Assembly (NCBI GenBank): GCA_016342655.1
Contig: JAEINL010000009.1
Location: 1 to 64,000 of the forward strand
Source: Sphaerochaeta sp.
GTDB lineage: Bacteria; Spirochaetota; Spirochaetia; Sphaerochaetales; Sphaerochaetaceae
Reading direction: 5' to 3'
Length of the DNA: 64,000 nucleotides
The translations under genes were made by a program, and so were the position numbers. The notes beneath the pieces were generated by a model. The model saw only the letters and a program-made list of their open reading frames with translations, made no database searches and was not told the DNA's origin. Shown here piece after piece: positions 1-64,000 of this stretch (position 1 is the first letter of the stretch; each line of letters opens with the position of its first letter).

Positions 1-1
1 G

Positions 2-46
2 ACAATAAATGATGATTTATTGGATATTTTAGGCATAAAAGAATAG
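2..46 (+). CDS. C-terminal tail of an upstream gene (partial)
   Basis: An open frame enters from the left edge and ends at TAG 44-46, giving a 14-residue tail ending LLDILGIKE. By position, just before tctB/tctA-like sequence, it could be the end of a TctC-type periplasmic binding protein. Only the tail is visible, so the function is inference from context. Confidence 0.35.
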   Translation, partial: TINDDLLDILGIKE

Positions 47-67
47 GGTTCTGCACCCTAAGGATGA

Positions 68-232
68 AACGTTACAGTTATATATTTGTTTCTTCAAATA
101 TTAATCTATACACCGAAAACAAAGCGGAATTATGCATTAATATCAATTATCTCAGTGGTTGTTCCCGTTTTTATATACTGGATTTTCAATTCAGTTTTCA
201 TGTTGATACTTCCATCAGGAATACTATTCTAA
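68..232 (+). pseudogene. TctB-like small membrane subunit, C-terminal remnant
   Basis: Reading in frame from 68 to the TAA at 230-232 gives about 54 residues with no plausible start codon; TGA at 65 and TAA at 59 lie just upstream in the same frame. The sequence is hydrophobic and ends in LILPSGILF. This resembles the end of TctB proteins (DUF1468), the small membrane subunit of tripartite tricarboxylate transporters, which normally have about 150 residues and four helices. It sits immediately before tctA, where tctB belongs. I infer a 5'-truncated tctB. A divergent intact gene seems unlikely because of the upstream stops. Confidence 0.45.
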
Positions 233-246
233 ATAGGAGCTCTGTA

Positions 247-1734
247 ATGATAATTGAAGGTTTATTATCAGTTTTGAATTTATATACAATTGGATTTATT
301 TTCCTAGGAGTAGTTGTAGGAATAATCTTTGGTGCAATTCCTGGACTAACTTCAACCATGGGGGTTGCGCTTTGCCTTCCCCTAACTTTTTCTATGAGTC
401 CACTAGATGGCATTGCTATGTTAATAGCTGTATTTGTGGGGGGAACTTCTGGTGGTTTGATTTCTGCAATTTTGCTGGATATCCCAGGAACCCCTTCTTC
501 TGTTGCAACTACATTTGATGGCACTCCCATGGCGGCTAGAGGGGAGGGCGGAAGAGCTCTTGGTATTGGAATAATTTATTCATTTATTGGAACAGTGTTC
601 TCCATCATAGCATTAATTTTTATTGCACCCACGCTTGCAAAAGTAGCTTTAAAATTTGGGCCATATGAATTTTTTACAATTTGCATCTTTGCATTGACCC
701 TAATTGGTGGTATGGCTGGAAAGAGTATATACAAAGGAATTCTAAGTGGGAGTATGGGGATTTTATTCTCATTGGTAGGCGTAGCTCCAGTAGGTGGTGC
801 AGTACGGTTTACCTTTGGTATTGGGGCTTTAGAAAATGGTTTGAATATTTTACCGGTCATGATTGGTTTGTTTGCTATGTCAGAGATGCTAAAACAAGGT
901 CTTACAAGGAATGTTGAAATATCTAGTGAGGTCAGACCATATAAAATCAAGGGGCTTGGGTTTACTTGGAATGAATTCAAGGAACAGTCTGGAAATATGG
1001 TTCGTTCTGCTTTTTTAGGTATTGGTATTGGTATTTTACCAGGGATTGGAAGTGCTACTTCGAATTTGATCGCATACTCGACGGCAAAGCAAAGAAGTAA
1101 ACATCCTGAAAAATTTGGAACTGGTTGTATGGATGGCATTGTTGCATCTGAGACATCCAACAATGCTTCTATTGGTGGTTCTCTTATTCCTTTGCTTACT
1201 TTAGGGATTCCTGGAGATACTGTAACAGCTATGATTCTCGGCGGGCTTACTCTTCATGGTATCGTTCCAGGTCCACTGCTTTTCACCAATAGTGGTGTTT
1301 TAGTATATGGAATTTTTGGAGCCTTTATCTTGGCAACAATTTTTATGGTGATTGTTGAGTTTGGAGGGATTCAATTCTTTGTAAAGTTGCTTTCTGTTCC
1401 TAAACACTTCCTTATGCCAGTTATTTTGGTTCTTTGTGTTGTTGGTACTTTTGGGCTAAATCATCAAATTTCAGATATCTGGGTTGCTTTGGCTTTTGGT
1501 GTGTTGGGATTTTATATGAATAAAAATGAATTTCCTCTGGCACCGCTTATCCTTGGTTTTGTCTTAGGAGGAATCATTGAAACAAACTTGATTAGAGGCT
1601 TGATGTATACCAATGGAAATTTTTTCCTTTTCTTTACTTCTCCAATAGCGGCAGTATTTATGATTTTAACTCTTCTGTACATTGGCTACATGGTGAGAAA
1701 AGAATTGAGAAGAGGAAAGACAGTTCATAAATAA
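247..1734 (+). CDS. tctA: TctA family permease, large subunit of a tripartite tricarboxylate transporter
   Basis: This 495-residue polytopic inner-membrane protein is the large subunit of a secondary, binding-protein-dependent importer of carboxylates. Family hallmarks near the N-terminus are GAIPGLTSTMGVALCLPLTF and then ILLDIPGTPSSVATTFDG; the PG motif recurs near the middle (GILPGIGSATSNLIAYSTAK). I chose ATG 247 because AGGAG lies just upstream and the homologous region starts there; a longer frame from 64 has no family similarity. It is the first intact gene of a galactarate-type operon, so a sugar diacid is the likely substrate. TctB next to it is only a remnant, which may limit function. 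Confidence 0.9.
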   Translation: MIIEGLLSVLNLYTIGFIFLGVVVGIIFGAIPGLTSTMGVALCLPLTFSMSPLDGIAMLIAVFVGGTSGGLISAILLDIPGTPSSVATTFDGTPMAARGEGGRALGIGIIYSFIGTVFSIIALIFIAPTLAKVALKFGPYEFFTICIFALTLIGGMAGKSIYKGILSGSMGILFSLVGVAPVGGAVRFTFGIGALENGLNILPVMIGLFAMSEMLKQGLTRNVEISSEVRPYKIKGLGFTWNEFKEQSGNMVRSAFLGIGIGILPGIGSATSNLIAYSTAKQRSKHPEKFGTGCMDGIVASETSNNASIGGSLIPLLTLGIPGDTVTAMILGGLTLHGIVPGPLLFTNSGVLVYGIFGAFILATIFMVIVEFGGIQFFVKLLSVPKHFLMPVILVLCVVGTFGLNHQISDIWVALAFGVLGFYMNKNEFPLAPLILGFVLGGIIETNLIRGLMYTNGNFFLFFTSPIAAVFMILTLLYIGYMVRKELRRGKTVHK

Positions 1735-1750
1735 GATAAAGAGAATAAAA

Positions 1751-3067
1751 ATGAAAATTATACAGAATGGTCGAGTTTCTGAATTATTAGCAGATGTCCC
1801 TATCCCTAAGATGTTTCATGCACGACAAGTGTTTTCTCGAGAGTCTATTTCTCGGGAGATCTTGCCAGCTGCTATCAAGGATTTGCTGAATAAGGAACCT
1901 TTTGCCTCTAGTATTTCACCAGGCATGTCTATTGCGGTTACTGCAGGAAGTAGAGGAATTAGAAACAATGACTTTATCACTAAAGCAATTGTTGATTTCA
2001 TAAAGAGCAAAGGAGCTTCGCCTTTTATTGTCCCAGCTATGGGAAGCCATGGAGGTGCGACAGCTGAAGGCCAATTAGAAGTTCTTGAGCACTACAACAT
2101 TACAGAAAAGACTATGGGTTGTCCTATTAAATCTTCGATGGAAGTAGTCAATATTGGAAAGTCTGATAATGGTAAGAATGTTTTTATAGATAAAAATGCC
2201 TACAACGCTGATGGGATTGTTATTTCTTGCAGGGTTAAGCCACACAATGCCTTTCGAGGAACCTATGAAAGTGGAATTTGCAAGATGCTTGTTGTTGGAT
2301 TGGGAAAACAAGCGGGAGCAGAAGTTGTACATAGTGATGGTATGGGGATAATTGCACAAAATATTTCTGCTATGGCAAAAGTTGCACTCCAAAATTCTCC
2401 TGTTCTATTTGCTGTTACAACTATTGAAAATGCATATGACGAAACATTCCGTATAGAACCAGTAATGGTTTCTAATATTATGGATAGAGAACCAGAACTA
2501 CTAAAATTGGCATTTGAACAGATGCCTTCCCTTCTTGTGGAAGAGTGTGATGTGTTGGTCGTCGATGAAATCGGTAAAAATTACAGCGGAACAGGTGTTG
2601 ATCCCAATATCACTGGAACATTTTCCACTCCCTATGCTTCAGGCGGGATTCAGACAAAACGAACCTGTATGCTGAATCTCAGCGAGGAATCGGATGGGAA
2701 TGCATTGGGTGTCGGCTTAGCAAGTGCAATTACCAATAAAATTTTCAAGGCAATGGATGTTGAAAAGATGTATCCCAATTGCATTACTAGTACAGTATTG
2801 GCTTCCGCTAGTATTCCTTGTGTAGTTTCCAACGATAAAGAAGCAATCCAAATTTGTATACGGACTTGCAATGGATTGGAAGATGGGATTGTCAAAATTG
2901 TGCGTATCCCTAACAGTTTGCACATTGGAGAAATTATGCTTTCGGAAAGGTATTATTCAGATGTTATACAAGGGAAATATCCCAATGTATATGCTCTTGA
3001 TAAGCCTGAAAAACTTCAGTTTGATACTTATGGTAACTTATTAACTCCATGTACAAGTAAAATATAA
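1751..3067 (+). CDS. LarA-like (DUF2088) family protein
   Basis: A 438-residue protein with the N-terminal domain of the lactate racemase LarA family, including the glycine-rich PAMGSHGGATAEGQ motif near residue 97. LarA itself is a nickel-pincer-dependent lactate racemase. Many homologues in sugar-acid clusters have other or unknown 2-hydroxyacid substrates, so a racemase or epimerase role on a sugar acid is inference. The gene starts 16 bp after tctA and is followed by a galactarate dehydratase family gene, so it belongs to the same operon. No LarB, LarC or LarE cofactor genes are visible in the window. Confidence 0.75.
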   Translation: MKIIQNGRVSELLADVPIPKMFHARQVFSRESISREILPAAIKDLLNKEPFASSISPGMSIAVTAGSRGIRNNDFITKAIVDFIKSKGASPFIVPAMGSHGGATAEGQLEVLEHYNITEKTMGCPIKSSMEVVNIGKSDNGKNVFIDKNAYNADGIVISCRVKPHNAFRGTYESGICKMLVVGLGKQAGAEVVHSDGMGIIAQNISAMAKVALQNSPVLFAVTTIENAYDETFRIEPVMVSNIMDREPELLKLAFEQMPSLLVEECDVLVVDEIGKNYSGTGVDPNITGTFSTPYASGGIQTKRTCMLNLSEESDGNALGVGLASAITNKIFKAMDVEKMYPNCITSTVLASASIPCVVSNDKEAIQICIRTCNGLEDGIVKIVRIPNSLHIGEIMLSERYYSDVIQGKYPNVYALDKPEKLQFDTYGNLLTPCTSKI

Positions 3068-3113
3068 GCAGTTTTTACTAAACTGTTAAGAAGAATCAGA
3101 GGAAGAACAGACT

Positions 3114-4625
3114 ATGACTCGTTTGATACAGATCAATGCTAATGACAATGTAGCGATACTCACAGAGGATGCCTCAAAAGGGACGGTGTTTCCCGATGGT
3201 ATAGTGTTGCTGGAAGATATCCCCCAAGCGCATAAGGTAGCCCTCAAGGATCTGCGAAAAGGTGATTCAGTGATACGTTACGGGGTAGTCTTGGGCTACT
3301 TACTCCATGATATAAAAAAAGGTGGATGGATTAACGAAAAATCATTGGAACTTCCATTGCAGCCAAGTCTTGAGGACATGGAATATGGCCAGAGTGTTCC
3401 GTTTTCTATTCCTGATCCCCCATTAAAAGTATTCGAAGGCTATGACAATGGTCCTGATTCCTATGCGGGAACCAGAAATCTCTTGGCCATCACCACTACC
3501 GTGCAGTGTGTATCAGGTGTGGTGGACCAGTTGGTTTCCCAGATTCGTTCGAAGCTTCTTCCCAAATATCCGAATGTCGAAGAGGTTGTTGCAATCAACC
3601 ACGCCTACGGCTGTGGTGTGGCTATCAACGCCCCCGATGCTGTCATCCCTATCCGTTCCATCAGGAACATAATGAGAAACCCAAATTTTGGGGGAGAAAT
3701 CATGGTTGTAGGGCTTGGGTGTGAGAAGCTCACTGTTGATAAATTATTGTCACCTGAAGAGATCAACGCTGAAAATGTTCTGATGTTGCAGGACTATCCT
3801 GGGTATGCTTCTATGATGGAAGCCTTGCTGAAGATGGCAGAGACCAAGCTGCAAGCATTGAACAGAAGAAAGCGTACAACACTTCCTCTTTCAAAACTCT
3901 GTATTGGCATGCAGTGTGGAGGAAGCGATTCCTTCAGTGGTATTACCGCAAATCCTAGTGCTGGGTATGCTTCTGACCTGTTGGTCAGAGGTGGTGCTAC
4001 AGTAATGTTCAGTGAGGTGACTGAAGTCCGTGATGGGGTGCATCTCCTTGCCCAACGATGTGTCGACAAGGAGGCTAGGAACAAGCTTGCTTATGAGATT
4101 GGCTGGTATGACGACTACCTTGCAAAGGGTGCCGTAGACCGTTCTGCAAACCCTACCCCTGGAAATAAGAAAGGTGGGCTTTCTAATATTGTGGAGAAGG
4201 CGATGGGTTCCATTGCTAAAAGTGGACATTCCCCGATTGTCGAGGTAATAGGACCAGGAGAGCTTCCTCGAAAACATGGTTTGGTGTTTGCCGCTACTCC
4301 AGCTAGTGATATTGTCTGTGGACCTAGCCAACTAGCTAGTGGGATTACACTCCAGGTTTTCATTACTGGACGGGGAACACCTTATGGGCTTGCTGAGGCT
4401 CCTGTTATCAAAGTGTGCTCGCGTAATGACATGAAAGAGCACTGGGATGATTTGATTGACCTAAATGCCGGGGGGATTGTTACAGGGGAAGAGTCTGTAG
4501 ATGAAGTTGGTATAAGATTGTTCAACCTGATTCTTGAAGTTGCCAGTGGTAGGAAGAGGACGTTTGCTGAGCAATATGGTTTGAAAAATTTTCTCTGTGT
4601 ATTTAACCCGGCTCCGATTACTTGA
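3114..4625 (+). CDS. garD: UxaA/GarD family dehydratase, probably galactarate dehydratase
   Basis: A 503-residue protein with an N-terminal SAF-like domain (about residues 1-85) followed by the altronate/galactarate dehydratase core. The stretch [20 protein letters not shown] and the following [18 protein letters not shown] match the GarD branch better than UxaA. GarD dehydrates meso-galactarate to 5-keto-4-deoxyglucarate. Downstream genes encode an aldolase and a tartronate-semialdehyde reductase, which complete that pathway. AGAGGAAG precedes the start at a good distance. Altronate dehydratase remains an alternative, but the reductase next door argues for galactarate. Confidence 0.8.
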
Positions 4626-4735
4626 TAAGAAAGGGAATTGTAGGAGTATTTGTAAGGATGAAGATGGAAATAGATTTTCTATTACTAGAAAATATATTGG
4701 ATGTAAAAAATTACTAAATAATAAGGAATAATGAA

Positions 4736-5620
4736 ATGAAAATTGGTTTTATTGGACTAGGAATCATGGGAAAGCCCATGGTGAAGAACCTGCTGAAGGC
4801 AGGACATGATGTAATGGTTTTTGACTTGAACAAGGCTAGCGTTGATGAAGTGGTGGCCGCCGGGGCAGTGGCAGGGACCTCTGCATCTGATGTTGCATCA
4901 AAGAATCCCCTGGTGATTACCATGCTTCCCAACTCCCCTCATGTGAAGGCAGTTGTAATGGGAGAGGGCGGTGTTCTCTCTGGTGCTAAGGAAGGCACCA
5001 TCCTCATAGATATGAGCTCCATCGCACCTCTTGCCAGCCAGGAGATCGAGAGGGCCTGCAGTGCTAAGAAAGTTCGCATGCTTGATGCTCCCGTATCAGG
5101 TGGGGAACCTAAGGCTGTCGATGGGACTTTGGCCATCATGGTCGGTGGTGAGAAGGCCCTATATGAAGAGGTCAAGGATCTTTTGCTGGTCATGGGTGCC
5201 ACAGCAGTCCATTGTGGTTCAATTGGGGCAGGAAATACTACCAAGCTTGCCAATCAGATTATCGTTGCTCTGAACATTGCTGCTGTTTCCGAAGCTTTCA
5301 CTTTGGTGAAGAAGGCAGGGGTTGATCCCCATCTGGTATTTGATGCCATCAAGGGCGGGTTAGCTGGATCGACTGTCATGAATGCAAAGGCTCCCATGAT
5401 GATGGATTCAAATTTTAAGCCAGGCTTTAAGATTGATCTGCATATCAAGGACCTTGCCAATGCAATGGATACCGGTCATGGGGTTGGGTCCCCACTTCCT
5501 CTTACTGCCAGTGTGCGTGAGATGATGGAGACCCTCCATGCAGATGGATTTGGTAATGACGATCACAGTGCTCTTGCACGCTACTACGCTAAGGTTAGTG
5601 GCACGAAGATTGGCGAGTAG
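4736..5620 (+). CDS. garR: 2-hydroxy-3-oxopropionate (tartronate semialdehyde) reductase
   Basis: A 294-residue beta-hydroxyacid dehydrogenase. It begins with the Rossmann motif GFIGLGIMGKPMVKNL, then has the substrate-binding motif DAPVSGGEPKA near residue 118, and the catalytic lysine in GAGNTTKLANQI near residue 167. GarR and GlxR reduce tartronate semialdehyde to glycerate with NAD(P)H in the cytoplasm. In this operon it would consume the product of the neighbouring aldolase. The length is normal for the family. About 110 bp separate it from garD, and AAGGA lies before the ATG. Confidence 0.85.
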   Translation: MKIGFIGLGIMGKPMVKNLLKAGHDVMVFDLNKASVDEVVAAGAVAGTSASDVASKNPLVITMLPNSPHVKAVVMGEGGVLSGAKEGTILIDMSSIAPLASQEIERACSAKKVRMLDAPVSGGEPKAVDGTLAIMVGGEKALYEEVKDLLLVMGATAVHCGSIGAGNTTKLANQIIVALNIAAVSEAFTLVKKAGVDPHLVFDAIKGGLAGSTVMNAKAPMMMDSNFKPGFKIDLHIKDLANAMDTGHGVGSPLPLTASVREMMETLHADGFGNDDHSALARYYAKVSGTKIGE

Positions 5621-5628
5621 GAGTAGGC

Positions 5629-6528
5629 ATGGATACTAGCTTTATTAAAGGGATCATTCCTCCAATAGTGACTCCCATAAGATCTGATGAGAAGATTGAC
5701 GAGGAGGCGCTCAGACGTCTTGTCGATTTTGTCATCGATGGTGGAAGTTCAGGCATTCTTGCCTTTGGTTCCAATGGTGAATTCTACATGATCGAAGAGG
5801 ATGAGATGGAGCGGGGGCTCTCCATCATCGTTGATCAGGCTTCGGCTCGTGTACCTGTCTATATGGGCGTTGGTGCCATTCGTACCAGCAAGTGCATCCG
5901 TATTGCTCAGATGGGGGTGCGCTGTGGTGCTAAGAGCATTTCCATATTGCAGCCGATGTTCATCAAGCCCACGGAGGATGAGTTGAAGACCCATATTCGC
6001 TCCATAGCCGCGAGCGTGCCCGATACTCCTGTCCTCTTGTATAACAATCCAGGTAGGTGTGGGTATGCGATGAGTCAGGCCCTTGTTGAGGAGCTTGCTC
6101 ATTCTATTCCAAATTTGGTGGGTATGAAGGACAGTAGTGGTGACCTTACCCAGACTATGGAGTTCATCCGGCGCAATGCAGATGTCAATTTCAAGGTTTT
6201 CTGTGGAAAGGATACCTTGATATACTCAGGGCTTGGAGTCGGAGCTGTTGGAGCCGTATGTTCTACTGCCAACTATGTTCCCAAGCTTGTCTGTTCTATC
6301 TACGACAAGTTTATGACGGGAGACGTGAAGGGTGCTTTGGAAGCCCAACTAATCCTAAACCCCATCCGTCTCATGAATGATTTTTCAAGCTTTCCTGTTG
6401 CTACTAAGGATTGTGCGAATCTGATCGGTATGGAGGTTGGAATTCCTTTTCTTCCGAACAAACCTTCACCTGCCAAACAGCAGGAGAATCTTCGGCAAGC
6501 TTTACTTGTTGGTGGTTTTATCTCCTGA
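5629..6528 (+). CDS. DapA-fold aldolase, probably acting on 5-keto-4-deoxyglucarate
   Basis: A 299-residue class I aldolase of the dihydrodipicolinate synthase / N-acetylneuraminate lyase family. The Schiff-base lysine is in VGMKDSSGD near residue 166, and the catalytic tyrosine is in LLYNNPGRCG near residue 137. It starts 8 bp after garR. The classical partner in this pathway is GarL, an HpcH-type metal-dependent aldolase; none is present, so this enzyme probably supplies the aldol cleavage to pyruvate and tartronate semialdehyde. A decarboxylating dehydratase (KdgD type) is the main alternative, but the garR neighbour favours cleavage. Confidence 0.75.
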   Translation: MDTSFIKGIIPPIVTPIRSDEKIDEEALRRLVDFVIDGGSSGILAFGSNGEFYMIEEDEMERGLSIIVDQASARVPVYMGVGAIRTSKCIRIAQMGVRCGAKSISILQPMFIKPTEDELKTHIRSIAASVPDTPVLLYNNPGRCGYAMSQALVEELAHSIPNLVGMKDSSGDLTQTMEFIRRNADVNFKVFCGKDTLIYSGLGVGAVGAVCSTANYVPKLVCSIYDKFMTGDVKGALEAQLILNPIRLMNDFSSFPVATKDCANLIGMEVGIPFLPNKPSPAKQQENLRQALLVGGFIS

Positions 6529-6570
6529 TCAGAGACAGAAAGCCCTAAAAGAGAGGCGTATAGTAGTATA

Positions 6571-6604
6571 AAGTAATGGCCACTGAAATCGGTGGCCATT
6601 ACTT
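6571..6604. terminator. Bidirectional terminator between aldolase and IclR genes
   Basis: Perfect 13-bp inverted arms (6571-6583 and 6592-6604) surround an 8-base loop. T-rich sequence follows on the + strand and A-rich sequence precedes, so the hairpin can serve both convergent genes. Confidence 0.85.
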
Positions 6605-6623
6605 TGTTCTTGTTAGTTAGAAA

Positions 6624-7415
6624 TTACATTACTGAAGCATTGGTATATCCCATCATGTAGGATATTTTTGAAGCTGTTTCCTTAAGTTTGGGAATAGCAC
6701 CTTCAATCTCTTCTTCGCTCATATTTGAAGTAAGGGCACTGACACTGATAGCTGCAACAATTTCCCCATTGGTTCCAAGTACAGGGACAGCAGAACAGTT
6801 GTCATCATTGATGAATTCATTCCTATCCCTAGCAACACCTTCCAAACGTACTTTTGCTAGTAATTCTTTCAGTTTGAGAGGATCTGTAATGGTATCTTGG
6901 GTATATTGGGGAAGGCCTTTTTCTGCTATCAGTTGATCGAGTTCTTCTTCGGGGAGTCGACAGGTGAGGATTTTGCCTAAGCCAGTGCAATGAAAGGGTA
7001 ATTGTCTCCCTGGAGTGAAGTAGGTTCGGGGAGTGCTTTGTGTATCGATGCGGTCAAGCATGAGCACTTCGCCATTGTAAAAAACAGCCATATTCACATT
7101 AGCCTTGGGAAACTGGTTCCAGAGTAACTCAAGGTATGGCATTGTCACTCTACGGATGTCTTGTGACTGTAGGGCGTTTCTGGAGAGCTTGAGAGTTTTC
7201 AAGGAGACTGAGTACAGCCCCGTAGAAAGATCCTTTGTCATATACCCCGAGCTTTGTAAGCTTGCCAGTAGGCGAAAAGCCATGTTGCTGTTTACTTTTA
7301 GTTCATTGCAGACTTCTTGGATAGAGATCGGTCCCGGATGATCTGATGCAAAATCAAGTATTTGGAAACATCTTGCTACTGATTTAATGTTGTACTTGTC
7401 TGAGTCAGTTGCCAT
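6624..7415 (-). CDS. IclR family transcriptional regulator
   Basis: A 263-residue protein with an N-terminal winged helix (about residues 12-70, CFQILDFASDHPGPISIQEV onwards) and a C-terminal IclR effector domain with the typical RDRNEFINDD and AAISVSALTSN stretches. AAGGAG lies 5 bases before the ATG on the minus strand. It converges on the galactarate operon and is the only regulator beside it. I infer that it controls that operon in response to a sugar acid or a breakdown product. The promoter lies in the AT-rich gap 7416-7613, shared with the divergent GntR gene. Confidence 0.88.
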   Translation of the reverse strand: MATDSDKYNIKSVARCFQILDFASDHPGPISIQEVCNELKVNSNMAFRLLASLQSSGYMTKDLSTGLYSVSLKTLKLSRNALQSQDIRRVTMPYLELLWNQFPKANVNMAVFYNGEVLMLDRIDTQSTPRTYFTPGRQLPFHCTGLGKILTCRLPEEELDQLIAEKGLPQYTQDTITDPLKLKELLAKVRLEGVARDRNEFINDDNCSAVPVLGTNGEIVAAISVSALTSNMSEEEIEGAIPKLKETASKISYMMGYTNASVM

Positions 7416-7553
7416 ACAAGCTCCTTGTGCATTTGAAAAGAGATGAATATTTTATAATACTATTATATTATTGCATGTTTTCATTACAAATTCAAATCGA
7501 TTACAAATCTTTTTTGTATGTCCTATCGAGAATGTAAATCATGAAAATAATTC

Positions 7554-7582
7554 TTGACAATAGTAAAATACAAACATATTAT
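7554..7582 (+). promoter_or_regulatory. Sigma70-type promoter of the GntR gene
   Basis: TTGACA at 7554-7559 and TATTAT at 7577-7582 are separated by 17 bp, close to the bacterial consensus. The GntR start is about 32 bases downstream. The -10 box overlaps an inverted repeat, so repression is plausible. Confidence 0.75.
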
Positions 7583-7602
7583 GACTTAAACGTAATATGT
7601 TT
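7572..7602. promoter_or_regulatory. Inverted repeat overlapping the GntR promoter, probable operator
   Basis: A perfect 10-bp inverted repeat, AAACATATTA and TAATATGTTT, with an 11-bp spacer covers the -10 box and the start of transcription. A related AAACATA/TATGTTT repeat occurs at 8335-8363. I infer autoregulation by the adjacent GntR protein. Confidence 0.55.
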
Positions 7603-7613
7603 AGGAGTAAGGT

Positions 7614-8300
7614 TTGTCATTAAATTCTGAAGCGAAATCAAAGTGTGATATGGTTGTGGATATGATATTGTCTATGATAGTAAACAGACAATATCCAATT
7701 GGTAGCAGACTTCCTGCAGAAAATGAGTTTTGTAAGCAATTTGGTGTTAGCCGTATAACTATTAGAGAGAGTTTTAAAAGACTTGAAGTAATGGGTGTTG
7801 TTAGTATTCAACAGGGAAAAGGGACGTTTGTAAAAGAAATTGGGTTGGGAACTTTTATGCAACCTATGTTTAACTTAATCGACTTTGGGCTTTTTGATAT
7901 CTCTACAATCTATGATGCTAGACAGTATATTGAAACAGGTTCTTGCAGATTAGCAGCTCAGAACAGGAATGAAGAAGATATTGAAAAGCTTAGTTTAATG
8001 ATTGACCAAATGGAAGAGGCGTTGAAGCACAAAGAATTCGACAGATTATCATTGGTAGATAGTGAATTTCATATTGAAATAGCCAATATATCAAAAAATC
8101 AGATTTTGAAAGCTGCGGTAATTAATCTTGAAAACATTAGCACTGCATGCGCAATAAAAAATAATAAGTCTCATGCTGTTATGGTAAATGCTCAGACCCA
8201 CCATCGTGCTTTGGTTAAAGCAATTAAAGATGGTGATGCTGATGAAGCTCAAAGGATTATTATTATGCATACGATTGAATCGAAAAAGTGTTTAATCTAA
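7614..8300 (+). CDS. GntR family regulator, FadR/FCD subfamily
   Basis: A 228-residue DNA-binding protein with an N-terminal GntR winged helix (GSRLPAENEFCKQFGVSRIT, about residues 27-46) and a C-terminal all-helical FCD effector domain. The start is TTG at 7614, chosen because AGGAGTAAGG lies directly upstream and the winged helix begins soon after. It precedes an operon for a peptidase-like hydrolase, a NagB-like enzyme and a sugar ABC importer, and probably represses it in the absence of substrate. Matching inverted repeats lie in its own promoter and in the gap downstream. Confidence 0.88.
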   Translation: MSLNSEAKSKCDMVVDMILSMIVNRQYPIGSRLPAENEFCKQFGVSRITIRESFKRLEVMGVVSIQQGKGTFVKEIGLGTFMQPMFNLIDFGLFDISTIYDARQYIETGSCRLAAQNRNEEDIEKLSLMIDQMEEALKHKEFDRLSLVDSEFHIEIANISKNQILKAAVINLENISTACAIKNNKSHAVMVNAQTHHRALVKAIKDGDADEAQRIIIMHTIESKKCLI

Positions 8301-8334
8301 TTACAATGGATGACTTAAGGGGTTTTTTTATGCT

Positions 8335-8363
8335 TTTAAACATAATATGATGATATGTTTAAA
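8335..8363. promoter_or_regulatory. Second inverted repeat, probable GntR operator for the sugar operon
   Basis: A perfect repeat TTTAAACATA / TATGTTTAAA with a 9-bp spacer lies between the GntR gene and the M20 hydrolase gene. It shares the AAACATA/TATGTTT half-sites of 7572-7602, although the spacer differs. Confidence 0.5.
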
Positions 8364-8447
8364 AAAATATATATGAAAAAAAGTTGAAGTAGCAAAGAGA
8401 AAAGGTGAGTTGTATATATAACAAATCGTTGGTAATGAAGGAAATAT

Positions 8448-9740
8448 ATGAATACGATTGAACAGAAAGCTTTAAATTATTTGGAAGATCATAGTGATAC
8501 ATTGTTTGCACTTCTAAGCGAACTGATCACATTTGATACACAAAACTACAGCACCCATGGTAATGAACAGAATTGCATTGATTTTATTAAAAAACAATAT
8601 ACTCAGTTAAATTTAGAATCTGAGATATATTATCCAGATTTTGTGGAAGGCATGCTCCAGCATGAAGGGTATTTGCTTGGACGCGGTACTGATAAGCGGC
8701 CTAACATAAGCGGAGTGTACCGAGGGCGAAAAGGGGTAAAACGAGTTATGCTTGCGGCCCATACTGATACGATGCCAATAGGTGATGAATCACTCTGGAG
8801 TGTGCCGCCTTTGGGTGGAATCATAAAAGATGAAAAGATCTTCGGAAGAGGAGCAAGTGATGATAAGTTTGGGATTGCAGTATCGATCATGGCTTTGGAA
8901 GTCATCAAAGAATGCGGGATTAGCCTAGAATCTGATGTGGTCCTCACTTCCTATTGTGATGAGGAATATGGTGGTGGAAACGGTGCTCTTGCCTCATGTC
9001 TTAAATACCCTTGCGATACATATATTAATTTAGACGGTGGTAATTACGAACTATGGGTACGCTCTATGGGAGGGTGTGTAGTGAGGGTTACTGTTGAGTC
9101 GAAATTAGAAAAGGATACGGCCTCATCTGTAATAGAGGCTCTTGAAGTAGTACGTGAGGAATTGAAATCTTTCGAGGAAAGACGGCACAGGGAACTTAGC
9201 AATGATCCCTATTTTAAGGATAGTAATATGATGGAATCGGTGCTGCGTATTTTGGAATACCGCGCTGGTTATGAAGGTTGTGATTTAGGCAAGGGTTATG
9301 TGGATTTTGTATTTTACACCAACAAAACAGAAAAAGAGCTTGATATTGAGTTTGTTGCAATGAAAAAAGTCCTTGATATAAAGCTGGAAGATATGCAGAT
9401 GAAATGTCACGGTTTTACAAAGAAAAGCCGGTTCTTTCATTGTTTAACTACCACCGATTCTGATGAAGCTGTAGCGTTTATGCAAAAAGCAGCGTCTGAA
9501 GTTGCGGGAAGGCAGGTACTCGAAACCGGAGGATGTCTCAGTGATTTATCGTTGTTTCTAAAATATGGAAGTAGTTCCAGTTTCAATTTTGGAATTTTCA
9601 GGGATTTTAAACTGTATGGAGGAGCACACCAGCCTGATGAATATGTTGATTGTCAAGAGCTATTGGATAGTACGAAAGCATTGATACTTTTTCTTATCCG
9701 ATGGGGAAAAGGGGAAGTTTTGCCATTATATCGAAGATAG
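8448..9740 (+). CDS. M20 family metallohydrolase (ArgE/DapE-like)
   Basis: A 430-residue zinc-dependent amidohydrolase or peptidase. Metal-binding landmarks are AAHTDT near residue 107, GRGASDDKFG near 133 and the catalytic CDEEYGG near 168. Members remove acyl or aminoacyl groups. Beside a NagB-like gene and an ABC sugar importer, deacylation of an N-acylated amino sugar or glycoconjugate is a reasonable inference, but the substrate cannot be read from sequence. GGAAATAT precedes the ATG. It is the first structural gene after the GntR regulator. Confidence 0.8.
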   Translation: MNTIEQKALNYLEDHSDTLFALLSELITFDTQNYSTHGNEQNCIDFIKKQYTQLNLESEIYYPDFVEGMLQHEGYLLGRGTDKRPNISGVYRGRKGVKRVMLAAHTDTMPIGDESLWSVPPLGGIIKDEKIFGRGASDDKFGIAVSIMALEVIKECGISLESDVVLTSYCDEEYGGGNGALASCLKYPCDTYINLDGGNYELWVRSMGGCVVRVTVESKLEKDTASSVIEALEVVREELKSFEERRHRELSNDPYFKDSNMMESVLRILEYRAGYEGCDLGKGYVDFVFYTNKTEKELDIEFVAMKKVLDIKLEDMQMKCHGFTKKSRFFHCLTTTDSDEAVAFMQKAASEVAGRQVLETGGCLSDLSLFLKYGSSSSFNFGIFRDFKLYGGAHQPDEYVDCQELLDSTKALILFLIRWGKGEVLPLYRR

Positions 9741-9769
9741 CGATACAAAATATAATAAGGAAGATAAAA

Positions 9770-10696
9770 ATGAACAAGAAATTTGAATTTAAACCATCAA
9801 AATTTATATCATATAAGGATTTGGATGAGTTGGATAAGTGTCGTAACATCAAAAGGGAAGATATGGAGAAACACTCCAATCCTGATTTTAAAATACGAAT
9901 AGTTGAAGATGTAACTTCCTTGTTTGTTGCCGATTGTTTTACAAGGATCAAGGAATCTGATGATTTAAATAAAAAGGTGGTAATAATTTTCCCAAATCCA
10001 TGGCCATCCGCTTATGCTAATATTGCTGAGCTTTGTAATAAATTTAACGTCAATTTGCGAAATGTTCATACTTTTAATATGGATGAATGGGCAGACCAAG
10101 ACGGGAATGTTGCACCTTTGGACTATAAAGCTGGCTTAGGGCACGCTTTTATGAAACATTTTTGGGGAAATATAAATCCTGAACTTAGAATGAAAGAAGA
10201 TCAAGTACATTATTTTACAACTGAAAATTATCAGGATTATTCAAAAATTATTGAAGATGTTGGTGATGGTGGGGCGGACATATGTTATAGCGCTACTGGC
10301 TGGCCAGGGCATACTGCCTTTATAGATCCTGATACAGAAGAATTTAGAGCAGATACTCTCGAACAGTTTCTTGAGATGGGATCTCGTTTTGTGACACAAC
10401 ATCCATTAACAATAGCAGAGAACTCTCTATTCAACATATTTGGTTCCAGTGGAGATGTTGCTGCAGTACCTCCCTGTGCGGTGACAATCGGGCCCCGTGA
10501 TATTAAAAATGCTCGTGATCATTTTGAAATGCATAGTTTTAGCGAAACGAGTGGATCTTCATGGCAGAGGATGGTATCGCGTTTGACTCTGTATGGTCCT
10601 GTTTCTTTACAATGCCCGGCATCAATATTGCAGCTTTTTAAAGCTTCGGTATATGTCAGTGAAGGGATTGCACGGCCTTTCGAATGTATAGACTAG
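9770..10696 (+). CDS. NagB-like sugar-phosphate deaminase/isomerase
   Basis: A 308-residue protein of the glucosamine-6-phosphate isomerase/deaminase family. HTFNMDEWAD near residue 104 corresponds to the NagB N-x-DE motif, and later sequence resembles its active-site lid. I chose ATG 9770 because GGAAGATAAA lies directly upstream; a longer frame from 9701 overlaps the preceding gene and has no family similarity. Together with the M20 hydrolase and the sugar importer it suggests amino-sugar use. It is divergent from canonical NagB, so the exact sugar phosphate is unknown. Confidence 0.72.
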   Translation: MNKKFEFKPSKFISYKDLDELDKCRNIKREDMEKHSNPDFKIRIVEDVTSLFVADCFTRIKESDDLNKKVVIIFPNPWPSAYANIAELCNKFNVNLRNVHTFNMDEWADQDGNVAPLDYKAGLGHAFMKHFWGNINPELRMKEDQVHYFTTENYQDYSKIIEDVGDGGADICYSATGWPGHTAFIDPDTEEFRADTLEQFLEMGSRFVTQHPLTIAENSLFNIFGSSGDVAAVPPCAVTIGPRDIKNARDHFEMHSFSETSGSSWQRMVSRLTLYGPVSLQCPASILQLFKASVYVSEGIARPFECID

Positions 10697-10884
10697 AAAT
10701 TATATTACAGTGATATAGAGAGGAATAAAAGAAACTATGTGTTTTATGTAATCAACTCTGAACTGTAAACATTTTAAGTATCTGGATGGAATTAAGTAGT
10801 TAGGATAGGAGGCCTAATTATTTATGAAAGGAAAATTATAACATGGTGTGATGTTTGAAAATATAAGTAAAAAGGAGAAATTAA

Positions 10885-11937
10885 ATGAAGGAAGAATTGA
10901 AAGGTGTTTTAATCTTGGGTTTTGTTATGGTCATGCTATTGAGTATCATTGGTTGCAAGAAAGACCAACCAGTGAGTGAAAGTAGTGGAGAACAGGCAGT
11001 GGGAACTGTCGCGAATAAGTCGATTGCATCAGATGAAGAGTATGTGTATCTTGCCCCTCTATCTAATCTTGAATACTGGCAAGCCCATCGTAAAGGGCTA
11101 GAAGATGCTTGTGCTGAACTTGGTGTGAAAGCATCATTTGTTGGTGATAATAAACTTGAAGCGACAGCTATGTGTACTTTACTTGAAACTCTAATTATAA
11201 GAGGAGTAGATGGTATCGTTATGCAAGGTAATTTCCCTGATGCGTACATTCCTCTATTCGAAAAAGCATGGGATGCTGGAATCCCTATCGTGACTCAGAC
11301 AGTTGACGTGCCGGACAGTAAGCGTATTTGTTTCCTTGGTACGGACTATGTCAAATTCGGTGAGAATATGCTTGAGCTTGCAGCAGAAGCAAGTGGTGGC
11401 AAAGGCGATATTATTGTTTCCACCTTTTTGACCGCTGGTAGTTTGACAGTTGAAGATATTTTAACTGGGATTCATAATGCCATCAAAAAATATCCAAAGA
11501 TGAGAATTGTAGCGGAAGTTGATGACAAAGCAGATATAGCAGAGGCTACAGCTAAAATTGGTTCAGCATTGCAGGCAAATCCAAACGTTGCTGTGATTAT
11601 TGGTGGGCAGTCCATTTCCGGTTTAGGAGCTGTTACAGCGGTACGTGAAGCTGGCAAAGAAGGGCAGATTAAAATTATTTCAATTGATCGCGATGCGCCA
11701 ACGCTTGAAGCGATTCAAAATGGTGAGATTTATGCGACTGTAGCCGGGAAACAATATACTGAAGTTTATTATGGAGTAAAACTGCTTTACGATTTCCATC
11801 ATGGAAGCAAGAGAGCGTTCAGCAACGATGATACAGCAGCAAATATACTTCTTTCTCCTTCATTTATCGATACCGGGGTACTGATTATTAACAAAGACAA
11901 TGTCGAAAAATTTGTAAATTTCAAGTATTACAAATAG
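10885..11937 (+). CDS. Sugar ABC transporter substrate-binding lipoprotein, RbsB type
   Basis: A 350-residue type I periplasmic binding protein. The N-terminus has a hydrophobic signal ending in a lipobox-like LLSIIGC, so Cys near residue 24 is probably lipidated and the protein anchored outside the inner membrane. The body shows the two-lobe sugar-binding pattern (YVYLAPLSNLEYWQ; VDGIVMQGNFPD; GDIIVST). GGAGAAATTAA precedes the ATG. The ATPase and permease genes follow directly, so this is the receptor of an RbsABC-like importer. Confidence 0.85.
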   Translation: MKEELKGVLILGFVMVMLLSIIGCKKDQPVSESSGEQAVGTVANKSIASDEEYVYLAPLSNLEYWQAHRKGLEDACAELGVKASFVGDNKLEATAMCTLLETLIIRGVDGIVMQGNFPDAYIPLFEKAWDAGIPIVTQTVDVPDSKRICFLGTDYVKFGENMLELAAEASGGKGDIIVSTFLTAGSLTVEDILTGIHNAIKKYPKMRIVAEVDDKADIAEATAKIGSALQANPNVAVIIGGQSISGLGAVTAVREAGKEGQIKIISIDRDAPTLEAIQNGEIYATVAGKQYTEVYYGVKLLYDFHHGSKRAFSNDDTAANILLSPSFIDTGVLIINKDNVEKFVNFKYYK

Positions 11938-11979
11938 GCTGTACCTTCTGTTTAAATAAGTATGAGAAAGGATGATTTA

Positions 11980-13470
11980 ATGAATAATAATATATTAGAA
12001 ATTGAAAATATCAATAAATCATTCCCTGGTGTTAAGGCATTAGACAATATGTGTTTCCAGCTGAAAAAAGGTGAAATTCATGCACTGATTGGAGAAAATG
12101 GTGCAGGGAAAAGTACTCTGATGAAAATTCTGTCCGGAGCTTTGACTCCGGACAGCGGGATTATCAGGGTTGAGCAGCAAGAGCACGAGTTTAGAAATAC
12201 TAGGGAAGCAGAGAAAGCAGGGATAGGTATTGTATATCAAGAGTTGAGTATATTCTTACCAATTTCTGTTAGTGAAAATATTTATATTAATAATCCGCCA
12301 AAGAAAAATGGCAGAATTGATTTTAACGTAATGTATAAAAATGTAGAGGAGATGTTAAGCAAGTATGGGCTGTCGGATATAGATGTCAAAAGTGAAGTAG
12401 GGACTCTTAGCGTAGGGCGGCAGCAATTGGTTGAAATCTTCAGAGTCTTGGACGGCAAAGTAAAAATATTAATTTTGGATGAACCAACCTCAGCCTTGAC
12501 GGAAAAAGAAACAAACATATTATTTTCAATAATGCATCAGCTAAAAAAAGAAGGAGTATCGATCATCTACATTTCTCATCGCTTGAATGAGATTTTTAAC
12601 ATGTGTGATTCTGTCACCGTTATGCGTGACGGTAAGTATATTAAAACCTTACCCGTAGTTGGGACAACTCATCAAGATCTTGTGAAAATGATGGTGGGTC
12701 GCGATGTTGCGTATAATTATGGAGCTGGTACAAGTGACATTCGGGATATTCTGCTTGAAGTAAAGAATTTGAACTATAGGCATATAGTCAAAGACGTAAG
12801 CTTTTCATTAAAAGCAGGAGAAGTTGTTGGTATTGCTGGATTGGAGGGATCGGGTAGAACCGAACTCCTAGAATGCATATTTGGCGCCTGCAGGAAAGAT
12901 AGTGGTGAAATACTAATCGAAGGGGAAAAAGTAGAGATTGATTCTCCCGCCTGTGCGAAAGGGCTGGGTATGGCATATATGACTAAAAATCGTAAGTCCA
13001 AGGGGCTTTATCTTGATTTATCCGTAAACGAAAACATTTTTTCAGCGAATATTGATAAATTTTCAAAACGTGGTGTTTTGCAATATAAAGAAGCCAAGGA
13101 TAACACATTATCGTACATTAAGAAATTTGATATTAAAACGCCAACAATAGATAAAACTGTTACTCAACTTTCAGGCGGTAATCAGCAGAAAGTGTTGATG
13201 TCTATGTGGATGACAAGGACACCAAAAATTTTGTTAATTGATGAACCTACTCGCGGTATTGATGTTGGTACTAAAGAATCAATCCATATCCTTATCCGTG
13301 AAGGCGCAAAAGCAGGGATGGGGGTCATAATTGTATCTTCAGATATGCCTGAATTGATTGGTGCTTCGGATCGAATCATTACGATGTATGAAGGTAAAGT
13401 GAGCGGAAACTTGAGCATTAATGAAATTAATGAAGAAAATATTATGACGCTTACAGCAGGGGTTGTTTAG
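11980..13470 (+). CDS. Sugar ABC transporter ATPase, RbsA/MglA type, two ABC domains
   Basis: A 496-residue cytoplasmic protein with two tandem nucleotide-binding domains. The first has Walker A GENGAGKST (about 39-46), an LSVGRQQ signature and the Walker B region ILILDEPTSALT. The second has a degenerate Walker A (GLEGSGRTELL), an LSGGNQQKV signature and LLIDEPTRGIDVGTK, as is normal for RbsA. ATG 11980 has AAAGGATG upstream and is preferred over an in-frame ATG at 11962. It powers the importer formed with the flanking genes. Confidence 0.9.
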   Translation: MNNNILEIENINKSFPGVKALDNMCFQLKKGEIHALIGENGAGKSTLMKILSGALTPDSGIIRVEQQEHEFRNTREAEKAGIGIVYQELSIFLPISVSENIYINNPPKKNGRIDFNVMYKNVEEMLSKYGLSDIDVKSEVGTLSVGRQQLVEIFRVLDGKVKILILDEPTSALTEKETNILFSIMHQLKKEGVSIIYISHRLNEIFNMCDSVTVMRDGKYIKTLPVVGTTHQDLVKMMVGRDVAYNYGAGTSDIRDILLEVKNLNYRHIVKDVSFSLKAGEVVGIAGLEGSGRTELLECIFGACRKDSGEILIEGEKVEIDSPACAKGLGMAYMTKNRKSKGLYLDLSVNENIFSANIDKFSKRGVLQYKEAKDNTLSYIKKFDIKTPTIDKTVTQLSGGNQQKVLMSMWMTRTPKILLIDEPTRGIDVGTKESIHILIREGAKAGMGVIIVSSDMPELIGASDRIITMYEGKVSGNLSINEINEENIMTLTAGVV

Positions 13471-13502
13471 CATTTTTGGTTAAAAAATAAGGAGTATTTA
13501 TT

Positions 13503-14507
13503 ATGGATAAAGCAATATCTACGAAGGATGAGGGTTTTAATAAACGTTCTATTATCGGAATCCTTCATAAGTGTTTTGCAGTTCGAGAAATAACAATTCT
13601 AATAATTGTGTTGGTTTTTGGAATAATAATGACAATTGCTTCACCTTTCTTTTTAACGAAGGCAAATTTAAAAGTCGTTGCAAACAGTATTTCTACAGAT
13701 ATGATTGTTACCTGTGCAGTGACGATTGCACTTATCAGTGGAAATATTGACTTCTCAATTGGTTCGATAATTGGAATCACTGGATTTTTTACAGGCATTT
13801 TATTGAATCGTGGTGTTCCCATAATTCCTGCAATTCTTTGTGGTTTTGCAGTGGGAGCGATATTAGGTCTGATAAATGGTCTTATTGTAACAAAATTTAA
13901 AATAATACCTCTTGTAGCAACGATGGGTACATGGATGGCATATAAGGGTGTAGGCCTAATGATGATTAACAATTCGTCGTTGAGCAATTTCCCGGCCGAG
14001 TTTAAAGTAATAGCACAGAAATGGACAATTTTAGGACTTCCGATAAGCATTGTTCTTATGGTGGTTGTAGTGCTTGCATCAATATGGCTGCTGAAATACG
14101 TTTCATTTTTCCGACAATCCTATTTTATTGGGGCGAATAGCGACTCTGCAAAACTTGCGGGTATTCGGGTAGATAAATTTATTATCATCATATATTTGGT
14201 TATCGGTGTCATGGCTGCAATTGCGGGTATATTGCTGATATCAAGATTTGGTAGTGCACCAGCTTCGCTTGGACAGGGAACAGAATTCAGAATTGTAACA
14301 GCTGTTCTCATTGGTGGTGTGTCGTTTAGTGGTGGTGAAGGCTCAATTTTTGGTGCGTTCTTAGGTGTATTGTTTATGGGGCTTATCAATAATGCATTGG
14401 CAATATTTAGTATTGATGCAAACCTGCAGCTAATCATAGTTGGATCGATACTAATTATTTCTGTTGCTGTTGATGAAGCAAATAGAAGGCGTAAAATGTA
14501 CGCATAA
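13503..14507 (+). CDS. Sugar ABC transporter permease, RbsC type
   Basis: A 334-residue polytopic membrane protein of the BPD_transp_2 family. The conserved LISGNIDFSIGSIIG and GALLG-like segments and the C-terminal VLIGGVSFSGGEGSIFGAFL match RbsC-like ribose/galactose permeases. AAGGAG precedes the ATG, 32 bp after the ATPase gene. It forms the channel of the importer with the binding protein and ATPase just upstream. Confidence 0.88.
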   Translation: MDKAISTKDEGFNKRSIIGILHKCFAVREITILIIVLVFGIIMTIASPFFLTKANLKVVANSISTDMIVTCAVTIALISGNIDFSIGSIIGITGFFTGILLNRGVPIIPAILCGFAVGAILGLINGLIVTKFKIIPLVATMGTWMAYKGVGLMMINNSSLSNFPAEFKVIAQKWTILGLPISIVLMVVVVLASIWLLKYVSFFRQSYFIGANSDSAKLAGIRVDKFIIIIYLVIGVMAAIAGILLISRFGSAPASLGQGTEFRIVTAVLIGGVSFSGGEGSIFGAFLGVLFMGLINNALAIFSIDANLQLIIVGSILIISVAVDEANRRRKMYA

Positions 14508-14681
14508 AACAGAATTGTACTGCTTGATCAGTAATGTAAGAAACCCACAGGCTTGGTCTGCTGTACGGTAGTGTAGTTACATACGGAAATTATTTTCAAA
14601 AGAAAGACCCTCTATGATATGTTCGAATAGTGAATTGGAACGTCTTTAAGCAAATCAAAGAGGCTAGAATTGGCTGAACAA

Positions 14682-14867
14682 AGTTTAGTGTGTACGAGTT
14701 GGGATTGCACCTACTATCTGGTGTGGCTATTCAAGTACCAAAAGAAGGTTCTGTAAGATGAATGTAGCTTAGAGGTGAAGTTATCAAGCCACGCCATGAT
14801 GGTGGTCATGAATATGGAAGACTTTGTAATAAATGATGCACTTTTTAAAATATTCCGTATGTAGCAG
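14682..14867 (+). pseudogene. IS200/IS605 TnpA (Y1 transposase) remnant
   Basis: The frame from 14682 reads WDCTYYLVWLFKYQKKVL before a stop at 14754. This matches the conserved N-terminal stretch of IS200-type TnpA (W-x-C-x-YH-x-VF-x-x-KYR-K-x-x). After the stop the same frame gives SSHAMMVVMNMEDF, a decayed match to the HUH motif region (D-HVH-x-L). Most of the ~150-residue enzyme is missing. Nothing else is recognisable in the roughly 400-bp gap 14508-14913. The call is by eye and needs a profile search. Confidence 0.5.
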
Positions 14868-14913
14868 TAAAGTAATGTAGCTAATGAATATATAGAATAG
14901 GAATAAGTAGGGA

Positions 14914-15951
14914 ATGGAAAGTTTAGAGAAATACACGAATGCCAGAAACTATGGATGCCGAATAAGAGAGTATACATATAATGGACTTAAAACCGTACAT
15001 ATGGAAAATGATCTGATTAAAGTAGGGGTGCTTTGTGATAAGGGGGCGGATATATATGAATTTGTATATAAGCCTAATGATTTGGATTTTATGTGGCATT
15101 CGTTTAATGGAGTTAAAGATCCTCGGACTATTGTTGTTTCAAAAGAAAACGATGGTGGTGGGTTCCTTGACTGCTATGAAGGGGGATGGCAGGAATTGTT
15201 CCCTACTATAGGTAGCCCCTCAAAATATAAAGGTGCAGTGCTTGGAATACATGGCGAAGTTGCGATGGTAAGTTGGGCTTATGATATTTTAACTAACACT
15301 ATGGATGAAATAACAATATTATTCAGGGTACGTACTGCAAGAATGCCATTTCTTCTTGAGCGAAGAATGACGATAAAGATAGGAGAACCTAAGCTATATA
15401 TTAGCGAGAAGGTGATAAATGAAGGCAGCCAGGAACTTGATTTCATGTGGGGACATCACCCGGCTTGTGGCTCGATATTTCTCGATGACTCTTGCGAAAT
15501 ATTGATAGATAGAGGTGATATTTCTAATATCAAATTTGATTGGAAGGGAAAGTCCGTTGTTGGGAATAAGCATGAATGGCCAATACTGAAAATAAACGAT
15601 GGAGAAGACTTGAATGTGTCCAAGATAAAAAAACCAGAAGAACAGTTAAATATGGAATTTGCTATCAGTGGTTTTAAAGTAGCTGGCTATGAGATTAAGA
15701 ATACCAAGAAGAATATTGGTTTTGGTTTGCAATGGGATAAAGATATGTTTCCGCACATCTGGATGTGGGCTATATACGGGGGGGCTCCTGAGTATCCTTG
15801 GTTTGGCAGGGCATATGTCTTGGCGCTGGAGCCATGGTCATCCCTGCCTGACGATATGAATATCGCAACAGAAAATAATGGAACAATTAAAATAGGCCCA
15901 CAACAGGAAATTAAGACAGAGCTTGTTGCTTACGCAAAATGTTATGAATGA
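14914..15951 (+). CDS. Aldose 1-epimerase-like protein (DUF4432 type)
   Basis: A 345-residue beta-sandwich protein related to galactose mutarotase. Landmarks are GGGFLDCYEGGWQELFP near residue 84 and the histidine pair in MWGHHPACGS near residue 176. Such proteins interconvert sugar anomers or have uncharacterised roles in sugar operons. Its position after the RbsBAC importer supports a role on the same sugar, although the gap with the transposase relic may separate the transcripts. A GGGA-type ribosome site precedes the ATG. Confidence 0.75.
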   Translation: MESLEKYTNARNYGCRIREYTYNGLKTVHMENDLIKVGVLCDKGADIYEFVYKPNDLDFMWHSFNGVKDPRTIVVSKENDGGGFLDCYEGGWQELFPTIGSPSKYKGAVLGIHGEVAMVSWAYDILTNTMDEITILFRVRTARMPFLLERRMTIKIGEPKLYISEKVINEGSQELDFMWGHHPACGSIFLDDSCEILIDRGDISNIKFDWKGKSVVGNKHEWPILKINDGEDLNVSKIKKPEEQLNMEFAISGFKVAGYEIKNTKKNIGFGLQWDKDMFPHIWMWAIYGGAPEYPWFGRAYVLALEPWSSLPDDMNIATENNGTIKIGPQQEIKTELVAYAKCYE

Positions 15952-16163
15952 TTAGGTTCAATCACTTTTCTTGTGGGATTCTTCCATGAGCTAATTTTGA
16001 AAGGAAGATTACTATCAGAGCTATAACAGAAGGCGGTTAGATAAAAAAAAGTCATTTCTGTGTTGTGTAGGTATCACACATACCAAGCATGAGAGTAGTC
16101 ATAGATGAACCATATCACTTCGCCTTCAGGCAAGGCACATACCGATTAGGAATAGGAGCATAT

Positions 16164-17243
16164 ATGTCATTATTTGAAATGAAAGAAATCGATACTCAGT
16201 TCTATACTGAACATCTTAAAGAGTTTTTGCCAGAAAAAATTATAGATATTCATACACATGTCTATACAAAGGAAATAGTTGGGACTGGTGCCATGAAGGA
16301 TAAGCGGTTAGTTTCCTGGACAACTCTTGTAGCAAAGGACAATCCTATACAAGACCTAATGGAAACCTATTCGCTTATGTTTCCAGGAAAGAGCGTGACT
16401 CCCTGTATTTTCCCTTGGGTTGAACCCGTTGAGAAAATTGATGCATTAAATGCATATACCCGATCTTCAGCGACGGATCATAATTTGCCTGTGCTGCTTT
16501 TGGTCCATCCCACTTGGCCTGTTGAGAAATTAGAGCAACAACTCGTTACAGGCGGATATCAGGGAATTAAAGTCTATCTGAATTTTTCTCCGTCCTACCT
16601 GAGCGGGGATGAGGTGAGAATTTTTGATTTCATCCCACATGAACAGCTTGCTTTAATAGATAAGCTTGGGCTTATTCTCATGCTTCATATTCCAAGGTCC
16701 GGCAGATTGCAGGATCCAGTAAATCTTGCACAAATACTTGAGATTGAACAGAAGTATCCAAACCTAAAGCTAGTCCTAGCACATGTTGGTAGAGCCTACT
16801 GTCCTGAAGATGTGGGGAATGCCTTCGAAGTGTTACAGAAAACTGAGCGTTTGGTATTGGATTTCAGTGCGAATACCAATCCTTGGGTGTTTGCACGAGC
16901 ATTGGAAGCACTTGGGTCTGAGCGATTGTTGTTTGGTAGTGACCTGCCAATTGTCAGAATGAGAATGCGTCGCATTTGTGAAGATGGCCTATATATCAAT
17001 TTAGTACCGAAAGGTCTGTATGGAGATGTTTCGGGCGACAAGAATATGCGAGAAATTGATGGTAAAGATGCCGATTCCCTCTCCTTCTTCCTCTACGAAG
17101 AGATCAAGGCTATGAAAGATGCAGTTCAGGAAGTTGGTCTCGATAAGGTTGATGTAGAGAATATTTTTTATACCAACGCAAGAAAACTCATAGAATCAAC
17201 AGGCTTTTCCATGGTAGAGGCAGGGTTAGAGAACAATGGCTAA
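16164..17243 (+). CDS. Amidohydrolase-2 family metal-dependent hydrolase
   Basis: A 359-residue TIM-barrel protein. The metal motif IIDIHTHVYT lies near residue 26, VLAHVGRA in the middle and LLFGSDLP near residue 255 supplies the final aspartate. The family (PF04909) includes lactonases, decarboxylases and hydrolases. I chose ATG 16164 because AGGAG lies 5 bases upstream and an in-frame ATG at 16089 has no such signal. It overlaps the following FGGY kinase gene by 8 bp. A sugar-lactonase-like role in this operon is inference. Confidence 0.75.
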   Translation: MSLFEMKEIDTQFYTEHLKEFLPEKIIDIHTHVYTKEIVGTGAMKDKRLVSWTTLVAKDNPIQDLMETYSLMFPGKSVTPCIFPWVEPVEKIDALNAYTRSSATDHNLPVLLLVHPTWPVEKLEQQLVTGGYQGIKVYLNFSPSYLSGDEVRIFDFIPHEQLALIDKLGLILMLHIPRSGRLQDPVNLAQILEIEQKYPNLKLVLAHVGRAYCPEDVGNAFEVLQKTERLVLDFSANTNPWVFARALEALGSERLLFGSDLPIVRMRMRRICEDGLYINLVPKGLYGDVSGDKNMREIDGKDADSLSFFLYEEIKAMKDAVQEVGLDKVDVENIFYTNARKLIESTGFSMVEAGLENNG

Positions 17244-18705
17244 CAATACTAGCGAAAATCTTCTGATAGGTTTTGATCTTGGTACAAGTGCAGTTAAAGC
17301 CGTGCTTTCTGATACAGAGGGGAATGTTATTGGGCAGGCAAGCCGCAAGGTTCATCTGATCTGTACAGAAGAAGGTTTCATAGAGCTTGATGCTCAATTC
17401 TATTATGAGGAAATTTGTTCTATCTGTCGTGAACTAGTATCACTTGTGCCAGAGGCGAAAAATATCCGTGCTATCTGTTTTAGTGGAGCAACTGGGAATA
17501 CCCTGCTTCTTGACGGAGAGTATAAGCCTCTTATCCGTGCAATTAGTTGGATGGATATGCGATCTGTTGGCATGGATGAAGTGCTATATCCTGGATTTGA
17601 TCTGAGTAGCGTGTATGACAAAATGGGTTGGCCTTATGGCGGAACGTTTCCTCTTGCACATCTAGGGTGGGTGAAAAACCATAAACCAGAACTTTGGAAA
17701 GAAGCCAAGCATTTTTCTATGCTTAATGATTTCCTCTACTACAAGCTCTGCGGCAGACTTGTTGTTGATTACTCAAAGGCTTCAACTTTTTTCTTACAGA
17801 ATCAAATAGAAAGGAAATGGGATGAAGATATTCTCAATCTTCTTGGAATAGAAGAAAAAAGGCTCCCTTCTCTTGTTGCTCCTGGGACAAGTTGTGGAAA
17901 GATTACTCAGGTAGCATCAGAAGAGACTGGTCTAGATGGAGAGACTGTAGTTGTAACTGGATCATTTGATCATCCTTCTGCAGCGAGAAGTGTCGGGATA
18001 TTCAAAGAGGGAGAACTCCTGATTTCGGCAGGTACCTCGTGGGTTATTTTTACTCCGATCAGGGATAGAAACATGGCTTTGAAAGGTTCTATGCTTGTTG
18101 ATCCTTTTCTCTCGCCTTCAGGATGTTGGGGAGCAATGTTCGCCTTGACGGCAATAACCAAAAGGATGGATGAGTATCTGGAGAACTGCATAGGCTCAAG
18201 CAGTACTGAATCAGTTCTTGCTAGGTTTGATCGTTTGGCATCAGAAGCTGAAATCGGTACAGAAGGTCTTTTCCTGAATCCATTGCAACAGCCATATGCA
18301 GATATGAAGGAGAAGATTCAGAATATAAAGCCTAAAAACATAGCTAGGGCTTTGATGGAAGGGGTAGTTTTTATGACTCGATACAAGCTTGAGAAACTCA
18401 TTGAGCTGACAGGTAAGCCTATTTCAAAGATAGTCTTTACCGGAGGTCCCACAAAAAGTCCTATCTGGTCCACCATCCTTGCCGATGTTTTGCAGCAGAC
18501 CGTAGTCATCCCTGAAATAGAACAACACTCAGGAGCGATGGGTGCTGTGATTATGGCTGGTATAGGGTCAGGTCTCTATTCCGATGAGAGTGAAGGTTTC
18601 GAACGGGTTAGGTCCGGGGAACGGGTTATAGAACCTGACCAGAAAAACAGCCAACGTTACCAGAAAATATATATCCACTATAAAAAGCAATTTGAATTGC
18701 ATTGA
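17236..18705 (+). CDS. FGGY family carbohydrate kinase
   Basis: A 489-residue sugar kinase. The N-terminal phosphate-1 motif is GFDLGTSAVKAVL, the FGGY_C domain has SAGTSWVIF, and FTGGPTKSPIWSTILADVL near residue 400 matches the adenosine motif. It resembles the gluconokinase/xylulokinase branch, but the substrate cannot be fixed by eye. Translation is probably coupled to the amidohydrolase gene it overlaps. It would trap the sugar for the isomerases encoded downstream. Confidence 0.85.
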   Translation: MANNTSENLLIGFDLGTSAVKAVLSDTEGNVIGQASRKVHLICTEEGFIELDAQFYYEEICSICRELVSLVPEAKNIRAICFSGATGNTLLLDGEYKPLIRAISWMDMRSVGMDEVLYPGFDLSSVYDKMGWPYGGTFPLAHLGWVKNHKPELWKEAKHFSMLNDFLYYKLCGRLVVDYSKASTFFLQNQIERKWDEDILNLLGIEEKRLPSLVAPGTSCGKITQVASEETGLDGETVVVTGSFDHPSAARSVGIFKEGELLISAGTSWVIFTPIRDRNMALKGSMLVDPFLSPSGCWGAMFALTAITKRMDEYLENCIGSSSTESVLARFDRLASEAEIGTEGLFLNPLQQPYADMKEKIQNIKPKNIARALMEGVVFMTRYKLEKLIELTGKPISKIVFTGGPTKSPIWSTILADVLQQTVVIPEIEQHSGAMGAVIMAGIGSGLYSDESEGFERVRSGERVIEPDQKNSQRYQKIYIHYKKQFELH

Positions 18706-18761
18706 ACAGATAAGTACGTAAATAGTTTTTTAAAATAGATAGTACTAATGAAGGAGATGAT

Positions 18762-19484
18762 ATGAACGATACCAAGAAGAATAAAATATTGCCCAAACCC
18801 CCTTTCTTTGAAACGAGTGTAAAGAACTACATTTATGGGGATGCAGTGTTTGAGTATGCACTCGCTGTTGATAGGGCCGCCCAGAAATATGATATTGATG
18901 CAATCTTTATTGCTCCTTATACCGAAATCAGAAGAATAGTGGAACATACAAAAAGAATTTTTGTGTTCGCTCCCTATATGGATATTCTGAGACCAGGACG
19001 AGGGATTGCTGATGTGTTGCCGGAAGCGATCAAGGAAGCCGGAGCGACTGGAGTGATGTTGAACCACTGTGAAAGACCCATGACCATGTCCCAGATAAAG
19101 GCAACCATCGACAGGGCCAACGAGCTCGGGCTGATAACATTTGCTTGTGCTGACTCTCTTGCTGAGACCAAAGCTATTGCACAGTTCCAGCCAGATATCA
19201 TAAATCCTGAGCCCAATGAGCTTATCGGGACTACCTGCGCAAGTGATATGGGCTATGTAAGGGAGACGCTGAAATTGGTCAAGGATTTGTTTCCTGGAAT
19301 TCTAGTGGAACAGGCTGCGGGCATCACCACAGGAAAGCAGATTTATGATTTCATCATGGCTGGCAATGATGCTGCAGGATCTGCTTCTGGAATTCTCAAT
19401 TCTCCCGATCCTTATGCCTTGCTCGATGAAATGATGTTCAATGTCAGAAAAGCTAAAGACGATTTGGAAAAAAAACAAAAATAA
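18762..19484 (+). CDS. Triose-phosphate-isomerase-like protein (archaeal-type)
   Basis: A 240-residue TIM-fold protein. GATGVMLNHCERPMTMSQI near residue 107 matches the NHSE catalytic region, and INPEPNELIGTTCAS near 149 matches the EPPELIGTG loop of archaeal-type triose-phosphate isomerases. The length suits that group. A second TIM in a sugar operon usually serves a specialised C4 or C3 sugar phosphate, such as the erythrulose-phosphate isomerases of erythritol pathways. That assignment is inference from context. GGAGATGAT precedes the ATG. Confidence 0.72.
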   Translation: MNDTKKNKILPKPPFFETSVKNYIYGDAVFEYALAVDRAAQKYDIDAIFIAPYTEIRRIVEHTKRIFVFAPYMDILRPGRGIADVLPEAIKEAGATGVMLNHCERPMTMSQIKATIDRANELGLITFACADSLAETKAIAQFQPDIINPEPNELIGTTCASDMGYVRETLKLVKDLFPGILVEQAAGITTGKQIYDFIMAGNDAAGSASGILNSPDPYALLDEMMFNVRKAKDDLEKKQK

Positions 19485-19495
19485 TGAGGTGAGAA

Positions 19496-19993
19496 ATGAA
19501 GATAGTCCAAGAACGGCTGACAGTTACTTCAACAGGGATGAGACCTACTTTTCATACGGTTACAGATGATGTAAAGGCTATGGTTGAGCGTTCCGGGGTG
19601 AAGAGTGGACTCTGTGTGGTCTATTCACGCCATACGACCTGTGCCGTGATGATCGATGAGGATTCGTTTGACAAAGCATATACAGGGCTGACTTATCTCC
19701 AACAGGACCTTGTTGATGTACTGGAGAAAGCTATTCCAATGTGCCGAAAGGAAGGGCAGTACATGCATCCAGGGCCTGAACTTACAGTGTTCGCTGCTGA
19801 GCATGGAGAAGACAAGCCAGGGACACTGAATACTGATGCCCATCTCAAATCATCAATTGTCGGTAGGAGTGAAAGTATCCCCATAACTGAGGGAAGTTTG
19901 GAACTGGGAGAGTTTGGTCATATTTACTTTATTGACTTTGACCATACTAGAGCACGTGAAAGACAGGTGATCGTACAGATCATCGGTGAATAA
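19496..19993 (+). CDS. YjbQ/UPF0047 family protein, copy 1
   Basis: A 165-residue protein of the YjbQ family. It carries the conserved VVYSRHTTCAVMIDED region near residue 41, a central YMHP, the NTDAHLKSSIVGRSESIPI block and LELGEFGHIYFIDFDHTRAR near the end. Family members show weak thiamine-phosphate-synthase activity in vitro, and their true role is unclear. It lies 11 bp after the TIM-like gene and is followed by a paralogue, so it belongs to the sugar operon. Confidence 0.82.
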   Translation: MKIVQERLTVTSTGMRPTFHTVTDDVKAMVERSGVKSGLCVVYSRHTTCAVMIDEDSFDKAYTGLTYLQQDLVDVLEKAIPMCRKEGQYMHPGPELTVFAAEHGEDKPGTLNTDAHLKSSIVGRSESIPITEGSLELGEFGHIYFIDFDHTRARERQVIVQIIGE

Positions 19994-20029
19994 GTAAGCA
20001 TAGTAGTTTAGATATGAAGGAGAGAGAAA

Positions 20030-20533
20030 ATGAAAGTTTTGAATGAAAAATTTGAGATGCAATCTGATGGCCTGCACCCTACATTCCATGATGTGACGAA
20101 ACAGGTGAAGGATATGGTAAAGCGCTCAGGAGTAAAGAACGGCAGTTGTGTCGTGTATTCCCACCACACAACCTGCTCGGTGATGACTCAGGAGTGTTCC
20201 CATGACAAGACATACTTTGGCCTTGAATACTTGCAACAGGACCTCTGTAATGTCATGGAGAAATTGATTCCTACTTGTAGAGTCGAGGGCCAATATATGC
20301 ATCCTGGTAAAAAGCATATTGAGTTTGCGATGAGCCTTGGGACAGAAGAGGGTGAATGGACAAGTCTGAACACAGAAGCCCACCTCCGGTCAATATTTTT
20401 TGGTCGTTCTGAGACAATCCTTATTGTAGAAGGAGAATTGCAGTTGGGTGATTTTGGCTTTGTGTATTTTATTGACTGGGATCAGGTCAGGGCAAGAAAA
20501 AGAGTTTGCCAAGTGCAGATAATGGGCGAATAA
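20030..20533 (+). CDS. YjbQ/UPF0047 family protein, copy 2
   Basis: A 167-residue paralogue of the preceding protein. It shares the HTTCSVMTQE region, YMHPG, NTEAHLRSIFFGRSE and a closing LGDFGFVYFIDWDQVRARKR. Visible identity between the two is roughly half, so this is not a recent duplication. Both keep the conserved histidines, which suggests a functional pair or heteromer. GGAGAGAG precedes the ATG. Function is unknown. Confidence 0.82.
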   Translation: MKVLNEKFEMQSDGLHPTFHDVTKQVKDMVKRSGVKNGSCVVYSHHTTCSVMTQECSHDKTYFGLEYLQQDLCNVMEKLIPTCRVEGQYMHPGKKHIEFAMSLGTEEGEWTSLNTEAHLRSIFFGRSETILIVEGELQLGDFGFVYFIDWDQVRARKRVCQVQIMGE

Positions 20534-20689
20534 CATCCTGCTGTATTAATGCCCAGTAACACAGGTTCAGATAGAATACAACGGTATACGTACTACCTAT
20601 GCGTGATCTGCTAGACCATAGATGCCTCCATGGGAATGGATAGGTGTATGTATACCGATTTTTTGACATTGTATGATGAGGAATGTGTA

Positions 20690-21283
20690 ATGAAAACAAG
20701 TTCGTGGGAATATGCAAAAGATGCGTTTGGGATTGAAGCGGATTCCATCAAGACAGCCTTCAACTCCATCAACAGGGATGCCTTCGAAAAGGCCGTTAAT
20801 GTACTTGCAAAAGCTGAAAGGATTGCTGCAAGTGGGTGTGGACATTCTGGTATAGCCTGTCGGCATTTTGCCCATTCAATGTGCTGTATCGAGCTTCCAG
20901 CAAGATTTATTTCTCCATCTGAGGCTGTGCATGGAGCCACAGGTTTTCTCAAGAAGGGCGATGTCATGGTTCTTGCTTCACGAGGAGGCAAAACAAGTGA
21001 ATTACTGCCCATTATGGAAATTTGCAAACAGAAGGGAGTTGCGATTATCAGCATTACTGAGAATATGGAATCACCTTTGGCTCTTGGTGCTGACATCGTG
21101 ATCAAGATGCATGTCGAGCGCGAAGCGGACAAATATAACAGCCAGGGAACAACAAGTTTCATTGTATTGTCTGTCATCTTTGATGCTCTGCAAGTTGCTT
21201 TGCTGGAAGAGACTGATTATAGGGAAGAGCAGTTCGCACTAATCCACCCGGGTGGAGCTGTAGGGGAGAGATTACATTCATAG
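20690..21283 (+). CDS. SIS-domain sugar-phosphate isomerase
   Basis: A 197-residue single SIS-domain protein similar to the N-terminal half of KpsF/GutQ (arabinose-5-phosphate isomerase) but without CBS domains. The phosphate-binding segment IAASGCGHSGIACRHFAHSM is near residue 44, ASRGGKTSELLP follows near 98, and it ends with HPGGAVGERL. ATG 20690 has GAGGAA upstream; an in-frame ATG at 20630 does not. It closes the operon of kinase, TIM-like and YjbQ genes. Confidence 0.8.
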   Translation: MKTSSWEYAKDAFGIEADSIKTAFNSINRDAFEKAVNVLAKAERIAASGCGHSGIACRHFAHSMCCIELPARFISPSEAVHGATGFLKKGDVMVLASRGGKTSELLPIMEICKQKGVAIISITENMESPLALGADIVIKMHVEREADKYNSQGTTSFIVLSVIFDALQVALLEETDYREEQFALIHPGGAVGERLHS

Positions 21284-21307
21284 ATTGGTATATCTGGAAT
21301 AGTGTAG

Positions 21308-21499
21308 AATAGGTGGTGCTTTTTTTACTATGCCTGGCTTCGTTGAACTTTTTTTCCAGGGGATCTTCACTGTCCCTCCAGCCAGTAGGGACACCCTGTC
21401 TAGAGCATGAAAGAGGGCCGTGGTTGTAAGAAAACCAGTCTGGGCCATGTTAGTTAGCTTGTCCAATAGTTCTTGGGCATAGGAGGGGTTGCTCGGCAA
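21308..21499 (-). pseudogene. C-terminal relic of the SF2 helicase found at 36023-37627
   Basis: The minus-strand frame reads SYAQELLDKLTNMAQTGFL and continues to a lysine-rich tail. It aligns by eye with the C-terminal region of the intact helicase (YAQEVLDKLTNRDQHDLLET). Only about 60 residues remain, with no helicase motifs. It abuts repeat R2 copy A. A third related piece lies at 34187-34345. Confidence 0.55.
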
Positions 21500-21524
21500 T
21501 TTCCTCTAGCGATTGTGTGGATAT

Positions 21525-21950
21525 CGCCCAAGACAGAAAAACCTCCCTAAGGAGGCTTATGAAACTATATAGAAGACTTTAAAGAAAGTCGGGATTGAAC
21601 AAAAACGGGCTAGTGCCCTCATTCCTAGGTATGTGCTCTGGATGGAAGCCTTGTACCCACAGATGCGGGAGAAACGACAGAGTCTGTTCCTATTTCCCGA
21701 TCTGGTACAAAGGTCCTGTCTTTCAGAACCATTCCCAAACAAACCCTTGGAAGGAAGAGGCCTATCGGAGGAAGCATTCCATCCGCTCTTTGGTCTGTTG
21801 CGTTGATTTAACCCCAAATACATGAAGAAAGTATGCAAGAGATATGAAATAAGGGTGAATTATTGCTGACCATAGGATGCAGGTACTAATCCTCCCAATT
21901 TATTTCTACTTTTTGGGTCAATAAATTTCTACTATTCCTCCCAAAGAACA
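21525..21950 (+). repeat. Dispersed repeat R2, copy A
   Basis: The unit begins with CCCAAGACAGAAAAACCTCC, which includes a CCTCC/GGAGG hairpin that would act as a terminator on the minus strand (GGGAGGTTTTT). A 77-codon stop-free frame follows at 21573-21806, ending in LFGLLR. After that come AT-rich sequence and a CTCCCAATT...TTTTTGGGTCA motif that recurs in copy C. Other copies are at 32214, 34422 and 60796/62454. No named family was recognised. Confidence 0.7.
21573..21806 (+). pseudogene. R2-encoded 77-codon frame, unknown protein, no start codon
   Basis: The frame reads KKVGIEQKRASALIPRYV and then WMEALYPQMREKRQSLFL, and ends PLFGLLR. Copy B keeps the same 77-codon length with several synonymous differences, which argues for past protein-level selection. 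There is no start in frame. An ATG with a perfect AAGGAGG site lies 14 bases upstream (21559) in the -1 register. The family is not recognised. Confidence 0.5.
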
Positions 21951-22079
21951 CGTACCTTCTGTAATCTACTCTCTCCCCTTGAGAAAAAATCATGCTTTGA
22001 AAGTACTGAGAGAGAGCTGAATTGCCCTGCCAGAATGGTAAGGGAACAGGTATTTCTCAAGAGGCTTTGATAATTTCAC

Positions 22080-22108
22080 TTGACAGGAGAGGATATTGAA
22101 CTAATAAT
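22080..22108 (+). promoter_or_regulatory. Promoter of the alpha-glucoside operon
   Basis: TTGACA at 22080-22085 is followed after about 16-17 bp by TAATAAT. A LacI-type palindrome begins immediately downstream, where transcription would start. The first gene's ATG is at 22138. Confidence 0.65.
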
Positions 22109-22126
22109 TACTTAAACGCATAAGTA
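22109..22126. promoter_or_regulatory. LacI-type operator 1
   Basis: TACTTAAACGCATAAGTA, an inverted repeat TACTTA/TAAGTA around a central AACG. An identical 18-mer lies before the lacI gene at 25976-25993. Position just after the -10 box suggests classical repression. Confidence 0.75.
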
Positions 22127-22137
22127 GAGGGTAATCG

Positions 22138-23913
22138 ATGATTTCCACAGGTAATGAATATATAGCGATTCCAGAAATTAGACCAAATTCTGATGTGCTC
22201 AGCATCAATGTCCTTTCGATGGGACAGAGGGGTATGATTGAATTCAGAGGAGGAAATAAGCCTTTTTTGTCCCTTGGTCTCCTTATTGATGGGAACAAGG
22301 TCATCCTCTCTGAACGAAACCAGGACCGCTATTGGATTCCTGTATTTGGCTCAGAGAATGAAACCCATGAGGTCCGTTCGATAATCCTTGCACCAAGAGA
22401 CCAAAAAGGTTTCGTACAGAGAGTCTCTGTACGGAATAATGGAGAGAAAGCACTCTCTGTTGCCCTTCAGCTGGATGGCTCTATTGGAGAGATCCTCCAT
22501 ACGGTCAATGAAAGCAAACGTTTTGAGGGAAGTTTGCATGCCTATAGGACAGCCTGGTCTGAGTGCCCCTGCTTTGATATCCGCTCGGGTTTTCCTGTCC
22601 TGGCTATTGCCCCGATCTGCTCTGGTCCCAGTACATGGACATATACAGAGGGAAAAGCAATAACGTTTTCCATGCACGCCTCCTTCGCTGTCGAAGCAGG
22701 AGCAGAACAGAGCTTTTCAATTTACTGGGGAGTAGGATATGAGGAAGTCTCTGCGGTTACGATGGCCCGGGAGTTGTCGAGACAGGGTTTTGATGCTCTT
22801 CTCTCTGGGACTCGTTCGTATCTCGATTCAATCATCAGAACAAGTGGTGATGATCGGCTAGACAAGTGCCTGTTCAGGAATCTTATCTTTTCCATCTACT
22901 ATGCAACAGGAAAGACCATTGATACCGAGGAGCTGGTACTTGTTACCAGTAGAAGCCCCCGCTACTATGTCTCTGCTGCCTATTGGGATAGGGATGCCTT
23001 GCTCTGGTCCTTTCCTGCAATCCTTGAGGTTGACGAACAGCTTGCCAGAGAGATGCTCTTCTATGTTTCGACTAGGCAGAAAAAAAATGTCGGTATCCAT
23101 AGCAGGTATATCGATGGTACGATCCTCGAACCGGGTTTTGAACTCGATGAACTCTGTGCCCCCATTCTCGCCATCGAAGCGTATCGGATCAAAACAGGAG
23201 AGCCTATCCTCGATGATGGCGACATCATCTCCCTGATCGAAAGAATCATACAGAAATTGCTTGCTGTAGAGACGGAAATTGGCCTCTACGAGACCTTCCT
23301 CCAACCAACTGACGACATGCATGTCTATCCCTTGCTAACCTATGATAATGCACTGGTGTACTCTGTCTTTTCCATTCTTACCACCTGGGACTGGAAGGGA
23401 AAGAAAGCCCTTTGGCAACAGAAAAGAGAACACGTGAAACAGGCAATCGAAACCTATCAGGTGAAGGACCATGAGGGTAAGAAGCAATATGTATGGTCTG
23501 TCGATCTTCAAGGGAACTATGATATCTATGATGAACCACCAGGAAGCCTGTTGTTGCTACCTTTGTTTGGCATTGCTTCCCCTGCAGATGAGACGTATAT
23601 GCATACAGTCTCCAAGATAACTGATCCAGCGTACAAATATTCATTTGCTGGAACAAAGTACTCAGCGATCGGGTGTCCGCATGCACCCCATCCTTGGATA
23701 TTGAGTCTGGCGAACAGTGTCAGGGTCTCACATGACGAAGATGCTCTGGAAAAGCTTCTTTCTGCACCAATGGACCATGGCATCGCCTGTGAAAGCATTG
23801 ATGAACATACGGGATATTCGAAAACAGGAGAGGCCTTTGCCACTTGTGCCGGGTATCTTTCCTATGTCCTCATCGGGGAGTTGAAAAAACGTGATACATG
23901 GAAAACGCATTAA
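22138..23913 (+). CDS. Six-hairpin glycosidase superfamily enzyme, family unresolved
   Basis: A 591-residue protein with an N-terminal beta-rich region (about 1-220) and a C-terminal (alpha/alpha)6-type catalytic region. Recognisable segments include SAAYWDRDALLWSFP near residue 280, EPGFELDELCAPILAIEAYR near 328 and IYDEPPGSLLLLP near 462, all typical of GH15/GH63/GH125-like barrels. No signal peptide is visible, so it acts in the cytoplasm on imported oligosaccharides. Its place with GH65 and GH31 genes suggests alpha-glucosides. GH125-like exo-mannosidase is an alternative. Confidence 0.65.
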   Translation: MISTGNEYIAIPEIRPNSDVLSINVLSMGQRGMIEFRGGNKPFLSLGLLIDGNKVILSERNQDRYWIPVFGSENETHEVRSIILAPRDQKGFVQRVSVRNNGEKALSVALQLDGSIGEILHTVNESKRFEGSLHAYRTAWSECPCFDIRSGFPVLAIAPICSGPSTWTYTEGKAITFSMHASFAVEAGAEQSFSIYWGVGYEEVSAVTMARELSRQGFDALLSGTRSYLDSIIRTSGDDRLDKCLFRNLIFSIYYATGKTIDTEELVLVTSRSPRYYVSAAYWDRDALLWSFPAILEVDEQLAREMLFYVSTRQKKNVGIHSRYIDGTILEPGFELDELCAPILAIEAYRIKTGEPILDDGDIISLIERIIQKLLAVETEIGLYETFLQPTDDMHVYPLLTYDNALVYSVFSILTTWDWKGKKALWQQKREHVKQAIETYQVKDHEGKKQYVWSVDLQGNYDIYDEPPGSLLLLPLFGIASPADETYMHTVSKITDPAYKYSFAGTKYSAIGCPHAPHPWILSLANSVRVSHDEDALEKLLSAPMDHGIACESIDEHTGYSKTGEAFATCAGYLSYVLIGELKKRDTWKTH

Positions 23914-25960
23914 ATATTCACCTTGGGAATTACAATCTGAGATTACCGGCAGCAACGAGGTATTCTGCCAAAGCATTTTCTTTCAGGGGAATGGAAGGTT
24001 TGGACTCAGGGCGGTTCTTCCTGGGGATACCTATACACGCACCAACCATGGTGTCTACAAGGCTGGTTGCTTTGAATATATCAAGGCAGGCATTACCGAT
24101 ATGGTCAACTTGCCCGATCCCTTCAAGATGGACATCATCATTGGGGGTCAGACTTTTTCCCATACAGCATGTCTGCAAACCTTGGATATGAAAAGGGGAG
24201 TGCTGAGAAGGGAGTGGACGTTCGAAGGGGTGAAATGCATCTACGAACGGGTAATTTCCTTTTCGAGGCCAGATCTGGTTGCCCATCGCCTAGAGGTGCA
24301 CGCGAAAGAACCCCAGTCTCTTCTGGTTCTCGATTACATTGATGGAGATGTCGAGAATCTTCCCATCAATGATGACCAGACTGTGAATAATGACGAGAGT
24401 ATCAAGCTGCTCAAGGACTATCAGAGTTCCTTTGCCAAGGGTGTGCAGCAGGTCAAGTTCCAAACCCTTCATAGCACCTGTTCGCTGAAATACTGCAAGA
24501 CCTTCGCTTCCTCTGGCAAGGGTAGGCAGACAGGATCGGGAATGCGTTATGAAGAGAGGCTTGATGCAGGATCAGTCTTTTTCTGCGAGGCTGTTGCCAG
24601 CTTGGATGGAATGGATGTGACAGGCTATGACTTCTCCACTGTTGCAATGCAGGCAGCATCTGACCTTTCTCAGTTTTGGGACCACCAGGACATCAGACTC
24701 GAAGGACCTGTCGAAGATCAATGTGCCATACGGTATGCACTTTTTATGATGAAACAGAATGCTCCGGAACCGGGGCTTTCGATCGGGGCGAGGGGGCTTT
24801 CCCACAGCCGATACAAAGGCTGTTATTTCTGGGATACTGAAGTATTCATACTTCCCTATTATCTCTATACCCAACCTGATATTGCAAAGAATATCATTCA
24901 GTACAGAGTCAAGACTTTGGGTAGTGCAAAGGCGTATGCGAAGTCCTTGAATCTTGAGGGGGCCCGGTATCCCTGGATGAGTTCACTTGATGGGTCAGAA
25001 CAGTGTGAATCCTGGGATACCGGCAAATGCGAAGTGCATGTTACCGCCGATATAACCTGGGCTATGGACCAGTATGTTCGAGCCACTGAGGATAGGGAGA
25101 TGGAGAAAGAGTCTCTTGCAGAAATTTATCTAGAGACTGCTAGGTTCTGGGTTTCCCGGTTCACGTATTTGCAGATAAGCGGGGAATATGAGATGCTTTT
25201 TGTGAAGGGCCCGGATGAATATGCCGGAGTCACCAAGAACAACACCTTCACCACCATGATGGCCTTGCATACTCTCAAGCTTGCCTTGGAGGCTGCAGAC
25301 AGAGGGGATGTGGAATTACAGCAAGGAGAACGGGAGACCTTTTTAGCTATCCTCAAGACTGCAAGAATTCCCTATAGCGATGAACTGGGCACCTATCTGG
25401 AAGATGACCTTTTTGAACATCTGGAGGCTTTTGATCTCAAGGCACATAAATTGCAAGGAAAACCCTTGTACCACACTATCTGTTTTGACAGGCTTCAACG
25501 GTACAAGGTCATCAAGCAACCAGATGTCATTCTCCTGTACCTGCTTCTTCCCAAGCTGTTTAGCAGAGAGGAATCACTCAATGCCTGGAATCTTTACGAA
25601 CCGCTTACCTCTCATGATTCGACGCTCAGCTGGGGAATGCATGCTCTCGCTGCCTTTAGGTTGGGCCTTAGGAAAGAAGGTGAGGCTTATTTCTCAAAGG
25701 CAATGTTCCTCGACCTTGAGGAGCTGATGGGAAACACCACTGGTGAAGGGTTGCACATAGGTGCGATGGGGGCTTTCCTTCAGGCTTTGCTTTTCGGAGT
25801 AGTCGGGATTTCTTTTGATGAATCGGTTTCTGTCAACCCCTCGTTGCCTGCCACTTGGGAAAGCGTAACGTTTGAAATTGCATGGAAAAGAGAGCGTTAT
25901 CTCGTTCAGTGTACTAAGAAAGGTGGAAGTGTAGAAAAGATTTTGTTGACAAATCGGTAA
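23891..25960 (+). CDS. GH65 family disaccharide phosphorylase
   Basis: A 689-residue protein of glycoside hydrolase family 65, which reversibly phosphorolyses alpha-glucosides such as maltose, kojibiose, nigerose or trehalose. The catalytic acid glutamate is in VKGPDEYAGVTKNN near residue 441, and SHSRYKGCYFWDTEVFILPY near residue 302 forms the substrate and phosphate site. The start is GTG 23891, inside the preceding gene, with GGGGAG upstream; the 23-bp overlap indicates translational coupling. The particular linkage cannot be read by eye. Confidence 0.85.
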   Translation: MIHGKRIKYSPWELQSEITGSNEVFCQSIFFQGNGRFGLRAVLPGDTYTRTNHGVYKAGCFEYIKAGITDMVNLPDPFKMDIIIGGQTFSHTACLQTLDMKRGVLRREWTFEGVKCIYERVISFSRPDLVAHRLEVHAKEPQSLLVLDYIDGDVENLPINDDQTVNNDESIKLLKDYQSSFAKGVQQVKFQTLHSTCSLKYCKTFASSGKGRQTGSGMRYEERLDAGSVFFCEAVASLDGMDVTGYDFSTVAMQAASDLSQFWDHQDIRLEGPVEDQCAIRYALFMMKQNAPEPGLSIGARGLSHSRYKGCYFWDTEVFILPYYLYTQPDIAKNIIQYRVKTLGSAKAYAKSLNLEGARYPWMSSLDGSEQCESWDTGKCEVHVTADITWAMDQYVRATEDREMEKESLAEIYLETARFWVSRFTYLQISGEYEMLFVKGPDEYAGVTKNNTFTTMMALHTLKLALEAADRGDVELQQGERETFLAILKTARIPYSDELGTYLEDDLFEHLEAFDLKAHKLQGKPLYHTICFDRLQRYKVIKQPDVILLYLLLPKLFSREESLNAWNLYEPLTSHDSTLSWGMHALAAFRLGLRKEGEAYFSKAMFLDLEELMGNTTGEGLHIGAMGAFLQALLFGVVGISFDESVSVNPSLPATWESVTFEIAWKRERYLVQCTKKGGSVEKILLTNR

Positions 25961-25975
25961 ATGAGTTCAATACTT

Positions 25976-25993
25976 TACTTAAACGCATAAGTA
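25976..25993. promoter_or_regulatory. LacI-type operator 2, before lacI
   Basis: Identical in all 18 bases to the operator at 22109-22126. It lies 11 bp before the lacI ATG, with TTGACA at 25946-25951 upstream and a weak -10. This implies autoregulation and co-regulation of the operon. Confidence 0.75.
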
Positions 25994-26004
25994 AGAGGCA
26001 GTAC

Positions 26005-27033
26005 ATGGCAATGAAACGGACCAACATGAAGGACATAGCAAAGAAAGCAGGGGTTTCTACTGCAACTGTCTCCTATATTATCAACAAACGCACCGATCAG
26101 GTCATTACTCCACAAACCATCCAGAAAGTGGAGGATGCCATCCAGCGGTTGGGCTATGTACCAAATCTGGGAGCAAGGGCCTTGGCTTCAAAGCATACCA
26201 AGCTCTTAGGTCTTTTGATTCCACAGACAGAAGAGAAAAAGAAACTCATGTTCTCCAATTCCTTTTATGGGGAGTTCCTCTCGAGCTTTGAATATGAAGC
26301 CAGGAAACGTGGATATAATATCCTCATCAGTGGTACTGATGTCGATGAAAGCTATTTTGATATAGCTAGGAAACGAAGTCTTGATGGCATTGTCATCGTT
26401 GGTGTTGAGGATGAAGCGGATATCGTGGGTCTAAAGAAAAACGGAATTCACACGGTGCTTGTTGATTCCTACGGTATGGATAAAGAGTTGAGTTCAGTAA
26501 CCATTGATGATAGAAACGGGGGATTTATTGCTACTGAGCATCTCATCTCAATGGGCCATCGGACCATTGGTTTGGCAACTGGCTATCTAACCAAGGAAGG
26601 GGTAAATACGGAGCGGCTGAAGGGGTATGAAGATGCGTTGGCCAAGTATGGGATTGAATTAGACGGAAAATATGTCTATTCCGGTACTGTTTCTTACGAA
26701 TATGGTTTTGAGTTGGGTTTGGAACTGGCTCAAATGCAAGATCCACCAAGTGCGATTTTCGCTACTGCTGATATCCTCGCTTTCGGGCTTATCAAGGGAT
26801 TGAAACAGGGTGGGCTAATGGTCCCCGATGATATTTCCTTGGTTGGATTCGACGATGGGTTCCTTGCAAGCAATACCGATCCAGCATTGAGTACTGTGCG
26901 CCAGGATGTAGATAACAAGGCAAAAATTGCTGCTCGACTGGTGATTGATATGATAGAAAATCAGGAAGACCGTTCGAACATTGTGTTGCCTGTTTCCTTG
27001 GTGGAGAGGGATTCTGTCAGAAAAATTGGGTGA
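26005..27033 (+). CDS. LacI family transcriptional regulator
   Basis: A 342-residue repressor. The N-terminal HTH with hinge reads MKDIAKKAGVSTATVSYII (about residues 8-26). It is followed by a periplasmic-binding-protein-like effector domain, ending in SLVGFDDGFLASNTDPALST and TVRQD. It probably binds the two identical TACTTAAACGCATAAGTA sites and controls the flanking glycosidases, the importer and itself, with an alpha-glucoside or its phosphate as inducer. Confidence 0.9.
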   Translation: MAMKRTNMKDIAKKAGVSTATVSYIINKRTDQVITPQTIQKVEDAIQRLGYVPNLGARALASKHTKLLGLLIPQTEEKKKLMFSNSFYGEFLSSFEYEARKRGYNILISGTDVDESYFDIARKRSLDGIVIVGVEDEADIVGLKKNGIHTVLVDSYGMDKELSSVTIDDRNGGFIATEHLISMGHRTIGLATGYLTKEGVNTERLKGYEDALAKYGIELDGKYVYSGTVSYEYGFELGLELAQMQDPPSAIFATADILAFGLIKGLKQGGLMVPDDISLVGFDDGFLASNTDPALSTVRQDVDNKAKIAARLVIDMIENQEDRSNIVLPVSLVERDSVRKIG

Positions 27034-27043
27034 TAATTGATGA

Positions 27044-27067
27044 TCCGAAGCCGTTCGGGGCTTCGGA
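27044..27067 (+). terminator. Hairpin after lacI
   Basis: Perfect 9-bp arms TCCGAAGCC/GGCTTCGGA with a 6-base loop lie 11 bp after the lacI stop. No T-run follows, so termination may be weak or partial. Confidence 0.5.
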
Positions 27068-27175
27068 CCATCGAAGTGATTCATAGTGGTGTATCACTGC
27101 AAAATCAATTGTAGTGAGTTCAAAGCAGTTTGTACAGACAGGAAATGGAATGTCTGTACTAGGAGGTTTGTTGTG

Positions 27176-28435
27176 ATGAAAACAACGAAAAAGGTTCTTT
27201 CACTCGCGCTTGTTCTAGTTCTCGCGATATTTCCCATTTTCGCTGCCGGTACTCAAGAGGCTGCTAAAACGGGAGTGACCTTGAAGCTTGAGCAGTTCTC
27301 CGGTTCCGATGCAACGCTTTCGGGAAAAGCCCTCAAGGGTATGATCGCTGAGTTTGAGAAACAGAATCCGACGATTAAGGTCGAATTGCAGACAATTGGG
27401 TATGATGATTATTTCACCCAGCTTCAGAGTAAGGTCGTCGGTGGGAATGCCGCAGATGTATTCGAACTCAATTATGAGAATTTCGTTGCATATGCCAGCG
27501 AAGGTGCCCTATCGGATATTACCTCATTACTGGGAGATACTTCTGGCTTCAACAAAACTGCATTCAATGCTTTCAACTACCAAGGTGTCCAATATGGAGT
27601 ACCCAATTCCTTCTCCAATGTAGTTTTGTTTTATAACAAGGCTCTTTTTGACAAAGCAGGGATTGCCTACCCGACAGATTCCTGGACTTGGAAGAATATC
27701 GAGGTTGCCTCGAAAAAAATCATGAAGCTGGGCGACAATATCTGGGGTTTCTACAGACCTTTCTCCTTCCATGAGTTCTACAAGGGTGCTGCCCAAAATG
27801 GTGGGTCCTTGATGAGCTCTGATAGAAAAGCCTTTACTGTAAATAAAGCTGAGAATATCGAGGCCGCTTCCCACATGATCGGCTGGCAGAATGATTCAAA
27901 GATCATGCCCACCGATGCTGATATGGCAGGAATGGGCAATTGGGACCTTTTCAAGAGTGGTCGGCTTGGTATGGTCGTAACCGGTATCTGGGCTTTTGCA
28001 GATTTTACCGCCAACTGTCCGTTTGAGTGGGACATTGCCATTGAACCAGGGAATGTTCAGAAGGCAACACACTTCTTCTCAAATTCCTATGTCGTAAGTG
28101 CCACAAGTAAGTATCCAGCAGAGTCAGCAAAGCTTGCAGTCTTCCTTGCAGGAAGCAAGGAAGCAACAAAGCTGAGAGTTGAAGCTTCTTGGGAACTTCC
28201 TCCTGTAACGTATCCTGAGATTATTGAGAGCTATCTTTCGATTACTCCTCCACAAAATCGTAAGGCTGTGTTTGCCTCTCTTGATTATCTTGTAACACCT
28301 CCTGTAAGTATTCAGCAAGCTGAGATGACGGCGATTATTCAAAGCCATCTGGAAATGATCCTTTCTGGAAAACAGAGCGCTAAAGTAGCCCTTGATGCCT
28401 GTCAGAAAGAGCTTGAAGCAAAGATTTCTCTCTGA
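27176..28435 (+). CDS. Sugar ABC transporter substrate-binding protein, MalE type
   Basis: A 419-residue extracytoplasmic binding protein of the SBP_bac_1 class. The N-terminal signal peptide is MKTTKKVLSLALVLVLAIFP with probable cleavage near FAAG; the mature protein begins close to GTQEA, a style frequent in spirochaetes. AGGAGG lies 9 bases before ATG 27176; an in-frame GTG at 27173 is an alternative. It delivers an alpha-glucoside to the two permeases just downstream. The ATPase is not encoded here and is probably a shared MsmK-type protein elsewhere. Confidence 0.85.
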   Translation: MKTTKKVLSLALVLVLAIFPIFAAGTQEAAKTGVTLKLEQFSGSDATLSGKALKGMIAEFEKQNPTIKVELQTIGYDDYFTQLQSKVVGGNAADVFELNYENFVAYASEGALSDITSLLGDTSGFNKTAFNAFNYQGVQYGVPNSFSNVVLFYNKALFDKAGIAYPTDSWTWKNIEVASKKIMKLGDNIWGFYRPFSFHEFYKGAAQNGGSLMSSDRKAFTVNKAENIEAASHMIGWQNDSKIMPTDADMAGMGNWDLFKSGRLGMVVTGIWAFADFTANCPFEWDIAIEPGNVQKATHFFSNSYVVSATSKYPAESAKLAVFLAGSKEATKLRVEASWELPPVTYPEIIESYLSITPPQNRKAVFASLDYLVTPPVSIQQAEMTAIIQSHLEMILSGKQSAKVALDACQKELEAKISL

Positions 28436-28448
28436 TTTCTCTATGCAT

Positions 28449-28473
28449 GGCATGGTCGACTAACGACCATGCC
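28449..28473 (+). promoter_or_regulatory. Intercistronic hairpin between binding protein and permease genes
   Basis: Perfect 10-bp arms GGCATGGTCG/CGACCATGCC with a 5-base loop. Such structures often stabilise the binding-protein mRNA or attenuate read-through, giving more receptor than permease. Confidence 0.6.
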
Positions 28474-28486
28474 TTTGGAGGTTCCT

Positions 28487-29413
28487 ATGAGTATTCAGGG
28501 TAGGAAGGGTATCCGCGTTGCTCTGCCCTTTCTTCTTCCGAGCCTACTCGGTGCAGCTCTTTTTGCTATACTTCCCATCATTATATCATTGCTGTTGAGT
28601 ACTACCAGCTGGACAGGGATGTCCAAGGTAACGCTAACTGATGGTTTCTTGAGGTTTGTTGCAGAGCAATCGGTAGGTTTGGACAATTTCGCAGTAATTT
28701 TGTCGGATCATGAGTTTTGGAGAGCCTTGTCACATAATCTCTACTTTATAGTACTCTATTTGCCTTTGATCCTTCTCTTTTCCATGACCTGTGCACTTAT
28801 CATCAACACACACAGACGAGGTGCAGGACTCTATAGGGTTGTGTATTATCTTCCTGTACTCACCAGCTGGGTTGCCGGTTCATTGATCTGGAAATGGCTT
28901 TTAAGTCCCGTGTATGGTCCGATCAACAATTTTTTAGCCTTCTTTGGGATAGAGGGCCCTCTTTGGCTGCAAAGCGAGCTTTGGGCAATGCCCTCCATCG
29001 TGATCGCTTCAATTTGGAAGGACATGGGTTTCTATGCCATGGTCATTCTAGGTGGACTTAAAAGTATAAACACTGAGTATTATGAGGCTGCCCGAATAGA
29101 TGGGGCTTCTCCTCTGCAAATGTTTCGTAGGATTACCTTGCCGTTGCTCTCCTCCGTCTTGTTCTATGTCACCATGCTCTCCATGATCAACGCATTCCAA
29201 CTATTTCCCCAGGTGATGGTTATGACAAAAGAAGGGAATGCAGGGCCTAATGGGGCGACAATGGTAATGGTGGAACGAATTTATAAGTATGCCTTTCGCT
29301 ATGGCAAGATGGGCTATGCCGCATCATATTCATGGATTCTCTTTGTGATAATAATGGCTTTTACCTATATCCAGAAACGAGGTGAGAAGAGGTGGGTTAG
29401 CTATGATGTATAA
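28487..29413 (+). CDS. Sugar ABC transporter permease, MalF type
   Basis: A 308-residue membrane protein with about six helices. The cytoplasmic EAA loop reads YYEAARIDGASPLQMFRRIT near residue 203, where the coupling ATPase docks. GGAGG precedes ATG 28487. It overlaps the next permease gene by 11 bp. Confidence 0.87.
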   Translation: MSIQGRKGIRVALPFLLPSLLGAALFAILPIIISLLLSTTSWTGMSKVTLTDGFLRFVAEQSVGLDNFAVILSDHEFWRALSHNLYFIVLYLPLILLFSMTCALIINTHRRGAGLYRVVYYLPVLTSWVAGSLIWKWLLSPVYGPINNFLAFFGIEGPLWLQSELWAMPSIVIASIWKDMGFYAMVILGGLKSINTEYYEAARIDGASPLQMFRRITLPLLSSVLFYVTMLSMINAFQLFPQVMVMTKEGNAGPNGATMVMVERIYKYAFRYGKMGYAASYSWILFVIIMAFTYIQKRGEKRWVSYDV

Positions 29414-30230
29414 GAAATCCCTTGTAACGGTTCTCTATCATGTGTTGGCCATCCTGTTGGGCGTCATAGCTATCGTTCCCTTCCTTTGGATGATCTCCAC
29501 ATCATTGAAGAGCAGTGGTGCCTTGCTGGTCATCCCTATTGAATGGATTCCAAAGGAACCAACCCTATCGGCATATAAGAAACTTTTCGCTTTAACGGGA
29601 ATCGTCCGTTCCATTGGCAATTCACTCGTGGTTTCATTCGGTGCTGTTTCTGTAGCGTTGTTGTGCTCCTCCATGGCGGCTTTTGCCTTCTCTAAGATCC
29701 ATTTCAAAGGTAGTGGTTTCTTATTCATGATTTTCATTGCGTCCATGATGCTTCCTAGTCATGTCATTTTCATTCCCTTGTACTTGATCATGAATGATTT
29801 GCATTTGGTGGACACCTTGTTTGCCTTGATCCTTCCCTACTCCTTCAAGGCCTTTGCCGTTTTCATGCTGCGTCAACAGATGATGGGCATCCCTGATGCC
29901 TATCTGGATGCTGCTGCAATTGATGGTGCATCTCTCTTCAGATCCTTTTTTACGATTTTTCTGCCTCTTTGCAAGACGGCCTTAGCGACCTTGGCTATCA
30001 TCATTGCAATGGATGCCTGGAATGACTACCTCATGCCCCTTGTCCTTATGACAAGTACAAAGAATTATACGCTTCCCATTATTCTCAATGCACTTTCGGG
30101 GCAGTTCAAAACTTCATATGATCTTCTGATGGCAGGATCGTTGATTTCTGTCATCCCGCTCTTGATCATCTATATCACGGCTCAGCGATACTTCGCCAGT
30201 GGCTTCCAAGTGGGAGGGGTAAAAGGATGA
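29403..30230 (+). CDS. Sugar ABC transporter permease, MalG type
   Basis: A 275-residue membrane protein. Its EAA-type loop is AYLDAAAIDGASLFRSFFTI near residue 166, and the C-terminus ends in YFASGFQVGGVKG, typical of MalG-like permeases. The start overlaps the previous gene and the stop overlaps the GH31 gene by 4 bp, so translation is coupled. It pairs with the upstream MalF-like protein. Confidence 0.87.
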   Translation: MMYKKSLVTVLYHVLAILLGVIAIVPFLWMISTSLKSSGALLVIPIEWIPKEPTLSAYKKLFALTGIVRSIGNSLVVSFGAVSVALLCSSMAAFAFSKIHFKGSGFLFMIFIASMMLPSHVIFIPLYLIMNDLHLVDTLFALILPYSFKAFAVFMLRQQMMGIPDAYLDAAAIDGASLFRSFFTIFLPLCKTALATLAIIIAMDAWNDYLMPLVLMTSTKNYTLPIILNALSGQFKTSYDLLMAGSLISVIPLLIIYITAQRYFASGFQVGGVKG

Positions 30231-31960
30231 AAACGGTATATTTACAGGGATGCGAATCCTCAATTTTCGTAGTGGACGAGGGGACGAGTCATTTCACCTT
30301 TCGCTTCAAAGGGAACCATCTTTGGGGCGCTGGTGAGCACTTTGACAGAGTTGAGTTCCTTTCACACAGAAGAAAAAATGAGGTGAAGGAGGTTTTTACC
30401 AAACAGGGTGAAGACTCCTATCTTCCTCTTCCCCTTGTGCTTTCCGATGGGATTGCTTTCTTGGTGGATAGTGATAGGGTATTCGATATGGACTCATATC
30501 TGGCAGGTGATGATGTGGTTGTCCATATCACTGGTCAGTTTGGTCCCGAAGATACTATCCTTTTCGCTGAAGGGACTCCTAAAGAGACCCTTTTGCAGTT
30601 GCTTATGCATCTGGGGGGTGTTCAGACTCCTCCTGATTGGGTCTTCGGAGAATGGGCTAGTGCCAATCGTTGGCGTTCCCAAGCGGATGTGGAGAAGGCG
30701 ATGGAACAGGCTGAAATCCATGGGTTTCCGATCTCTGTAGTGGTCGTGGAAGCTTGGAGTGATGAATCAACGTTCTATACGTTCAATGAGGAGGAAGGCC
30801 TGTGGCCTGATGTGCAAGCTTTGCTTACAAAGATGGAACAGAAGGGCATGCATCTGGTTCTCTGGCAGTGCCCTGTGTTCAAAGCGTTGGAGGAGGGTAG
30901 GGTCGATGAACGTCACCAGAGGGACCTTTCCTATATTCAAGAACATAAACTTGCAGTTTTGAATCCCGATGGAACGCCTTATAGGATTCCCAAAGGACAT
31001 TGGTTTGCTGGGTCAATGGTTCCTGACTTCACAAATGAGGAGACGAAAGCATGGTGGTTTGACAAGCGCGCCTACTTGCTTGACCTCGGGATTTCCGGAT
31101 TCAAGACCGACGGAGGAGAATGCATTCTCAGCGATGAGGTATGCTTTCATGATGGTTCTACAGGCAAAAAAATGCGAAACGGCTATGCTCAGAAGTATGT
31201 TGAAGCCTATTGTGACTACCTTGGACCAGAGCGGATTACGTTTTCCAGGGCAGGCTACCTTGGATCCAACCGCTCCAATTTGTATTGGGCGGGGGATCAG
31301 GTCTCTGAGTGGTCAGAATTACGAGCTGTCTTGAATGCTGGACTCTCTGCATCCATTTCCGGAGTCTTTTGGTGGGGGTTCGATATTGCTGGATTTGCTG
31401 GGCCTCTTCCTTCTCTGGAACTGTATCTGAGAAGTTATGAACTTGCTTCCTTGGTGCCTTTGATGCAGTGGCATTCTGAACCAGTAGGGGGGCAGTTCTC
31501 TGAGGTTATGAGGGGAGAGGATGCGCTCAACGACAGGAGCCCTTGGGTCATGGCAGCGAAGAAGGGGCAGGATATCCTGACCATATCCAAGCGCTACAGC
31601 AGGATGAGAAAGGACCTGAATTGGTATTTGCTACGTGAAGCCTCTTTTTCACAAACGCATTTGCAAGCATTGATGAGGCCTTTGTTCTATGAGTATGACA
31701 CACGATATTCCTCTGTCTATGACGAATTCCTTTTGGGTAGGTCCTTGTTGGTGGCTCCTATGCTCGAAGAAGGAGAGACAACGCGAACGGTGATACTTCC
31801 AGAAGGTGTTTGGTATGAGGTGTTTTCACAAATCCAGCGTACCGGTCCGTGTAGCATAGCATGTGAGTATCCTCTCGATAGGATAGGTATTTTCATCAAC
31901 ACAGCAGAGCCGGAGTTTGAACGATTGAAGGCTGTGTTTACTTGTTTGCTTTTTGTGTAG
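30227..31960 (+). CDS. GH31 family alpha-glycosidase
   Basis: A 577-residue glycoside hydrolase family 31 enzyme. The catalytic nucleophile aspartate is in GISGFKTDGGE near residue 294, and the acid/base aspartate in LYWAGDQVSEW near residue 355, with GVFWWGFDIAGFAG following. GH31 includes alpha-glucosidases, alpha-xylosidases and sulfoquinovosidases. No signal peptide is visible. It begins with ATGA overlapping the permease stop, closing the operon. Hydrolysis of imported alpha-glucosides is the simplest inference. Confidence 0.85.
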   Translation: MKTVYLQGCESSIFVVDEGTSHFTFRFKGNHLWGAGEHFDRVEFLSHRRKNEVKEVFTKQGEDSYLPLPLVLSDGIAFLVDSDRVFDMDSYLAGDDVVVHITGQFGPEDTILFAEGTPKETLLQLLMHLGGVQTPPDWVFGEWASANRWRSQADVEKAMEQAEIHGFPISVVVVEAWSDESTFYTFNEEEGLWPDVQALLTKMEQKGMHLVLWQCPVFKALEEGRVDERHQRDLSYIQEHKLAVLNPDGTPYRIPKGHWFAGSMVPDFTNEETKAWWFDKRAYLLDLGISGFKTDGGECILSDEVCFHDGSTGKKMRNGYAQKYVEAYCDYLGPERITFSRAGYLGSNRSNLYWAGDQVSEWSELRAVLNAGLSASISGVFWWGFDIAGFAGPLPSLELYLRSYELASLVPLMQWHSEPVGGQFSEVMRGEDALNDRSPWVMAAKKGQDILTISKRYSRMRKDLNWYLLREASFSQTHLQALMRPLFYEYDTRYSSVYDEFLLGRSLLVAPMLEEGETTRTVILPEGVWYEVFSQIQRTGPCSIACEYPLDRIGIFINTAEPEFERLKAVFTCLLFV

Positions 31961-32040
31961 TGTCTAAACAAAGCAAACAAGCAGCAATCGGGTTGGTTAG
32001 CCCCTTGGGTGTATTTTCTTCCCAGAGGTAGTATTCCAAA

Positions 32041-32193
32041 ATAGAATTTGAATCCTTTGAGAAAGAAGTAGAAACAGCTTTGACCAATGCAAAAAACTAT
32101 GCCTGTGAATTAGGTGATCTGAAGTCATTGCCAGGCTCAAACCTTCCCGAATTGATAGAAGAACTGCTACAACGGATGTCTGCGCCCTGTTGA
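32041..32193 (+). pseudogene. C-terminal fragment X1 of an unrecognised protein
   Basis: An open frame without a start runs to TGA 32191-32193 and ends LPGSNLPELIEELLQRMSAP. The same ending recurs at about 35975-36043 (LPGSNLPDLIGELLQGMSE) and as a short piece at about 34150-34186. These look like remnants of one ancestral gene that sat beside the helicase. The family is not recognised. Upstream, 31961-32040 shows nothing. Confidence 0.45.
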
Positions 32194-32205
32194 TCAACAG
32201 GGCGC
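32182..32205 (+). terminator. Perfect 24-bp palindrome after fragment X1
   Basis: The arms are GCGCCCTGTTGA and TCAACAGGGCGC, directly overlapping the stop codon. The stem is GC-rich but lacks a T-run, so a terminator role is tentative. Confidence 0.4.
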
Positions 32206-32213
32206 CTACCACA

Positions 32214-32558
32214 CAAGACAGAAAAACCTCCCTAAGGAGGTTTATGAAACTATATAGAAGACTTGTAAGAAAGTCGGCCTTGAACGAAAAAGAGCTAGTG
32301 CCCTTATCCCCAGGTATGTGCTCTGGATGGAAGCCTTGTACCCACAGATGCGGGAGGAACGACAGAGTCTATTCCTGTATCCCGATCCAGTACAAGGGTC
32401 CTGTCTTTCAGAACCATTCCCAAACAAACCCTTGGAAGGAAGAGGCCTCTCAATGCAAGCGTTCCTTCCGCTCTTTGGTCTGTTGCGTTAAGTTAACCCC
32501 AAATACATGAAGAAAGTATGAAAGAGGTATGAAATAAGTATGAATTGTTGCTGACCAT
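32214..32558 (+). repeat. Repeat R2, copy B
   Basis: It carries the same leading hairpin and the 77-codon frame (32258-32491) as copy A, with the same length and end LFGLLR. Synonymous changes such as CTTATCCCCAGG for CTCATTCCTAGG are visible. It is joined at its right end directly to a truncated PalE copy. Confidence 0.7.
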
Positions 32559-32670
32559 TACCGAGCGAGTGCCGGGAAAGCAAGGTGAGATACGTGAGCC
32601 CCTTGGGGCGGAAAAGGAGGCAACGCCTCCTCTTTCCAGGGCTTGCCCTGGGGTATTGATACCTTTCATT
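32555..32670 (+). repeat. PalE element, copy 1, 5'-truncated
   Basis: This copy starts at CCATTACCGAG and has lost the left end, so no target site can be read there. It keeps the inner stems and the right end ACCTTTCATT. Its middle stem is a mixed GAGCCCC/GGGGCGG form. Confidence 0.8.
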
Positions 32671-32828
32671 GGCATCGATGAACATAAAATGGGTATGGGT
32701 ATCATACATGAGAGGAATACGGTTTAATATCGAAAATACCGAGTAAAAGAATAAATTTCTTGTAAATAATACGATAAGTGTATATATTAATATATAGGTA
32801 TACGAAAATATCGAAAGTGAGGCATACT

Positions 32829-34160
32829 ATGCTTGTACAATTTATTGTTGATAACTATCTTTCATTTGGTACGAGACAAGAGTTTAGCATGTTCTCTGGG
32901 AAAAGCAGGGCATACCAAGAACGAGTAAAAACTGTGAACAATAAGGGGATTCTCAAATTCGCAGCTCTCTTTGGGACTAATGCTTCAGGGAAATCAAATT
33001 TCATCAAAGCTATGTCCTTTATGGATCAGGCAGTTGAAGAGGGGCGTGTCCCTTTAGGAAATGGAAACAAGTACTGTCGTACTCAAGCGAATAACCGAGA
33101 ACGAGCTAGTTACTTTGAAGTAATACTAATGGAACAAAATTCATTTTATAGTTATGGCTTTGAGGTTCTTCTTTCGAAAGGAAGCTTCACCTCCGAGTGG
33201 CTGATAAAGTTGGGATCTAATGGAGAAGAGTTTCCTATTTTTAGTCGGGATCTTGTTGCAAATAAGACGGTGATTGGAGAACAATTTACCCCCTCCTCTG
33301 AAAAAAGATTACAGATTTATGCTGATGATATGCAAGGTGATTCTTCTGCGTTGTTTTTGACTGGGATGAATACCAACAAAACCTCTTTGTATAAAGATTA
33401 TCCAGAATTTTCAGTCTTTCAGCTCGTCTTTCAATGGTTCTCAAAGAAGTTTGCAGCTAGTGAACCAAATGTCCCGGTTACTTCTGGATCAACCTTTCTT
33501 GTTGATCAGAAGCTTAAAGAGGTCTCAGCTCTACTACAAAGTTTTGATACTGATATTGTGGAGATAGTGAATGATATCTTAAAACAGGGTGAAATTTCTC
33601 CAGTGATCCAAAAGCAAATAGTTTTATTTGAAAATCGGGCCAACAAACTATTCCAAGAAGAGTCTCCACCAAAAAATCTCACTGTTTTGTTACGGGATAA
33701 GCACAATTTTGTGAGTATTTCCAAGGAAGCTGATAGTGATGCCTATGAGATAAAGAAAATTTTCTTCCGTCATGCAGATGGGCAAGAATTTTCTATTGAT
33801 GAAGAATCACAAGGTACAATTAGGATTATGGATTTGGCCGAAATCCTTCTTACTACTGAGAGCTGTGTGTTTGTTGTTGACGAACTTGACCGTTGTTTAC
33901 ATCCGCAAGTCACCTATGAGTTTGTGCGGAAATTCCTTGAACATGCAGTAGATTATGATATTCAATTGCTAGTTACCAGCCATGAATCAAGGTTATTGGA
34001 CTTTGATCTGCTCCGAAGAGATGAGATATGGTTTGTTGAAAAGCGCAAAGGCGAATCAAAGCTATACTCACTTGAAGAGTTCAATGAGCGCAATGATAGG
34101 AAGATTGATAGGGCATACTTGGATGGACGGTATGGTGGGGTGCCTGTTTTTACCAGGTAA
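32829..34160 (+). CDS. AAA15/AAA21-type ATPase, possible defence protein
   Basis: A 443-residue protein of the ABC-like ATPase group seen in RloA/OLD-related defence genes. Walker A is LFGTNASGKSNF near residue 48. The C-terminal part has CVFVVDELDRCLHPQV (Walker B) and LVTSHESRLLD (switch histidine). ATG 32829 has GTGAGG upstream and the conserved VQFIVDNYLSF start. No RloB-like partner follows; the gene is flanked on both sides by broken fragments and repeats, so it may be a solitary recent arrival. Confidence 0.75.
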   Translation: MLVQFIVDNYLSFGTRQEFSMFSGKSRAYQERVKTVNNKGILKFAALFGTNASGKSNFIKAMSFMDQAVEEGRVPLGNGNKYCRTQANNRERASYFEVILMEQNSFYSYGFEVLLSKGSFTSEWLIKLGSNGEEFPIFSRDLVANKTVIGEQFTPSSEKRLQIYADDMQGDSSALFLTGMNTNKTSLYKDYPEFSVFQLVFQWFSKKFAASEPNVPVTSGSTFLVDQKLKEVSALLQSFDTDIVEIVNDILKQGEISPVIQKQIVLFENRANKLFQEESPPKNLTVLLRDKHNFVSISKEADSDAYEIKKIFFRHADGQEFSIDEESQGTIRIMDLAEILLTTESCVFVVDELDRCLHPQVTYEFVRKFLEHAVDYDIQLLVTSHESRLLDFDLLRRDEIWFVEKRKGESKLYSLEEFNERNDRKIDRAYLDGRYGGVPVFTR

Positions 34161-34186
34161 AAGACCTGCTACAACGTATGTCTGAG

Positions 34187-34345
34187 TAGACTTGGTCTGG
34201 ACAGTGAAGACTGCCTATCCAGTCTCTTCTTCTCCCTTGCCACCTCTTTCATGCAGAGCCAGTAGTTGGTGTCATCCTTGTCTTTGGCTTGCTTTCAGTT
34301 GCCCTTTACTGTCCAGATTGCCCAACCCCTCTTGGAGATAGGGGG
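34187..34345 (-). pseudogene. Short relic of the SF2 helicase C-terminus
   Basis: The + strand sequence from 34187 nearly matches 36043-36130 (CTGGACAGTGAAG versus CTGGATAGTGAAG, then CTTCTTCTCCCTTGCCACCT), which is the end of the intact minus-strand helicase. It then diverges into CCCTTTACTGTCCAGATTG before the truncated PalE copy 2. It has no coding capacity of its own. Confidence 0.5.
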
Positions 34346-34349
34346 CAAA

Positions 34350-34405
34350 CGAGGCAGCGCCTCCTCTTTCCAGGGCTTGCCCTGGGGTATTGATACCTTT
34401 CATTG
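34350..34405 (+). repeat. PalE element, copy 2, right-end fragment
   Basis: Only the GGAGG/CCTCC-type stem (one arm mutated), the CCAGGG/CCCTGG stem and the right end ACCTTTCATT remain. It lies between helicase-relic DNA and R2 copy C. Confidence 0.75.
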
Positions 34406-34421
34406 GCAGTTTGCTTACCAC

Positions 34422-34659
34422 CCAAGACAGAAAAACCTCCCTAAGGAGGCAATATATATATAGAAGACTTGTAAGAAAGTCGGCCTTGAACAAAATCGGG
34501 CAACTCCAAATACATGAAGAAAGTATGAATGAGATATGAAATATGCATGAATTGTTGCTGTTCATAGGTTGCAAGTACTAATCCTCCCAATTACTTTCTA
34601 CTTTTTAGGTCAATTATTTTCTATTAATCCTCCCAATTATTTTCCACTTTTTGGGTCAG
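34422..34659 (+). repeat. Repeat R2, copy C, internally deleted
   Basis: The leading hairpin and the first part of the frame are present, but the coding middle is lost. The right part holds two direct repeats of CTCCCAATTA(C/T)TTTC-ACTTTT-GGTCA, at about 34580-34608 and 34629-34659. These resemble the repeated end-binding sites of IS21-like elements, which is only a suggestion. Confidence 0.65.
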
Positions 34660-34700
34660 TTTTAGTTGTTTGATACGAATAAATGGTTTAGAATACCTAT

Positions 34701-35972
34701 ATGATAAAGACCCCCAAAGAGTACTTGCCTAGGTTGATTGACCTCTATATATACGATGTCCTTCACATGAGAGGGGCCGTTCTCATTGAAGGTATCAAGT
34801 GGTCTGGGAAGACCACATCTGCTAAAAGACATGCCAAAAGTCTGATTGATCTGTCAGTTAATTCTGAGAAAGAAAGGGCGGAGTTTTTAGTACGAGAGAA
34901 TCCTGACCGACTCTTTACTGGAGATACCCCAATTCTTATAGACGAATGGCAGAAGGTCCCTTTGCTTTGGGACTCGATAAGAAATCAAGTGGATAAGCGT
35001 ACTGGCTTTGGACAATTTATTCTTACAGGCTCCACCTCACAGACAAAAGCTGCAGAAACGCTTCGTTCACACTCCGGAACTGGTCGAATTGGAAGGATTC
35101 ATATGCATACGATGAGTTTGTGGGAGTCTGGAGATTCGACCGGTGAAGTGTCACTTGACACTCTATGGAAGGGAGTGAAAAAAGTGTATGGAGAAAGTAA
35201 GCATACTGTATCTGACATAGCTTTTCTTTGCTCTCGGGGAGGTTGGCCGGAAGCATTGAGAATGCGCAAGGATTTATCATTGAAGCAGGCATATCTGTAT
35301 ATTGATGAAATCTGTGTAAGTGACATCAGAAATGTTGATGGACATAGGCGATCTGCACAGAAGATGAGAAAGGTCTTACAGTCATATTCAAGATTTTCCG
35401 CCTCAGATGCCCCAAATACAGCAATAGAAAATGATGTATTTGATATTTCAAAAAATACCCTTGCTGACTATCTTAAAGTTCTTGAGGATCTTTTCATTAC
35501 CAATGAAACAGAGGCTTGGAATCCAAATTTCAGATCCGCTACAGCAATAAGACAGTCGAATACCAGATATATGGCAGATCCTTCAATTGCAACGGCTGCC
35601 CTGAAGATGGGACCGGAAGATTTATTGAACGACTTACAGACTTTTGGTTTGATCTTTGAGACCCTTTGTGTAAGAGACCTCAAGGTGTATGCACAGGCAC
35701 TTGATGCTGATATTCTCCATTATCGCGATGCGGCGGGCCTTGAATGTGATGCAGTATTCCATGGAAGAAACGGAAAATATGGATTAATTGAAGTCAAACT
35801 TGGGCAGAATCGTGTTGATGAAGGAGCTACAAATATTCTGACGCTGGCAGAGAAAATAGCAGCTTCAAATCAGAAGACTCCAGATTTTCTCATGGTTCTG
35901 ACAGGAACAGGATTTGCCCACCTTAGAGAAGATGGCGTGTATGTTGTACCGATTGGGTGTTTGAAGCCCTGA
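34701..35972 (+). CDS. AAA_14 + DUF4143 ATPase
   Basis: A 423-residue protein with the AAA_14 ATPase domain (Walker A EGIKWSGKTTSAKR near residue 30; Walker B TPILIDEWQKVPLLWD near 75) and a C-terminal DUF4143 domain with a restriction-endonuclease-like fold (AAGLECDAVFHGRNGKYGLI then EVKLGQ). Family members are common in accessory regions and have no settled function. It stands alone between R2 copy C and the helicase module. Confidence 0.82.
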   Translation: MIKTPKEYLPRLIDLYIYDVLHMRGAVLIEGIKWSGKTTSAKRHAKSLIDLSVNSEKERAEFLVRENPDRLFTGDTPILIDEWQKVPLLWDSIRNQVDKRTGFGQFILTGSTSQTKAAETLRSHSGTGRIGRIHMHTMSLWESGDSTGEVSLDTLWKGVKKVYGESKHTVSDIAFLCSRGGWPEALRMRKDLSLKQAYLYIDEICVSDIRNVDGHRRSAQKMRKVLQSYSRFSASDAPNTAIENDVFDISKNTLADYLKVLEDLFITNETEAWNPNFRSATAIRQSNTRYMADPSIATAALKMGPEDLLNDLQTFGLIFETLCVRDLKVYAQALDADILHYRDAAGLECDAVFHGRNGKYGLIEVKLGQNRVDEGATNILTLAEKIAASNQKTPDFLMVLTGTGFAHLREDGVYVVPIGCLKP

Positions 35973-35974
35973 TA

Positions 35975-36046
35975 CTGAAGTCCTTACCAGGTTCAAACCT
36001 TCCTGATTTGATAGGGGAACTGCTACAAGGGATGTCTGAATAATGT
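35975..36046 (+). pseudogene. C-terminal fragment X2, same family as X1
   Basis: After the DUF4143 gene stop, the sequence continues with LKSLPGSNLPDLIGELLQGMSE and a stop, matching fragment X1 at 32041-32193. It overlaps the 3' end of the convergent helicase gene. It supports an ancestral order of X then helicase. Confidence 0.4.
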
Positions 36047-37627
36047 TGGTCTGGATAGTGAAGCCTGGCTATCCAGTCTCTTCTTCTCCCTTGCCACCTC
36101 TCTCATGCAGAGCCAGTAGTTGGTGTCCTCTGTACCTCTAGCTTCCTTGATCTTCTTTTCCAGGAGCTCTTCGCTGTCCAGATAGTCAGTACGTACCCTG
36201 CCAAGGTCAAGGAAGTGCTCTGTGGTCTCAAGGAGATCATGCTGGTCTCTGTTGGTAAGCTTGTCCAATACCTCTTGGGCATAAGGGTCATAGGAGTTAT
36301 TGGTAAAGCTGTCGGTGTCTGTTTTGTAGTTGAGCATGAACTCATCAACGCCTTCAATGCCATTGTCAAGCAGGGCACTTTCCTCAATGGTATACTCCAT
36401 GTAGAAGTAGAAGAGGCTGGAGATTCCCTTGTCAGAGGAGCGACGCAGTATGCGTCCCAACCTCTGGATCCTCTGCCTCTGCACCGAGTTGGACGAGAGG
36501 ACTATCCCCACATCGGCAGAGGGGATGTCAAAGCCCTCGTCGAGGGCCTTGCACGACACCAGTATTCGCACCTCTCCGTCCCTGTAGCGATCGATGGCAT
36601 GCTTCCTTGCAACCTCGCCCATCTTGCTATGGTATCGGGCGACCCTATTGGGATAAGCCTTGTCCAGGGCAAGGAACAGCAGGTCAGTCTGGCTGATACG
36701 CTCGCCGAAGATGATGATCTTCGCCTTGTTCCCTAGCCTTGCTACCAAGGCTTTGGCAGCAGTCACCCGGGCTTTTGCCTCATAGACGATTTCCTTTCGC
36801 CTGTAGAAAAGAAAGATGAGCTTGAGAGCCAGATTACCGGCCATGCTTTCAGGATCCTTTGCCAGCATTTGAAGGGTAGGGATAAATCTGTCTTGGGGAA
36901 CTGATTTTATCGCGGGGTATACTTTTATCAGCTTTTTCATGATGGTGGTTATCTTGTCTGTAATGCTATAGTACTCATCTGCTTCCTCACCATTCAGATA
37001 GAGCCCTAGGTTAAACAGCACACAGGTGTTGATTACTCTTGCCCTGATAGCTTCAGAGAACCCATAGGAGTAGAATAATGGCCCTAAGGCCGGGACCAGT
37101 ATGTTGGTAAAGCCCTCTGTCTGGGGTGTTGCTGAGAGTCCTAGCGAGAAGTACTGCTGAGGCTGCTTGGGATCCAAGAGGCACATGAAGTCAAATATCT
37201 TCCTGTTCTCTGCACTGGCGTAGTGGTGGCACTCATCAGCTATGATGAGGACGGGCTCACCTCTCTTGAGGTTTTCAGCAATGTGTCCTGATAGCCTGTA
37301 CCTTGCTGAGTTGACCACGTAAATCATATAGCGCTTGTCAGGGGTATCCTTGTTGAGTCCACAGTAGTTCCCTATATCCTTCTTCTCAATACCAAAGGTC
37401 TCCTTGTAGGTGAGCAGGCTCTCTGTCCATTGGGCTACCATGAACTGCTTGGGGACGATGATCTTCACCTGGAGCTTGCCCTCGAGCCTTTGCTGCAGCC
37501 TCTGTGCAGCAGCGAGGGCTAAGATTGTCTTCCCTCCTCCCGTCACCACTTGGATGATACCGCGGCTTTGGTTCTGTTCCCAAGCTTCCAGGCATTCTTT
37601 TTGCCAAGGGTAGAGTTTCAGTTTCAT
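36023..37627 (-). CDS. SF2 DEAD/DEAH-type helicase of a putative defence module
   Basis: A 534-residue superfamily 2 helicase. Motif I is VTGGGKTILA near residue 28, motif II ADECHH near 129, motif III LSATP near 165 and motif VI QRIQRLGRILRR near 400. AAGGAG lies 9 bases before the ATG. It is divergent from the coiled-coil and two ATPase genes at 37912-41162, and I infer it works with them on foreign DNA or on repair. C-terminal pieces of related helicases occur at 21308 and 34187, which shows that such modules have come and gone here. Confidence 0.85.
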   Translation of the reverse strand: MKLKLYPWQKECLEAWEQNQSRGIIQVVTGGGKTILALAAAQRLQQRLEGKLQVKIIVPKQFMVAQWTESLLTYKETFGIEKKDIGNYCGLNKDTPDKRYMIYVVNSARYRLSGHIAENLKRGEPVLIIADECHHYASAENRKIFDFMCLLDPKQPQQYFSLGLSATPQTEGFTNILVPALGPLFYSYGFSEAIRARVINTCVLFNLGLYLNGEEADEYYSITDKITTIMKKLIKVYPAIKSVPQDRFIPTLQMLAKDPESMAGNLALKLIFLFYRRKEIVYEAKARVTAAKALVARLGNKAKIIIFGERISQTDLLFLALDKAYPNRVARYHSKMGEVARKHAIDRYRDGEVRILVSCKALDEGFDIPSADVGIVLSSNSVQRQRIQRLGRILRRSSDKGISSLFYFYMEYTIEESALLDNGIEGVDEFMLNYKTDTDSFTNNSYDPYAQEVLDKLTNRDQHDLLETTEHFLDLGRVRTDYLDSEELLEKKIKEARGTEDTNYWLCMREVAREKKRLDSQASLSRPTLFRHPL

Positions 37628-37714
37628 CGCTCGAAGCTCCTTTGCATTCTGCTAGCTAAGGTGAAGGTATCACAAAGAGGGACCAATAGCCAGAAAGGAA
37701 AGGAAGAGCGTTTG

Positions 37715-37738
37715 TGGGTATTGATACCTTTCATTTTG
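37715..37738 (+). repeat. PalE right-end scrap, copy 3
   Basis: Only GGGTATTGATACCTTTCATT and adjacent bases of the right end are left, in the gap between the divergent helicase and coiled-coil genes. Nothing else is recognisable in 37628-37911. Confidence 0.55.
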
Positions 37739-37911
37739 CAATGAAGTCATAAACAGCGTATATTGGGGTTTGTATAGGGACTGAGAAAATCAACGTATCA
37801 TTTTTCTTTTTTGTTTGTAGGAATAGAACTAATTTCTTCTAATACTCTTGAAATCTCATCTATCATGTTCTACTATTTCGACAATCGCAAACGCAACCTA
37901 AGGGAGAATCC

Positions 37912-38676
37912 ATGAATTACGAAGACCTGTTTATCCAATACCAGAACTTGGAAAAAAGCCTAAAAGATAAGATAAAACTGGTAGCAAAGCTACAAAAGGC
38001 CATTGCCAAAGAGATGGAAGGTGGGGACCTTACCAAATGCATCAATGACACCGCTTCGATGAAGCGTGCCAGTGAAGAGGTTTCTTCCCTTCTAGAGCAG
38101 ATCGAAGCCCTGGTAGCCAGCTTCAATCAGAAGGAATATATCGAGTGTGGTGACTTTACTGAACAGCTCCTTGCCCAGTGTGAAGAGAACAGTGTGGATG
38201 TGAAGGGTACTTTTCCCAACTTTGAGATGTTTCCCTACAAGCTACGCTTCGATTCCAATATGGATATCTTTCTTGATGGCAAGAAACTTCCCTGCTTTCG
38301 TCCCAACACCCTGGTGCAGGTGGTAAAGAAAGGTCAGGAGAAGCTCATGAAGGCTTCCTTCAATGCTACCAGATTTGCTACTGAACTTGCTAAAGGCTAT
38401 GACTTGTTACTTGTCGACCTTGACAAGAAGACTTCTGCTGACCAGTACTTGAAGAAAATCTACGAGTACATGGTTCCAATGAGTCGCTCCCGTAAGGAAT
38501 ATGACCTGCAAAGCTATGCCTTTGACCTTGCCAGGCTCTATGCAGAGAGTTCTTCTGTTGAGCTTAAGGATGGTCGTAGGATCCAATGGGGTCCCAGTAG
38601 GGAAGGAAAGACGTCGATACGTATCCTGGATAGAAATGGTAAGGAACAACACTTGTCTACCATTCGCTTTTTCTAA
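37912..38676 (+). CDS. Coiled-coil protein of the helicase/ATPase module, unknown function
   Basis: A 254-residue soluble protein with no signal or membrane segment. Residues 1-75 are rich in Leu, Lys and Glu heptads and look like a coiled coil; the rest is mixed alpha/beta with conserved-looking YKLRFDSNMDIFLDGKKLP and SRKEYDLQSYAFDLARLYAE. No family is recognised. GGGAGAATCC precedes the ATG, and the first ATPase gene follows 27 bp after the stop, so it is co-transcribed. It could be an adaptor or sensor for the ATPases. Confidence 0.7.
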   Translation: MNYEDLFIQYQNLEKSLKDKIKLVAKLQKAIAKEMEGGDLTKCINDTASMKRASEEVSSLLEQIEALVASFNQKEYIECGDFTEQLLAQCEENSVDVKGTFPNFEMFPYKLRFDSNMDIFLDGKKLPCFRPNTLVQVVKKGQEKLMKASFNATRFATELAKGYDLLLVDLDKKTSADQYLKKIYEYMVPMSRSRKEYDLQSYAFDLARLYAESSSVELKDGRRIQWGPSREGKTSIRILDRNGKEQHLSTIRFF

Positions 38677-38703
38677 GAGAATATTCCGAAAACGAGGTAC
38701 TGC

Positions 38704-39963
38704 ATGGTCGAAACACTTGGTGAAAACCCTAAGATCCCAACAACCATCGCGCAACTTTCCTTTGGGGATGTTCCCCAAAGCGAGGAGATGCTTGATGCCC
38801 TTACCGTAGGGATCCAGTTCATCACTGACTTTTGGCGTGATCGTTACTTTCGGGAGTTCCTCAAGGGGGGCGGAAGCAAGATCAAGTTTGTGACAGGGCA
38901 GAGAGGGAGTGGGAAAACCCACACCCTCAACCTCGTCTCTTCCCTCGCCAAGAGGGAAGGGTATGTGGCAGTCTCTTTTTCTGCAAAACAAATCTGGCTG
39001 AACGACTTTCGTGAAGTCTATCTGGAAATTCTCCAACAAAGCAATATCCTTGGACTGCTTCAGAGATGCAGCGACAAGGTAGTGGAAAAGATGGGCTTCT
39101 CGCCACAAGATATCCCCGAAGGGATGACCTTCATCGACCTCCTTGGGCAGAATGCTATGGCCGATGCCCTTACCCGTAGGGAGATACGCCTGCAGCTGAA
39201 ACAGATGTTCTTGGATAATCCTCACCTTGACAATAACTTTGCACTTGCCTGCAGCCTTATCTGTGGAGGGATGCTTGGGCACCCCTTCCTGGAGGAGCAG
39301 AACAGGGACCTGCTGCTTGGTTGGATGCAGGGGGACAAGAAGATCAGGGTGACCACCCTGAGGCCTCTGGGCCTGGCCCCCAGCAAGATCACCAAGTACA
39401 ACGCACGCAACATGCTACGTTCCCTGTCGGAGGTGGTTACCCTCAGCGGGTATTCAGGCCTGCTGGTGACCATAGACAACCTTGATGTGCTGGTGGACAA
39501 GTCAGGGCTGAACCCGATGCACTACACCAAGATGAAGCGTGAGGATTCTTACGAAAGTATCCGCCAGCTTATAGATGACATCGACAACTTCAAGAACATC
39601 ATGGTTGTCTTTAGCTTTGGTCGTGAACTCTTGGACAATGATAATGCGGGCTTGAAATCCTATCAGGCACTGTGGATGCGTATCCAGAATGAGATCATTG
39701 GAAGCCGCATCAACAAGTTTACCGATATTGTGGACTTGGATCAGGTAGCATATCAGGAGTACTCACCAGAGCTGTTGGTAGAGATGTCCAGGCGTCTTGC
39801 AGCTGTGGTGACCCATGTCGATGTCACCGCCATGGTCATTGATGAGGAGAAGGCCCTACAGCTAATCAAGCAGGCGAAGATGGGAGGCATCTCCCTTCCT
39901 CGCCTTGTAGGGCAGGCTACCTTGGGTTTTCGTGAAGAATGTGATGAAGGAGACGAAGTATGA
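38704..39963 (+). CDS. BrxD/DUF2791-like ATPase 1
   Basis: A 419-residue P-loop ATPase. Walker A is FVTGQRGSGKTHTL near residue 62, and Walker B YSGLLVTIDNLDVL near 257. The layout resembles the BREX ATP-binding proteins annotated as DUF2791/BrxD. GAGGTACTGC precedes the ATG. It overlaps ATPase 2 by 4 bp (ATGA), which implies coupled translation and perhaps a heteromer. No BREX methylase PglX, phosphatase PglZ or BrxC is present nearby, so this is not a full BREX system. Confidence 0.72.
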   Translation: MVETLGENPKIPTTIAQLSFGDVPQSEEMLDALTVGIQFITDFWRDRYFREFLKGGGSKIKFVTGQRGSGKTHTLNLVSSLAKREGYVAVSFSAKQIWLNDFREVYLEILQQSNILGLLQRCSDKVVEKMGFSPQDIPEGMTFIDLLGQNAMADALTRREIRLQLKQMFLDNPHLDNNFALACSLICGGMLGHPFLEEQNRDLLLGWMQGDKKIRVTTLRPLGLAPSKITKYNARNMLRSLSEVVTLSGYSGLLVTIDNLDVLVDKSGLNPMHYTKMKREDSYESIRQLIDDIDNFKNIMVVFSFGRELLDNDNAGLKSYQALWMRIQNEIIGSRINKFTDIVDLDQVAYQEYSPELLVEMSRRLAAVVTHVDVTAMVIDEEKALQLIKQAKMGGISLPRLVGQATLGFREECDEGDEV

Positions 39964-41162
39964 GCTTTGATTTTGAAGCAAGGCATATGATAGAGGCCCT
40001 ACGGTCAGGTATTCCCTCCAGGGCAGTCGGGCAGTGTTTCAGTGAGGCACGGCCCCAGATGTTGGAGGATATCGTCTCCCGTCTCGATTCTGTGGTTTCC
40101 GATGAAACCAGCGAAGGCTTGATTATCAGCGGCAAGTATGGTGAGGGAAAGACCCACCTGCTGAATACGGTCTTCAATGTCGCACATAAGAATAACATGG
40201 TCGTCTCCATGCTCTCGTTGAGCAAGGAGACACCCTTGGACAAGCTGTATCTGGTCTATCAGAAACTGGTAAGCAATACCTACCTTCCCAATAGGTTGCA
40301 GCCAGGCTTTGTCCAGGAGCTGTCACGCCTTACCCCCAATGCAAAGCTTACCAGTGACCTGTTGCTGTTTGCCGCTACACAGCTGGAGACAGACAGGCTG
40401 TACTACCTCCTAAGGTCTTTGGTGAACACCGATGACCAGGATGAGCAGTTCCTCTTGCAGACTGATCTGGAAGGTGACTTTGTCGCCAACCTGCAGATAA
40501 AGAAGATCTATCGTCGTATCTTCAACGAGAAGGTCTCCTTCAATGTGAACTTTGCCAAGACAAAGCACACACAGGACTATGTTGCCTTCCTGAGCCATCT
40601 GTTCAAGCAGCTTGGCTACAAGGGCTGGGTCATCCTCTTCGATGAGTCGGAACTTGTAGGGAGATTGGGAAAGAAGACCAGGTTGAAGGCGTACAACAAC
40701 ATGGCACACTTCCTGTTTCCGCCAAAACAACTGGAATCGACCTTCTCTATGTTCGCCTTCACCTCCTCCTACGTGGAGGATGTCATTGAGGCAAAGAAGG
40801 AGTTCCAGAACCTATCTGAAGCCTATCCTGAAGATGAGGAACCGATGAAGAGTGTGCTTGAAGCCATCATTGATGCCCCACAGCTTGACCCGTTGAGTGA
40901 AGATGAGATATTCGAAGTACTGGAGAAGATCATACTGTTCCATGGCAAGGCATATGATTGGAAGCCAGAGGTCCATCTAGAGACGATGTTCTCCACTGTC
41001 GAAAGTGGTGGCTATCTCCTAAGGTCCAAGATACGCTCAGCCATCGAGTACCTTGACCAGCTGCTCCTGTATGGTGATGTGGGCAAGAGTTCCTTTGCCC
41101 AGCTAAGCCAGGAGAGCTTTGCTGAAGATGCGGAGAGTAGCTTCCCTATAGAGGCTGAGTAG
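39960..41162 (+). CDS. BrxD/DUF2791-like ATPase 2
   Basis: A 400-residue P-loop ATPase. Walker A is SGKYGEGKTHLLNT near residue 59, and the Walker B region KGWVILFDESELVGRL near 220 matches DUF2791 proteins well. It begins inside the stop of ATPase 1. Together the two ATPases, the coiled-coil protein and the divergent helicase form a compact unit of the kind found in defence islands. A hairpin follows at 41210-41230. Confidence 0.78.
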   Translation: MSFDFEARHMIEALRSGIPSRAVGQCFSEARPQMLEDIVSRLDSVVSDETSEGLIISGKYGEGKTHLLNTVFNVAHKNNMVVSMLSLSKETPLDKLYLVYQKLVSNTYLPNRLQPGFVQELSRLTPNAKLTSDLLLFAATQLETDRLYYLLRSLVNTDDQDEQFLLQTDLEGDFVANLQIKKIYRRIFNEKVSFNVNFAKTKHTQDYVAFLSHLFKQLGYKGWVILFDESELVGRLGKKTRLKAYNNMAHFLFPPKQLESTFSMFAFTSSYVEDVIEAKKEFQNLSEAYPEDEEPMKSVLEAIIDAPQLDPLSEDEIFEVLEKIILFHGKAYDWKPEVHLETMFSTVESGGYLLRSKIRSAIEYLDQLLLYGDVGKSSFAQLSQESFAEDAESSFPIEAE

Positions 41163-41209
41163 AAGAGAGAAGACAACGAATACACAAGCAAGGAAGATAG
41201 GGAGAGGTG

Positions 41210-41230
41210 CCCCAGCTAGGAAAGCTGGGG
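41210..41230 (+). terminator. Terminator after the ATPase module
   Basis: CCCCAGCT and AGCTGGGG arms with a 5-base loop, followed by TTCCTTG, lie about 50 bp after the ATPase 2 stop. Confidence 0.65.
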
Positions 41231-41301
41231 TTCCTTGATATTTGAAGAAAGGCTTGGTTGAGGATCCTTTGCAAGAGCTCTTCTACAGGGAGACTTTGAT
41301 T

Positions 41302-41461
41302 CCCCAATGAATCGAGAGTAGCACAAGCATTGCCATGGTTCGTGCGCCATTACCGAGCGAGTGCCGGGAAAGCAGGTGAGATATGTGAGCCCCTTGGCTC
41401 GGAAAAGGAGGCAACGCCTCCTCTTTCCAGGGCTTGCCCTGGGGTATTGATACCTTTCATT
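41302..41461 (+). repeat. PalE element, copy 4 (long form)
   Basis: A complete 160-bp copy between TTTGATT at its left and TTCAG at its right. The left target is TTGATT and the right end is TTCATT. It has the long left stem GCACAAGC...GTTCGTGC and the GAGCC/GGCTC middle stem. It lies in a non-coding gap; 41462-41818 shows no recognisable gene. Confidence 0.9.
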
Positions 41462-41818
41462 TTCAGAGATTTCTCTTCTCATCAATCATTTGGATATGTG
41501 CAAAGGTTGCAACTTCCGGAAAGATTGTACAGTTTGTGCAAGATCACTCTCAACATTCTTCTAACCGATAACCTACCCATAGGACAATTTTTGTCCATAC
41601 AAAATATCACCTTCAAATCTTATCACTCCGAGGGTAAGTTATTGGGGCTTTTCGGATGTTTCCAAAATCTAGCATATACCTATAGTATCCCAAAAATGAG
41701 TAGCCCGCCGATTTGAGGGACGTATTGCTACGGCTAACCTTGGCGGGCATTGGTACTGGAAAGTTAGAATGATTGGGCCCTTAAGTCAATTGATACAGTA
41801 CTATCTACGTAGTTAGGT

Positions 41819-41847
41819 TGACTAAAATTAACCTATAAGGTAAATTT
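41819..41847 (+). promoter_or_regulatory. Promoter and likely operator of the HTH-ImmA gene
   Basis: TTGACT 41819-41824 and TAAATT 41842-41847 have a 17-bp spacer. Inside lies TTAACCTATAAGGTAA, an imperfect inverted repeat that an HTH protein could bind for autoregulation. Confidence 0.55.
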
Positions 41848-41952
41848 TATTATGCATAGTTGCTATAAAAGACCTTGTATGTTGAACCAACATTTTCCCA
41901 GCACAATGGTACATGGACAAGGTATTGCTGCTTCAACGCTAAGGAGTACTCC

Positions 41953-42894
41953 ATGAGTGCATTACCAAGTGTCCCAACTGGGAAAGTGATAAAGAACTAC
42001 CTAGATGAATATGGTATTTCACAAAAAGAATTGTCTGCTAGGACCGGCGTCAGTGAAAAGCATCTCTCTCACCTGCTTAACGGCTCGTCTCGATTGACTG
42101 AAGAGCTTGCCCTGAAGCTGGAAAAAGTATTACCTGGAGTACCAGCATCTTACTGGTTGAACTATGAAACAAAGTATAGAGAAGCCTTGGCTAGGGAGAA
42201 GGCTTCCCTGCAAACATTTTCTTCGGATGAATTACAGAACCTCTCCATCCGTTTTAGATTCAAGGAAGTGTTCCAGGGCCTTACTTGGGATTTGCAGAGA
42301 CAAGCAAATGAAATGCTATCACTGTTAAAGATAAGTGACTACGCTAACTTCGAAAAAACCTACTCAAATTTGGTTGTTCCTGATAGAAGCCACCTTGAGT
42401 CAATTGTAATTTGGCTAAACGTATGTCGAGAGACAGCTGAATTGCAGGATGAGGAGATAACAGAATCTTTCGACCCCAAAACCTTTAGAACGTTGCTCCC
42501 TGAATTGAAAGAGATAGCAATGAATGAAGATGCCGCTTTCTCTCTGGCCAATGCAAAGAAGTGGTTGAACAACAAGGGGGTATACCTTGTGATCCAAGAG
42601 GCCATCACCAACTGTAAGGTGCGGGGTGCCTTGACGTACTATAGAAAGAAACCCGCAATATTTTTGAGCCTTCGTTTCAAGACTCATGATCATGCATGGT
42701 TTGCCTTAGCTCATGAAATAGGACATCTCCTGCTTCATCCCAATGGTAAAGAGACTTCCCTGACATTCGAAGATGATATGGCTACCCCTAGCAGTTTGCA
42801 AGAGGAGGAAGCCAATTCCTTGTTTGATGGCCAGCTCCAGCTTGGGCGCCTGATGGAGATGAATGAGGAGATCAGCAAAGTCTCGCTACTCTAA
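41953..42894 (+). CDS. HTH-XRE + ImmA/IrrE metallopeptidase-like protein, C-terminus probably cut
   Basis: A 313-residue protein with an N-terminal XRE helix-turn-helix (YGISQKELSARTGVSEKHLS, about residues 22-41) and a C-terminal ImmA/IrrE domain with the zinc motif HEIGHLLLH near residue 259. AAGGAG precedes ATG 41953. Such proteins act as antitoxins or phage-related repressor proteases. The usual EEEAN-x-F-A tail is replaced by SLFDGQLQ and an early stop, so the end seems truncated. No toxin gene is adjacent. Confidence 0.78.
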   Translation: MSALPSVPTGKVIKNYLDEYGISQKELSARTGVSEKHLSHLLNGSSRLTEELALKLEKVLPGVPASYWLNYETKYREALAREKASLQTFSSDELQNLSIRFRFKEVFQGLTWDLQRQANEMLSLLKISDYANFEKTYSNLVVPDRSHLESIVIWLNVCRETAELQDEEITESFDPKTFRTLLPELKEIAMNEDAAFSLANAKKWLNNKGVYLVIQEAITNCKVRGALTYYRKKPAIFLSLRFKTHDHAWFALAHEIGHLLLHPNGKETSLTFEDDMATPSSLQEEEANSLFDGQLQLGRLMEMNEEISKVSLL

Positions 42895-43059
42895 TAGCAG
42901 CTACGTGCATTGTATGAGATTCGGGACGAGATGGTAATGAGAACGGAATGGGAAAGATGGCTGTGCATGTGTGAGTAGTCGGGCTTCAGGGAGCTCTTGG
43001 CATTTACCTCAAAGAAGAGTATCTGATGGTACAATCTGCCTCCAGTATCTGGCTTTAGA

Positions 43060-44200
43060 TTATGAGGATGGCACTAGGTTATTTATCTGTTCTTCTAGTT
43101 CAGTTAAAATATCGAAGATATCCGATAATGAGATCTTCCTGCCAAATATCATATCTTGCATCTGCCTGTAATCTCGAAGTAAAGCCTTTTTAACTGTTTC
43201 AGGAGGAATTAGCTTTAAAGATCCTGGAACTGCAGTTTCATAATGTGCCCATCCGACGGGATAGAACTTCATTTTAAAATCTACAACGTCCTTTAGTAAA
43301 TCCAGATCTGAAAGTGCTTCCCTCTTGATTTCTGATTGAGCAAGCATCGCCAGATCATAGTAATGTCGAGAATAACGGGAAGGCTGTTGCTTTCCTTCAG
43401 GGCGGTGGGCTTCCTGATGAAGGATAGTAGCCTTCTCCCAAAAGGTCCGTTTCCCTTCTATCGTGCTCACCTTAAATTTTTTCTGAATAAAGATCTGGGG
43501 AAAATGAAGTGCAGCATAGGAAGTTATAGTAAATTCTTTACTCGGCTGCCATGACGCTAAAGGGCCTATTTCCAGACGAACCTCCGGACGAATATATATA
43601 TCGTCAAATGCCTTGGGATACTTAATATTCACGCAATGAGGATCATCCGGATCTATTTCAAGTTGACAAAGCGGAGAATACAGAGCTTCCAATTCAGGCA
43701 AGAGCGTAGATGCGATATAGTCACGGGCGTATTCATTCCCCAACGAAGCGAGAGTAGCGGAAGCATGCTTCCATTACCGAGCGAGTGGCGGGAAAGCAAG
43801 GTGAGATACCCCGCCCCTTGGGGCGGAAAAGGAGGCAACGCCTCCTGGGTCCAGGGCTTGCCCTGGGGTATTGATACCTTTCATTAATCTGTTTATTGAA
43901 CTTATCTTGTTTATTCTTTGATCTATCTTGGTTAGGGTTTTCGCTAGATACCAGATTCCAGTCAAGAATCAAATCGATGTCTTCAGAGAATCTTTCAATT
44001 ACGTTATAGACCTTGGAAAGACTGGTTCCTCCCTTGAACATCAATGTATTCTTAAGACTCTCAGTGTTAAACAATTTTTGCAAAACCCAACAGACCCAGA
44101 AATCCTTTTCAACGATTGCTGAAGTTGTTCCCATTTGAGCAGCTGTCTCTGAAAAGATCTGGATTCTTTCTTCTTGTGATACATGAGCTACATTATCCAT
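43060..44200 (-). pseudogene. abiEii: AbiEii nucleotidyltransferase toxin, split by PalE
   Basis: The 5' part (44200 down to 43886) encodes the nucleotidyltransferase core with FKGGTSLSKVY and SEDIDLILD. The 3' part (43737 down to 43060) continues the protein to its normal end. A 148-bp PalE insertion at 43738-43885 interrupts it. Removing exactly that segment joins FNKQIN to EYARDY in one frame. The start overlaps the end of the AbiEi gene by 8 bp. AbiE systems are type IV toxin-antitoxins that abort phage infection; this toxin is now broken. Confidence 0.88.
43738..43885 (+). repeat. PalE element, copy 5 (148-bp form)
   Basis: Complete copy inside abiEii. Left flank TTCATT, right end TTCATT. 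Stems: GGAAGC/GCTTCC, CCGCCCC/GGGGCGG, GGAGGC/GCCTCC, CCAGGGC/GCCCTGG. Orientation is opposite to the gene. Confidence 0.95.
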
Positions 44201-44807
44201 TCTGCGATCCTTTAAGTATTTCCTTTATTGCCTCATATATCCAAACACTCACCCGTTGAGAATCTCGTAGGATTTTATCAGAAGAAACATTTCCCATAGT
44301 ATCAGATATTTTCTTTATGATATCCGGAGTTATATGCTCCTTACCCAGAGCTTTAAGTGCCTGAACAAGCAACCTGCTTTCACGATATTGTAAGCCAGAC
44401 TCTTTCATAGCCATATGCTTAAATTCCAGAGACTGATTCCCAATTTCATACGTACGGCTAGGCCCGTCAGAAATATACAGATGGCGAGCAGAAACCTGAG
44501 TTGATAGCCCTAAATAATTTAATGCGGTGTTCCCCGAAGGCTGAATACGCCAATTGAATTTCCGGGCATATGCATAAGCTACTTGCTCGATATCAGGACT
44601 AAGATACTGTTGAAGGATCTCACTGTACCGGGGATAGTGATAGATTCCCTGAGAGACTCGACGAATAGTTCCTTTCTTTGACAAGTCAGAAAGAGCTTTA
44701 CGAACCTCTACAGCAGAGAATGGGGGTATAAAATCAATCTTAGAGAAGACCCAACCCATACCTCGGCTATATATCCTAGCAAGTATTTTTTCAGAAACAG
44801 TTTGCAT
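44193..44807 (-). CDS. abiEi: AbiEi-like antitoxin/regulator (DUF6088 type)
   Basis: A 204-residue protein with an N-terminal winged helix (VEVRKALSDLSKKGTIRRVS, about residues 33-52) and an AbiEi-like C-terminal region. It is the cognate antitoxin and autorepressor of the AbiEii gene that follows with an 8-bp overlap. A perfect 14-bp inverted repeat lies 18 bp upstream of its start, matching the known autoregulation of abiE operons. The gene appears intact although its toxin is disrupted. Confidence 0.82.
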   Translation of the reverse strand: MQTVSEKILARIYSRGMGWVFSKIDFIPPFSAVEVRKALSDLSKKGTIRRVSQGIYHYPRYSEILQQYLSPDIEQVAYAYARKFNWRIQPSGNTALNYLGLSTQVSARHLYISDGPSRTYEIGNQSLEFKHMAMKESGLQYRESRLLVQALKALGKEHITPDIIKKISDTMGNVSSDKILRDSQRVSVWIYEAIKEILKGSQNG

Positions 44808-44824
44808 GTATTTATATTAGTATA

Positions 44825-44860
44825 TTTTTTCACAAAAAGATAGGTGTTTTTGTGAAAAAA
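44825..44860. promoter_or_regulatory. Perfect inverted repeat upstream of abiEi, probable operator
   Basis: Arms TTTTTTCACAAAAA (44825-44838) and TTTTTGTGAAAAAA (44847-44860) with an 8-bp spacer. It lies between abiEi and the divergent zeta-like stub, in the right place for AbiEi binding. Confidence 0.65.
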
Positions 44861-44885
44861 TTTACGTAGAATCATATGCTGAATA

Positions 44886-45169
44886 ATGAAAAAACGACTT
44901 CGAAGTTTTGCTGGACCCAATGGCTCCGGCAAAACTTCATTCCCCAACGAAGCGAGAGTAGCACAAGCATTGCCATGGTTCGTGCGCCATTACCGAGCGA
45001 GTGCCGGGAAAGCAAGGTGAGATACGTGAGCCCCTTGGCTCGGAAAAGGAGGCAACGCCTCCTCTTTCCAGGGCTTGCCCTGGGGTATTGATACCTTTCA
45101 TTATACACATACCTTGCTGCTCACGAAAATATTCAAAATACATACCTTTCTGCACATAATCTTATTTGA
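44886..45169 (+). pseudogene. Zeta-toxin-like P-loop stub, split by PalE
   Basis: It begins MKKRLRSFAGPNGSGKTS, the N-terminal Walker A of zeta-toxin/predicted kinase proteins. PalE copy 6 (44942-45102) follows within the next codon. Removing the 161 bp gives a 40-residue frame ending SAHNLI, then a stop. So the gene was already a stub, or had a large deletion, before or after the insertion. A second, uninterrupted version is at 46365-46454. Confidence 0.65.
44942..45102 (+). repeat. PalE element, copy 6 (161-bp long form)
   Basis: Complete long-form copy with left flank TTCATT and right end TTCATT. The homologous empty site at 46411 (AACTTCGTTATACACATACC) shows both junctions directly. Confidence 0.95.
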
Positions 45170-45270
45170 TGGTCATGTGATACCACCTAAAAGCGAGATA
45201 GTGATCAGGGTGGTTTTCTCTTCCGGAATTTCTTGTTTCCTTACGTTTTTGACTGTGTTCACTAGACCTG
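45160..45270 (+). repeat. Duplicated 111-bp block, copy 1
   Basis: From TCTTATTTGATGGTCATGTG to TTCACTAGACCTG. A near-identical block, differing at about a dozen positions, lies at 46520-46630. Each copy follows a zeta-like stub. Confidence 0.7.
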
Positions 45271-45326
45271 GTTGACTCTGTTTCTCTTTGATTGACGCAG
45301 TAGATCGGGATAGGAAAGATTTCTCT

Positions 45327-45860
45327 TCATACCTGTTCCTTCGGTGGGGATTGGTTCCTGATCATACTATCTTTGCTCCAATTGTGTATCACTGGCTGTG
45401 GTATATTGGCCTCAACTTCAAGCAGATACTCCTTATGCACCCTGCGCACCATATCCTCCTTGAGACCTAGGATCTTGGCTGTAGTGCGAATGTTGGCATT
45501 CGGGGCATCCATCATGGTGCAGATCTTACTGGCTAGGTCGAGGGTGACATGCCTTGCCTTGAACTGGAAGGGGACACTTTCTGTGAACATCAGACCACAG
45601 GACGGGCACAGTCCCTTACGCTTGGCGACATGCCAGTAGGTTCTCCTGTAAGGGGGGATGGGCTCGGCGCTCAGAGCTTTCTTGCCAGGACGATAGCCGT
45701 GGTTTCCGGCAACAGAGCCGCACTCTGGGCAAACAAGCTCCTCAGTGCAAGAAAAATAGAGGTGGATATCCTTCCCTAATATTTTCTGAGAAGTAAGTCT
45801 GAAGGGTTTACAGGGCAGGTGAATACTGATATTTTGATCCTGCAGCTCAATAGGTTGCAT
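45327..45860 (-). pseudogene. ISL3-family transposase, N-terminal part only
   Basis: A 177-residue minus-strand frame starting at ATG 45860 with AAGGAGAC upstream. It contains the ISL3 zinc-ribbon (CPECGSVAGNHGYR and CPSCGLMF) and the following helix-turn-helix-like region, then ends without the DDE catalytic domain. Full ISL3 transposases have about 400 or more residues. Part of its tail sequence recurs in a relic near 49600-49690. It is not functional. Confidence 0.75.
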
Positions 45861-46139
45861 GGCTGTCTCCTTGTTTATTGCTAGTACAACAAACATACCA
45901 GAGACTGCCTTTTATATTCTATGCACTTTGAAAAATAATGAAATTATCTACTTGACCACCAAGAATGCGGAAGAACCGAAGATCGGAAGGAACGTTCAGA
46001 AAGGATTGTACTCGGCTGTGATCTATGGCCCAGAGGCCTCCCTATGGGGATTTCTTTGTACTTGATACCTGGCTTTTCTCCCCTGCTGGTTTCTTTAATC
46101 TGGAAACAGGATATTGTATCATGTATGGAGGAATACTAC

Positions 46140-46361
46140 ATGGCACGAAAAATTATCCGTGAGGACACTGCAACAAAAAAGGAACGACAAGAGCTGTTTT
46201 CACAAGCCGGATCCCGCGCTGTGAATGCTGCACGTGCGGCTTCCTTACCGTTGACCTATGTTGAAGGGACCACGATTGTCCGTGAAGTAGATGGCACGAA
46301 AACCGTAATAGGAAAAGTCAGCCCGAACATAACCGTCCTTCAAAAGAAAATTAGGCTTTAA
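46140..46361 (+). CDS. Small protein upstream of zeta-like stub, possible antitoxin
   Basis: A 73-residue basic protein starting MARKIIREDTATKKERQELF, containing a central VEGTTIVREVDGTKTVIGKV segment. GGAGGAATACTAC precedes the ATG. Three bases after its stop begins a zeta-toxin-like stub, the order seen in small-protein/zeta-type toxin pairs. I infer an orphaned antitoxin or accessory protein. Coding is supported by the start signal and the tight spacing. Confidence 0.6.
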   Translation: MARKIIREDTATKKERQELFSQAGSRAVNAARAASLPLTYVEGTTIVREVDGTKTVIGKVSPNITVLQKKIRL

Positions 46362-46364
46362 AAA

Positions 46365-46454
46365 ATGAAAAAGCGACTTCGGATTTTTGCTAGACCCAAT
46401 GGCTCCGGCAAAACTTCGTTATACACATACCTTTCTGGTCATAATCTTATTTGA
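46365..46454 (+). pseudogene. Zeta-toxin-like P-loop stub, uninterrupted
   Basis: 29 residues, MKKRLRIFARPNGSGKTSLY to GHNLI and a stop. It matches the stub at 44886-45169 but has no PalE, so it serves as an empty-site comparison. The P-loop has Arg for the usual Gly (FARPNGSGKT). The rest of the toxin is missing. Confidence 0.6.
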
Positions 46455-46519
46455 TGAGTAAATGTCATTCTCTAATGTCGTAGAAATAATTCATTATAAT
46501 GCAATATCTTGCTAAAATA

Positions 46520-46630
46520 TTCTTATTTGATGGTCATGTGATACCACCTAAAAACGAGATAGTGCACAGGCCGTTTTCTCTTCCGGAATTTCTTGCTTTC
46601 TTACGTTTTTGACTGCGTTCACTAGACCTG
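46520..46630 (+). repeat. Duplicated 111-bp block, copy 2
   Basis: Counterpart of 45160-45270. It starts TCTTATTTGATGGTCATGTG and ends at CACTAGACCTG. Function unknown. Confidence 0.7.
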
Positions 46631-46673
46631 TTTAATCAAGGAGGGGATAGCTGATATGGCCCAAAAACTTCAT

Positions 46674-46708
46674 TTGACTGTTTGAAGAATCACGAGTATA
46701 ATACTCGT
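46674..46708 (+). promoter_or_regulatory. Consensus promoter with -10 box inside a palindrome
   Basis: TTGACT 46674-46679 and TATAAT 46697-46702 are 17 bp apart. The -10 box lies within the perfect palindrome ACGAGTATAATACTCGT (46692-46708), so a dimeric regulator bound there would block it. The DUF234 ATPase start is at 46740. Confidence 0.7.
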
Positions 46709-46739
46709 AAGTATAATAATTGTGATTCTGGAGGTTGCC

Positions 46740-48155
46740 ATGTTCATTGGAAGAGAGAAAGAGATGGAATTGCTGGAAGAGCTGCATTCCTCGAACAAGT
46801 TTGAGTACCTTGTTTTATATGGCAGAAGACGTGTTGGGAAGACTTCTCTTCTGATGGAGTTTTCCAAAGCCCATCCGGTAATTTTCTATTCCGCTCAGGC
46901 AAAGAATGATAGTCTGAACCTCTCTGATTTTTCCAAAGCTCTTCAGATGCATTTCTCTGGCTCATTCTTTGGTGCCTTCTCGGATTGGAATGCGGCTCTC
47001 AACTATCTTACAAGTCAGGTGTCTGATAAAAGAATAACCTTGATCATCGATGAATTCCCTTTCATAGCAGAGGAAAACCAGACTATCAAATCTATCATTC
47101 AGCATGTGATTGATCATGATTGGAAAGAGAAGAGTCTTTTCTTAATTTTGTGTGGATCCAGTGTGAGCTTTATGGAGACTGAGGTTATGGGGGCAAAAAG
47201 CCCTCTGTACGGACGCTCCACCAGCAACTTGGAGCTGGTTGGCTTTGACTACTTGCAAAGTGCTTCCTTTTTTCCCCTGTATACCAACGAGGAAAAATTG
47301 CTGAGTTATGGGATCCTTGGAGGGAGCCCCTGTTACCTTGCGGCTTTCAGTGACACGGCAACCATTGAGCAAAACATTTCAAGGGGCATCCTCCGGATGG
47401 GTTCATTCCTTAAGGATGAAACACAAAACCTCCTGAAGATGGAGCTTCGCGAACCTGCAGTCTACAACAGTATCTTCGAAGCCATTGCAACAGGTTCGAG
47501 TCGTCTCAATGATATCGCACAGAAGATCCACGAGGAACAGACCAAGTGTTCCAAGTACATCCTGACCCTGAAGAATATGAAACTTGTCGATAAGGTAACC
47601 CCCTCGGGGGAGAAGGATTCCAGCAGAAAGACCCTCTACCAGATTACAGACAATTTCTTCCTGTTCTGGTATCACTTCATCTTTGTAAACAAGAGCTATT
47701 ATGAGCTGCTTGGAGACAAAGAAGCAGCTCAGGAGATATATGAGAATCTTTCTGAATATATGGGGCAGGTCTTCGAAAAGATATGCACTCAATATCTGGT
47801 CAGGCTTGCCAAGGGAAAAAGACTTCCTTTTGTACCTCACACTATGGGAAGATGGTGGGGTAGCAATCCGAACACTAGAAAAGAGGACGATATTGATATC
47901 CTTGCCCTTGATGCACATCAGCGGTCAGCTATCTTCTGTGAATGCAAATACCGAAACAGGCTGTTTGGCATGGATGAGTACCAGGACTTTCTCAACGCTA
48001 CTGCAATTTTCACCAAGCCGGTCAATCGCTTTTATTACCTTTTCAGCAAATCGGGGTTCACTGAAGCGGTGAGAAATCAAGCCCAAAATGATGGGGTTAA
48101 GCTTGTGGGACTGGATGATCTTTTCCTCTTTGATTCCCCAACGAAGCGAGAGTAG
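46740..48155 (+). CDS. AAA ATPase_2 + DUF234 protein, 3' end altered by PalE
   Basis: A 471-residue protein with an N-terminal ATPase_2 domain (Walker A YGRRRVGKTSLL near residue 27; Walker B ITLIIDEFPF near 97) and a C-terminal DUF234 domain with a nuclease-like DDIDILALD...AIFCECKYR. GGAGG precedes ATG 46740. The last residues SPTKRE come from the inserted PalE copy; without it the protein would end FLFD followed by TGA. Function of this family is unsettled. It is probably still expressed. Confidence 0.82.
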   Translation: MFIGREKEMELLEELHSSNKFEYLVLYGRRRVGKTSLLMEFSKAHPVIFYSAQAKNDSLNLSDFSKALQMHFSGSFFGAFSDWNAALNYLTSQVSDKRITLIIDEFPFIAEENQTIKSIIQHVIDHDWKEKSLFLILCGSSVSFMETEVMGAKSPLYGRSTSNLELVGFDYLQSASFFPLYTNEEKLLSYGILGGSPCYLAAFSDTATIEQNISRGILRMGSFLKDETQNLLKMELREPAVYNSIFEAIATGSSRLNDIAQKIHEEQTKCSKYILTLKNMKLVDKVTPSGEKDSSRKTLYQITDNFFLFWYHFIFVNKSYYELLGDKEAAQEIYENLSEYMGQVFEKICTQYLVRLAKGKRLPFVPHTMGRWWGSNPNTRKEDDIDILALDAHQRSAIFCECKYRNRLFGMDEYQDFLNATAIFTKPVNRFYYLFSKSGFTEAVRNQAQNDGVKLVGLDDLFLFDSPTKRE

Positions 48156-48283
48156 CGGAAGCATGCTTCCATTACCGAGCGAGTGCCGGGAAAGCAAGGT
48201 GAGATACCCCGCCCCTTGGGGCGGAAAAGGAGGCAACGCCTCCTGGGTCCAGGGCTTGCCCTGGGGTATTGATACCTTTCATT
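48136..48283 (+). repeat. PalE element, copy 7 (148-bp form)
   Basis: Complete copy at the stop codon of the DUF234 ATPase gene. Left flank TTTGATT, right end TTTCATT. The G at left and C at right shows that the right TTCATT belongs to the element. Confidence 0.95.
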
Positions 48284-48429
48284 GATGCCTTTTGTGATTT
48301 GGTATTGGAGTAGAGAAAAAAATCCAGTGGTCCTAGTTCGGATTTGACTGGCACCCTCCTAGGATTTCTGCTAAGATTTTTTAGTATGCAAGAGCCTCAA
48401 GGGATGCATAGTAATGCTGGAGGTAGTCC

Positions 48430-49333
48430 GTGAAAAGATCAAATGTACCATTGCAAGACGACATGCGTCTTACAACATTGCTTGGGCTGATAGGTATCCC
48501 TACCATACTGACAACCACAGCATATGTGCTAGTGGGGCAGCTACAAATAGGAATTCCTTCAATCTTGCTATTCTTCCTTCTGACAACGGTCATTCTATTC
48601 CCCCTAGAGTTGGCCGTAGTGCTCTTTGCAAGTAAAAGAAGCTATGGAAGCTTTTCTTTGAAAAGTGCATTCGCCAATCATAAGAAAATGAGTTGGCCGA
48701 AGTTACTTCTCTTTGGCGTAGTGCTGTTTGGGTTTGCAGGTCTTATGTCTGCTGTGATAACTCCGATCGAAAGGATGTTGACAGAACCCCTTGCCAGTAG
48801 GTTGTTTCAGAGTATTCCTGTCTATTTTGATTCCCCAACGAAGCGAGAGTAGCGGAAGCATGCTTCCATTACCGAGCGAGTGGCGGGAAAGCAAGGTGAG
48901 ATACCCCGCCCCTTGGGGCGGAAAAGGAGGCAACGCCTCCTGGGTCCAGGGCTTGCCCTGGGGTATTGATACCTTTCATTGGAACAATATGGAGTACCTC
49001 AGACAATATCCACAGAATATCCTGCTGATAACCTGTATTGCCTTTGTTGCGCTCAACGTCATCATTGGGCCGATTATTGAGGAGTTGTTTTTCCGGGGAT
49101 ACCTTACCTCGAGGATCAGTCGGTTTGGGAAATGGGCTCCTGTCATTGTAACGGTGCTGTTTTCCCTCTATCATCTTTGGCTTCCGTTCAATAATGTGTT
49201 TCGAATTGTCATCTTCCTTCCTGCCGCATATGTGACTTGGAAAGAGAGGAATATTTACATATCAATTGTGTTTCATTGTCTGTGCAATTTGTTTTCAACG
49301 ATCAGCTTCATTATCGCCCTCTATGCTGTCTGA
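48430..49333 (+). pseudogene. CPBP family membrane protease, split by PalE
   Basis: It starts at GTG 48430 with GGAGG upstream. The first part has three hydrophobic segments. The second part (from 48981) carries the CPBP/Abi motif EELFFRGYL and a later FSLYHL. A 148-bp PalE at 48833-48980 separates them. Removing it joins SIPVYFD to WNNMEYL in frame. CPBP proteins are CAAX-protease-like membrane enzymes, some of them tied to bacteriocin immunity. The gene is now broken. Confidence 0.82.
48833..48980 (+). repeat. PalE element, copy 8 (148-bp form)
   Basis: Complete copy inside the CPBP gene. Left flank TTTGATT, right end TTTCATT. Nearly identical to copies 5 and 7. Confidence 0.95.
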
Positions 49334-49487
49334 AAAAGCCAATACTTCCCGGTCAAAACGATTGCGATTCAACTTCAGGCTGAGCAATCCAGTATGGAGT
49401 GGCGTGCTTTCTCTTTAGTGGGTTCCCACTCCCCCTAAAGACCAAGTGTTTCAAATCTGTAGTGCAGTATCTATCTGGTATCTTCGG

Positions 49488-49605
49488 TGCGTGCTCATGC
49501 CGTCAAAAGCTTCTGAGTACCGGCAATTCTTCAACGTTGTTGCAATCTTCACCAAGCCGGGCAACCGCTTCTATGTATTTATTCAGAAGATCGGGATAGG
49601 CAAGA
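49488..49605 (+). pseudogene. C-terminal relic of a DUF234-type ATPase
   Basis: The frame reads YRQFFNVVAIFTKPGNRFYV, close to YQDFLNATAIFTKPVNRFYY in the intact gene at 46740-48155. It has no start and is followed by sequence matching the tail of the ISL3 fragment at 45300-45400. The stretch 49334-49487 holds nothing recognisable. Confidence 0.55.
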
Positions 49606-49707
49606 TCCCTCTTCGTTCCTTTTCCTTTGGTAGGGACTGGTTTTTGATCATACTATCTTTGTTGAGACTCCAATTGTGTATTTCAGGCAGTGTTTGCATG
49701 ATACTTG

Positions 49708-50961
49708 CTATCGGGTATCCAGCCTGAATGCTGATTCCATCTGCATACATGCTGATGAAGAGAGACCATACTTCTTTGCAGTCTGCTTCCACTGGCAGAC
49801 ACTATCTGATACCTCTTCCAATATGGCTGCAGCTTCTGTATTGCTGAGATGGAAAAAGGGGGCTTGCTTCAGGGCAAGGGAAAAGTCCAAGGAATGGTCA
49901 ACTTCATCAATGGCAAGGCTCAGCCCGTAGCTGTTTGGCGATGGATTCAAGTCGTAGGCAGGGGAGAGCTTCCATCCTTTTCTTGTGAGAAGGAAACCGT
50001 GGTTTCTCAGATGGTCGTCAGTATTGGATATGGCTATGCTGAAGGCAATTCTTCTCCATAGCTGATGAAGGTCCTTATCAGGTTGTGCACTTGCTGTGGT
50101 GATGAACTCTGCCAGTTCCAGATAGCTTGATGAATGGTCCCCGTCCTGTTTGCCAAGTAGGGCCATTGCGGAGGCAAAGTGTATCCGTCCGGTTGTCTTG
50201 GTACGGTCAAAACGTCGTACAATGAATGTGCCACCCTGTGAAGAGAATGATTGTAGCATTGCAGGGGGAACTTCAACGCCTGCATTGGATGCAAGCTCAT
50301 GGACTACCATCTCCCATGCACCACTGTCATTGGTGTCATTCCTCGAGGGAAATTTAGCGATCCACAGATTCCCTTGTTCGTCGGCTACTGTAGCCTTTGG
50401 TCTGGCTCCTCCTAAGGAAGAGCCGGGATCGACAAGGCGTGCGATCCATCGAGCCTCTTCATCAGAATCAGGATTGCCTTCAAGTTGGGAAACTCCATAT
50501 TCCAAATCCCGCAATCGCGTCCAGGGGGGTGTTGCAAAAGGAGAGTCTTCTGCAATGAAAGGTCCCCCTTGGTCTAGCTTGAAACGAAGGGCACCCATCC
50601 TGGCAATGTCCTGGACACCAAGAAGGTAGTCGCTTTCAGTTAGGGGTCTATACTTTGTGGCATTTGACCTAGCAAAAATTGCTTGGCGTCTTTGCATTAG
50701 CTTTCTCCCCCATCGGTCAGGGGTGGAGTCAAGGAAAAGGCCGAAGTTGCTTTTTGAAGGGTTTGGGTACTGTCTGCCTGCAAACAGTTGCAACTCAGGA
50801 TCAAGCTGATAGCTGTTTGCCTTGGACGATAGCCAGCTTGCATCATAAGAAAAAGAGAAAATCTCGCCAGATCTTCCTTTTTGGGCAAAAAGGGATCCTA
50901 CCAGCTGTGGCTTTGCCATTCCTTCCCAGTGCGCATACACAAAAATGATGTTCTCTTTCAT
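49708..50961 (-). CDS. hipA: HipA-like serine/threonine kinase toxin
   Basis: A 417-residue HipA-family kinase. The P-loop-like DPGSSLGGARPKATV is near residue 178, the catalytic SNTDDHLRNHGFLL near 312, and the metal-binding LSPAYDLNP near 330. All key motifs are present, so it is probably active. HipA kinases phosphorylate translation components such as glutamyl-tRNA synthetase and cause dormancy. It overlaps the upstream antitoxin gene by 4 bp (ATGA). Confidence 0.9.
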   Translation of the reverse strand: MKENIIFVYAHWEGMAKPQLVGSLFAQKGRSGEIFSFSYDASWLSSKANSYQLDPELQLFAGRQYPNPSKSNFGLFLDSTPDRWGRKLMQRRQAIFARSNATKYRPLTESDYLLGVQDIARMGALRFKLDQGGPFIAEDSPFATPPWTRLRDLEYGVSQLEGNPDSDEEARWIARLVDPGSSLGGARPKATVADEQGNLWIAKFPSRNDTNDSGAWEMVVHELASNAGVEVPPAMLQSFSSQGGTFIVRRFDRTKTTGRIHFASAMALLGKQDGDHSSSYLELAEFITTASAQPDKDLHQLWRRIAFSIAISNTDDHLRNHGFLLTRKGWKLSPAYDLNPSPNSYGLSLAIDEVDHSLDFSLALKQAPFFHLSNTEAAAILEEVSDSVCQWKQTAKKYGLSSSACMQMESAFRLDTR

Positions 50962-51275
50962 GCTTCCCCCTTCGGGGCCCTTTTCCCTACCGGAAGGTCC
51001 AAGTCTTGGAGCTTTCTTCCCAATACATCATCTTTGGCAACCAAGAGCAGATCATCTACCAATCCAATGGCAAGCAATACCTGGGCATATGCACCCATGG
51101 AGACAGAAGGAGACCCTTTCTCAATTGCCCAGAGGGTGGAACGGCTGATGTTTGCCCTTTCTGCTACCAGCTGTACTGAAATGCGTCTTCTGAGCCTTGC
51201 TAGTTTGATCTGCTCTCCCATTTGCTCAAGTCTTCGTTCGACTGAGGGGAGTAAGGTAAGTTTCTTTTGTGCCAT
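50958..51275 (-). CDS. hipB: HipB-like antitoxin, XRE helix-turn-helix
   Basis: A protein of about 105 residues with an XRE HTH (RISVQLVAERANISRSTLWA, about residues 30-49). It neutralises and co-represses with HipA. The start is uncertain: ATG 51275 or an in-frame ATG at 51284 are both plausible and neither has a strong ribosome site; a longer frame upstream looks non-coding. Two GATTATTGAA direct repeats just upstream are candidate binding sites. Confidence 0.82.
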   Translation of the reverse strand: MAQKKLTLLPSVERRLEQMGEQIKLARLRRRISVQLVAERANISRSTLWAIEKGSPSVSMGAYAQVLLAIGLVDDLLLVAKDDVLGRKLQDLDLPVGKRAPKGEA

Positions 51276-51295
51276 AATGTTCATAGTATAAGACT

Positions 51296-51323
51296 GATTA
51301 TTGAATATGTCTAGATTATTGAA
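51296..51323. promoter_or_regulatory. Direct repeats upstream of hipBA
   Basis: GATTATTGAA occurs at 51296-51305 and 51314-51323, an 18-bp period, just upstream of hipB on the minus strand. Probable operator for HipB. Confidence 0.5.
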
Positions 51324-51482
51324 CATTAAGAAGAAGAAATCATGTATAGGAAGTGAAAGAATAAAGATACTTGGTAGCAAAATGAAGCAGTCGAGCCAAC
51401 GTTTTGCCGTATCGAAGATAGGGCGTTGGCCCAAGGGTATTTTATATCAATCTGAACACATCATCTTCATTTTTTTCTTGAG

Positions 51483-52122
51483 TTATAGCACTGCTTTTGT
51501 CCGTAGCATACAGCTATAGATACTGATACATTCGACTGTGAAATGGTCACATATATTGGGGATTTTGATTTTTGAAGTGCTCTCTGGGTTTATTATTCGA
51601 CTTTCCATGCTCACGACAACCAGATTATTGGCCATTGCAGAAGCTATCACCCAAGGGTCGACTCCACTGAGAAATACTCGAACCATCTCATCCCTATAGT
51701 ACGAACTCACATGTGAGCCAATTCTAGAAAACGCTGTTTGTTCTCTGTTTTCAGGATCCAGAAAGTACCGTTCCCGTTTTTCTATCCAGTCAGAAAGTGG
51801 ACCCTCTTTCGTTTGTAATTCCTCATACACCATATGCCCACAAATGAGCAATCCATTATACAATAGGTGGTCTATCCAATCCCAAAAGCCAGGTGCTATG
51901 GCAAATTGGTACTCGAAGTTCTTCGCTCTGATGAACACATTCGAATGAAAGGTATCAACACCCCAGGGCAAGCCCTGGAAAGAGGAGGCGTTGCCTCCTT
52001 TACCGAGCCAAGGGGCGGGGTATCTCACCTTGCTTTCCCGGCACTCGCTCGGTAATGGAACCATGGTAACGCTTCCGCTACTCTCGCTTCGTTGGGGAAT
52101 CAAAGCAGTACCGCTTAGCCAT
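51483..52122 (-). pseudogene. DUF4411 PIN-like toxin, split by PalE near its first codons
   Basis: The original ATG is at 52122-52120 and reads MAKRYCFD. PalE copy 9 (51944-52097) follows inside the next codon. Past it the frame resumes as SNVFIRAKNF with the DUF4411 signature PGFWDWIDHLL and GHMVYEELQTKEGPL. Excision restores CFDSNVFI, the first conserved aspartate region of this PIN-like family. The ATG overlaps the stop of the upstream ImmA-like gene. A new start inside the element could give a hybrid protein, but it would lack the native N-terminus. Confidence 0.82.
51944..52097 (-). repeat. PalE element, copy 9 (154-bp hybrid form)
   Basis: Complete copy in reverse orientation, same direction as the interrupted gene. 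Left flank (minus strand) TTTGATT, right end TTTCATT. Its left stem is GGAA...TTCC with a longer loop, and its middle stem is mixed. Confidence 0.93.
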
Positions 52123-52480
52123 CAAGCTTCACCCTTCAATAAGGTTGCGATGGTTTTTGCAGAGACTTTCAGTAGCGATTGTGCCTCACGATGGAGTGTA
52201 TCGCCTGTACGGACACTCTCTACCAGTGTTTCCAAAAGTCTTGGGTTTGTACGCTTACAGAATACTTTTTGGCCTTGTTTCTGATGCTAGGAAGTGTATT
52301 GCATCCTGCAAAGTCATCAATGCTGGAGGACGGAAGCAGGAACTCTACTGCTGTGCGGTTGAAAGCAGTTCTGTTCCTGACAGTGGGGAGTCAACACCAG
52401 ATTCTCCCAAGAGGATATGTGTTAGCTCATGCACTAGGGTAAAGATCTGAGCAACTTCAGCATCCTTGGAATGGCTTTTA
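52122..52480 (-). pseudogene. ImmA/IrrE-type antitoxin of the DUF4411 pair, frameshifted
   Basis: Minus-strand sequence near 52460-52400 encodes FTLVHELTHILLGESGV, with the HExxH motif of ImmA/IrrE metallopeptidases. Stops and frame changes follow. The C-terminal tail TLHREAQSLLKVSAKTIATL is intact again up to the TGA that overlaps the toxin ATG. This matches the usual ImmA-DUF4411 operon order. The N-terminus is missing. Confidence 0.65.
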
Positions 52481-52539
52481 GAAGTCGGATATATCGTGGC
52501 GGTATCAGCAAGACCATAAGAGGATATGGTTTTACTACA

Positions 52540-52560
52540 TTTATTAAATAATTTAATAAA
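52540..52560. promoter_or_regulatory. Perfect palindrome upstream of the TRAP operon, possible ROK operator
   Basis: TTTATTAAAT and ATTTAATAAA flank a single central A. It lies 14 bp upstream of the -35 box. AT-rich palindromes of this kind are typical of NagC/XylR-like ROK regulators, one of which closes this cluster. Confidence 0.5.
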
Positions 52561-52573
52561 AGGTATATTTTTG

Positions 52574-52602
52574 TTGACAGCTAGAAATATCGATGGTAAT
52601 TT
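52574..52602 (+). promoter_or_regulatory. Promoter of the TRAP operon
   Basis: TTGACA 52574-52579 and TAATTT 52597-52602 with a 17-bp spacer. The dctP start is about 40 bp downstream. Confidence 0.7.
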
Positions 52603-52642
52603 TTAAGTGTTCAGAACGCAAAAAAACAAAGGAGATTACAGT

Positions 52643-53668
52643 ATGAAAAGGAAAATTCAGGCATTTCTAGTGATTGCTTTTCTCGTTTTCCCGACACTTC
52701 TGTTTGCAGCGGGAAAAGTTGAAAGTCCAAGTAGCGCGGAAAAAACATTTAACATTGTATTTACCACATCATCAGTAACCGAGGAAGCTCATTCCAAAGT
52801 GCTGGTCGAGTATGTGAAACCACGTCTTCAGGAACTCACCAGTGGCAGGGTCACCTTGGAAGTACACGATTCCAGCTCCCTGTTCAGCCAGGATGATGAA
52901 CTGCCGGCGACCATCCGTGGCAATGCCACCATGTGCTATACCGACGGCACGTGGCTCTCGACATACATGCCCTCTACAAGTATGTTCAGCGCTGGATACA
53001 TCTTCAAGGACCTTGATCACATGAATAAGGTGCTCAACGGCCCGATTGGTACAGAACTGTTCGAAAGTGTCGCCAAGAAAGTCGGTGTGAGACCGTTTGC
53101 CTCATATTACATCGGTTCGCGCACAATCAACCTGAAGAACACCAACCCAGCCATGACACCAGCCGACCTGAAGGGACTCAAGTTGCGTATGCCGAACTCA
53201 GAGGCTTGGCTCATGTTGGGCAAGGCTTTGGGAGCCAACCCCACACCAGTAGCATTCTCCGAATTGTACACTGCACTCGCAACTGGCACTGTTGACGGAC
53301 AGGACAATCCGCTGACAGCCACCGAAGAGGGCAAATTCTACGAAGTCACCAAATCCATCTCCCTGACCAACCACCAGATTGGCACCGTATGGCCCACAAT
53401 CAACGAAGATTTCTGGCAATCCCTCGGTCCTGAATTGCAGCCCTTGGTCAAGCAGGCATTTGTTGAAGGAATCGAATACAACAACAAGATTGTTGTAGAG
53501 AAGGAAAACAGTCTTGTTGCATTCTTCCGTTCAAAAGGCCTGACAGTTGCAACTCCAGACATCTCAGCATTCAAGAAACAGGTGAATGACTATTACCTGC
53601 AACAAAAGGATTTCATCAAGGACTGGGATATGGACCTCTTTGATCGAATCAAAAAAATGGCCGACTGA
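52643..53668 (+). CDS. dctP: TRAP transporter substrate-binding protein, DctP family
   Basis: A 341-residue periplasmic receptor with an N-terminal signal (MKRKIQAFLVIAFLVFPTLL, cleavage near FAAG). The family signature lies around residues 165-205, in LKLRMPNSEAWLMLGKALGA and NPTPVAFSELYTALATGTVD, where an arginine binds the carboxylate. GGAG precedes ATG 52643; an upstream in-frame ATG at 52607 lacks a site. It feeds a sugar acid or similar carboxylate to DctQM. Confidence 0.9.
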   Translation: MKRKIQAFLVIAFLVFPTLLFAAGKVESPSSAEKTFNIVFTTSSVTEEAHSKVLVEYVKPRLQELTSGRVTLEVHDSSSLFSQDDELPATIRGNATMCYTDGTWLSTYMPSTSMFSAGYIFKDLDHMNKVLNGPIGTELFESVAKKVGVRPFASYYIGSRTINLKNTNPAMTPADLKGLKLRMPNSEAWLMLGKALGANPTPVAFSELYTALATGTVDGQDNPLTATEEGKFYEVTKSISLTNHQIGTVWPTINEDFWQSLGPELQPLVKQAFVEGIEYNNKIVVEKENSLVAFFRSKGLTVATPDISAFKKQVNDYYLQQKDFIKDWDMDLFDRIKKMAD

Positions 53669-53687
53669 GTCTAACTGCATTCGAAAC

Positions 53688-53716
53688 GAGTATCGGCCAT
53701 ACCTTGGCCGGTACTC
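53688..53716 (+). promoter_or_regulatory. Intercistronic hairpin dctP-dctQ
   Basis: GAGTA-CGGCCA and TGGCCG-TACTC arms pair with one bulge per side, 19 bp after the dctP stop. It probably reduces permease relative to receptor expression. Confidence 0.6.
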
Positions 53717-53750
53717 TTCATAATCCTCGAAATAATGGAGAAGACCAGCA

Positions 53751-54266
53751 ATGTCAAGGAAGCTTGCCTTAGCGATACGCATCATGGAAAAGACCATCAG
53801 TATCTATTTGCCGGTCATCACGTTCCTGTTTATGTTCATTTCCTTTTGCCTGCAAATCTTCTCCCGCTATTTTCTTAACCATCAGTTCGAATGGACCTAC
53901 GAGTATACCGTCATAGGTTTCATCTGGACCGTCGCATTTGGAGCCTGTGCTGCAAGCAAAAATCGGGAGCATGTCTCGTTCAGTCTCGTTTACGACCACT
54001 TAAGCCAACGGGGCCAGGCGATCATGAAACTTGTCGGCAACACCATCATCATCATCGCCTTCGGCATCATGTTCTATCCTGCCCTCGATTTTATCATGTT
54101 CATGGGAATCAAGACCACACCTGTGCTTAAAGTCCCGATCAGTTACGTTTACGCACCGTTCATTGTGTTCATCATTTTCTCGATCCTGTATATGGTCAAG
54201 GACTGCCTGGTCGCAATCCAGACACTCCTTTCATTCAGGCAAAAAGAACCAGGAGGGTTGCAGTAA
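53751..54266 (+). CDS. dctQ: TRAP transporter small permease, DctQ family
   Basis: A 171-residue membrane protein with four hydrophobic helices. The segment YFLNHQFEWTYEYTVIGFIW near residue 42 is typical of DctQ. It overlaps dctM by one base (TAATG), so the two are translationally coupled. It forms the membrane complex with DctM. Confidence 0.87.
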   Translation: MSRKLALAIRIMEKTISIYLPVITFLFMFISFCLQIFSRYFLNHQFEWTYEYTVIGFIWTVAFGACAASKNREHVSFSLVYDHLSQRGQAIMKLVGNTIIIIAFGIMFYPALDFIMFMGIKTTPVLKVPISYVYAPFIVFIIFSILYMVKDCLVAIQTLLSFRQKEPGGLQ

Positions 54267-55552
54267 TGGACTTATCTTTGTGGATCCCAATCGGAATGCT
54301 GGTGCTGACCTTCCTGCTGAACATCCCTGTCACCTACGGCATGTTGGCCGCAGGCGTCTACTACCTGTTGTATACCGGAGGCGATATTGGACTCATTGTC
54401 GGACAGACTATGGGAGCCCTGTACACTGGCTATGTGCTCATGGCAGTACCGCTCTTCATATTCACCGCTAACGTCATGAACTCGGGCAAAGTGACCGATG
54501 CCATGTTCACCTTCTCCAAAGCCCTCATCGGAAGAAAACGCGGTGCCTTGGCCTATGTGAATATCATCGTATCGCTGATCTTCAGTGGCATGACTGGCTC
54601 CGCCATCGCTGACGCCGCGGGAATCGGCAAGATGGAAATCGAATCGATGGTCAAGGACGGATACGACAAACCGTTCAGCTGCGCCATCACCGCCGCATCG
54701 GCCACCATAGGCCCGATATTTCCCCCAAGCATCCCGTTCGTCATCTACGCCATGCTCTCGGGAACTTCTGTCGGAGCCCTGTTTCTGGGCGGCATGGTTC
54801 CCGGCCTTATGCTGGCACTCGTGCTGTGCATCTATGTGTGGTTCATTTCGCGTAAACGCGATTACCCCAGAGGAGAATCGTTCACCTTCATTGAATTCCT
54901 CAAATTCTCCTTTAAGGCATTTCCAGCCCTCCTCACCCCCGTGATCCTGTTGGTAGGAATCTACACCGGGGTCATGACCCCGACTGAAGCAGGCGCTGTG
55001 GCAGCCTTTTATGCCCTTATTATCGCCCTGTTCGTCTACCGGATCCTCGGCTTCAAAGCTTTGCTCATTACCCTCAAGGACACTGTAATCGGTTCCGGAC
55101 AGATAACGATTCTCACCGGAGCCGCTACCGTGTTCACCTACATTGTAGCCAAAGAGAACATCCCTGCCATGATCTCCCAGTACATCCTGGGCATCACTGC
55201 CAACAAATATTTGCTCCTCCTCCTCATCAATACACTGTTCCTAGTCCTCGGCATGTTTTTGGACACAGCCGTACTGCAGTTCGTTTTCTTGCCCATGGTC
55301 ATTCCCATAGTCAGACTTCTGGGCATCGACATGGTCCATTTCGGCGTGCTGATCTGCCTGAACATGATGATCGGCCTTTCCACTCCTCCCTTCGGCTTCT
55401 TGCTGTTTATAACAGCCGGGATTTCGAACACCTCGTTCGCAAAGATTACCAAGGAGATATTGCCCATTATCCTAGTGCTGTTGGCACTGCTAATGCTCAT
55501 TACCTTCGTTCCCAATATCGTTCTATTCGTCCCTAACAGGATGATGGGATAA
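54266..55552 (+). CDS. dctM: TRAP transporter large permease, DctM family
   Basis: A 428-residue membrane protein with about 12 helices. Family motifs include VPLFIFTANVMNSG near residue 53, SGMTGSAIADAAGIG near 110, and TIGPIFPPSIPFVIYAMLSG near 150. It catalyses sodium-coupled uptake with DctQ and the DctP receptor. Confidence 0.9.
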   Translation: MDLSLWIPIGMLVLTFLLNIPVTYGMLAAGVYYLLYTGGDIGLIVGQTMGALYTGYVLMAVPLFIFTANVMNSGKVTDAMFTFSKALIGRKRGALAYVNIIVSLIFSGMTGSAIADAAGIGKMEIESMVKDGYDKPFSCAITAASATIGPIFPPSIPFVIYAMLSGTSVGALFLGGMVPGLMLALVLCIYVWFISRKRDYPRGESFTFIEFLKFSFKAFPALLTPVILLVGIYTGVMTPTEAGAVAAFYALIIALFVYRILGFKALLITLKDTVIGSGQITILTGAATVFTYIVAKENIPAMISQYILGITANKYLLLLLINTLFLVLGMFLDTAVLQFVFLPMVIPIVRLLGIDMVHFGVLICLNMMIGLSTPPFGFLLFITAGISNTSFAKITKEILPIILVLLALLMLITFVPNIVLFVPNRMMG

Positions 55553-55591
55553 AACAAAACCAAAACCCTTAGCCATCAGGAGGCTACCCCA

Positions 55592-56812
55592 ATGAAAGAC
55601 TATGAACAACTTATCGATACCTACAGCAACATGCTTGGCACCGATTCCCGACAATTTTTAGACAAGGCTGTTGAAGCTATTGTCGAAGCGAAGCTACGCG
55701 GTGGAAACGTCGTCGTCGCCACCGGAAGCGGTCCCAACCTCCATGAAGGGGTCACCACCCTGATCGCCCACCTTATGGACAAGGGAATAATCGACGGAGT
55801 AACCACCAGTTCGGCCGTCGTGGCCCACGAGATGGGCGGGGTGTTGGAAAAGGTCAAACGTATCGTCGTCTCGAAAAGCGAACTTGCCCCCTTGCTCGAT
55901 CCGGACAAACTTCCCCGGGGCGACATCTTCGAACTGACAGTCATGGACAATGACCAGTGGGAGCGTCTGCGCACGGAGATGATCGTCGATGAAAGAATTG
56001 TGGCGATCTGCAAAACCGCAGAAGGCCAAGTAATCATCAAGGCAGCGGGAAATATGGCCTACCCCATGGGACTACGCACGGAAACTGCAGCTAATACAGT
56101 GCTTGAGATTGCACGTGCATGTGGAAAACCCTTCGAGGAAGTCGCAGGCTGGGGGTGTGATACCCAGACCATGCTCGGCATAGGAGCGAAGAAGCACCTG
56201 CCGGTACTGGTGAGCATTCCACAATTGGTGGGAGGCGGATACGTCGGCATCGCAATCGGGGACAGCATCTCCATAGCAGAACGCAGCGCACGCATTGCAG
56301 ACATGCTTGGGTCGGCTGATGTAATCATTGAATCGGCTGTTGCGCTGACTCAGGAAATCCACGACGGTCCGTTCGAAACCTATACCGGCCACGGCATCTG
56401 GGCCAATTGGAACGGAATGCGGACCTACAGTCTCAAAGGCAAGACCTTGATTCGTTTCGACCTCGACGAAAACCTGAAGAAGGCCTGGGACATGGACAAG
56501 TGCGGTGGCAATATCCAGAGGGCAATCGACGAAGGGTTGCCCAAGACCAAAATGTCGAAGATTCCCTTCCGGATGGAAATGTCGGCATTCAGCAGACTCG
56601 AATCGAGTTTCCCCGTCATTGGGGATATTGGGGTCATCTGGCCGATTCTCGCGTACAAGGTCAGCAAGCGTTTGGGTATAGAACTGGATTTTATCTCCCA
56701 CCCGCAACAGACCGAACAGGGCAAGGCCTTCCGTGATTTCATCGTATCGGAGATTCAAGCAATGGATTTACAAGCGATACGGGACACCTCCCGCAACACC
56801 AACTTCAACTGA
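55592..56812 (+). CDS. Conserved protein of unknown function in the TRAP/KdsB operon
   Basis: A 406-residue cytoplasmic protein without signal or membrane segments. Notable segments are VVVATGSGPNLHEGVTTLI near residue 41, TSSAVVAHEMGGVLEKVKRI near 72, GWGCDTQTMLGIGAKKHLP near 188 and VGGGYVGIAIGDS near 212. The first two recall the Rossmann-like core of deoxyhypusine-synthase-like proteins, but I do not claim the family. AGGAGG precedes the ATG. Its place between the importer and KdsB suggests a step on the imported acid. Confidence 0.6.
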   Translation: MKDYEQLIDTYSNMLGTDSRQFLDKAVEAIVEAKLRGGNVVVATGSGPNLHEGVTTLIAHLMDKGIIDGVTTSSAVVAHEMGGVLEKVKRIVVSKSELAPLLDPDKLPRGDIFELTVMDNDQWERLRTEMIVDERIVAICKTAEGQVIIKAAGNMAYPMGLRTETAANTVLEIARACGKPFEEVAGWGCDTQTMLGIGAKKHLPVLVSIPQLVGGGYVGIAIGDSISIAERSARIADMLGSADVIIESAVALTQEIHDGPFETYTGHGIWANWNGMRTYSLKGKTLIRFDLDENLKKAWDMDKCGGNIQRAIDEGLPKTKMSKIPFRMEMSAFSRLESSFPVIGDIGVIWPILAYKVSKRLGIELDFISHPQQTEQGKAFRDFIVSEIQAMDLQAIRDTSRNTNFN

Positions 56813-56826
56813 GAGGACATACACAT

Positions 56827-57570
56827 ATGAAAACAATCGGAATTATTCCCGCAAGGTACGGGTCGTCGAGACTTCCCGGCAAGCCATTGAAGATGATCTG
56901 CGGCAAATCCATGATCCAACACGTATATGAACAAGCCATGAAAGCCACAACATTGGATTCCGTCGTAGTGGCCACGGATGATGAACGGATAATCGCAGCG
57001 GTCAAGGCCTTCGGTGGGGAAGCCTTCCTCACATCGCCGGACCACAAGAACGGCAGCGACAGGATTGCCGAAGTGGCTGCCCATATGGATTGTGACATTG
57101 TGGTGAACATTCAAGGTGACGAACCGCTGATATCACCTGAAATCATCGACGAGTTCGTCCAGGAAATGCTGCAGGACCCGACTCTGGTCATGGTTACTGG
57201 ATGCCATGAAATTCACGATGACCAGGCACTGAAGAATCCGAACGTCGTGAAAGTTGTGACAAACCTTCAAGGCTTTGCCCTGCTGTTTTCGCGCTCGCTC
57301 ATTCCGTATCCACGGTACACCCAACGCTTTGTAGCCAATGAACATATCGGAATCTACGTATATACAAAGGACTTCCTCATGACCTACATCACGCTTGAGG
57401 AATCCCCGTTGGCTGCAACCGAATCGTTGGAACAGATGCGCGCCCTCGAACATGGATATGCTATAAAGATCGTCAAGACCCGTTTCCCCTACAACGCATT
57501 GAGCGTTGACACGCAGGAAGACCTGGAACACGTGGAACGGATCATGTTGGCAAAGCAAGAGGCACTGTAA
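56827..57570 (+). CDS. kdsB: KdsB-like CMP-sugar synthetase, copy 1
   Basis: A 247-residue cytidylyltransferase. The nucleotide loop is IIPARYGSSRLPGKPL near residue 6, followed by VVATDDERI, HKNGSDRIAEV and VVNIQGDEPLISPE, all typical of 3-deoxy-manno-octulosonate cytidylyltransferase, which makes CMP-Kdo. It ends one base into the next gene. A catabolic TRAP operon is an unusual place for it. It may activate an imported 3-deoxy-2-ketoaldonate such as Kdo, or a related nonulosonate, for glycan synthesis. Confidence 0.83.
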   Translation: MKTIGIIPARYGSSRLPGKPLKMICGKSMIQHVYEQAMKATTLDSVVVATDDERIIAAVKAFGGEAFLTSPDHKNGSDRIAEVAAHMDCDIVVNIQGDEPLISPEIIDEFVQEMLQDPTLVMVTGCHEIHDDQALKNPNVVKVVTNLQGFALLFSRSLIPYPRYTQRFVANEHIGIYVYTKDFLMTYITLEESPLAATESLEQMRALEHGYAIKIVKTRFPYNALSVDTQEDLEHVERIMLAKQEAL

Positions 57571-58502
57571 TGGGCAAGACAATTCCAAACGGTATCCATG
57601 TCACCATGGTCACCCCCTTCACCGATGATGATAAGATTGACTATGCAGGGGTCGAACGATTGTTGCAGTGGTACGCCGACCATCAGGTCGACGGCATATT
57701 CGCCCTCTGCCAATCCAGCGAGATATTCTATCTCACGTTTCAGGAAAAAATGGAACTGCTACGGTTCATCGTCAAGAACAAGCCTGAGGGCATCACCCTC
57801 ATAGCCTCGGGCCATACCTCTGACGATATCAAGACACAGCAGAAGGAGGCTGAAGCGATTTCCCAAGAGGGAATTGACGCCTACGTGTTCATCTCCAACC
57901 GATTCGCAGCACAACACGAGGATGACCGGACTTTTCTGCGAAACGCAAAGGAAGTGGCCAAGGCGACTGAGGGCATCCCTCTGGGAATCTACGAATGCCC
58001 CTATCCCTACAAACGGCTGCTCTCCCCTGATGTACTCACTGCCTTGTTGGACATTGGGGATTTCCAGTTCCTCAAGGACACCAGTTGCGACATACAACAG
58101 ATGCAAGCGAAACTGGCGGCCATGTCCGGCTCGAACTTCAAGCTGTTCAATGCCAATTCTGCTACTTTATTGGAAAGCCTGCGCATAGGCGCCCACGGGT
58201 TTTCTGGTGTGATGGCGAACTTCCACCCCGAACTGTACCAGGCCTTGTTCGGCAACTTTCGTACTGACGAGAATCTGGCACAACGGATACAAGACTTTAT
58301 AGGTTGCTTTTCTCTCGTCGAAGGCCAGATATACCCAACCAACGCTAAATATTACCTCGGAACCATGGAAGGTCTGGGATTCGGATACCATACCCGTTCC
58401 AAGGACCCCAAGGAATTCACCCATAATCGACAACTCGAAATCCAGCAGATGTGGGCATTGACTCAAAACTGGAAAAACCAAGATAATATGAAGTTAGTAT
58501 GA
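57570..58502 (+). CDS. DapA-fold aldolase/lyase
   Basis: A 310-residue member of the DHDPS/N-acetylneuraminate lyase family. The Schiff-base lysine is in FQFLKDTSCD near residue 169, and the tyrosine in LGIYECPYPYKR near 141. The usual GTTGE is replaced by CQSSEIFYL near residue 48. It overlaps genes on both sides by 1 and 4 bp, so it is tightly coupled to the two KdsB-like enzymes. It could make or break a 3-deoxy-2-ketoaldonate using pyruvate. Confidence 0.78.
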   Translation: MGKTIPNGIHVTMVTPFTDDDKIDYAGVERLLQWYADHQVDGIFALCQSSEIFYLTFQEKMELLRFIVKNKPEGITLIASGHTSDDIKTQQKEAEAISQEGIDAYVFISNRFAAQHEDDRTFLRNAKEVAKATEGIPLGIYECPYPYKRLLSPDVLTALLDIGDFQFLKDTSCDIQQMQAKLAAMSGSNFKLFNANSATLLESLRIGAHGFSGVMANFHPELYQALFGNFRTDENLAQRIQDFIGCFSLVEGQIYPTNAKYYLGTMEGLGFGYHTRSKDPKEFTHNRQLEIQQMWALTQNWKNQDNMKLV

Positions 58503-59251
58503 CAAAGAAAAAATATATCCTGGGTGTGATCCCGGTCCGCTACAACTCGACTAGGCTACCCGGCAAATCTTTGTGCGATATCTGCGGGAAACCCATGGTT
58601 CAGCGGGTGTACGAGATTGCCTCGTTGTCCACACTGTTGGATGACCTGCTGGTCGCCACCGATGACCAGAGGGTGTTCGACGCGGTCACCAAATTCGGAG
58701 GCAAGGTTGTCATGACCTCCTCCGATCACATGACCGGAAGCGACCGTATCGCTGAAGTAATCGCATCGTACCCATGCGACTATGTGCTGAACATCCAGGG
58801 CGATGAACCGCTGCTCATTCCCGAGATTATCGACGAGGTCATCATATCGCTCGTGACCGACAAGAAACAGGTCATGACCACCAGCTGTTACCGCATTGCC
58901 GACGAATCGCGCATCGACAACCCGAATGCGGTCAAAGTCGTGGTCGATATCGAAGGAAATGCCATGATGTTCTCTCGTGCTCCTATTCCCTATCCACGCA
59001 ACAACGAATACTTCGCCATGTACGAGCACATCGGTATATTTGGATTCCGCAAGGATTTCCTGCTCAAGTATGTCTCACTTCCCAACACCCCGCTGTCCCT
59101 GACCGAATCGCTCGAGCAGCTGAAGGCGATGGAGAACGGCTACCACATCAAGGTCGTGCAAACGAAGTATAACTACAGGCCTCCAAGCGTGAAGAACCAA
59201 GATGACCTCGACCAAGTGGTCCGCATCCTCTCCAACCCGGAACTGTGTTAG
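58499..59251 (+). CDS. kdsB: KdsB-like CMP-sugar synthetase, copy 2
   Basis: A 250-residue paralogue of the enzyme at 56827, with VIPVRYNSTRLPGKSL, LVATDDQRV, HMTGSDRIAEV and VLNIQGDEPLLIPE. Visible identity to copy 1 is about half, so the two may have different substrates or form a heteromer. It begins in the stop of the aldolase gene (ATGA). It is the last gene of the operon and converges on the ROK gene. Confidence 0.83.
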   Translation: MTKKKYILGVIPVRYNSTRLPGKSLCDICGKPMVQRVYEIASLSTLLDDLLVATDDQRVFDAVTKFGGKVVMTSSDHMTGSDRIAEVIASYPCDYVLNIQGDEPLLIPEIIDEVIISLVTDKKQVMTTSCYRIADESRIDNPNAVKVVVDIEGNAMMFSRAPIPYPRNNEYFAMYEHIGIFGFRKDFLLKYVSLPNTPLSLTESLEQLKAMENGYHIKVVQTKYNYRPPSVKNQDDLDQVVRILSNPELC

Positions 59252-59293
59252 CTTCTACGCTTACTGCTGGGCTAGCCACAGTGCGCGAAGTCA

Positions 59294-60550
59294 TCAACTG
59301 AAACTCAGGGACTCGAAGAACTGCGCATTCATCATGAGGCATGCGGCATATGAACAATCGCTCGGTGATGACGTTCCCAATATGATGACTGGAGCCGATG
59401 GATAATCCTCCGGTAAGTACTCGGCGACATACATTTCCAAAAACCGCTTGTACTGCACATCTGTGCTGGTGAACACCCCCGAAAGGACGATGGTCGAAAT
59501 CCCCTCGATCTTGATTACATTGGCCAATGCGACAGCCATCATGTGGATCGCCTGGTCAATCGCCACACGCGCGGCCTTGTCACCTTTGTAACTCTCGGCC
59601 AACACGGCATGGAACAGGTCTGGTTCATGTTCCAACGCGGAATTCCACGTTGATCCTTGCAACTGTGCAGCCTCACTGTACGACTGCAGTAAGCCTTCCC
59701 CGGACACATACGATTGCAGGCATCCCTGCTTCCCACAGGTGCAGGAGGCTCCTGCCACGTCCATGGTCATGTGCCCGAAATAGGTCTTGGGCAAAAGCCC
59801 TTCGGAAGTCTCGCCCGGACCGCGGTACATTGAAAGGCTCAATTCCCGCTCGAACAGGATGAAGATGTACTGCTGTAACGATGAGATATGGTAGCTTCGC
59901 CGTTCGAGGAAATTGAGGACCCTGCGGTCCGAGACGGTACTCACCGGAACCTGTAGGGACGCCTCCAGCACATCGCTGAGCTGCTGGGGATCGACTCGGG
60001 TGCATTCGGGATAGGTTACACAGATCCTCACCAGACTTGACAGTTCCAAGCGAGTTTTCCTGAGGACCTCTTCCACCAGTGGCACGAGCCTTTTGGCAAT
60101 CGATTGGGTCCTCTCGGTTTGGTCTTGGCCTACGGCTTGGGCCGGCATAGCCTCGGTGGCATGGAAAATCTTCCCATCCCGTATGTTCGTGATGGTGATG
60201 TCCACCTCATCGCCATTGAGATGGAGTGCAAGGACGTACCGTACAATACCGCAAATGCCGTACAGAACAGCCTGTCGGCCTCCAGTCGTGGGGGCGTAGG
60301 CGATATTCTCGACGTGTGATTCCTTCTCCAGGTACTTGATGATCCCGAGCACGGTTGGGTAGGTGAGTGAGGACTCCTGGACGAGCGTCTCCATAGAGAC
60401 CGGTTCGAGGTTCTTGACAAGCAAGAGTATGCGTTTGATGTTTTGGGATCGGACGAGTTTGTTGTTACGTTTGGTACCTGGTACCGGTTTTTGCTTCTGC
60501 AAACAATATTCCATGTGCGTTTCAAGGTCGTAGTCTTTATTGATTGCCAT
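59294..60550 (-). CDS. ROK family transcriptional regulator
   Basis: A 418-residue protein with an N-terminal winged helix (METLVQESSLTYPTVLGIIK, about residues 53-72) and a C-terminal ROK sugar-binding domain carrying the zinc motif CTCGKQGCLQSYVSGEG. ATG 60550 with AAAGG upstream is preferred over the longer frame from 60589. It converges on the TRAP/KdsB operon and is its likely repressor; the palindrome at 52540-52560 is a candidate site. Confidence 0.85.
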   Translation of the reverse strand: MAINKDYDLETHMEYCLQKQKPVPGTKRNNKLVRSQNIKRILLLVKNLEPVSMETLVQESSLTYPTVLGIIKYLEKESHVENIAYAPTTGGRQAVLYGICGIVRYVLALHLNGDEVDITITNIRDGKIFHATEAMPAQAVGQDQTERTQSIAKRLVPLVEEVLRKTRLELSSLVRICVTYPECTRVDPQQLSDVLEASLQVPVSTVSDRRVLNFLERRSYHISSLQQYIFILFERELSLSMYRGPGETSEGLLPKTYFGHMTMDVAGASCTCGKQGCLQSYVSGEGLLQSYSEAAQLQGSTWNSALEHEPDLFHAVLAESYKGDKAARVAIDQAIHMMAVALANVIKIEGISTIVLSGVFTSTDVQYKRFLEMYVAEYLPEDYPSAPVIILGTSSPSDCSYAACLMMNAQFFESLSFS

Positions 60551-60795
60551 ATCACTAACCTTTTGTTTTCTTGTATCCATGCTACCCAATTACTTGTACA
60601 CCCTACTGGGAGCAAGGTCAATTATAATGGTACCTTCTATGATTCCTATCAAGTTCCATCTCGTAAGATTTCAAACATACCCAATTCATTCTGAAAGAAC
60701 AAGTTGGGATTATCCTGGAAGGTCTCGATGCTCTTGAAAGAACGACTGGTCTTGTTGTAGGTACTCGCACCAATGAACAGAGATTGCGTGGATGA

Positions 60796-60894
60796 CGCCC
60801 AAGACAGAAAAACCTCCCTAAGGAGGCAACATATATAGAAGACTTTCAAGAAAGTCGAGATTGAACGGAAACGGGCTAGTGCCCTCATTCCTAG
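60796..60894 (+). repeat. Repeat R2, copy D, left half
   Basis: It has the leading hairpin and the first part of the R2 frame up to GCCCTCATTCCTAG, where the IS4-family element is inserted. The right half resumes at 62454. Confidence 0.75.
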
Positions 60895-62453
60895 CTCAAA
60901 CTTCGCACTTGTATCATGAGCTTTTTTTCAGTTGATTTTTCATTAAATCCGGTAGATTATCAATGAACAATTCGGCCATTTCATATAGCTTTTCCTGGAG
61001 ATGGGGTTCGGTCTGGCAAATCTTGTCGATGAACATGTAGAGCATCAGCTCAAGGGCATTTTCAAAAGCAGCATCCTTCATTTCCTCAACCATCGATAGG
61101 AATAGTTCCCCTATGCTCCTTTCATCAGTGCTGATCCTGCGCATGTATGAAAGCATCATGTATTGGGTGAAAACCAATGAGATATGTGCAGTAATCTCAT
61201 CATAATTCAGGGATTGGTTGCCTGTTTCAAGGTTAAGTTGAGACTTACAGTTTTTGAAAAAAACTTCGATTGACCACCTATTCCCATATATAGCAACGAT
61301 CTCCATTTCATCAAGAGAGATATCTGTCGATATGAGGACCAAGAAATCCTTGGGTTTGGAACGGTTTCGGACAAAGACAAGCTTTATCTTTTTCTCATTG
61401 TCATCCTCATCCTTGATGGTTACGATCCTGGACAACAAGAATTTTGCCTTACCTCGTCTCTTCTTCGAAGAATTGAAAATCTGGGTAAAGGTCTTCTTTG
61501 TACCATCCTCACAGGTGTACTTGATGCGACCTTTCTTGGCCATGCAGATAACATCAAACCCCTTTCCCAGGACAGAGAATATCTGAGCAGGCGAGGAAAA
61601 CCAGCTGTCGAACAGCACATACTTTGCCTTGATCCCCGCCTTTATGGCGTAATCGATGAGATTGAGCATGGTAAGCGTTGCCTTAGTCTGTGCCATGAGC
61701 CTTCTATTATAGCCAGGAGTTCCGAAAGGTACCTCGGAGGCTTCATTTATCCGCTGTTTGGTATTCTCTGTGCTCAATGCACACTGGGCAACTGGAAGAA
61801 AGGATTTCCCGTCTGTATACCCGAGGGTAAGCATACGGAACCCTCTGAAATACAGTTGTTTGGCATGGTCATAGCAGCAGGCAAGCAACTCAATCTTCTT
61901 GGCCCGATCCCGTCTGAAGGAACTGTCGTCCAAAACAAGACAACTCCGGTTGGGGATGGTGGACTTCTCCTGTATCGGATCAATTTCGGTCCGGATGATA
62001 ACAGCAGCAAGCAATGAGGTGAACTTGTTCCAGTCGATCTTTGGGGATTGGAGAAAACGGTGAACACAATCCTTCCCTATCTTGTCGGGATTGCTGCTTC
62101 TCTGGTCCTGATTTATCGAGATATTCTTGAAGGCAATGGAATAAATGTAGGCGAAAACTCTCGATACCGGGACACCCCTGAGTTTCCTTGCCCCACACTT
62201 GGATAAAATGGTGAAGATGCTGAATTTCTTGGCAAAACTGCCGAAAGAAGTGGAAAGTATGTCGTCATGGGACTGAAAATCTGTTAGCATGGTGGTGTAA
62301 GCTCCTTTTTGTTGTTGTTTTCTCGTAAAAACATTATACAACATATTGGAGCTTATTTCTATACTAAACAAGCAAATAGAGTAAAATATTTGTATTATTT
62401 TAATATAGTTTCGATACTGGTGAATTCATGATATTCCAAGTGCGAAGTTTGAG
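60895..62453 (-). mobile_element. IS4-family insertion sequence, complete
   Basis: A 1559-bp element bounded by 17-bp perfect inverted repeats, CTCAAACTTCGCACTTG and CAAGTGCGAAGTTTGAG. The 7-bp target TTCCTAG is duplicated at 60888-60894 and 62454-62460. The intact target is seen in R2 copy A (CATTCCTAGGTATG). One transposase gene lies on the minus strand. The short duplication fits the ISPepr1-like end of the IS4 family range. Confidence 0.9.
60914..62290 (-). CDS. IS4-family DDE transposase
   Basis: A 458-residue transposase. The DDE residues are the first Asp in RSCLVLDDSSFRRD, the second in KYVLFDSWFSSPAQIF, and the Glu within the IS4 signature YGNRWSIEVFFKNCKSQL (Y-x2-R-x3-E-x6-K). AAGGAG precedes ATG 62290; a longer frame from 62371 has no site. 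All motifs are intact, so the element may be active. A transposase of this type does not explain PalE, which has no matching ends or duplications. Confidence 0.9.
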   Translation of the reverse strand: MLTDFQSHDDILSTSFGSFAKKFSIFTILSKCGARKLRGVPVSRVFAYIYSIAFKNISINQDQRSSNPDKIGKDCVHRFLQSPKIDWNKFTSLLAAVIIRTEIDPIQEKSTIPNRSCLVLDDSSFRRDRAKKIELLACCYDHAKQLYFRGFRMLTLGYTDGKSFLPVAQCALSTENTKQRINEASEVPFGTPGYNRRLMAQTKATLTMLNLIDYAIKAGIKAKYVLFDSWFSSPAQIFSVLGKGFDVICMAKKGRIKYTCEDGTKKTFTQIFNSSKKRRGKAKFLLSRIVTIKDEDDNEKKIKLVFVRNRSKPKDFLVLISTDISLDEMEIVAIYGNRWSIEVFFKNCKSQLNLETGNQSLNYDEITAHISLVFTQYMMLSYMRRISTDERSIGELFLSMVEEMKDAAFENALELMLYMFIDKICQTEPHLQEKLYEMAELFIDNLPDLMKNQLKKSS

Positions 62454-62708
62454 TTCCTAGGTATGTGTTCTGGATGGAAGCCTTGTACCCATAGATTCGG
62501 GAGAAACGACAAGGTCTGTTCCTGTTTCCCAGGTCCGGTACAAAGGTCCTGTCTTTCAGAACCATTCCCAAACAAACCCTTGGAAGGAAGAGGCTTTTTG
62601 GAGGCAGCGTTCCTTCCGCTTTTTGGTTTGTTGCGTTGATTTAACCCCAAATACATGAAGAAAGTATGCATGAGATATGAAATAAGCATGAATTGTTGCT
62701 GACCATGT
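62454..62708 (+). repeat. Repeat R2, copy D, right half
   Basis: It continues from TTCCTAGGTATGTG to GAATTGTTGCTGACCAT. Relative to copies A and B the 77-codon frame has an in-frame stop (CCCATAG) and a frameshift, so this copy is degraded. Confidence 0.7.
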
Positions 62709-62756
62709 ATTTCTTACCATATCTACACTGCCTAAAGCCCTCCTATATCCCTCTTG

Positions 62757-63080
62757 GTGAAGCACTCTTACAGATGTAAGGGTCTTTACTCTGCTTGGGG
62801 ATGGCGAGTTGCAGGAAGGTATCGTATGGGAAGCCTCAAGGACAAGTTTACAGCCTTTAGGTGTGGGGTTATTGAGCTTTCTGATGGCAATGATATCGAG
62901 CAGGTGGTGGAGGCTTTGGGCAGAACGCCTGTTGCCGGGAAGCCTACCTGTATCCTTGCACATACGCTTAAGGGTAAAGGTGTTTCTTTTATTGAGAATC
63001 AGGTCGGCTGGCATGGAAGGGTGCCAAACGATGAAGAACTTGACCTGGCGCTTGCAGAGTTGCAGGAGAAGAAGATATGA
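62757..63080 (+). pseudogene. Transketolase N-terminal subunit, truncated with internal deletion
   Basis: The first piece reads [20 protein letters not shown], the thiamine-diphosphate binding motif of transketolase. It then jumps with a frame change to [20 protein letters not shown] and runs to the normal subunit end AELQEKKI. The middle, including the usual NxxxLQ segment, is deleted. The N-terminal ~100 residues are also missing, replaced by R2 DNA. It is followed directly by the C-terminal subunit. Confidence 0.75.
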
Positions 63081-64000
63081 GCGAAATGAAGATGACCCTG
63101 TGGGCTATGGTGAGGCCTTGGTTGAGCTGGGGGATACGAACAAGGACGTAGTTGTTCTTGATGCCGACTTGTCCCATGCAACTATGACCTGTTACTTTGC
63201 AGACAAATACCCCAAGAGATTTTTCAATGTCGGGGTGGCTGAAACTAATCTCATTGATATTTCTGCTGGGATGTCTACCATGGGATATATCCCGTTTTGC
63301 AGCACCTTTGCCCTGTTTGGAACAGGTAGGGCCTATGAGCAGATTAGAAACAGTGTTGTCTACCCTGGTTTCAATGTGAAGATCTGTTGTACTCATGCTG
63401 GTCTTACTGTAGGAGAAGATGGTGGAAGTCACCAGGCTATCGAGGACATTGCGTTGATGCGTGTTATTCCTGGGATGACAATTGTTGTTCCTTGTGATGC
63501 CAATGAAAGGTATCAATACCCCAGGGCAAGCCCTGGACCCAGGAGGCGTTGCCTCCTTTTCCGCCCCAAGGGGCGGGGTATCTCACCTTGCTTTCCCGCC
63601 ACTCGCTCGGTAATGGAAGCATGCTTCCGCTACTCTCGCTTCGTTGGGGAATGAAGCAAAGAAAGCTGTTTTTTCCCTAGCGGAAACTGAAGGTCCGGCT
63701 TACCTGCGTTTGGCACGTTCGCCCAGTACCGTTTTTGAAGAGTCCATGCCGTTTGAGTTGGGTAAGGCCAATGTGCTGAGAGAGGGGAATGACTTGGTCA
63801 TATTCGCTTGCGGTATCATGGTCGATACTGCCCTTTCTTGTGCAAAGCAGCTACAAGACGAGCTGAAATCTTCTGTTGCTGTGATTAATGTGCATACCAT
63901 CAAACCCATCGATAGGGAGTGTGTGCTTTCCTATGCGACGCTATCGCTGATGTCCTTATAGGAAACGGCGACTTCAAATTCAAGAAGATAGGTATACAGG
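63077..64000 (+). pseudogene. Transketolase C-terminal subunit, multiply broken, runs off the window
   Basis: It starts ATG 63077 (MSEMKMT), overlapping the previous stop. A one-base deletion near 63096 shifts the frame to [20 protein letters not shown]. PalE copy 10 at 63502-63649 interrupts it; excision restores [14 protein letters not shown]. Near 63940 another deletion removes the EEH region, because DAIADVLIGNGDFKFKKIGI follows in a different frame. Three lesions mean it is not functional. Confidence 0.82.
63502..63649 (-). repeat. PalE element, copy 10 (148-bp form)
   Basis: Complete copy in reverse orientation inside the transketolase pseudogene. Left flank on the minus strand is CTTCATT, right end TTTCATT. 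The same four stems as copies 5, 7 and 8. Confidence 0.95.

Follow-up and report, generated by a model that had tools for sequence, protein, structure and literature searches.

The window, a 64,000-nucleotide stretch of the draft genome of Sphaerochaeta sp. GCA_016342655.1 (161 contigs, estimated contamination 5.94%), carries seven complete copies of a short element, PalE, together with truncated copies and a lone right end (Table 1). All seven start with CCCCAA and end with CCTTTCATT, and their positions, lengths and left words are as an earlier sequence-only reading had reported. That reading also held that removal of PalE restores the reading frame of four genes; two of them, an AbiEii-like gene and a transketolase gene, were checked without joining the pieces. 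The pieces of the AbiEii-like gene that flank the copy at 43738 match a single PADLOC model at positions 3-97 and 97-303, and match Pfam with a gap, at positions 2-54 and 82-225; the two domains of the transketolase sit on opposite sides of the copy at 63502. The open reading frame of a DUF234 ATPase gene (46722-48155) terminates within the copy at 48136. A gene was seen in none of the PalE copies.

Table 1. PalE copies, parts of the reference copy and paralogous empty sites in the window, numbered from its first base.
Feature	Position	Strand	Remarks
Empty site CTCATT/CCTAGG	21623..21624	+	Paralogous to occupied L264 (C93:66578)
Second empty site for L264	32308/32309		Less similar
PalE, 5'-truncated	32555..32672	+	
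PalE, 5'-truncated	34341..34406	+	Right half only
PalE right end only	37717..37735	+	
PalE copy, 160 bp	41302..41461	+	Target TTGATT 41296-41301
PalE copy, 148 bp	43738..43885	+	Target TTCATT 43732-43737; splits AbiEii-like gene
PalE copy, 161 bp	44942..45102	+	Target TTCATT 44936-44941
Empty site TTTATT/GCTAGT	45879..45880	+	Paralogous to occupied L008 (C45:17572)
PalE copy, 148 bp	48136..48283	+	Target TTGATT 48130-48135
PalE copy, 148 bp	48833..48980	+	Target TTGATT 48827-48832; reference copy
Left domain, reference copy	48833..48887	+	CCC/GGG closing stem, internal loop, hairpin
Right domain, reference copy	48893..48975	+	Stems AAGGT/ACCTT and ATACCCC/GGGGTAT bearing three hairpins
Right-domain hairpins, reference copy	48907-48920, 48926-48940, 48946-48961	+	
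Right cleavage word TTCATT (predicted), reference copy	48975..48980	+	Element-borne
PalE copy, 154 bp	51944..52097	-	Target TTGATT 52098-52103
PalE copy, 148 bp	63502..63649	-	Target TTCATT 63650-63655; within transketolase gene

Across the source genome, this gene-less element of about 150 bp occupies roughly a hundred sites. A pattern made from its 5' end gave 129 matches (61 + 68) at up to two mismatches, the positions of 100 of which were listed, and the same pattern read backwards, which served as the control, gave 0 + 1. Nine copies are identical to one another and 53 pairs are identical; the median identity of same-length pairs is 95% here and 97% in the related genome G003.

Insertion occurs at a defined word. 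In the source genome, 104 distinct left ends were read (up to four mismatches), many of them retrieved with a pattern that itself contains ATT. Their flanking positions -1, -2 and -3 are T, T and A in every case; T occupies position -5 in 102 and position -6 in 81. Loci retrieved by similarity to PalE alone had the same left word in every row listed. Because all four bases are found at position -4 (C 46, G 33, T 23, A 2), the target word is best written TTNATT, present at 81 of the 104 ends. The narrower word TTSATT, which had been expected always to precede CCCCAA, is found at only 60 of them.

The right end, by comparison of 90 copies in the source genome, is TTCATT in 89. When the scan was not anchored on this word, TTTCATT closed 82 of 84 copies in all genomes then in the set; among distant members TTCATT or TTTATT terminates 21 of 28 rows, and in G302 and G303 TTCATT terminates 10 of 13. 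The left and right words are unequal in 55 of the 90 copies, and there is thus no target duplication, in agreement with the earlier claim that the right TTCATT belongs to the element. Sequence to the right of the insertions is near background. In G302, a head-to-tail array consists of three full copies and a partial one, an arrangement to be expected if a right end may act as a target in its turn. By eye, the motif AAYGAA lies close to the left end, and alignment columns 71 and 169, taken as a pair (GC 21, GU 3, AU 2), are suggestive, but only suggestive, of a guide pairing.

Paralogous empty sites were found for three occupied sites of the source genome (L008, L060 and L264), each with a gap of 0, which fits precise insertion and the precise excision that the earlier reading implied. 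The empty counterpart of L060 is one site on contig C72, covered by the overlapping loci L022 and L029, and its left match spans 51 bp only.

Comparison of the aligned copies supports the predicted two-domain, multi-hairpin fold of PalE as a conserved structure. Double-sided changes occur in 27 of its 39 pairs, and the covariation score is 0.318 versus 0.063-0.114 for slid controls. RNAalifold, applied to the alignment alone, gave 30 pairs, with the middle hairpin missing.

The copies are also strongly oriented. In the source genome 32 of 35 lie on the G-rich strand (34 of 37 in a laxer scan), as do 24 of the 25 for which |skew| exceeds 0.03, against backgrounds of 69% (ORF bases) and 50% (TTSATT words); this test covered the window plus 20 stretches, each of 20 kb, that had been picked for known PalE copies. 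Contigs with at least two copies show uniform orientation in 22 of 27 cases, compared with 0 of 100,000 shuffles. The G-rich strand is presumed from GC skew to be the lagging-strand template, and a preference for that template is seen in the source genome. Two relatives show a weak trend only, with 13 of 17 in G003, which is not above the ORF-strand background, and 8 of 10 in G029.

Word-specific insertion without duplication, the TTCATT right end, the empty sites and the orientation of the copies lead us to a single-strand transposition reading, and they bear out the IS200/IS605 or RAYT-type transposition suggested earlier. We propose, with a probability of roughly 0.8, that PalE, about 150 bp long, is a non-autonomous element whose mobile form is folded single-stranded DNA and whose movement follows HUH Y1 chemistry of the IS200/IS605/RAYT kind. 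The top strand of PalE would be exposed on the lagging-strand template, where a Y1 enzyme would bind its two domains in their folded form. Cleavage of this strand would then follow, after TTNATT at the left and after TTCATT at the right, and a single-stranded PalE circle would form. This circle would integrate into exposed single-stranded DNA, 3' of another TTNATT. The enzyme is expected to be supplied in trans, encoded elsewhere in the genome.

The PalE family is present in eight families of the class. Its exact 21-base right end has no match in viral contigs and, among the matches listed in genome contigs (at least 67 stretches), occurs only in Sphaerochaeta or Spirochaet- records. Rfam gave no match to the PalE elements in window positions 41000-52500; the single weak match in that interval, to abiF (27.8 bits, cut-off 37), lies outside them.

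A search for a Y1 TnpA gene flanked by PalE ends, which would identify an autonomous IS200/IS605 member, was negative at the Y1 loci examined. Among 31 such loci none is bounded by PalE ends, only chance-level single ends being present; one complete copy is close to L121 but does not surround it. Additional Y1 loci, scanned with the covariance model, are likewise not bounded by these ends, and complete copies lie near L039 and L222 only. No parent transposon was seen around elements with one PalE end, including five left ends of the source genome that lack a right end within the sequence available there (L040, L047, L233, L239 and L249); at L050 the right end is cut off by the end of the contig. 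In five relatives, the matches to the left end alone represent a single shortened copy, at the same site in all; those to the right end alone in G037 are either lone ends or members of the family that are longer or truncated. The IS605-type remnants of the source genome were considered as a parent and rejected, because the tnpA-side ends that were inspected are unlike PalE. Since no Y1 locus examined is bounded by PalE ends, the cognate enzyme is one that we can only infer, and in a draft of 161 contigs a transposase could be hidden in an assembly gap.

The statement that no intact cognate transposase is present holds for the window as far as it was examined; elsewhere, at C13:15250-16056, the source genome has an intact RAYT-like gene. 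The RAYT protein L033 scores 43.2 bits against Pfam Y1_Tnp (cut-off 23), and its best NCBIfam family is REP_Tyr_transpos, at 61.2 bits and thus below the 80-bit cut-off. In the PDB, the family of L033 matches TnpArep alone (4er8, E 0.0023). Residues H60, H62 and Y119, the presumed HUH motif and presumed catalytic tyrosine, are invariant in 8 of 8 proteins. The RAYTs of PalE-containing genomes are long, with a weak C-terminal helix-turn-helix match (E 0.03), and dN/dS is 0.05-0.12 in four pairs. In 14 genomes from four genera and two families, the RAYT gene directly follows dprA, a gene for the handling of single-stranded DNA. No dprA match was found upstream of RAYT at G029:C19, G303:C86, G085 and G143, each with more than 1 kb available, and the upstream sequence is too short for this check in G020, G025, G029:C15 and G302. 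The RAYTs of G029 and G302 belong to a distant lineage (33% identity), without an observed dprA link. PalE adjoins RAYT in G303; its distance from the RAYT frames is 361 bp in G085, and in G141 the two are about 2 kb apart. The remaining RAYT loci that were scanned showed no PalE beside the gene.

The distributions of PalE and RAYT largely coincide within the family. With a 150-bit RAYT cut that was chosen after the scores were known, RAYT is present in 13 of 15 PalE-positive and 4 of 124 PalE-negative genomes among 139 (both 13, PalE only 2, RAYT only 4, neither 120; Fisher 4e-13, kinship ignored). At the search's own threshold of E 1e-10, the counts are 13 of 15 and 6 of 124, with G031 and G033 added as RAYT-positive genomes without PalE. 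Outside the genus and within the family, 4 genomes have both, 1 has PalE only, none has RAYT only and 108 have neither (8e-7, kinship ignored). At the level of the class, PalE-positive genomes show no enrichment of a broad RAYT match (6 of 19, against 30 of 179 others, p 0.12), while under the strict, post hoc 150-bit cut all 3 genomes that exceed it have PalE (p 0.0008). When the count is limited to 14 large and nearly complete genomes from the genus, 8 have both, none PalE only, 3 RAYT only and 3 neither (p 0.055); RAYT-free genomes tend toward smaller size or lower completeness. G295 was scored as PalE-positive from one weak match (E 1.2e-7). Shared descent could account for much of this co-occurrence.

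Based on these observations, our best candidate for the PalE enzyme, named tentatively and at somewhat under even odds, is a RAYT with a C-terminal extension, mostly encoded directly after dprA. With rather more reserve, we propose that PalE may be the natural trans substrate of this C-terminally extended RAYT, which the host would keep under purifying selection and which is most often found directly behind dprA.

It is less likely, and on balance we consider it unlikely, that the same single-strand mechanism is driven in trans by an IS200-type TnpA of the L031/L121 group, as has been proposed for classical palindrome-associated elements. The IS200-type genes L031 (source genome) and L121 (G003), with apparent right ends ...GGCTTCATT and ...AAATTCATT, seem to terminate in TTCATT as PalE does; a hairpin adjoining these genes resembles, by eye, the first right-domain hairpin of PalE; and both genomes contain PalE copies that are highly alike within each genome. 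The likeness stops at this word and this one hairpin motif, however, as PalE ends were found at no IS200 gene examined. In addition, the source-genome gene is broken by a stop, the copy-rich genomes G056 and G085 have, by eye, other IS200-type genes, and the presence of IS200-type genes is not significantly associated with PalE in the genus (5 of 8 versus 5 of 18, p 0.19).

A mover other than a Y1 enzyme, so far unrecognised and acting on folded single strands, seems to us quite improbable. It would accommodate the 11 of 17 further PalE-positive genomes that have no Y1_Tnp match (E 1e-4), including the nearly complete G128, G105 and G153; a lax RAYT search of these 11 gave a RAYT of another kind in G123 and one chance-level match. 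It would also accommodate G021, which is 82% complete and has at least 21 PalE matches and no RAYT match. Both observations count against our best candidate enzyme as well. Yet in several of the Y1-free genomes the PalE copies, among the rows read, are few or divergent-looking and could be relics, whereas the source genome and G003, with very similar copies, both have RAYT. We regard as very improbable a dispersed functional RNA or DNA structure, such as a regulator or terminator, spread by recombination: deep conservation of a fold with compensatory changes is also expected of RNA, but PalE inserts precisely and at a fixed word, has empty sites and identical copies, enters genes and shows strand bias, all of which speak against it. 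An equally remote reading, as a MITE of a DDE transposon or an IS91/Helitron-type rolling-circle element, shares with PalE a fixed target word and the lack of coding capacity found in some such elements, but PalE has no target duplication, no terminal inverted repeats by inspection of its ends, and a conserved word that sits to its left and recurs at its right end.

How RAYT-associated repeats are disseminated is described in PMC8266576 as still being worked out. PalE is directional and has sharp ends, empty sites, identical copies, a target that is defined and, in Sphaerochaeta, a single leading candidate enzyme, and it makes this question directly testable. If our proposal of a RAYT mover is correct, an orphan RAYT subclass gains its element, and a domesticated transposase in a recombination operon is still spreading an element of about 150 bases after TTNATT. 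With PalE, its bacterial class gains a mobile element of several hairpins that is deeply conserved. The full-text literature searched listed nothing of this kind for the class or for Sphaerochaeta, although such an element may still have been published.

IS608- and ISDra2-type elements insert 3' of a short word, and their right end has its own cleavage word. PalE likewise inserts 3' of a fixed word without target duplication, has a cleavage word in its right end and carries folded structures close to either end. Subterminal hairpins and use of the lagging-strand template are described for IS200/IS605 elements (IS608, ISDra2) in PMC6006769 and PMC8266576; PalE differs in that it lacks tnpA, its folded domains abut the cleavage sites and its left target has one free base. 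Stem loops of IS605 in Borrelia plasmids are the subject of PMC2775950. The PATEs of Haloquadratum are related to IS605-type transposons, and some derive from them by deletion of the core (as outlined in PMC3119063). PalE resembles these PATEs, as they are characterized there, in its lack of terminal inverted repeats, near-terminal palindromes, absence of target duplication, non-coding, transposase-less size and high number, but a parent with the same ends was not found at the Y1 loci examined, and the multi-hairpin fold of PalE is conserved across many families of one class.

Palindromes of 20-40 bp tagged with CGTC are known from Spirochaetes, as mentioned in PMC3733652. With REPs and REPINs, in the outlines given by PMC6006769, PMC3733652 and PMC8266576, PalE has in common that it is folded, high-copy and accompanied by a RAYT gene retained in the genome. 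Unlike these inverted, mainly intergenic pairs flanking RAYT, it is about 150 bp long and directional, enters some genes and mostly does not flank RAYT; the GTAG/GTRG foot of REPs is likewise largely missing, with GTAG in 3 of 26 PalE sequences, all from the source genome, and GTGG in one. The closest counterpart to the candidate enzyme is TnpA-REP subclass 2.1, for which the pertinent section of PMC6006769 describes a C-terminal helix-turn-helix, no REP-like repeat near the genes and, for some members, flanking TIRs. The RAYTs of PalE genomes are similarly long, with a weak C-terminal helix-turn-helix and no PalE beside most of their loci. They would belong to this subclass by that description alone, and PalE would then be the partner on which they act in trans.

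PalE, a gene-less multi-hairpin element of about 150 bp, behaves as an IS200/IS605-type single-strand element, in agreement with the IS200/IS605 or RAYT-type transposition put forward in the sequence-only reading. Its insertion is demonstrated by its sites, and the single-strand chemistry that we infer is well supported. Independent searches with the left flank and the right flank of every copy, run on all DNA analysed, found paralogous empty sites for three copies, in which the flanks adjoin with zero bases lost or gained, consistent with precise insertion. The empty place for locus L060 is a single one, covered by two loci that overlap, and its left match is 51 bp long; at a further L060 copy a gap of 53 separates the flanks, which is not a clean empty site.

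In the own genome, the six bases directly left of PalE were compared for 104 distinct copies: they read NTNATT in 102, TTNATT in 81 and TTSATT (TTCATT or TTGATT) in 60, so the TTSATT proposed from the window gives way to the looser TTNATT. The last six bases of PalE are TTCATT in all but one of 90 own-genome right ends (the exception is TTCATC), and the sequence beyond is near background composition (82 copies, several genomes). Because the left and right words are unlike in 55 of 90 copies, target duplication is excluded as the origin of the right TTCATT, as had been argued from fewer copies. Distant members have ATT directly at the left in 25/28 rows and TTCATT or TTTATT at the end in 21/28, and rows from genomes G302 and G303 follow the same left rule in 12/13 and the same right rule in 10/13, the exceptions including weak or truncated matches. 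In an array of three full copies and one partial copy in G302, each right end is followed at once by the start of the next copy, which is expected if the right-end word is usable as a target; this head-to-tail arrangement was seen in 0 of 104 own-genome copies.

RNAalifold predicts a two-domain fold from 15 members. When it is carried over to another alignment, made of 26 members of which 20 were new, the fold pairs 90.0% of cells, with double-sided changes in 27 of 39 pairs and a covariation score of 0.318 (slid controls 0.063-0.114, shuffles 0.134). From the 26-member alignment alone, RNAalifold returns 30 pairs and misses the middle hairpin, whose main helix has 79% of cells paired there. 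The closing stem of the left domain, at PalE's first bases, differs by genome (CCC/GGG, CTC/GAG, GCC/GGC, TCC/GGA, CGC/GCG and others). The right domain is a stem of AAGGT..ATACCCC with GGGGTAT..ACCTT, and in most members its loop holds as many as three hairpins; in L157, L158 and L159, short members that come from a single family, the left domain is retained and the right one is a simple hairpin. The covariation supports a conserved fold and fits the DNA or RNA level alike.

The top strand of PalE is the locally G-rich strand in 32 of 35 own-genome copies (the window plus 20 chosen stretches), a bias above the ORF background (p 0.003), the G-rich strand bearing 69% of ORF bases; TTSATT words are balanced between strands (273 and 271). 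In a test free of skew, 27 contigs had more than one copy and 22 of these were uniform in orientation, and neighbouring copies share orientation 40 to 7 (both among 100 of 129 matches listed). Agreement with the G-rich strand is weak in relatives (G003 13/17, G029 8/10). Its share of ORF bases suggests that the G-rich strand has the sense of the leading strand, which would make it the template for the lagging strand; IS608 and ISDra2 are described as using the lagging-strand template (PMC6006769).

We propose a RAYT (REP-associated tyrosine transposase) as PalE's enzyme, an assignment open to testing. RAYT matches above 150 bits occur in 17 of 139 genomes of the family, and 13 of these 17 fall among the 15 PalE genomes (Fisher 4e-13). 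At this threshold within the family, PalE occurs without RAYT in G021 and G060, and RAYT without PalE in G005, G016, G020 and G024. In genus g36, two RAYT genomes have at least 21 PalE matches each and a RAYT-free genome a single degenerate match. For IS200-type genes, the association with PalE in the own genus is not significant (p 0.19). Counting against the RAYT assignment, 17 additional genomes with PalE include 11 in which the model detected no Y1 (HUH single-tyrosine transposase) gene, RAYTs in the broad sense show no enrichment with PalE across the class, and only a distant RAYT lineage was found in G029 and G302.

At E 0.01, nine matches to Y1_Tnp turn up in the own genome: an IS200-type gene interrupted by a stop codon, fragments that adjoin tnpB genes of IS605 type, and a single RAYT-like gene, which is intact. 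The latter scores best as a REP-associated tyrosine transposase, at 61 bits under a curated cut-off of 80, and TnpArep is its family's only match among solved structures. Four RAYT pairs give dN/dS values between 0.05 and 0.12, with dS saturated in one. A dprA match lies directly upstream of RAYT in 14 genomes from four genera and two families: G000 (the own genome), G001, G003, G005, G010, G012, G014, G016, G017, G019 and G024 in the own genus, G295 and G303 in two other genera of the family, and G037 in another family. PalE is present in 11 of the 14 and absent from G005, G016 and G024. The upstream protein in the own genome matches Pfam DNA_processg_A, further loci with the pair are L398, L401, L128 and L416-L419, and no dprA was found upstream in four more distant RAYT loci with more than 1 kb of upstream sequence. 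Two genomes carry the last 70 or so codons of the RAYT gene twice, with 3 to 5 kb between the gene and the downstream repeat, a layout that would result from entry of a mobile element at the 3' end of the gene; in the own-genome stretch, some ORFs match the Pfam families Recombinase and its zinc ribbon. Other Y1 sequences beside PalE, or in a PalE-positive genome, are listed in the table.

Features associated with PalE, RAYT and the window
Feature	Location	Remark
Defence-rich stretch	window 39960-52103	BrxC/BrxD-like ATPase; HTH-peptidase gene (PD-Lambda-2 B-like); AbiEi/AbiEii-like pair, with AbiEii interrupted by PalE; DUF234 ATPase (PDC-S27-like); HipA-like gene; DUF4411 gene
Weak abiF RNA match	window 41703-41747 (-)	Rfam, 27.8 bits, cut-off 37
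DDE-type transposase gene	window 60914-62371 (-)	no PalE link seen
PalE array, 3 full and 1 partial copies head to tail	L413 (G302:C92:16200-17200), 305-882 (-)	
Intact RAYT-like gene, own genome	C13	269 codons
dprA and RAYT-like Y1 gene pair	L396 (G000:C13:14500-20500), 97-747 and 751-1560	RAYT-like gene downstream
Duplicated RAYT 3' end stretches	G000:C13:16056-19256; G005:C1:344315-349289	
Complete PalE copy adjoining Y1 gene remnant	L039 (G000:C44:50545-50783)	17.6 bits, below cut-off
PalE member 361 bp from short RAYT gene of another kind	L222/L200 (G085:C184:27568-29258)	near contig end
PalE member ~2 kb from short RAYT gene of another kind	L201 (G141:C136)	
Divergent Y1 protein in PalE-positive genome	L266 (G123:C20)	209 aa ORF; split core; other RAYT kind

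The seven complete copies of the window have exactly the places and form first described, and three more are truncated. A similarity search scored 40 copies in the own genome, and a search by 5'-end pattern gave 129 matches. The dense seven-copy stretch includes AbiE, BREX-like and HipA-like genes; its excess (seven copies in 22 kb, 0.74 expected from the genome mean) is no fair test because the stretch was itself picked in the sequence-only reading. The covariance model detects PalE in 19 of 198 genomes sampled from the class, which belong to eight families; within the own family the count is 15 of 139, in four of 22 genera. One shortened copy at the same site in five Sphaerochaeta relatives (L097-L101 and L090/L091) is an old insertion inherited by descent.

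By definition, PalE falls outside the REP and REPIN elements: it was examined for a GTAG foot and for an inverted, RAYT-flanking arrangement, and neither is characteristic of it. It matches the description of a PATE (palindrome-associated transposable element).
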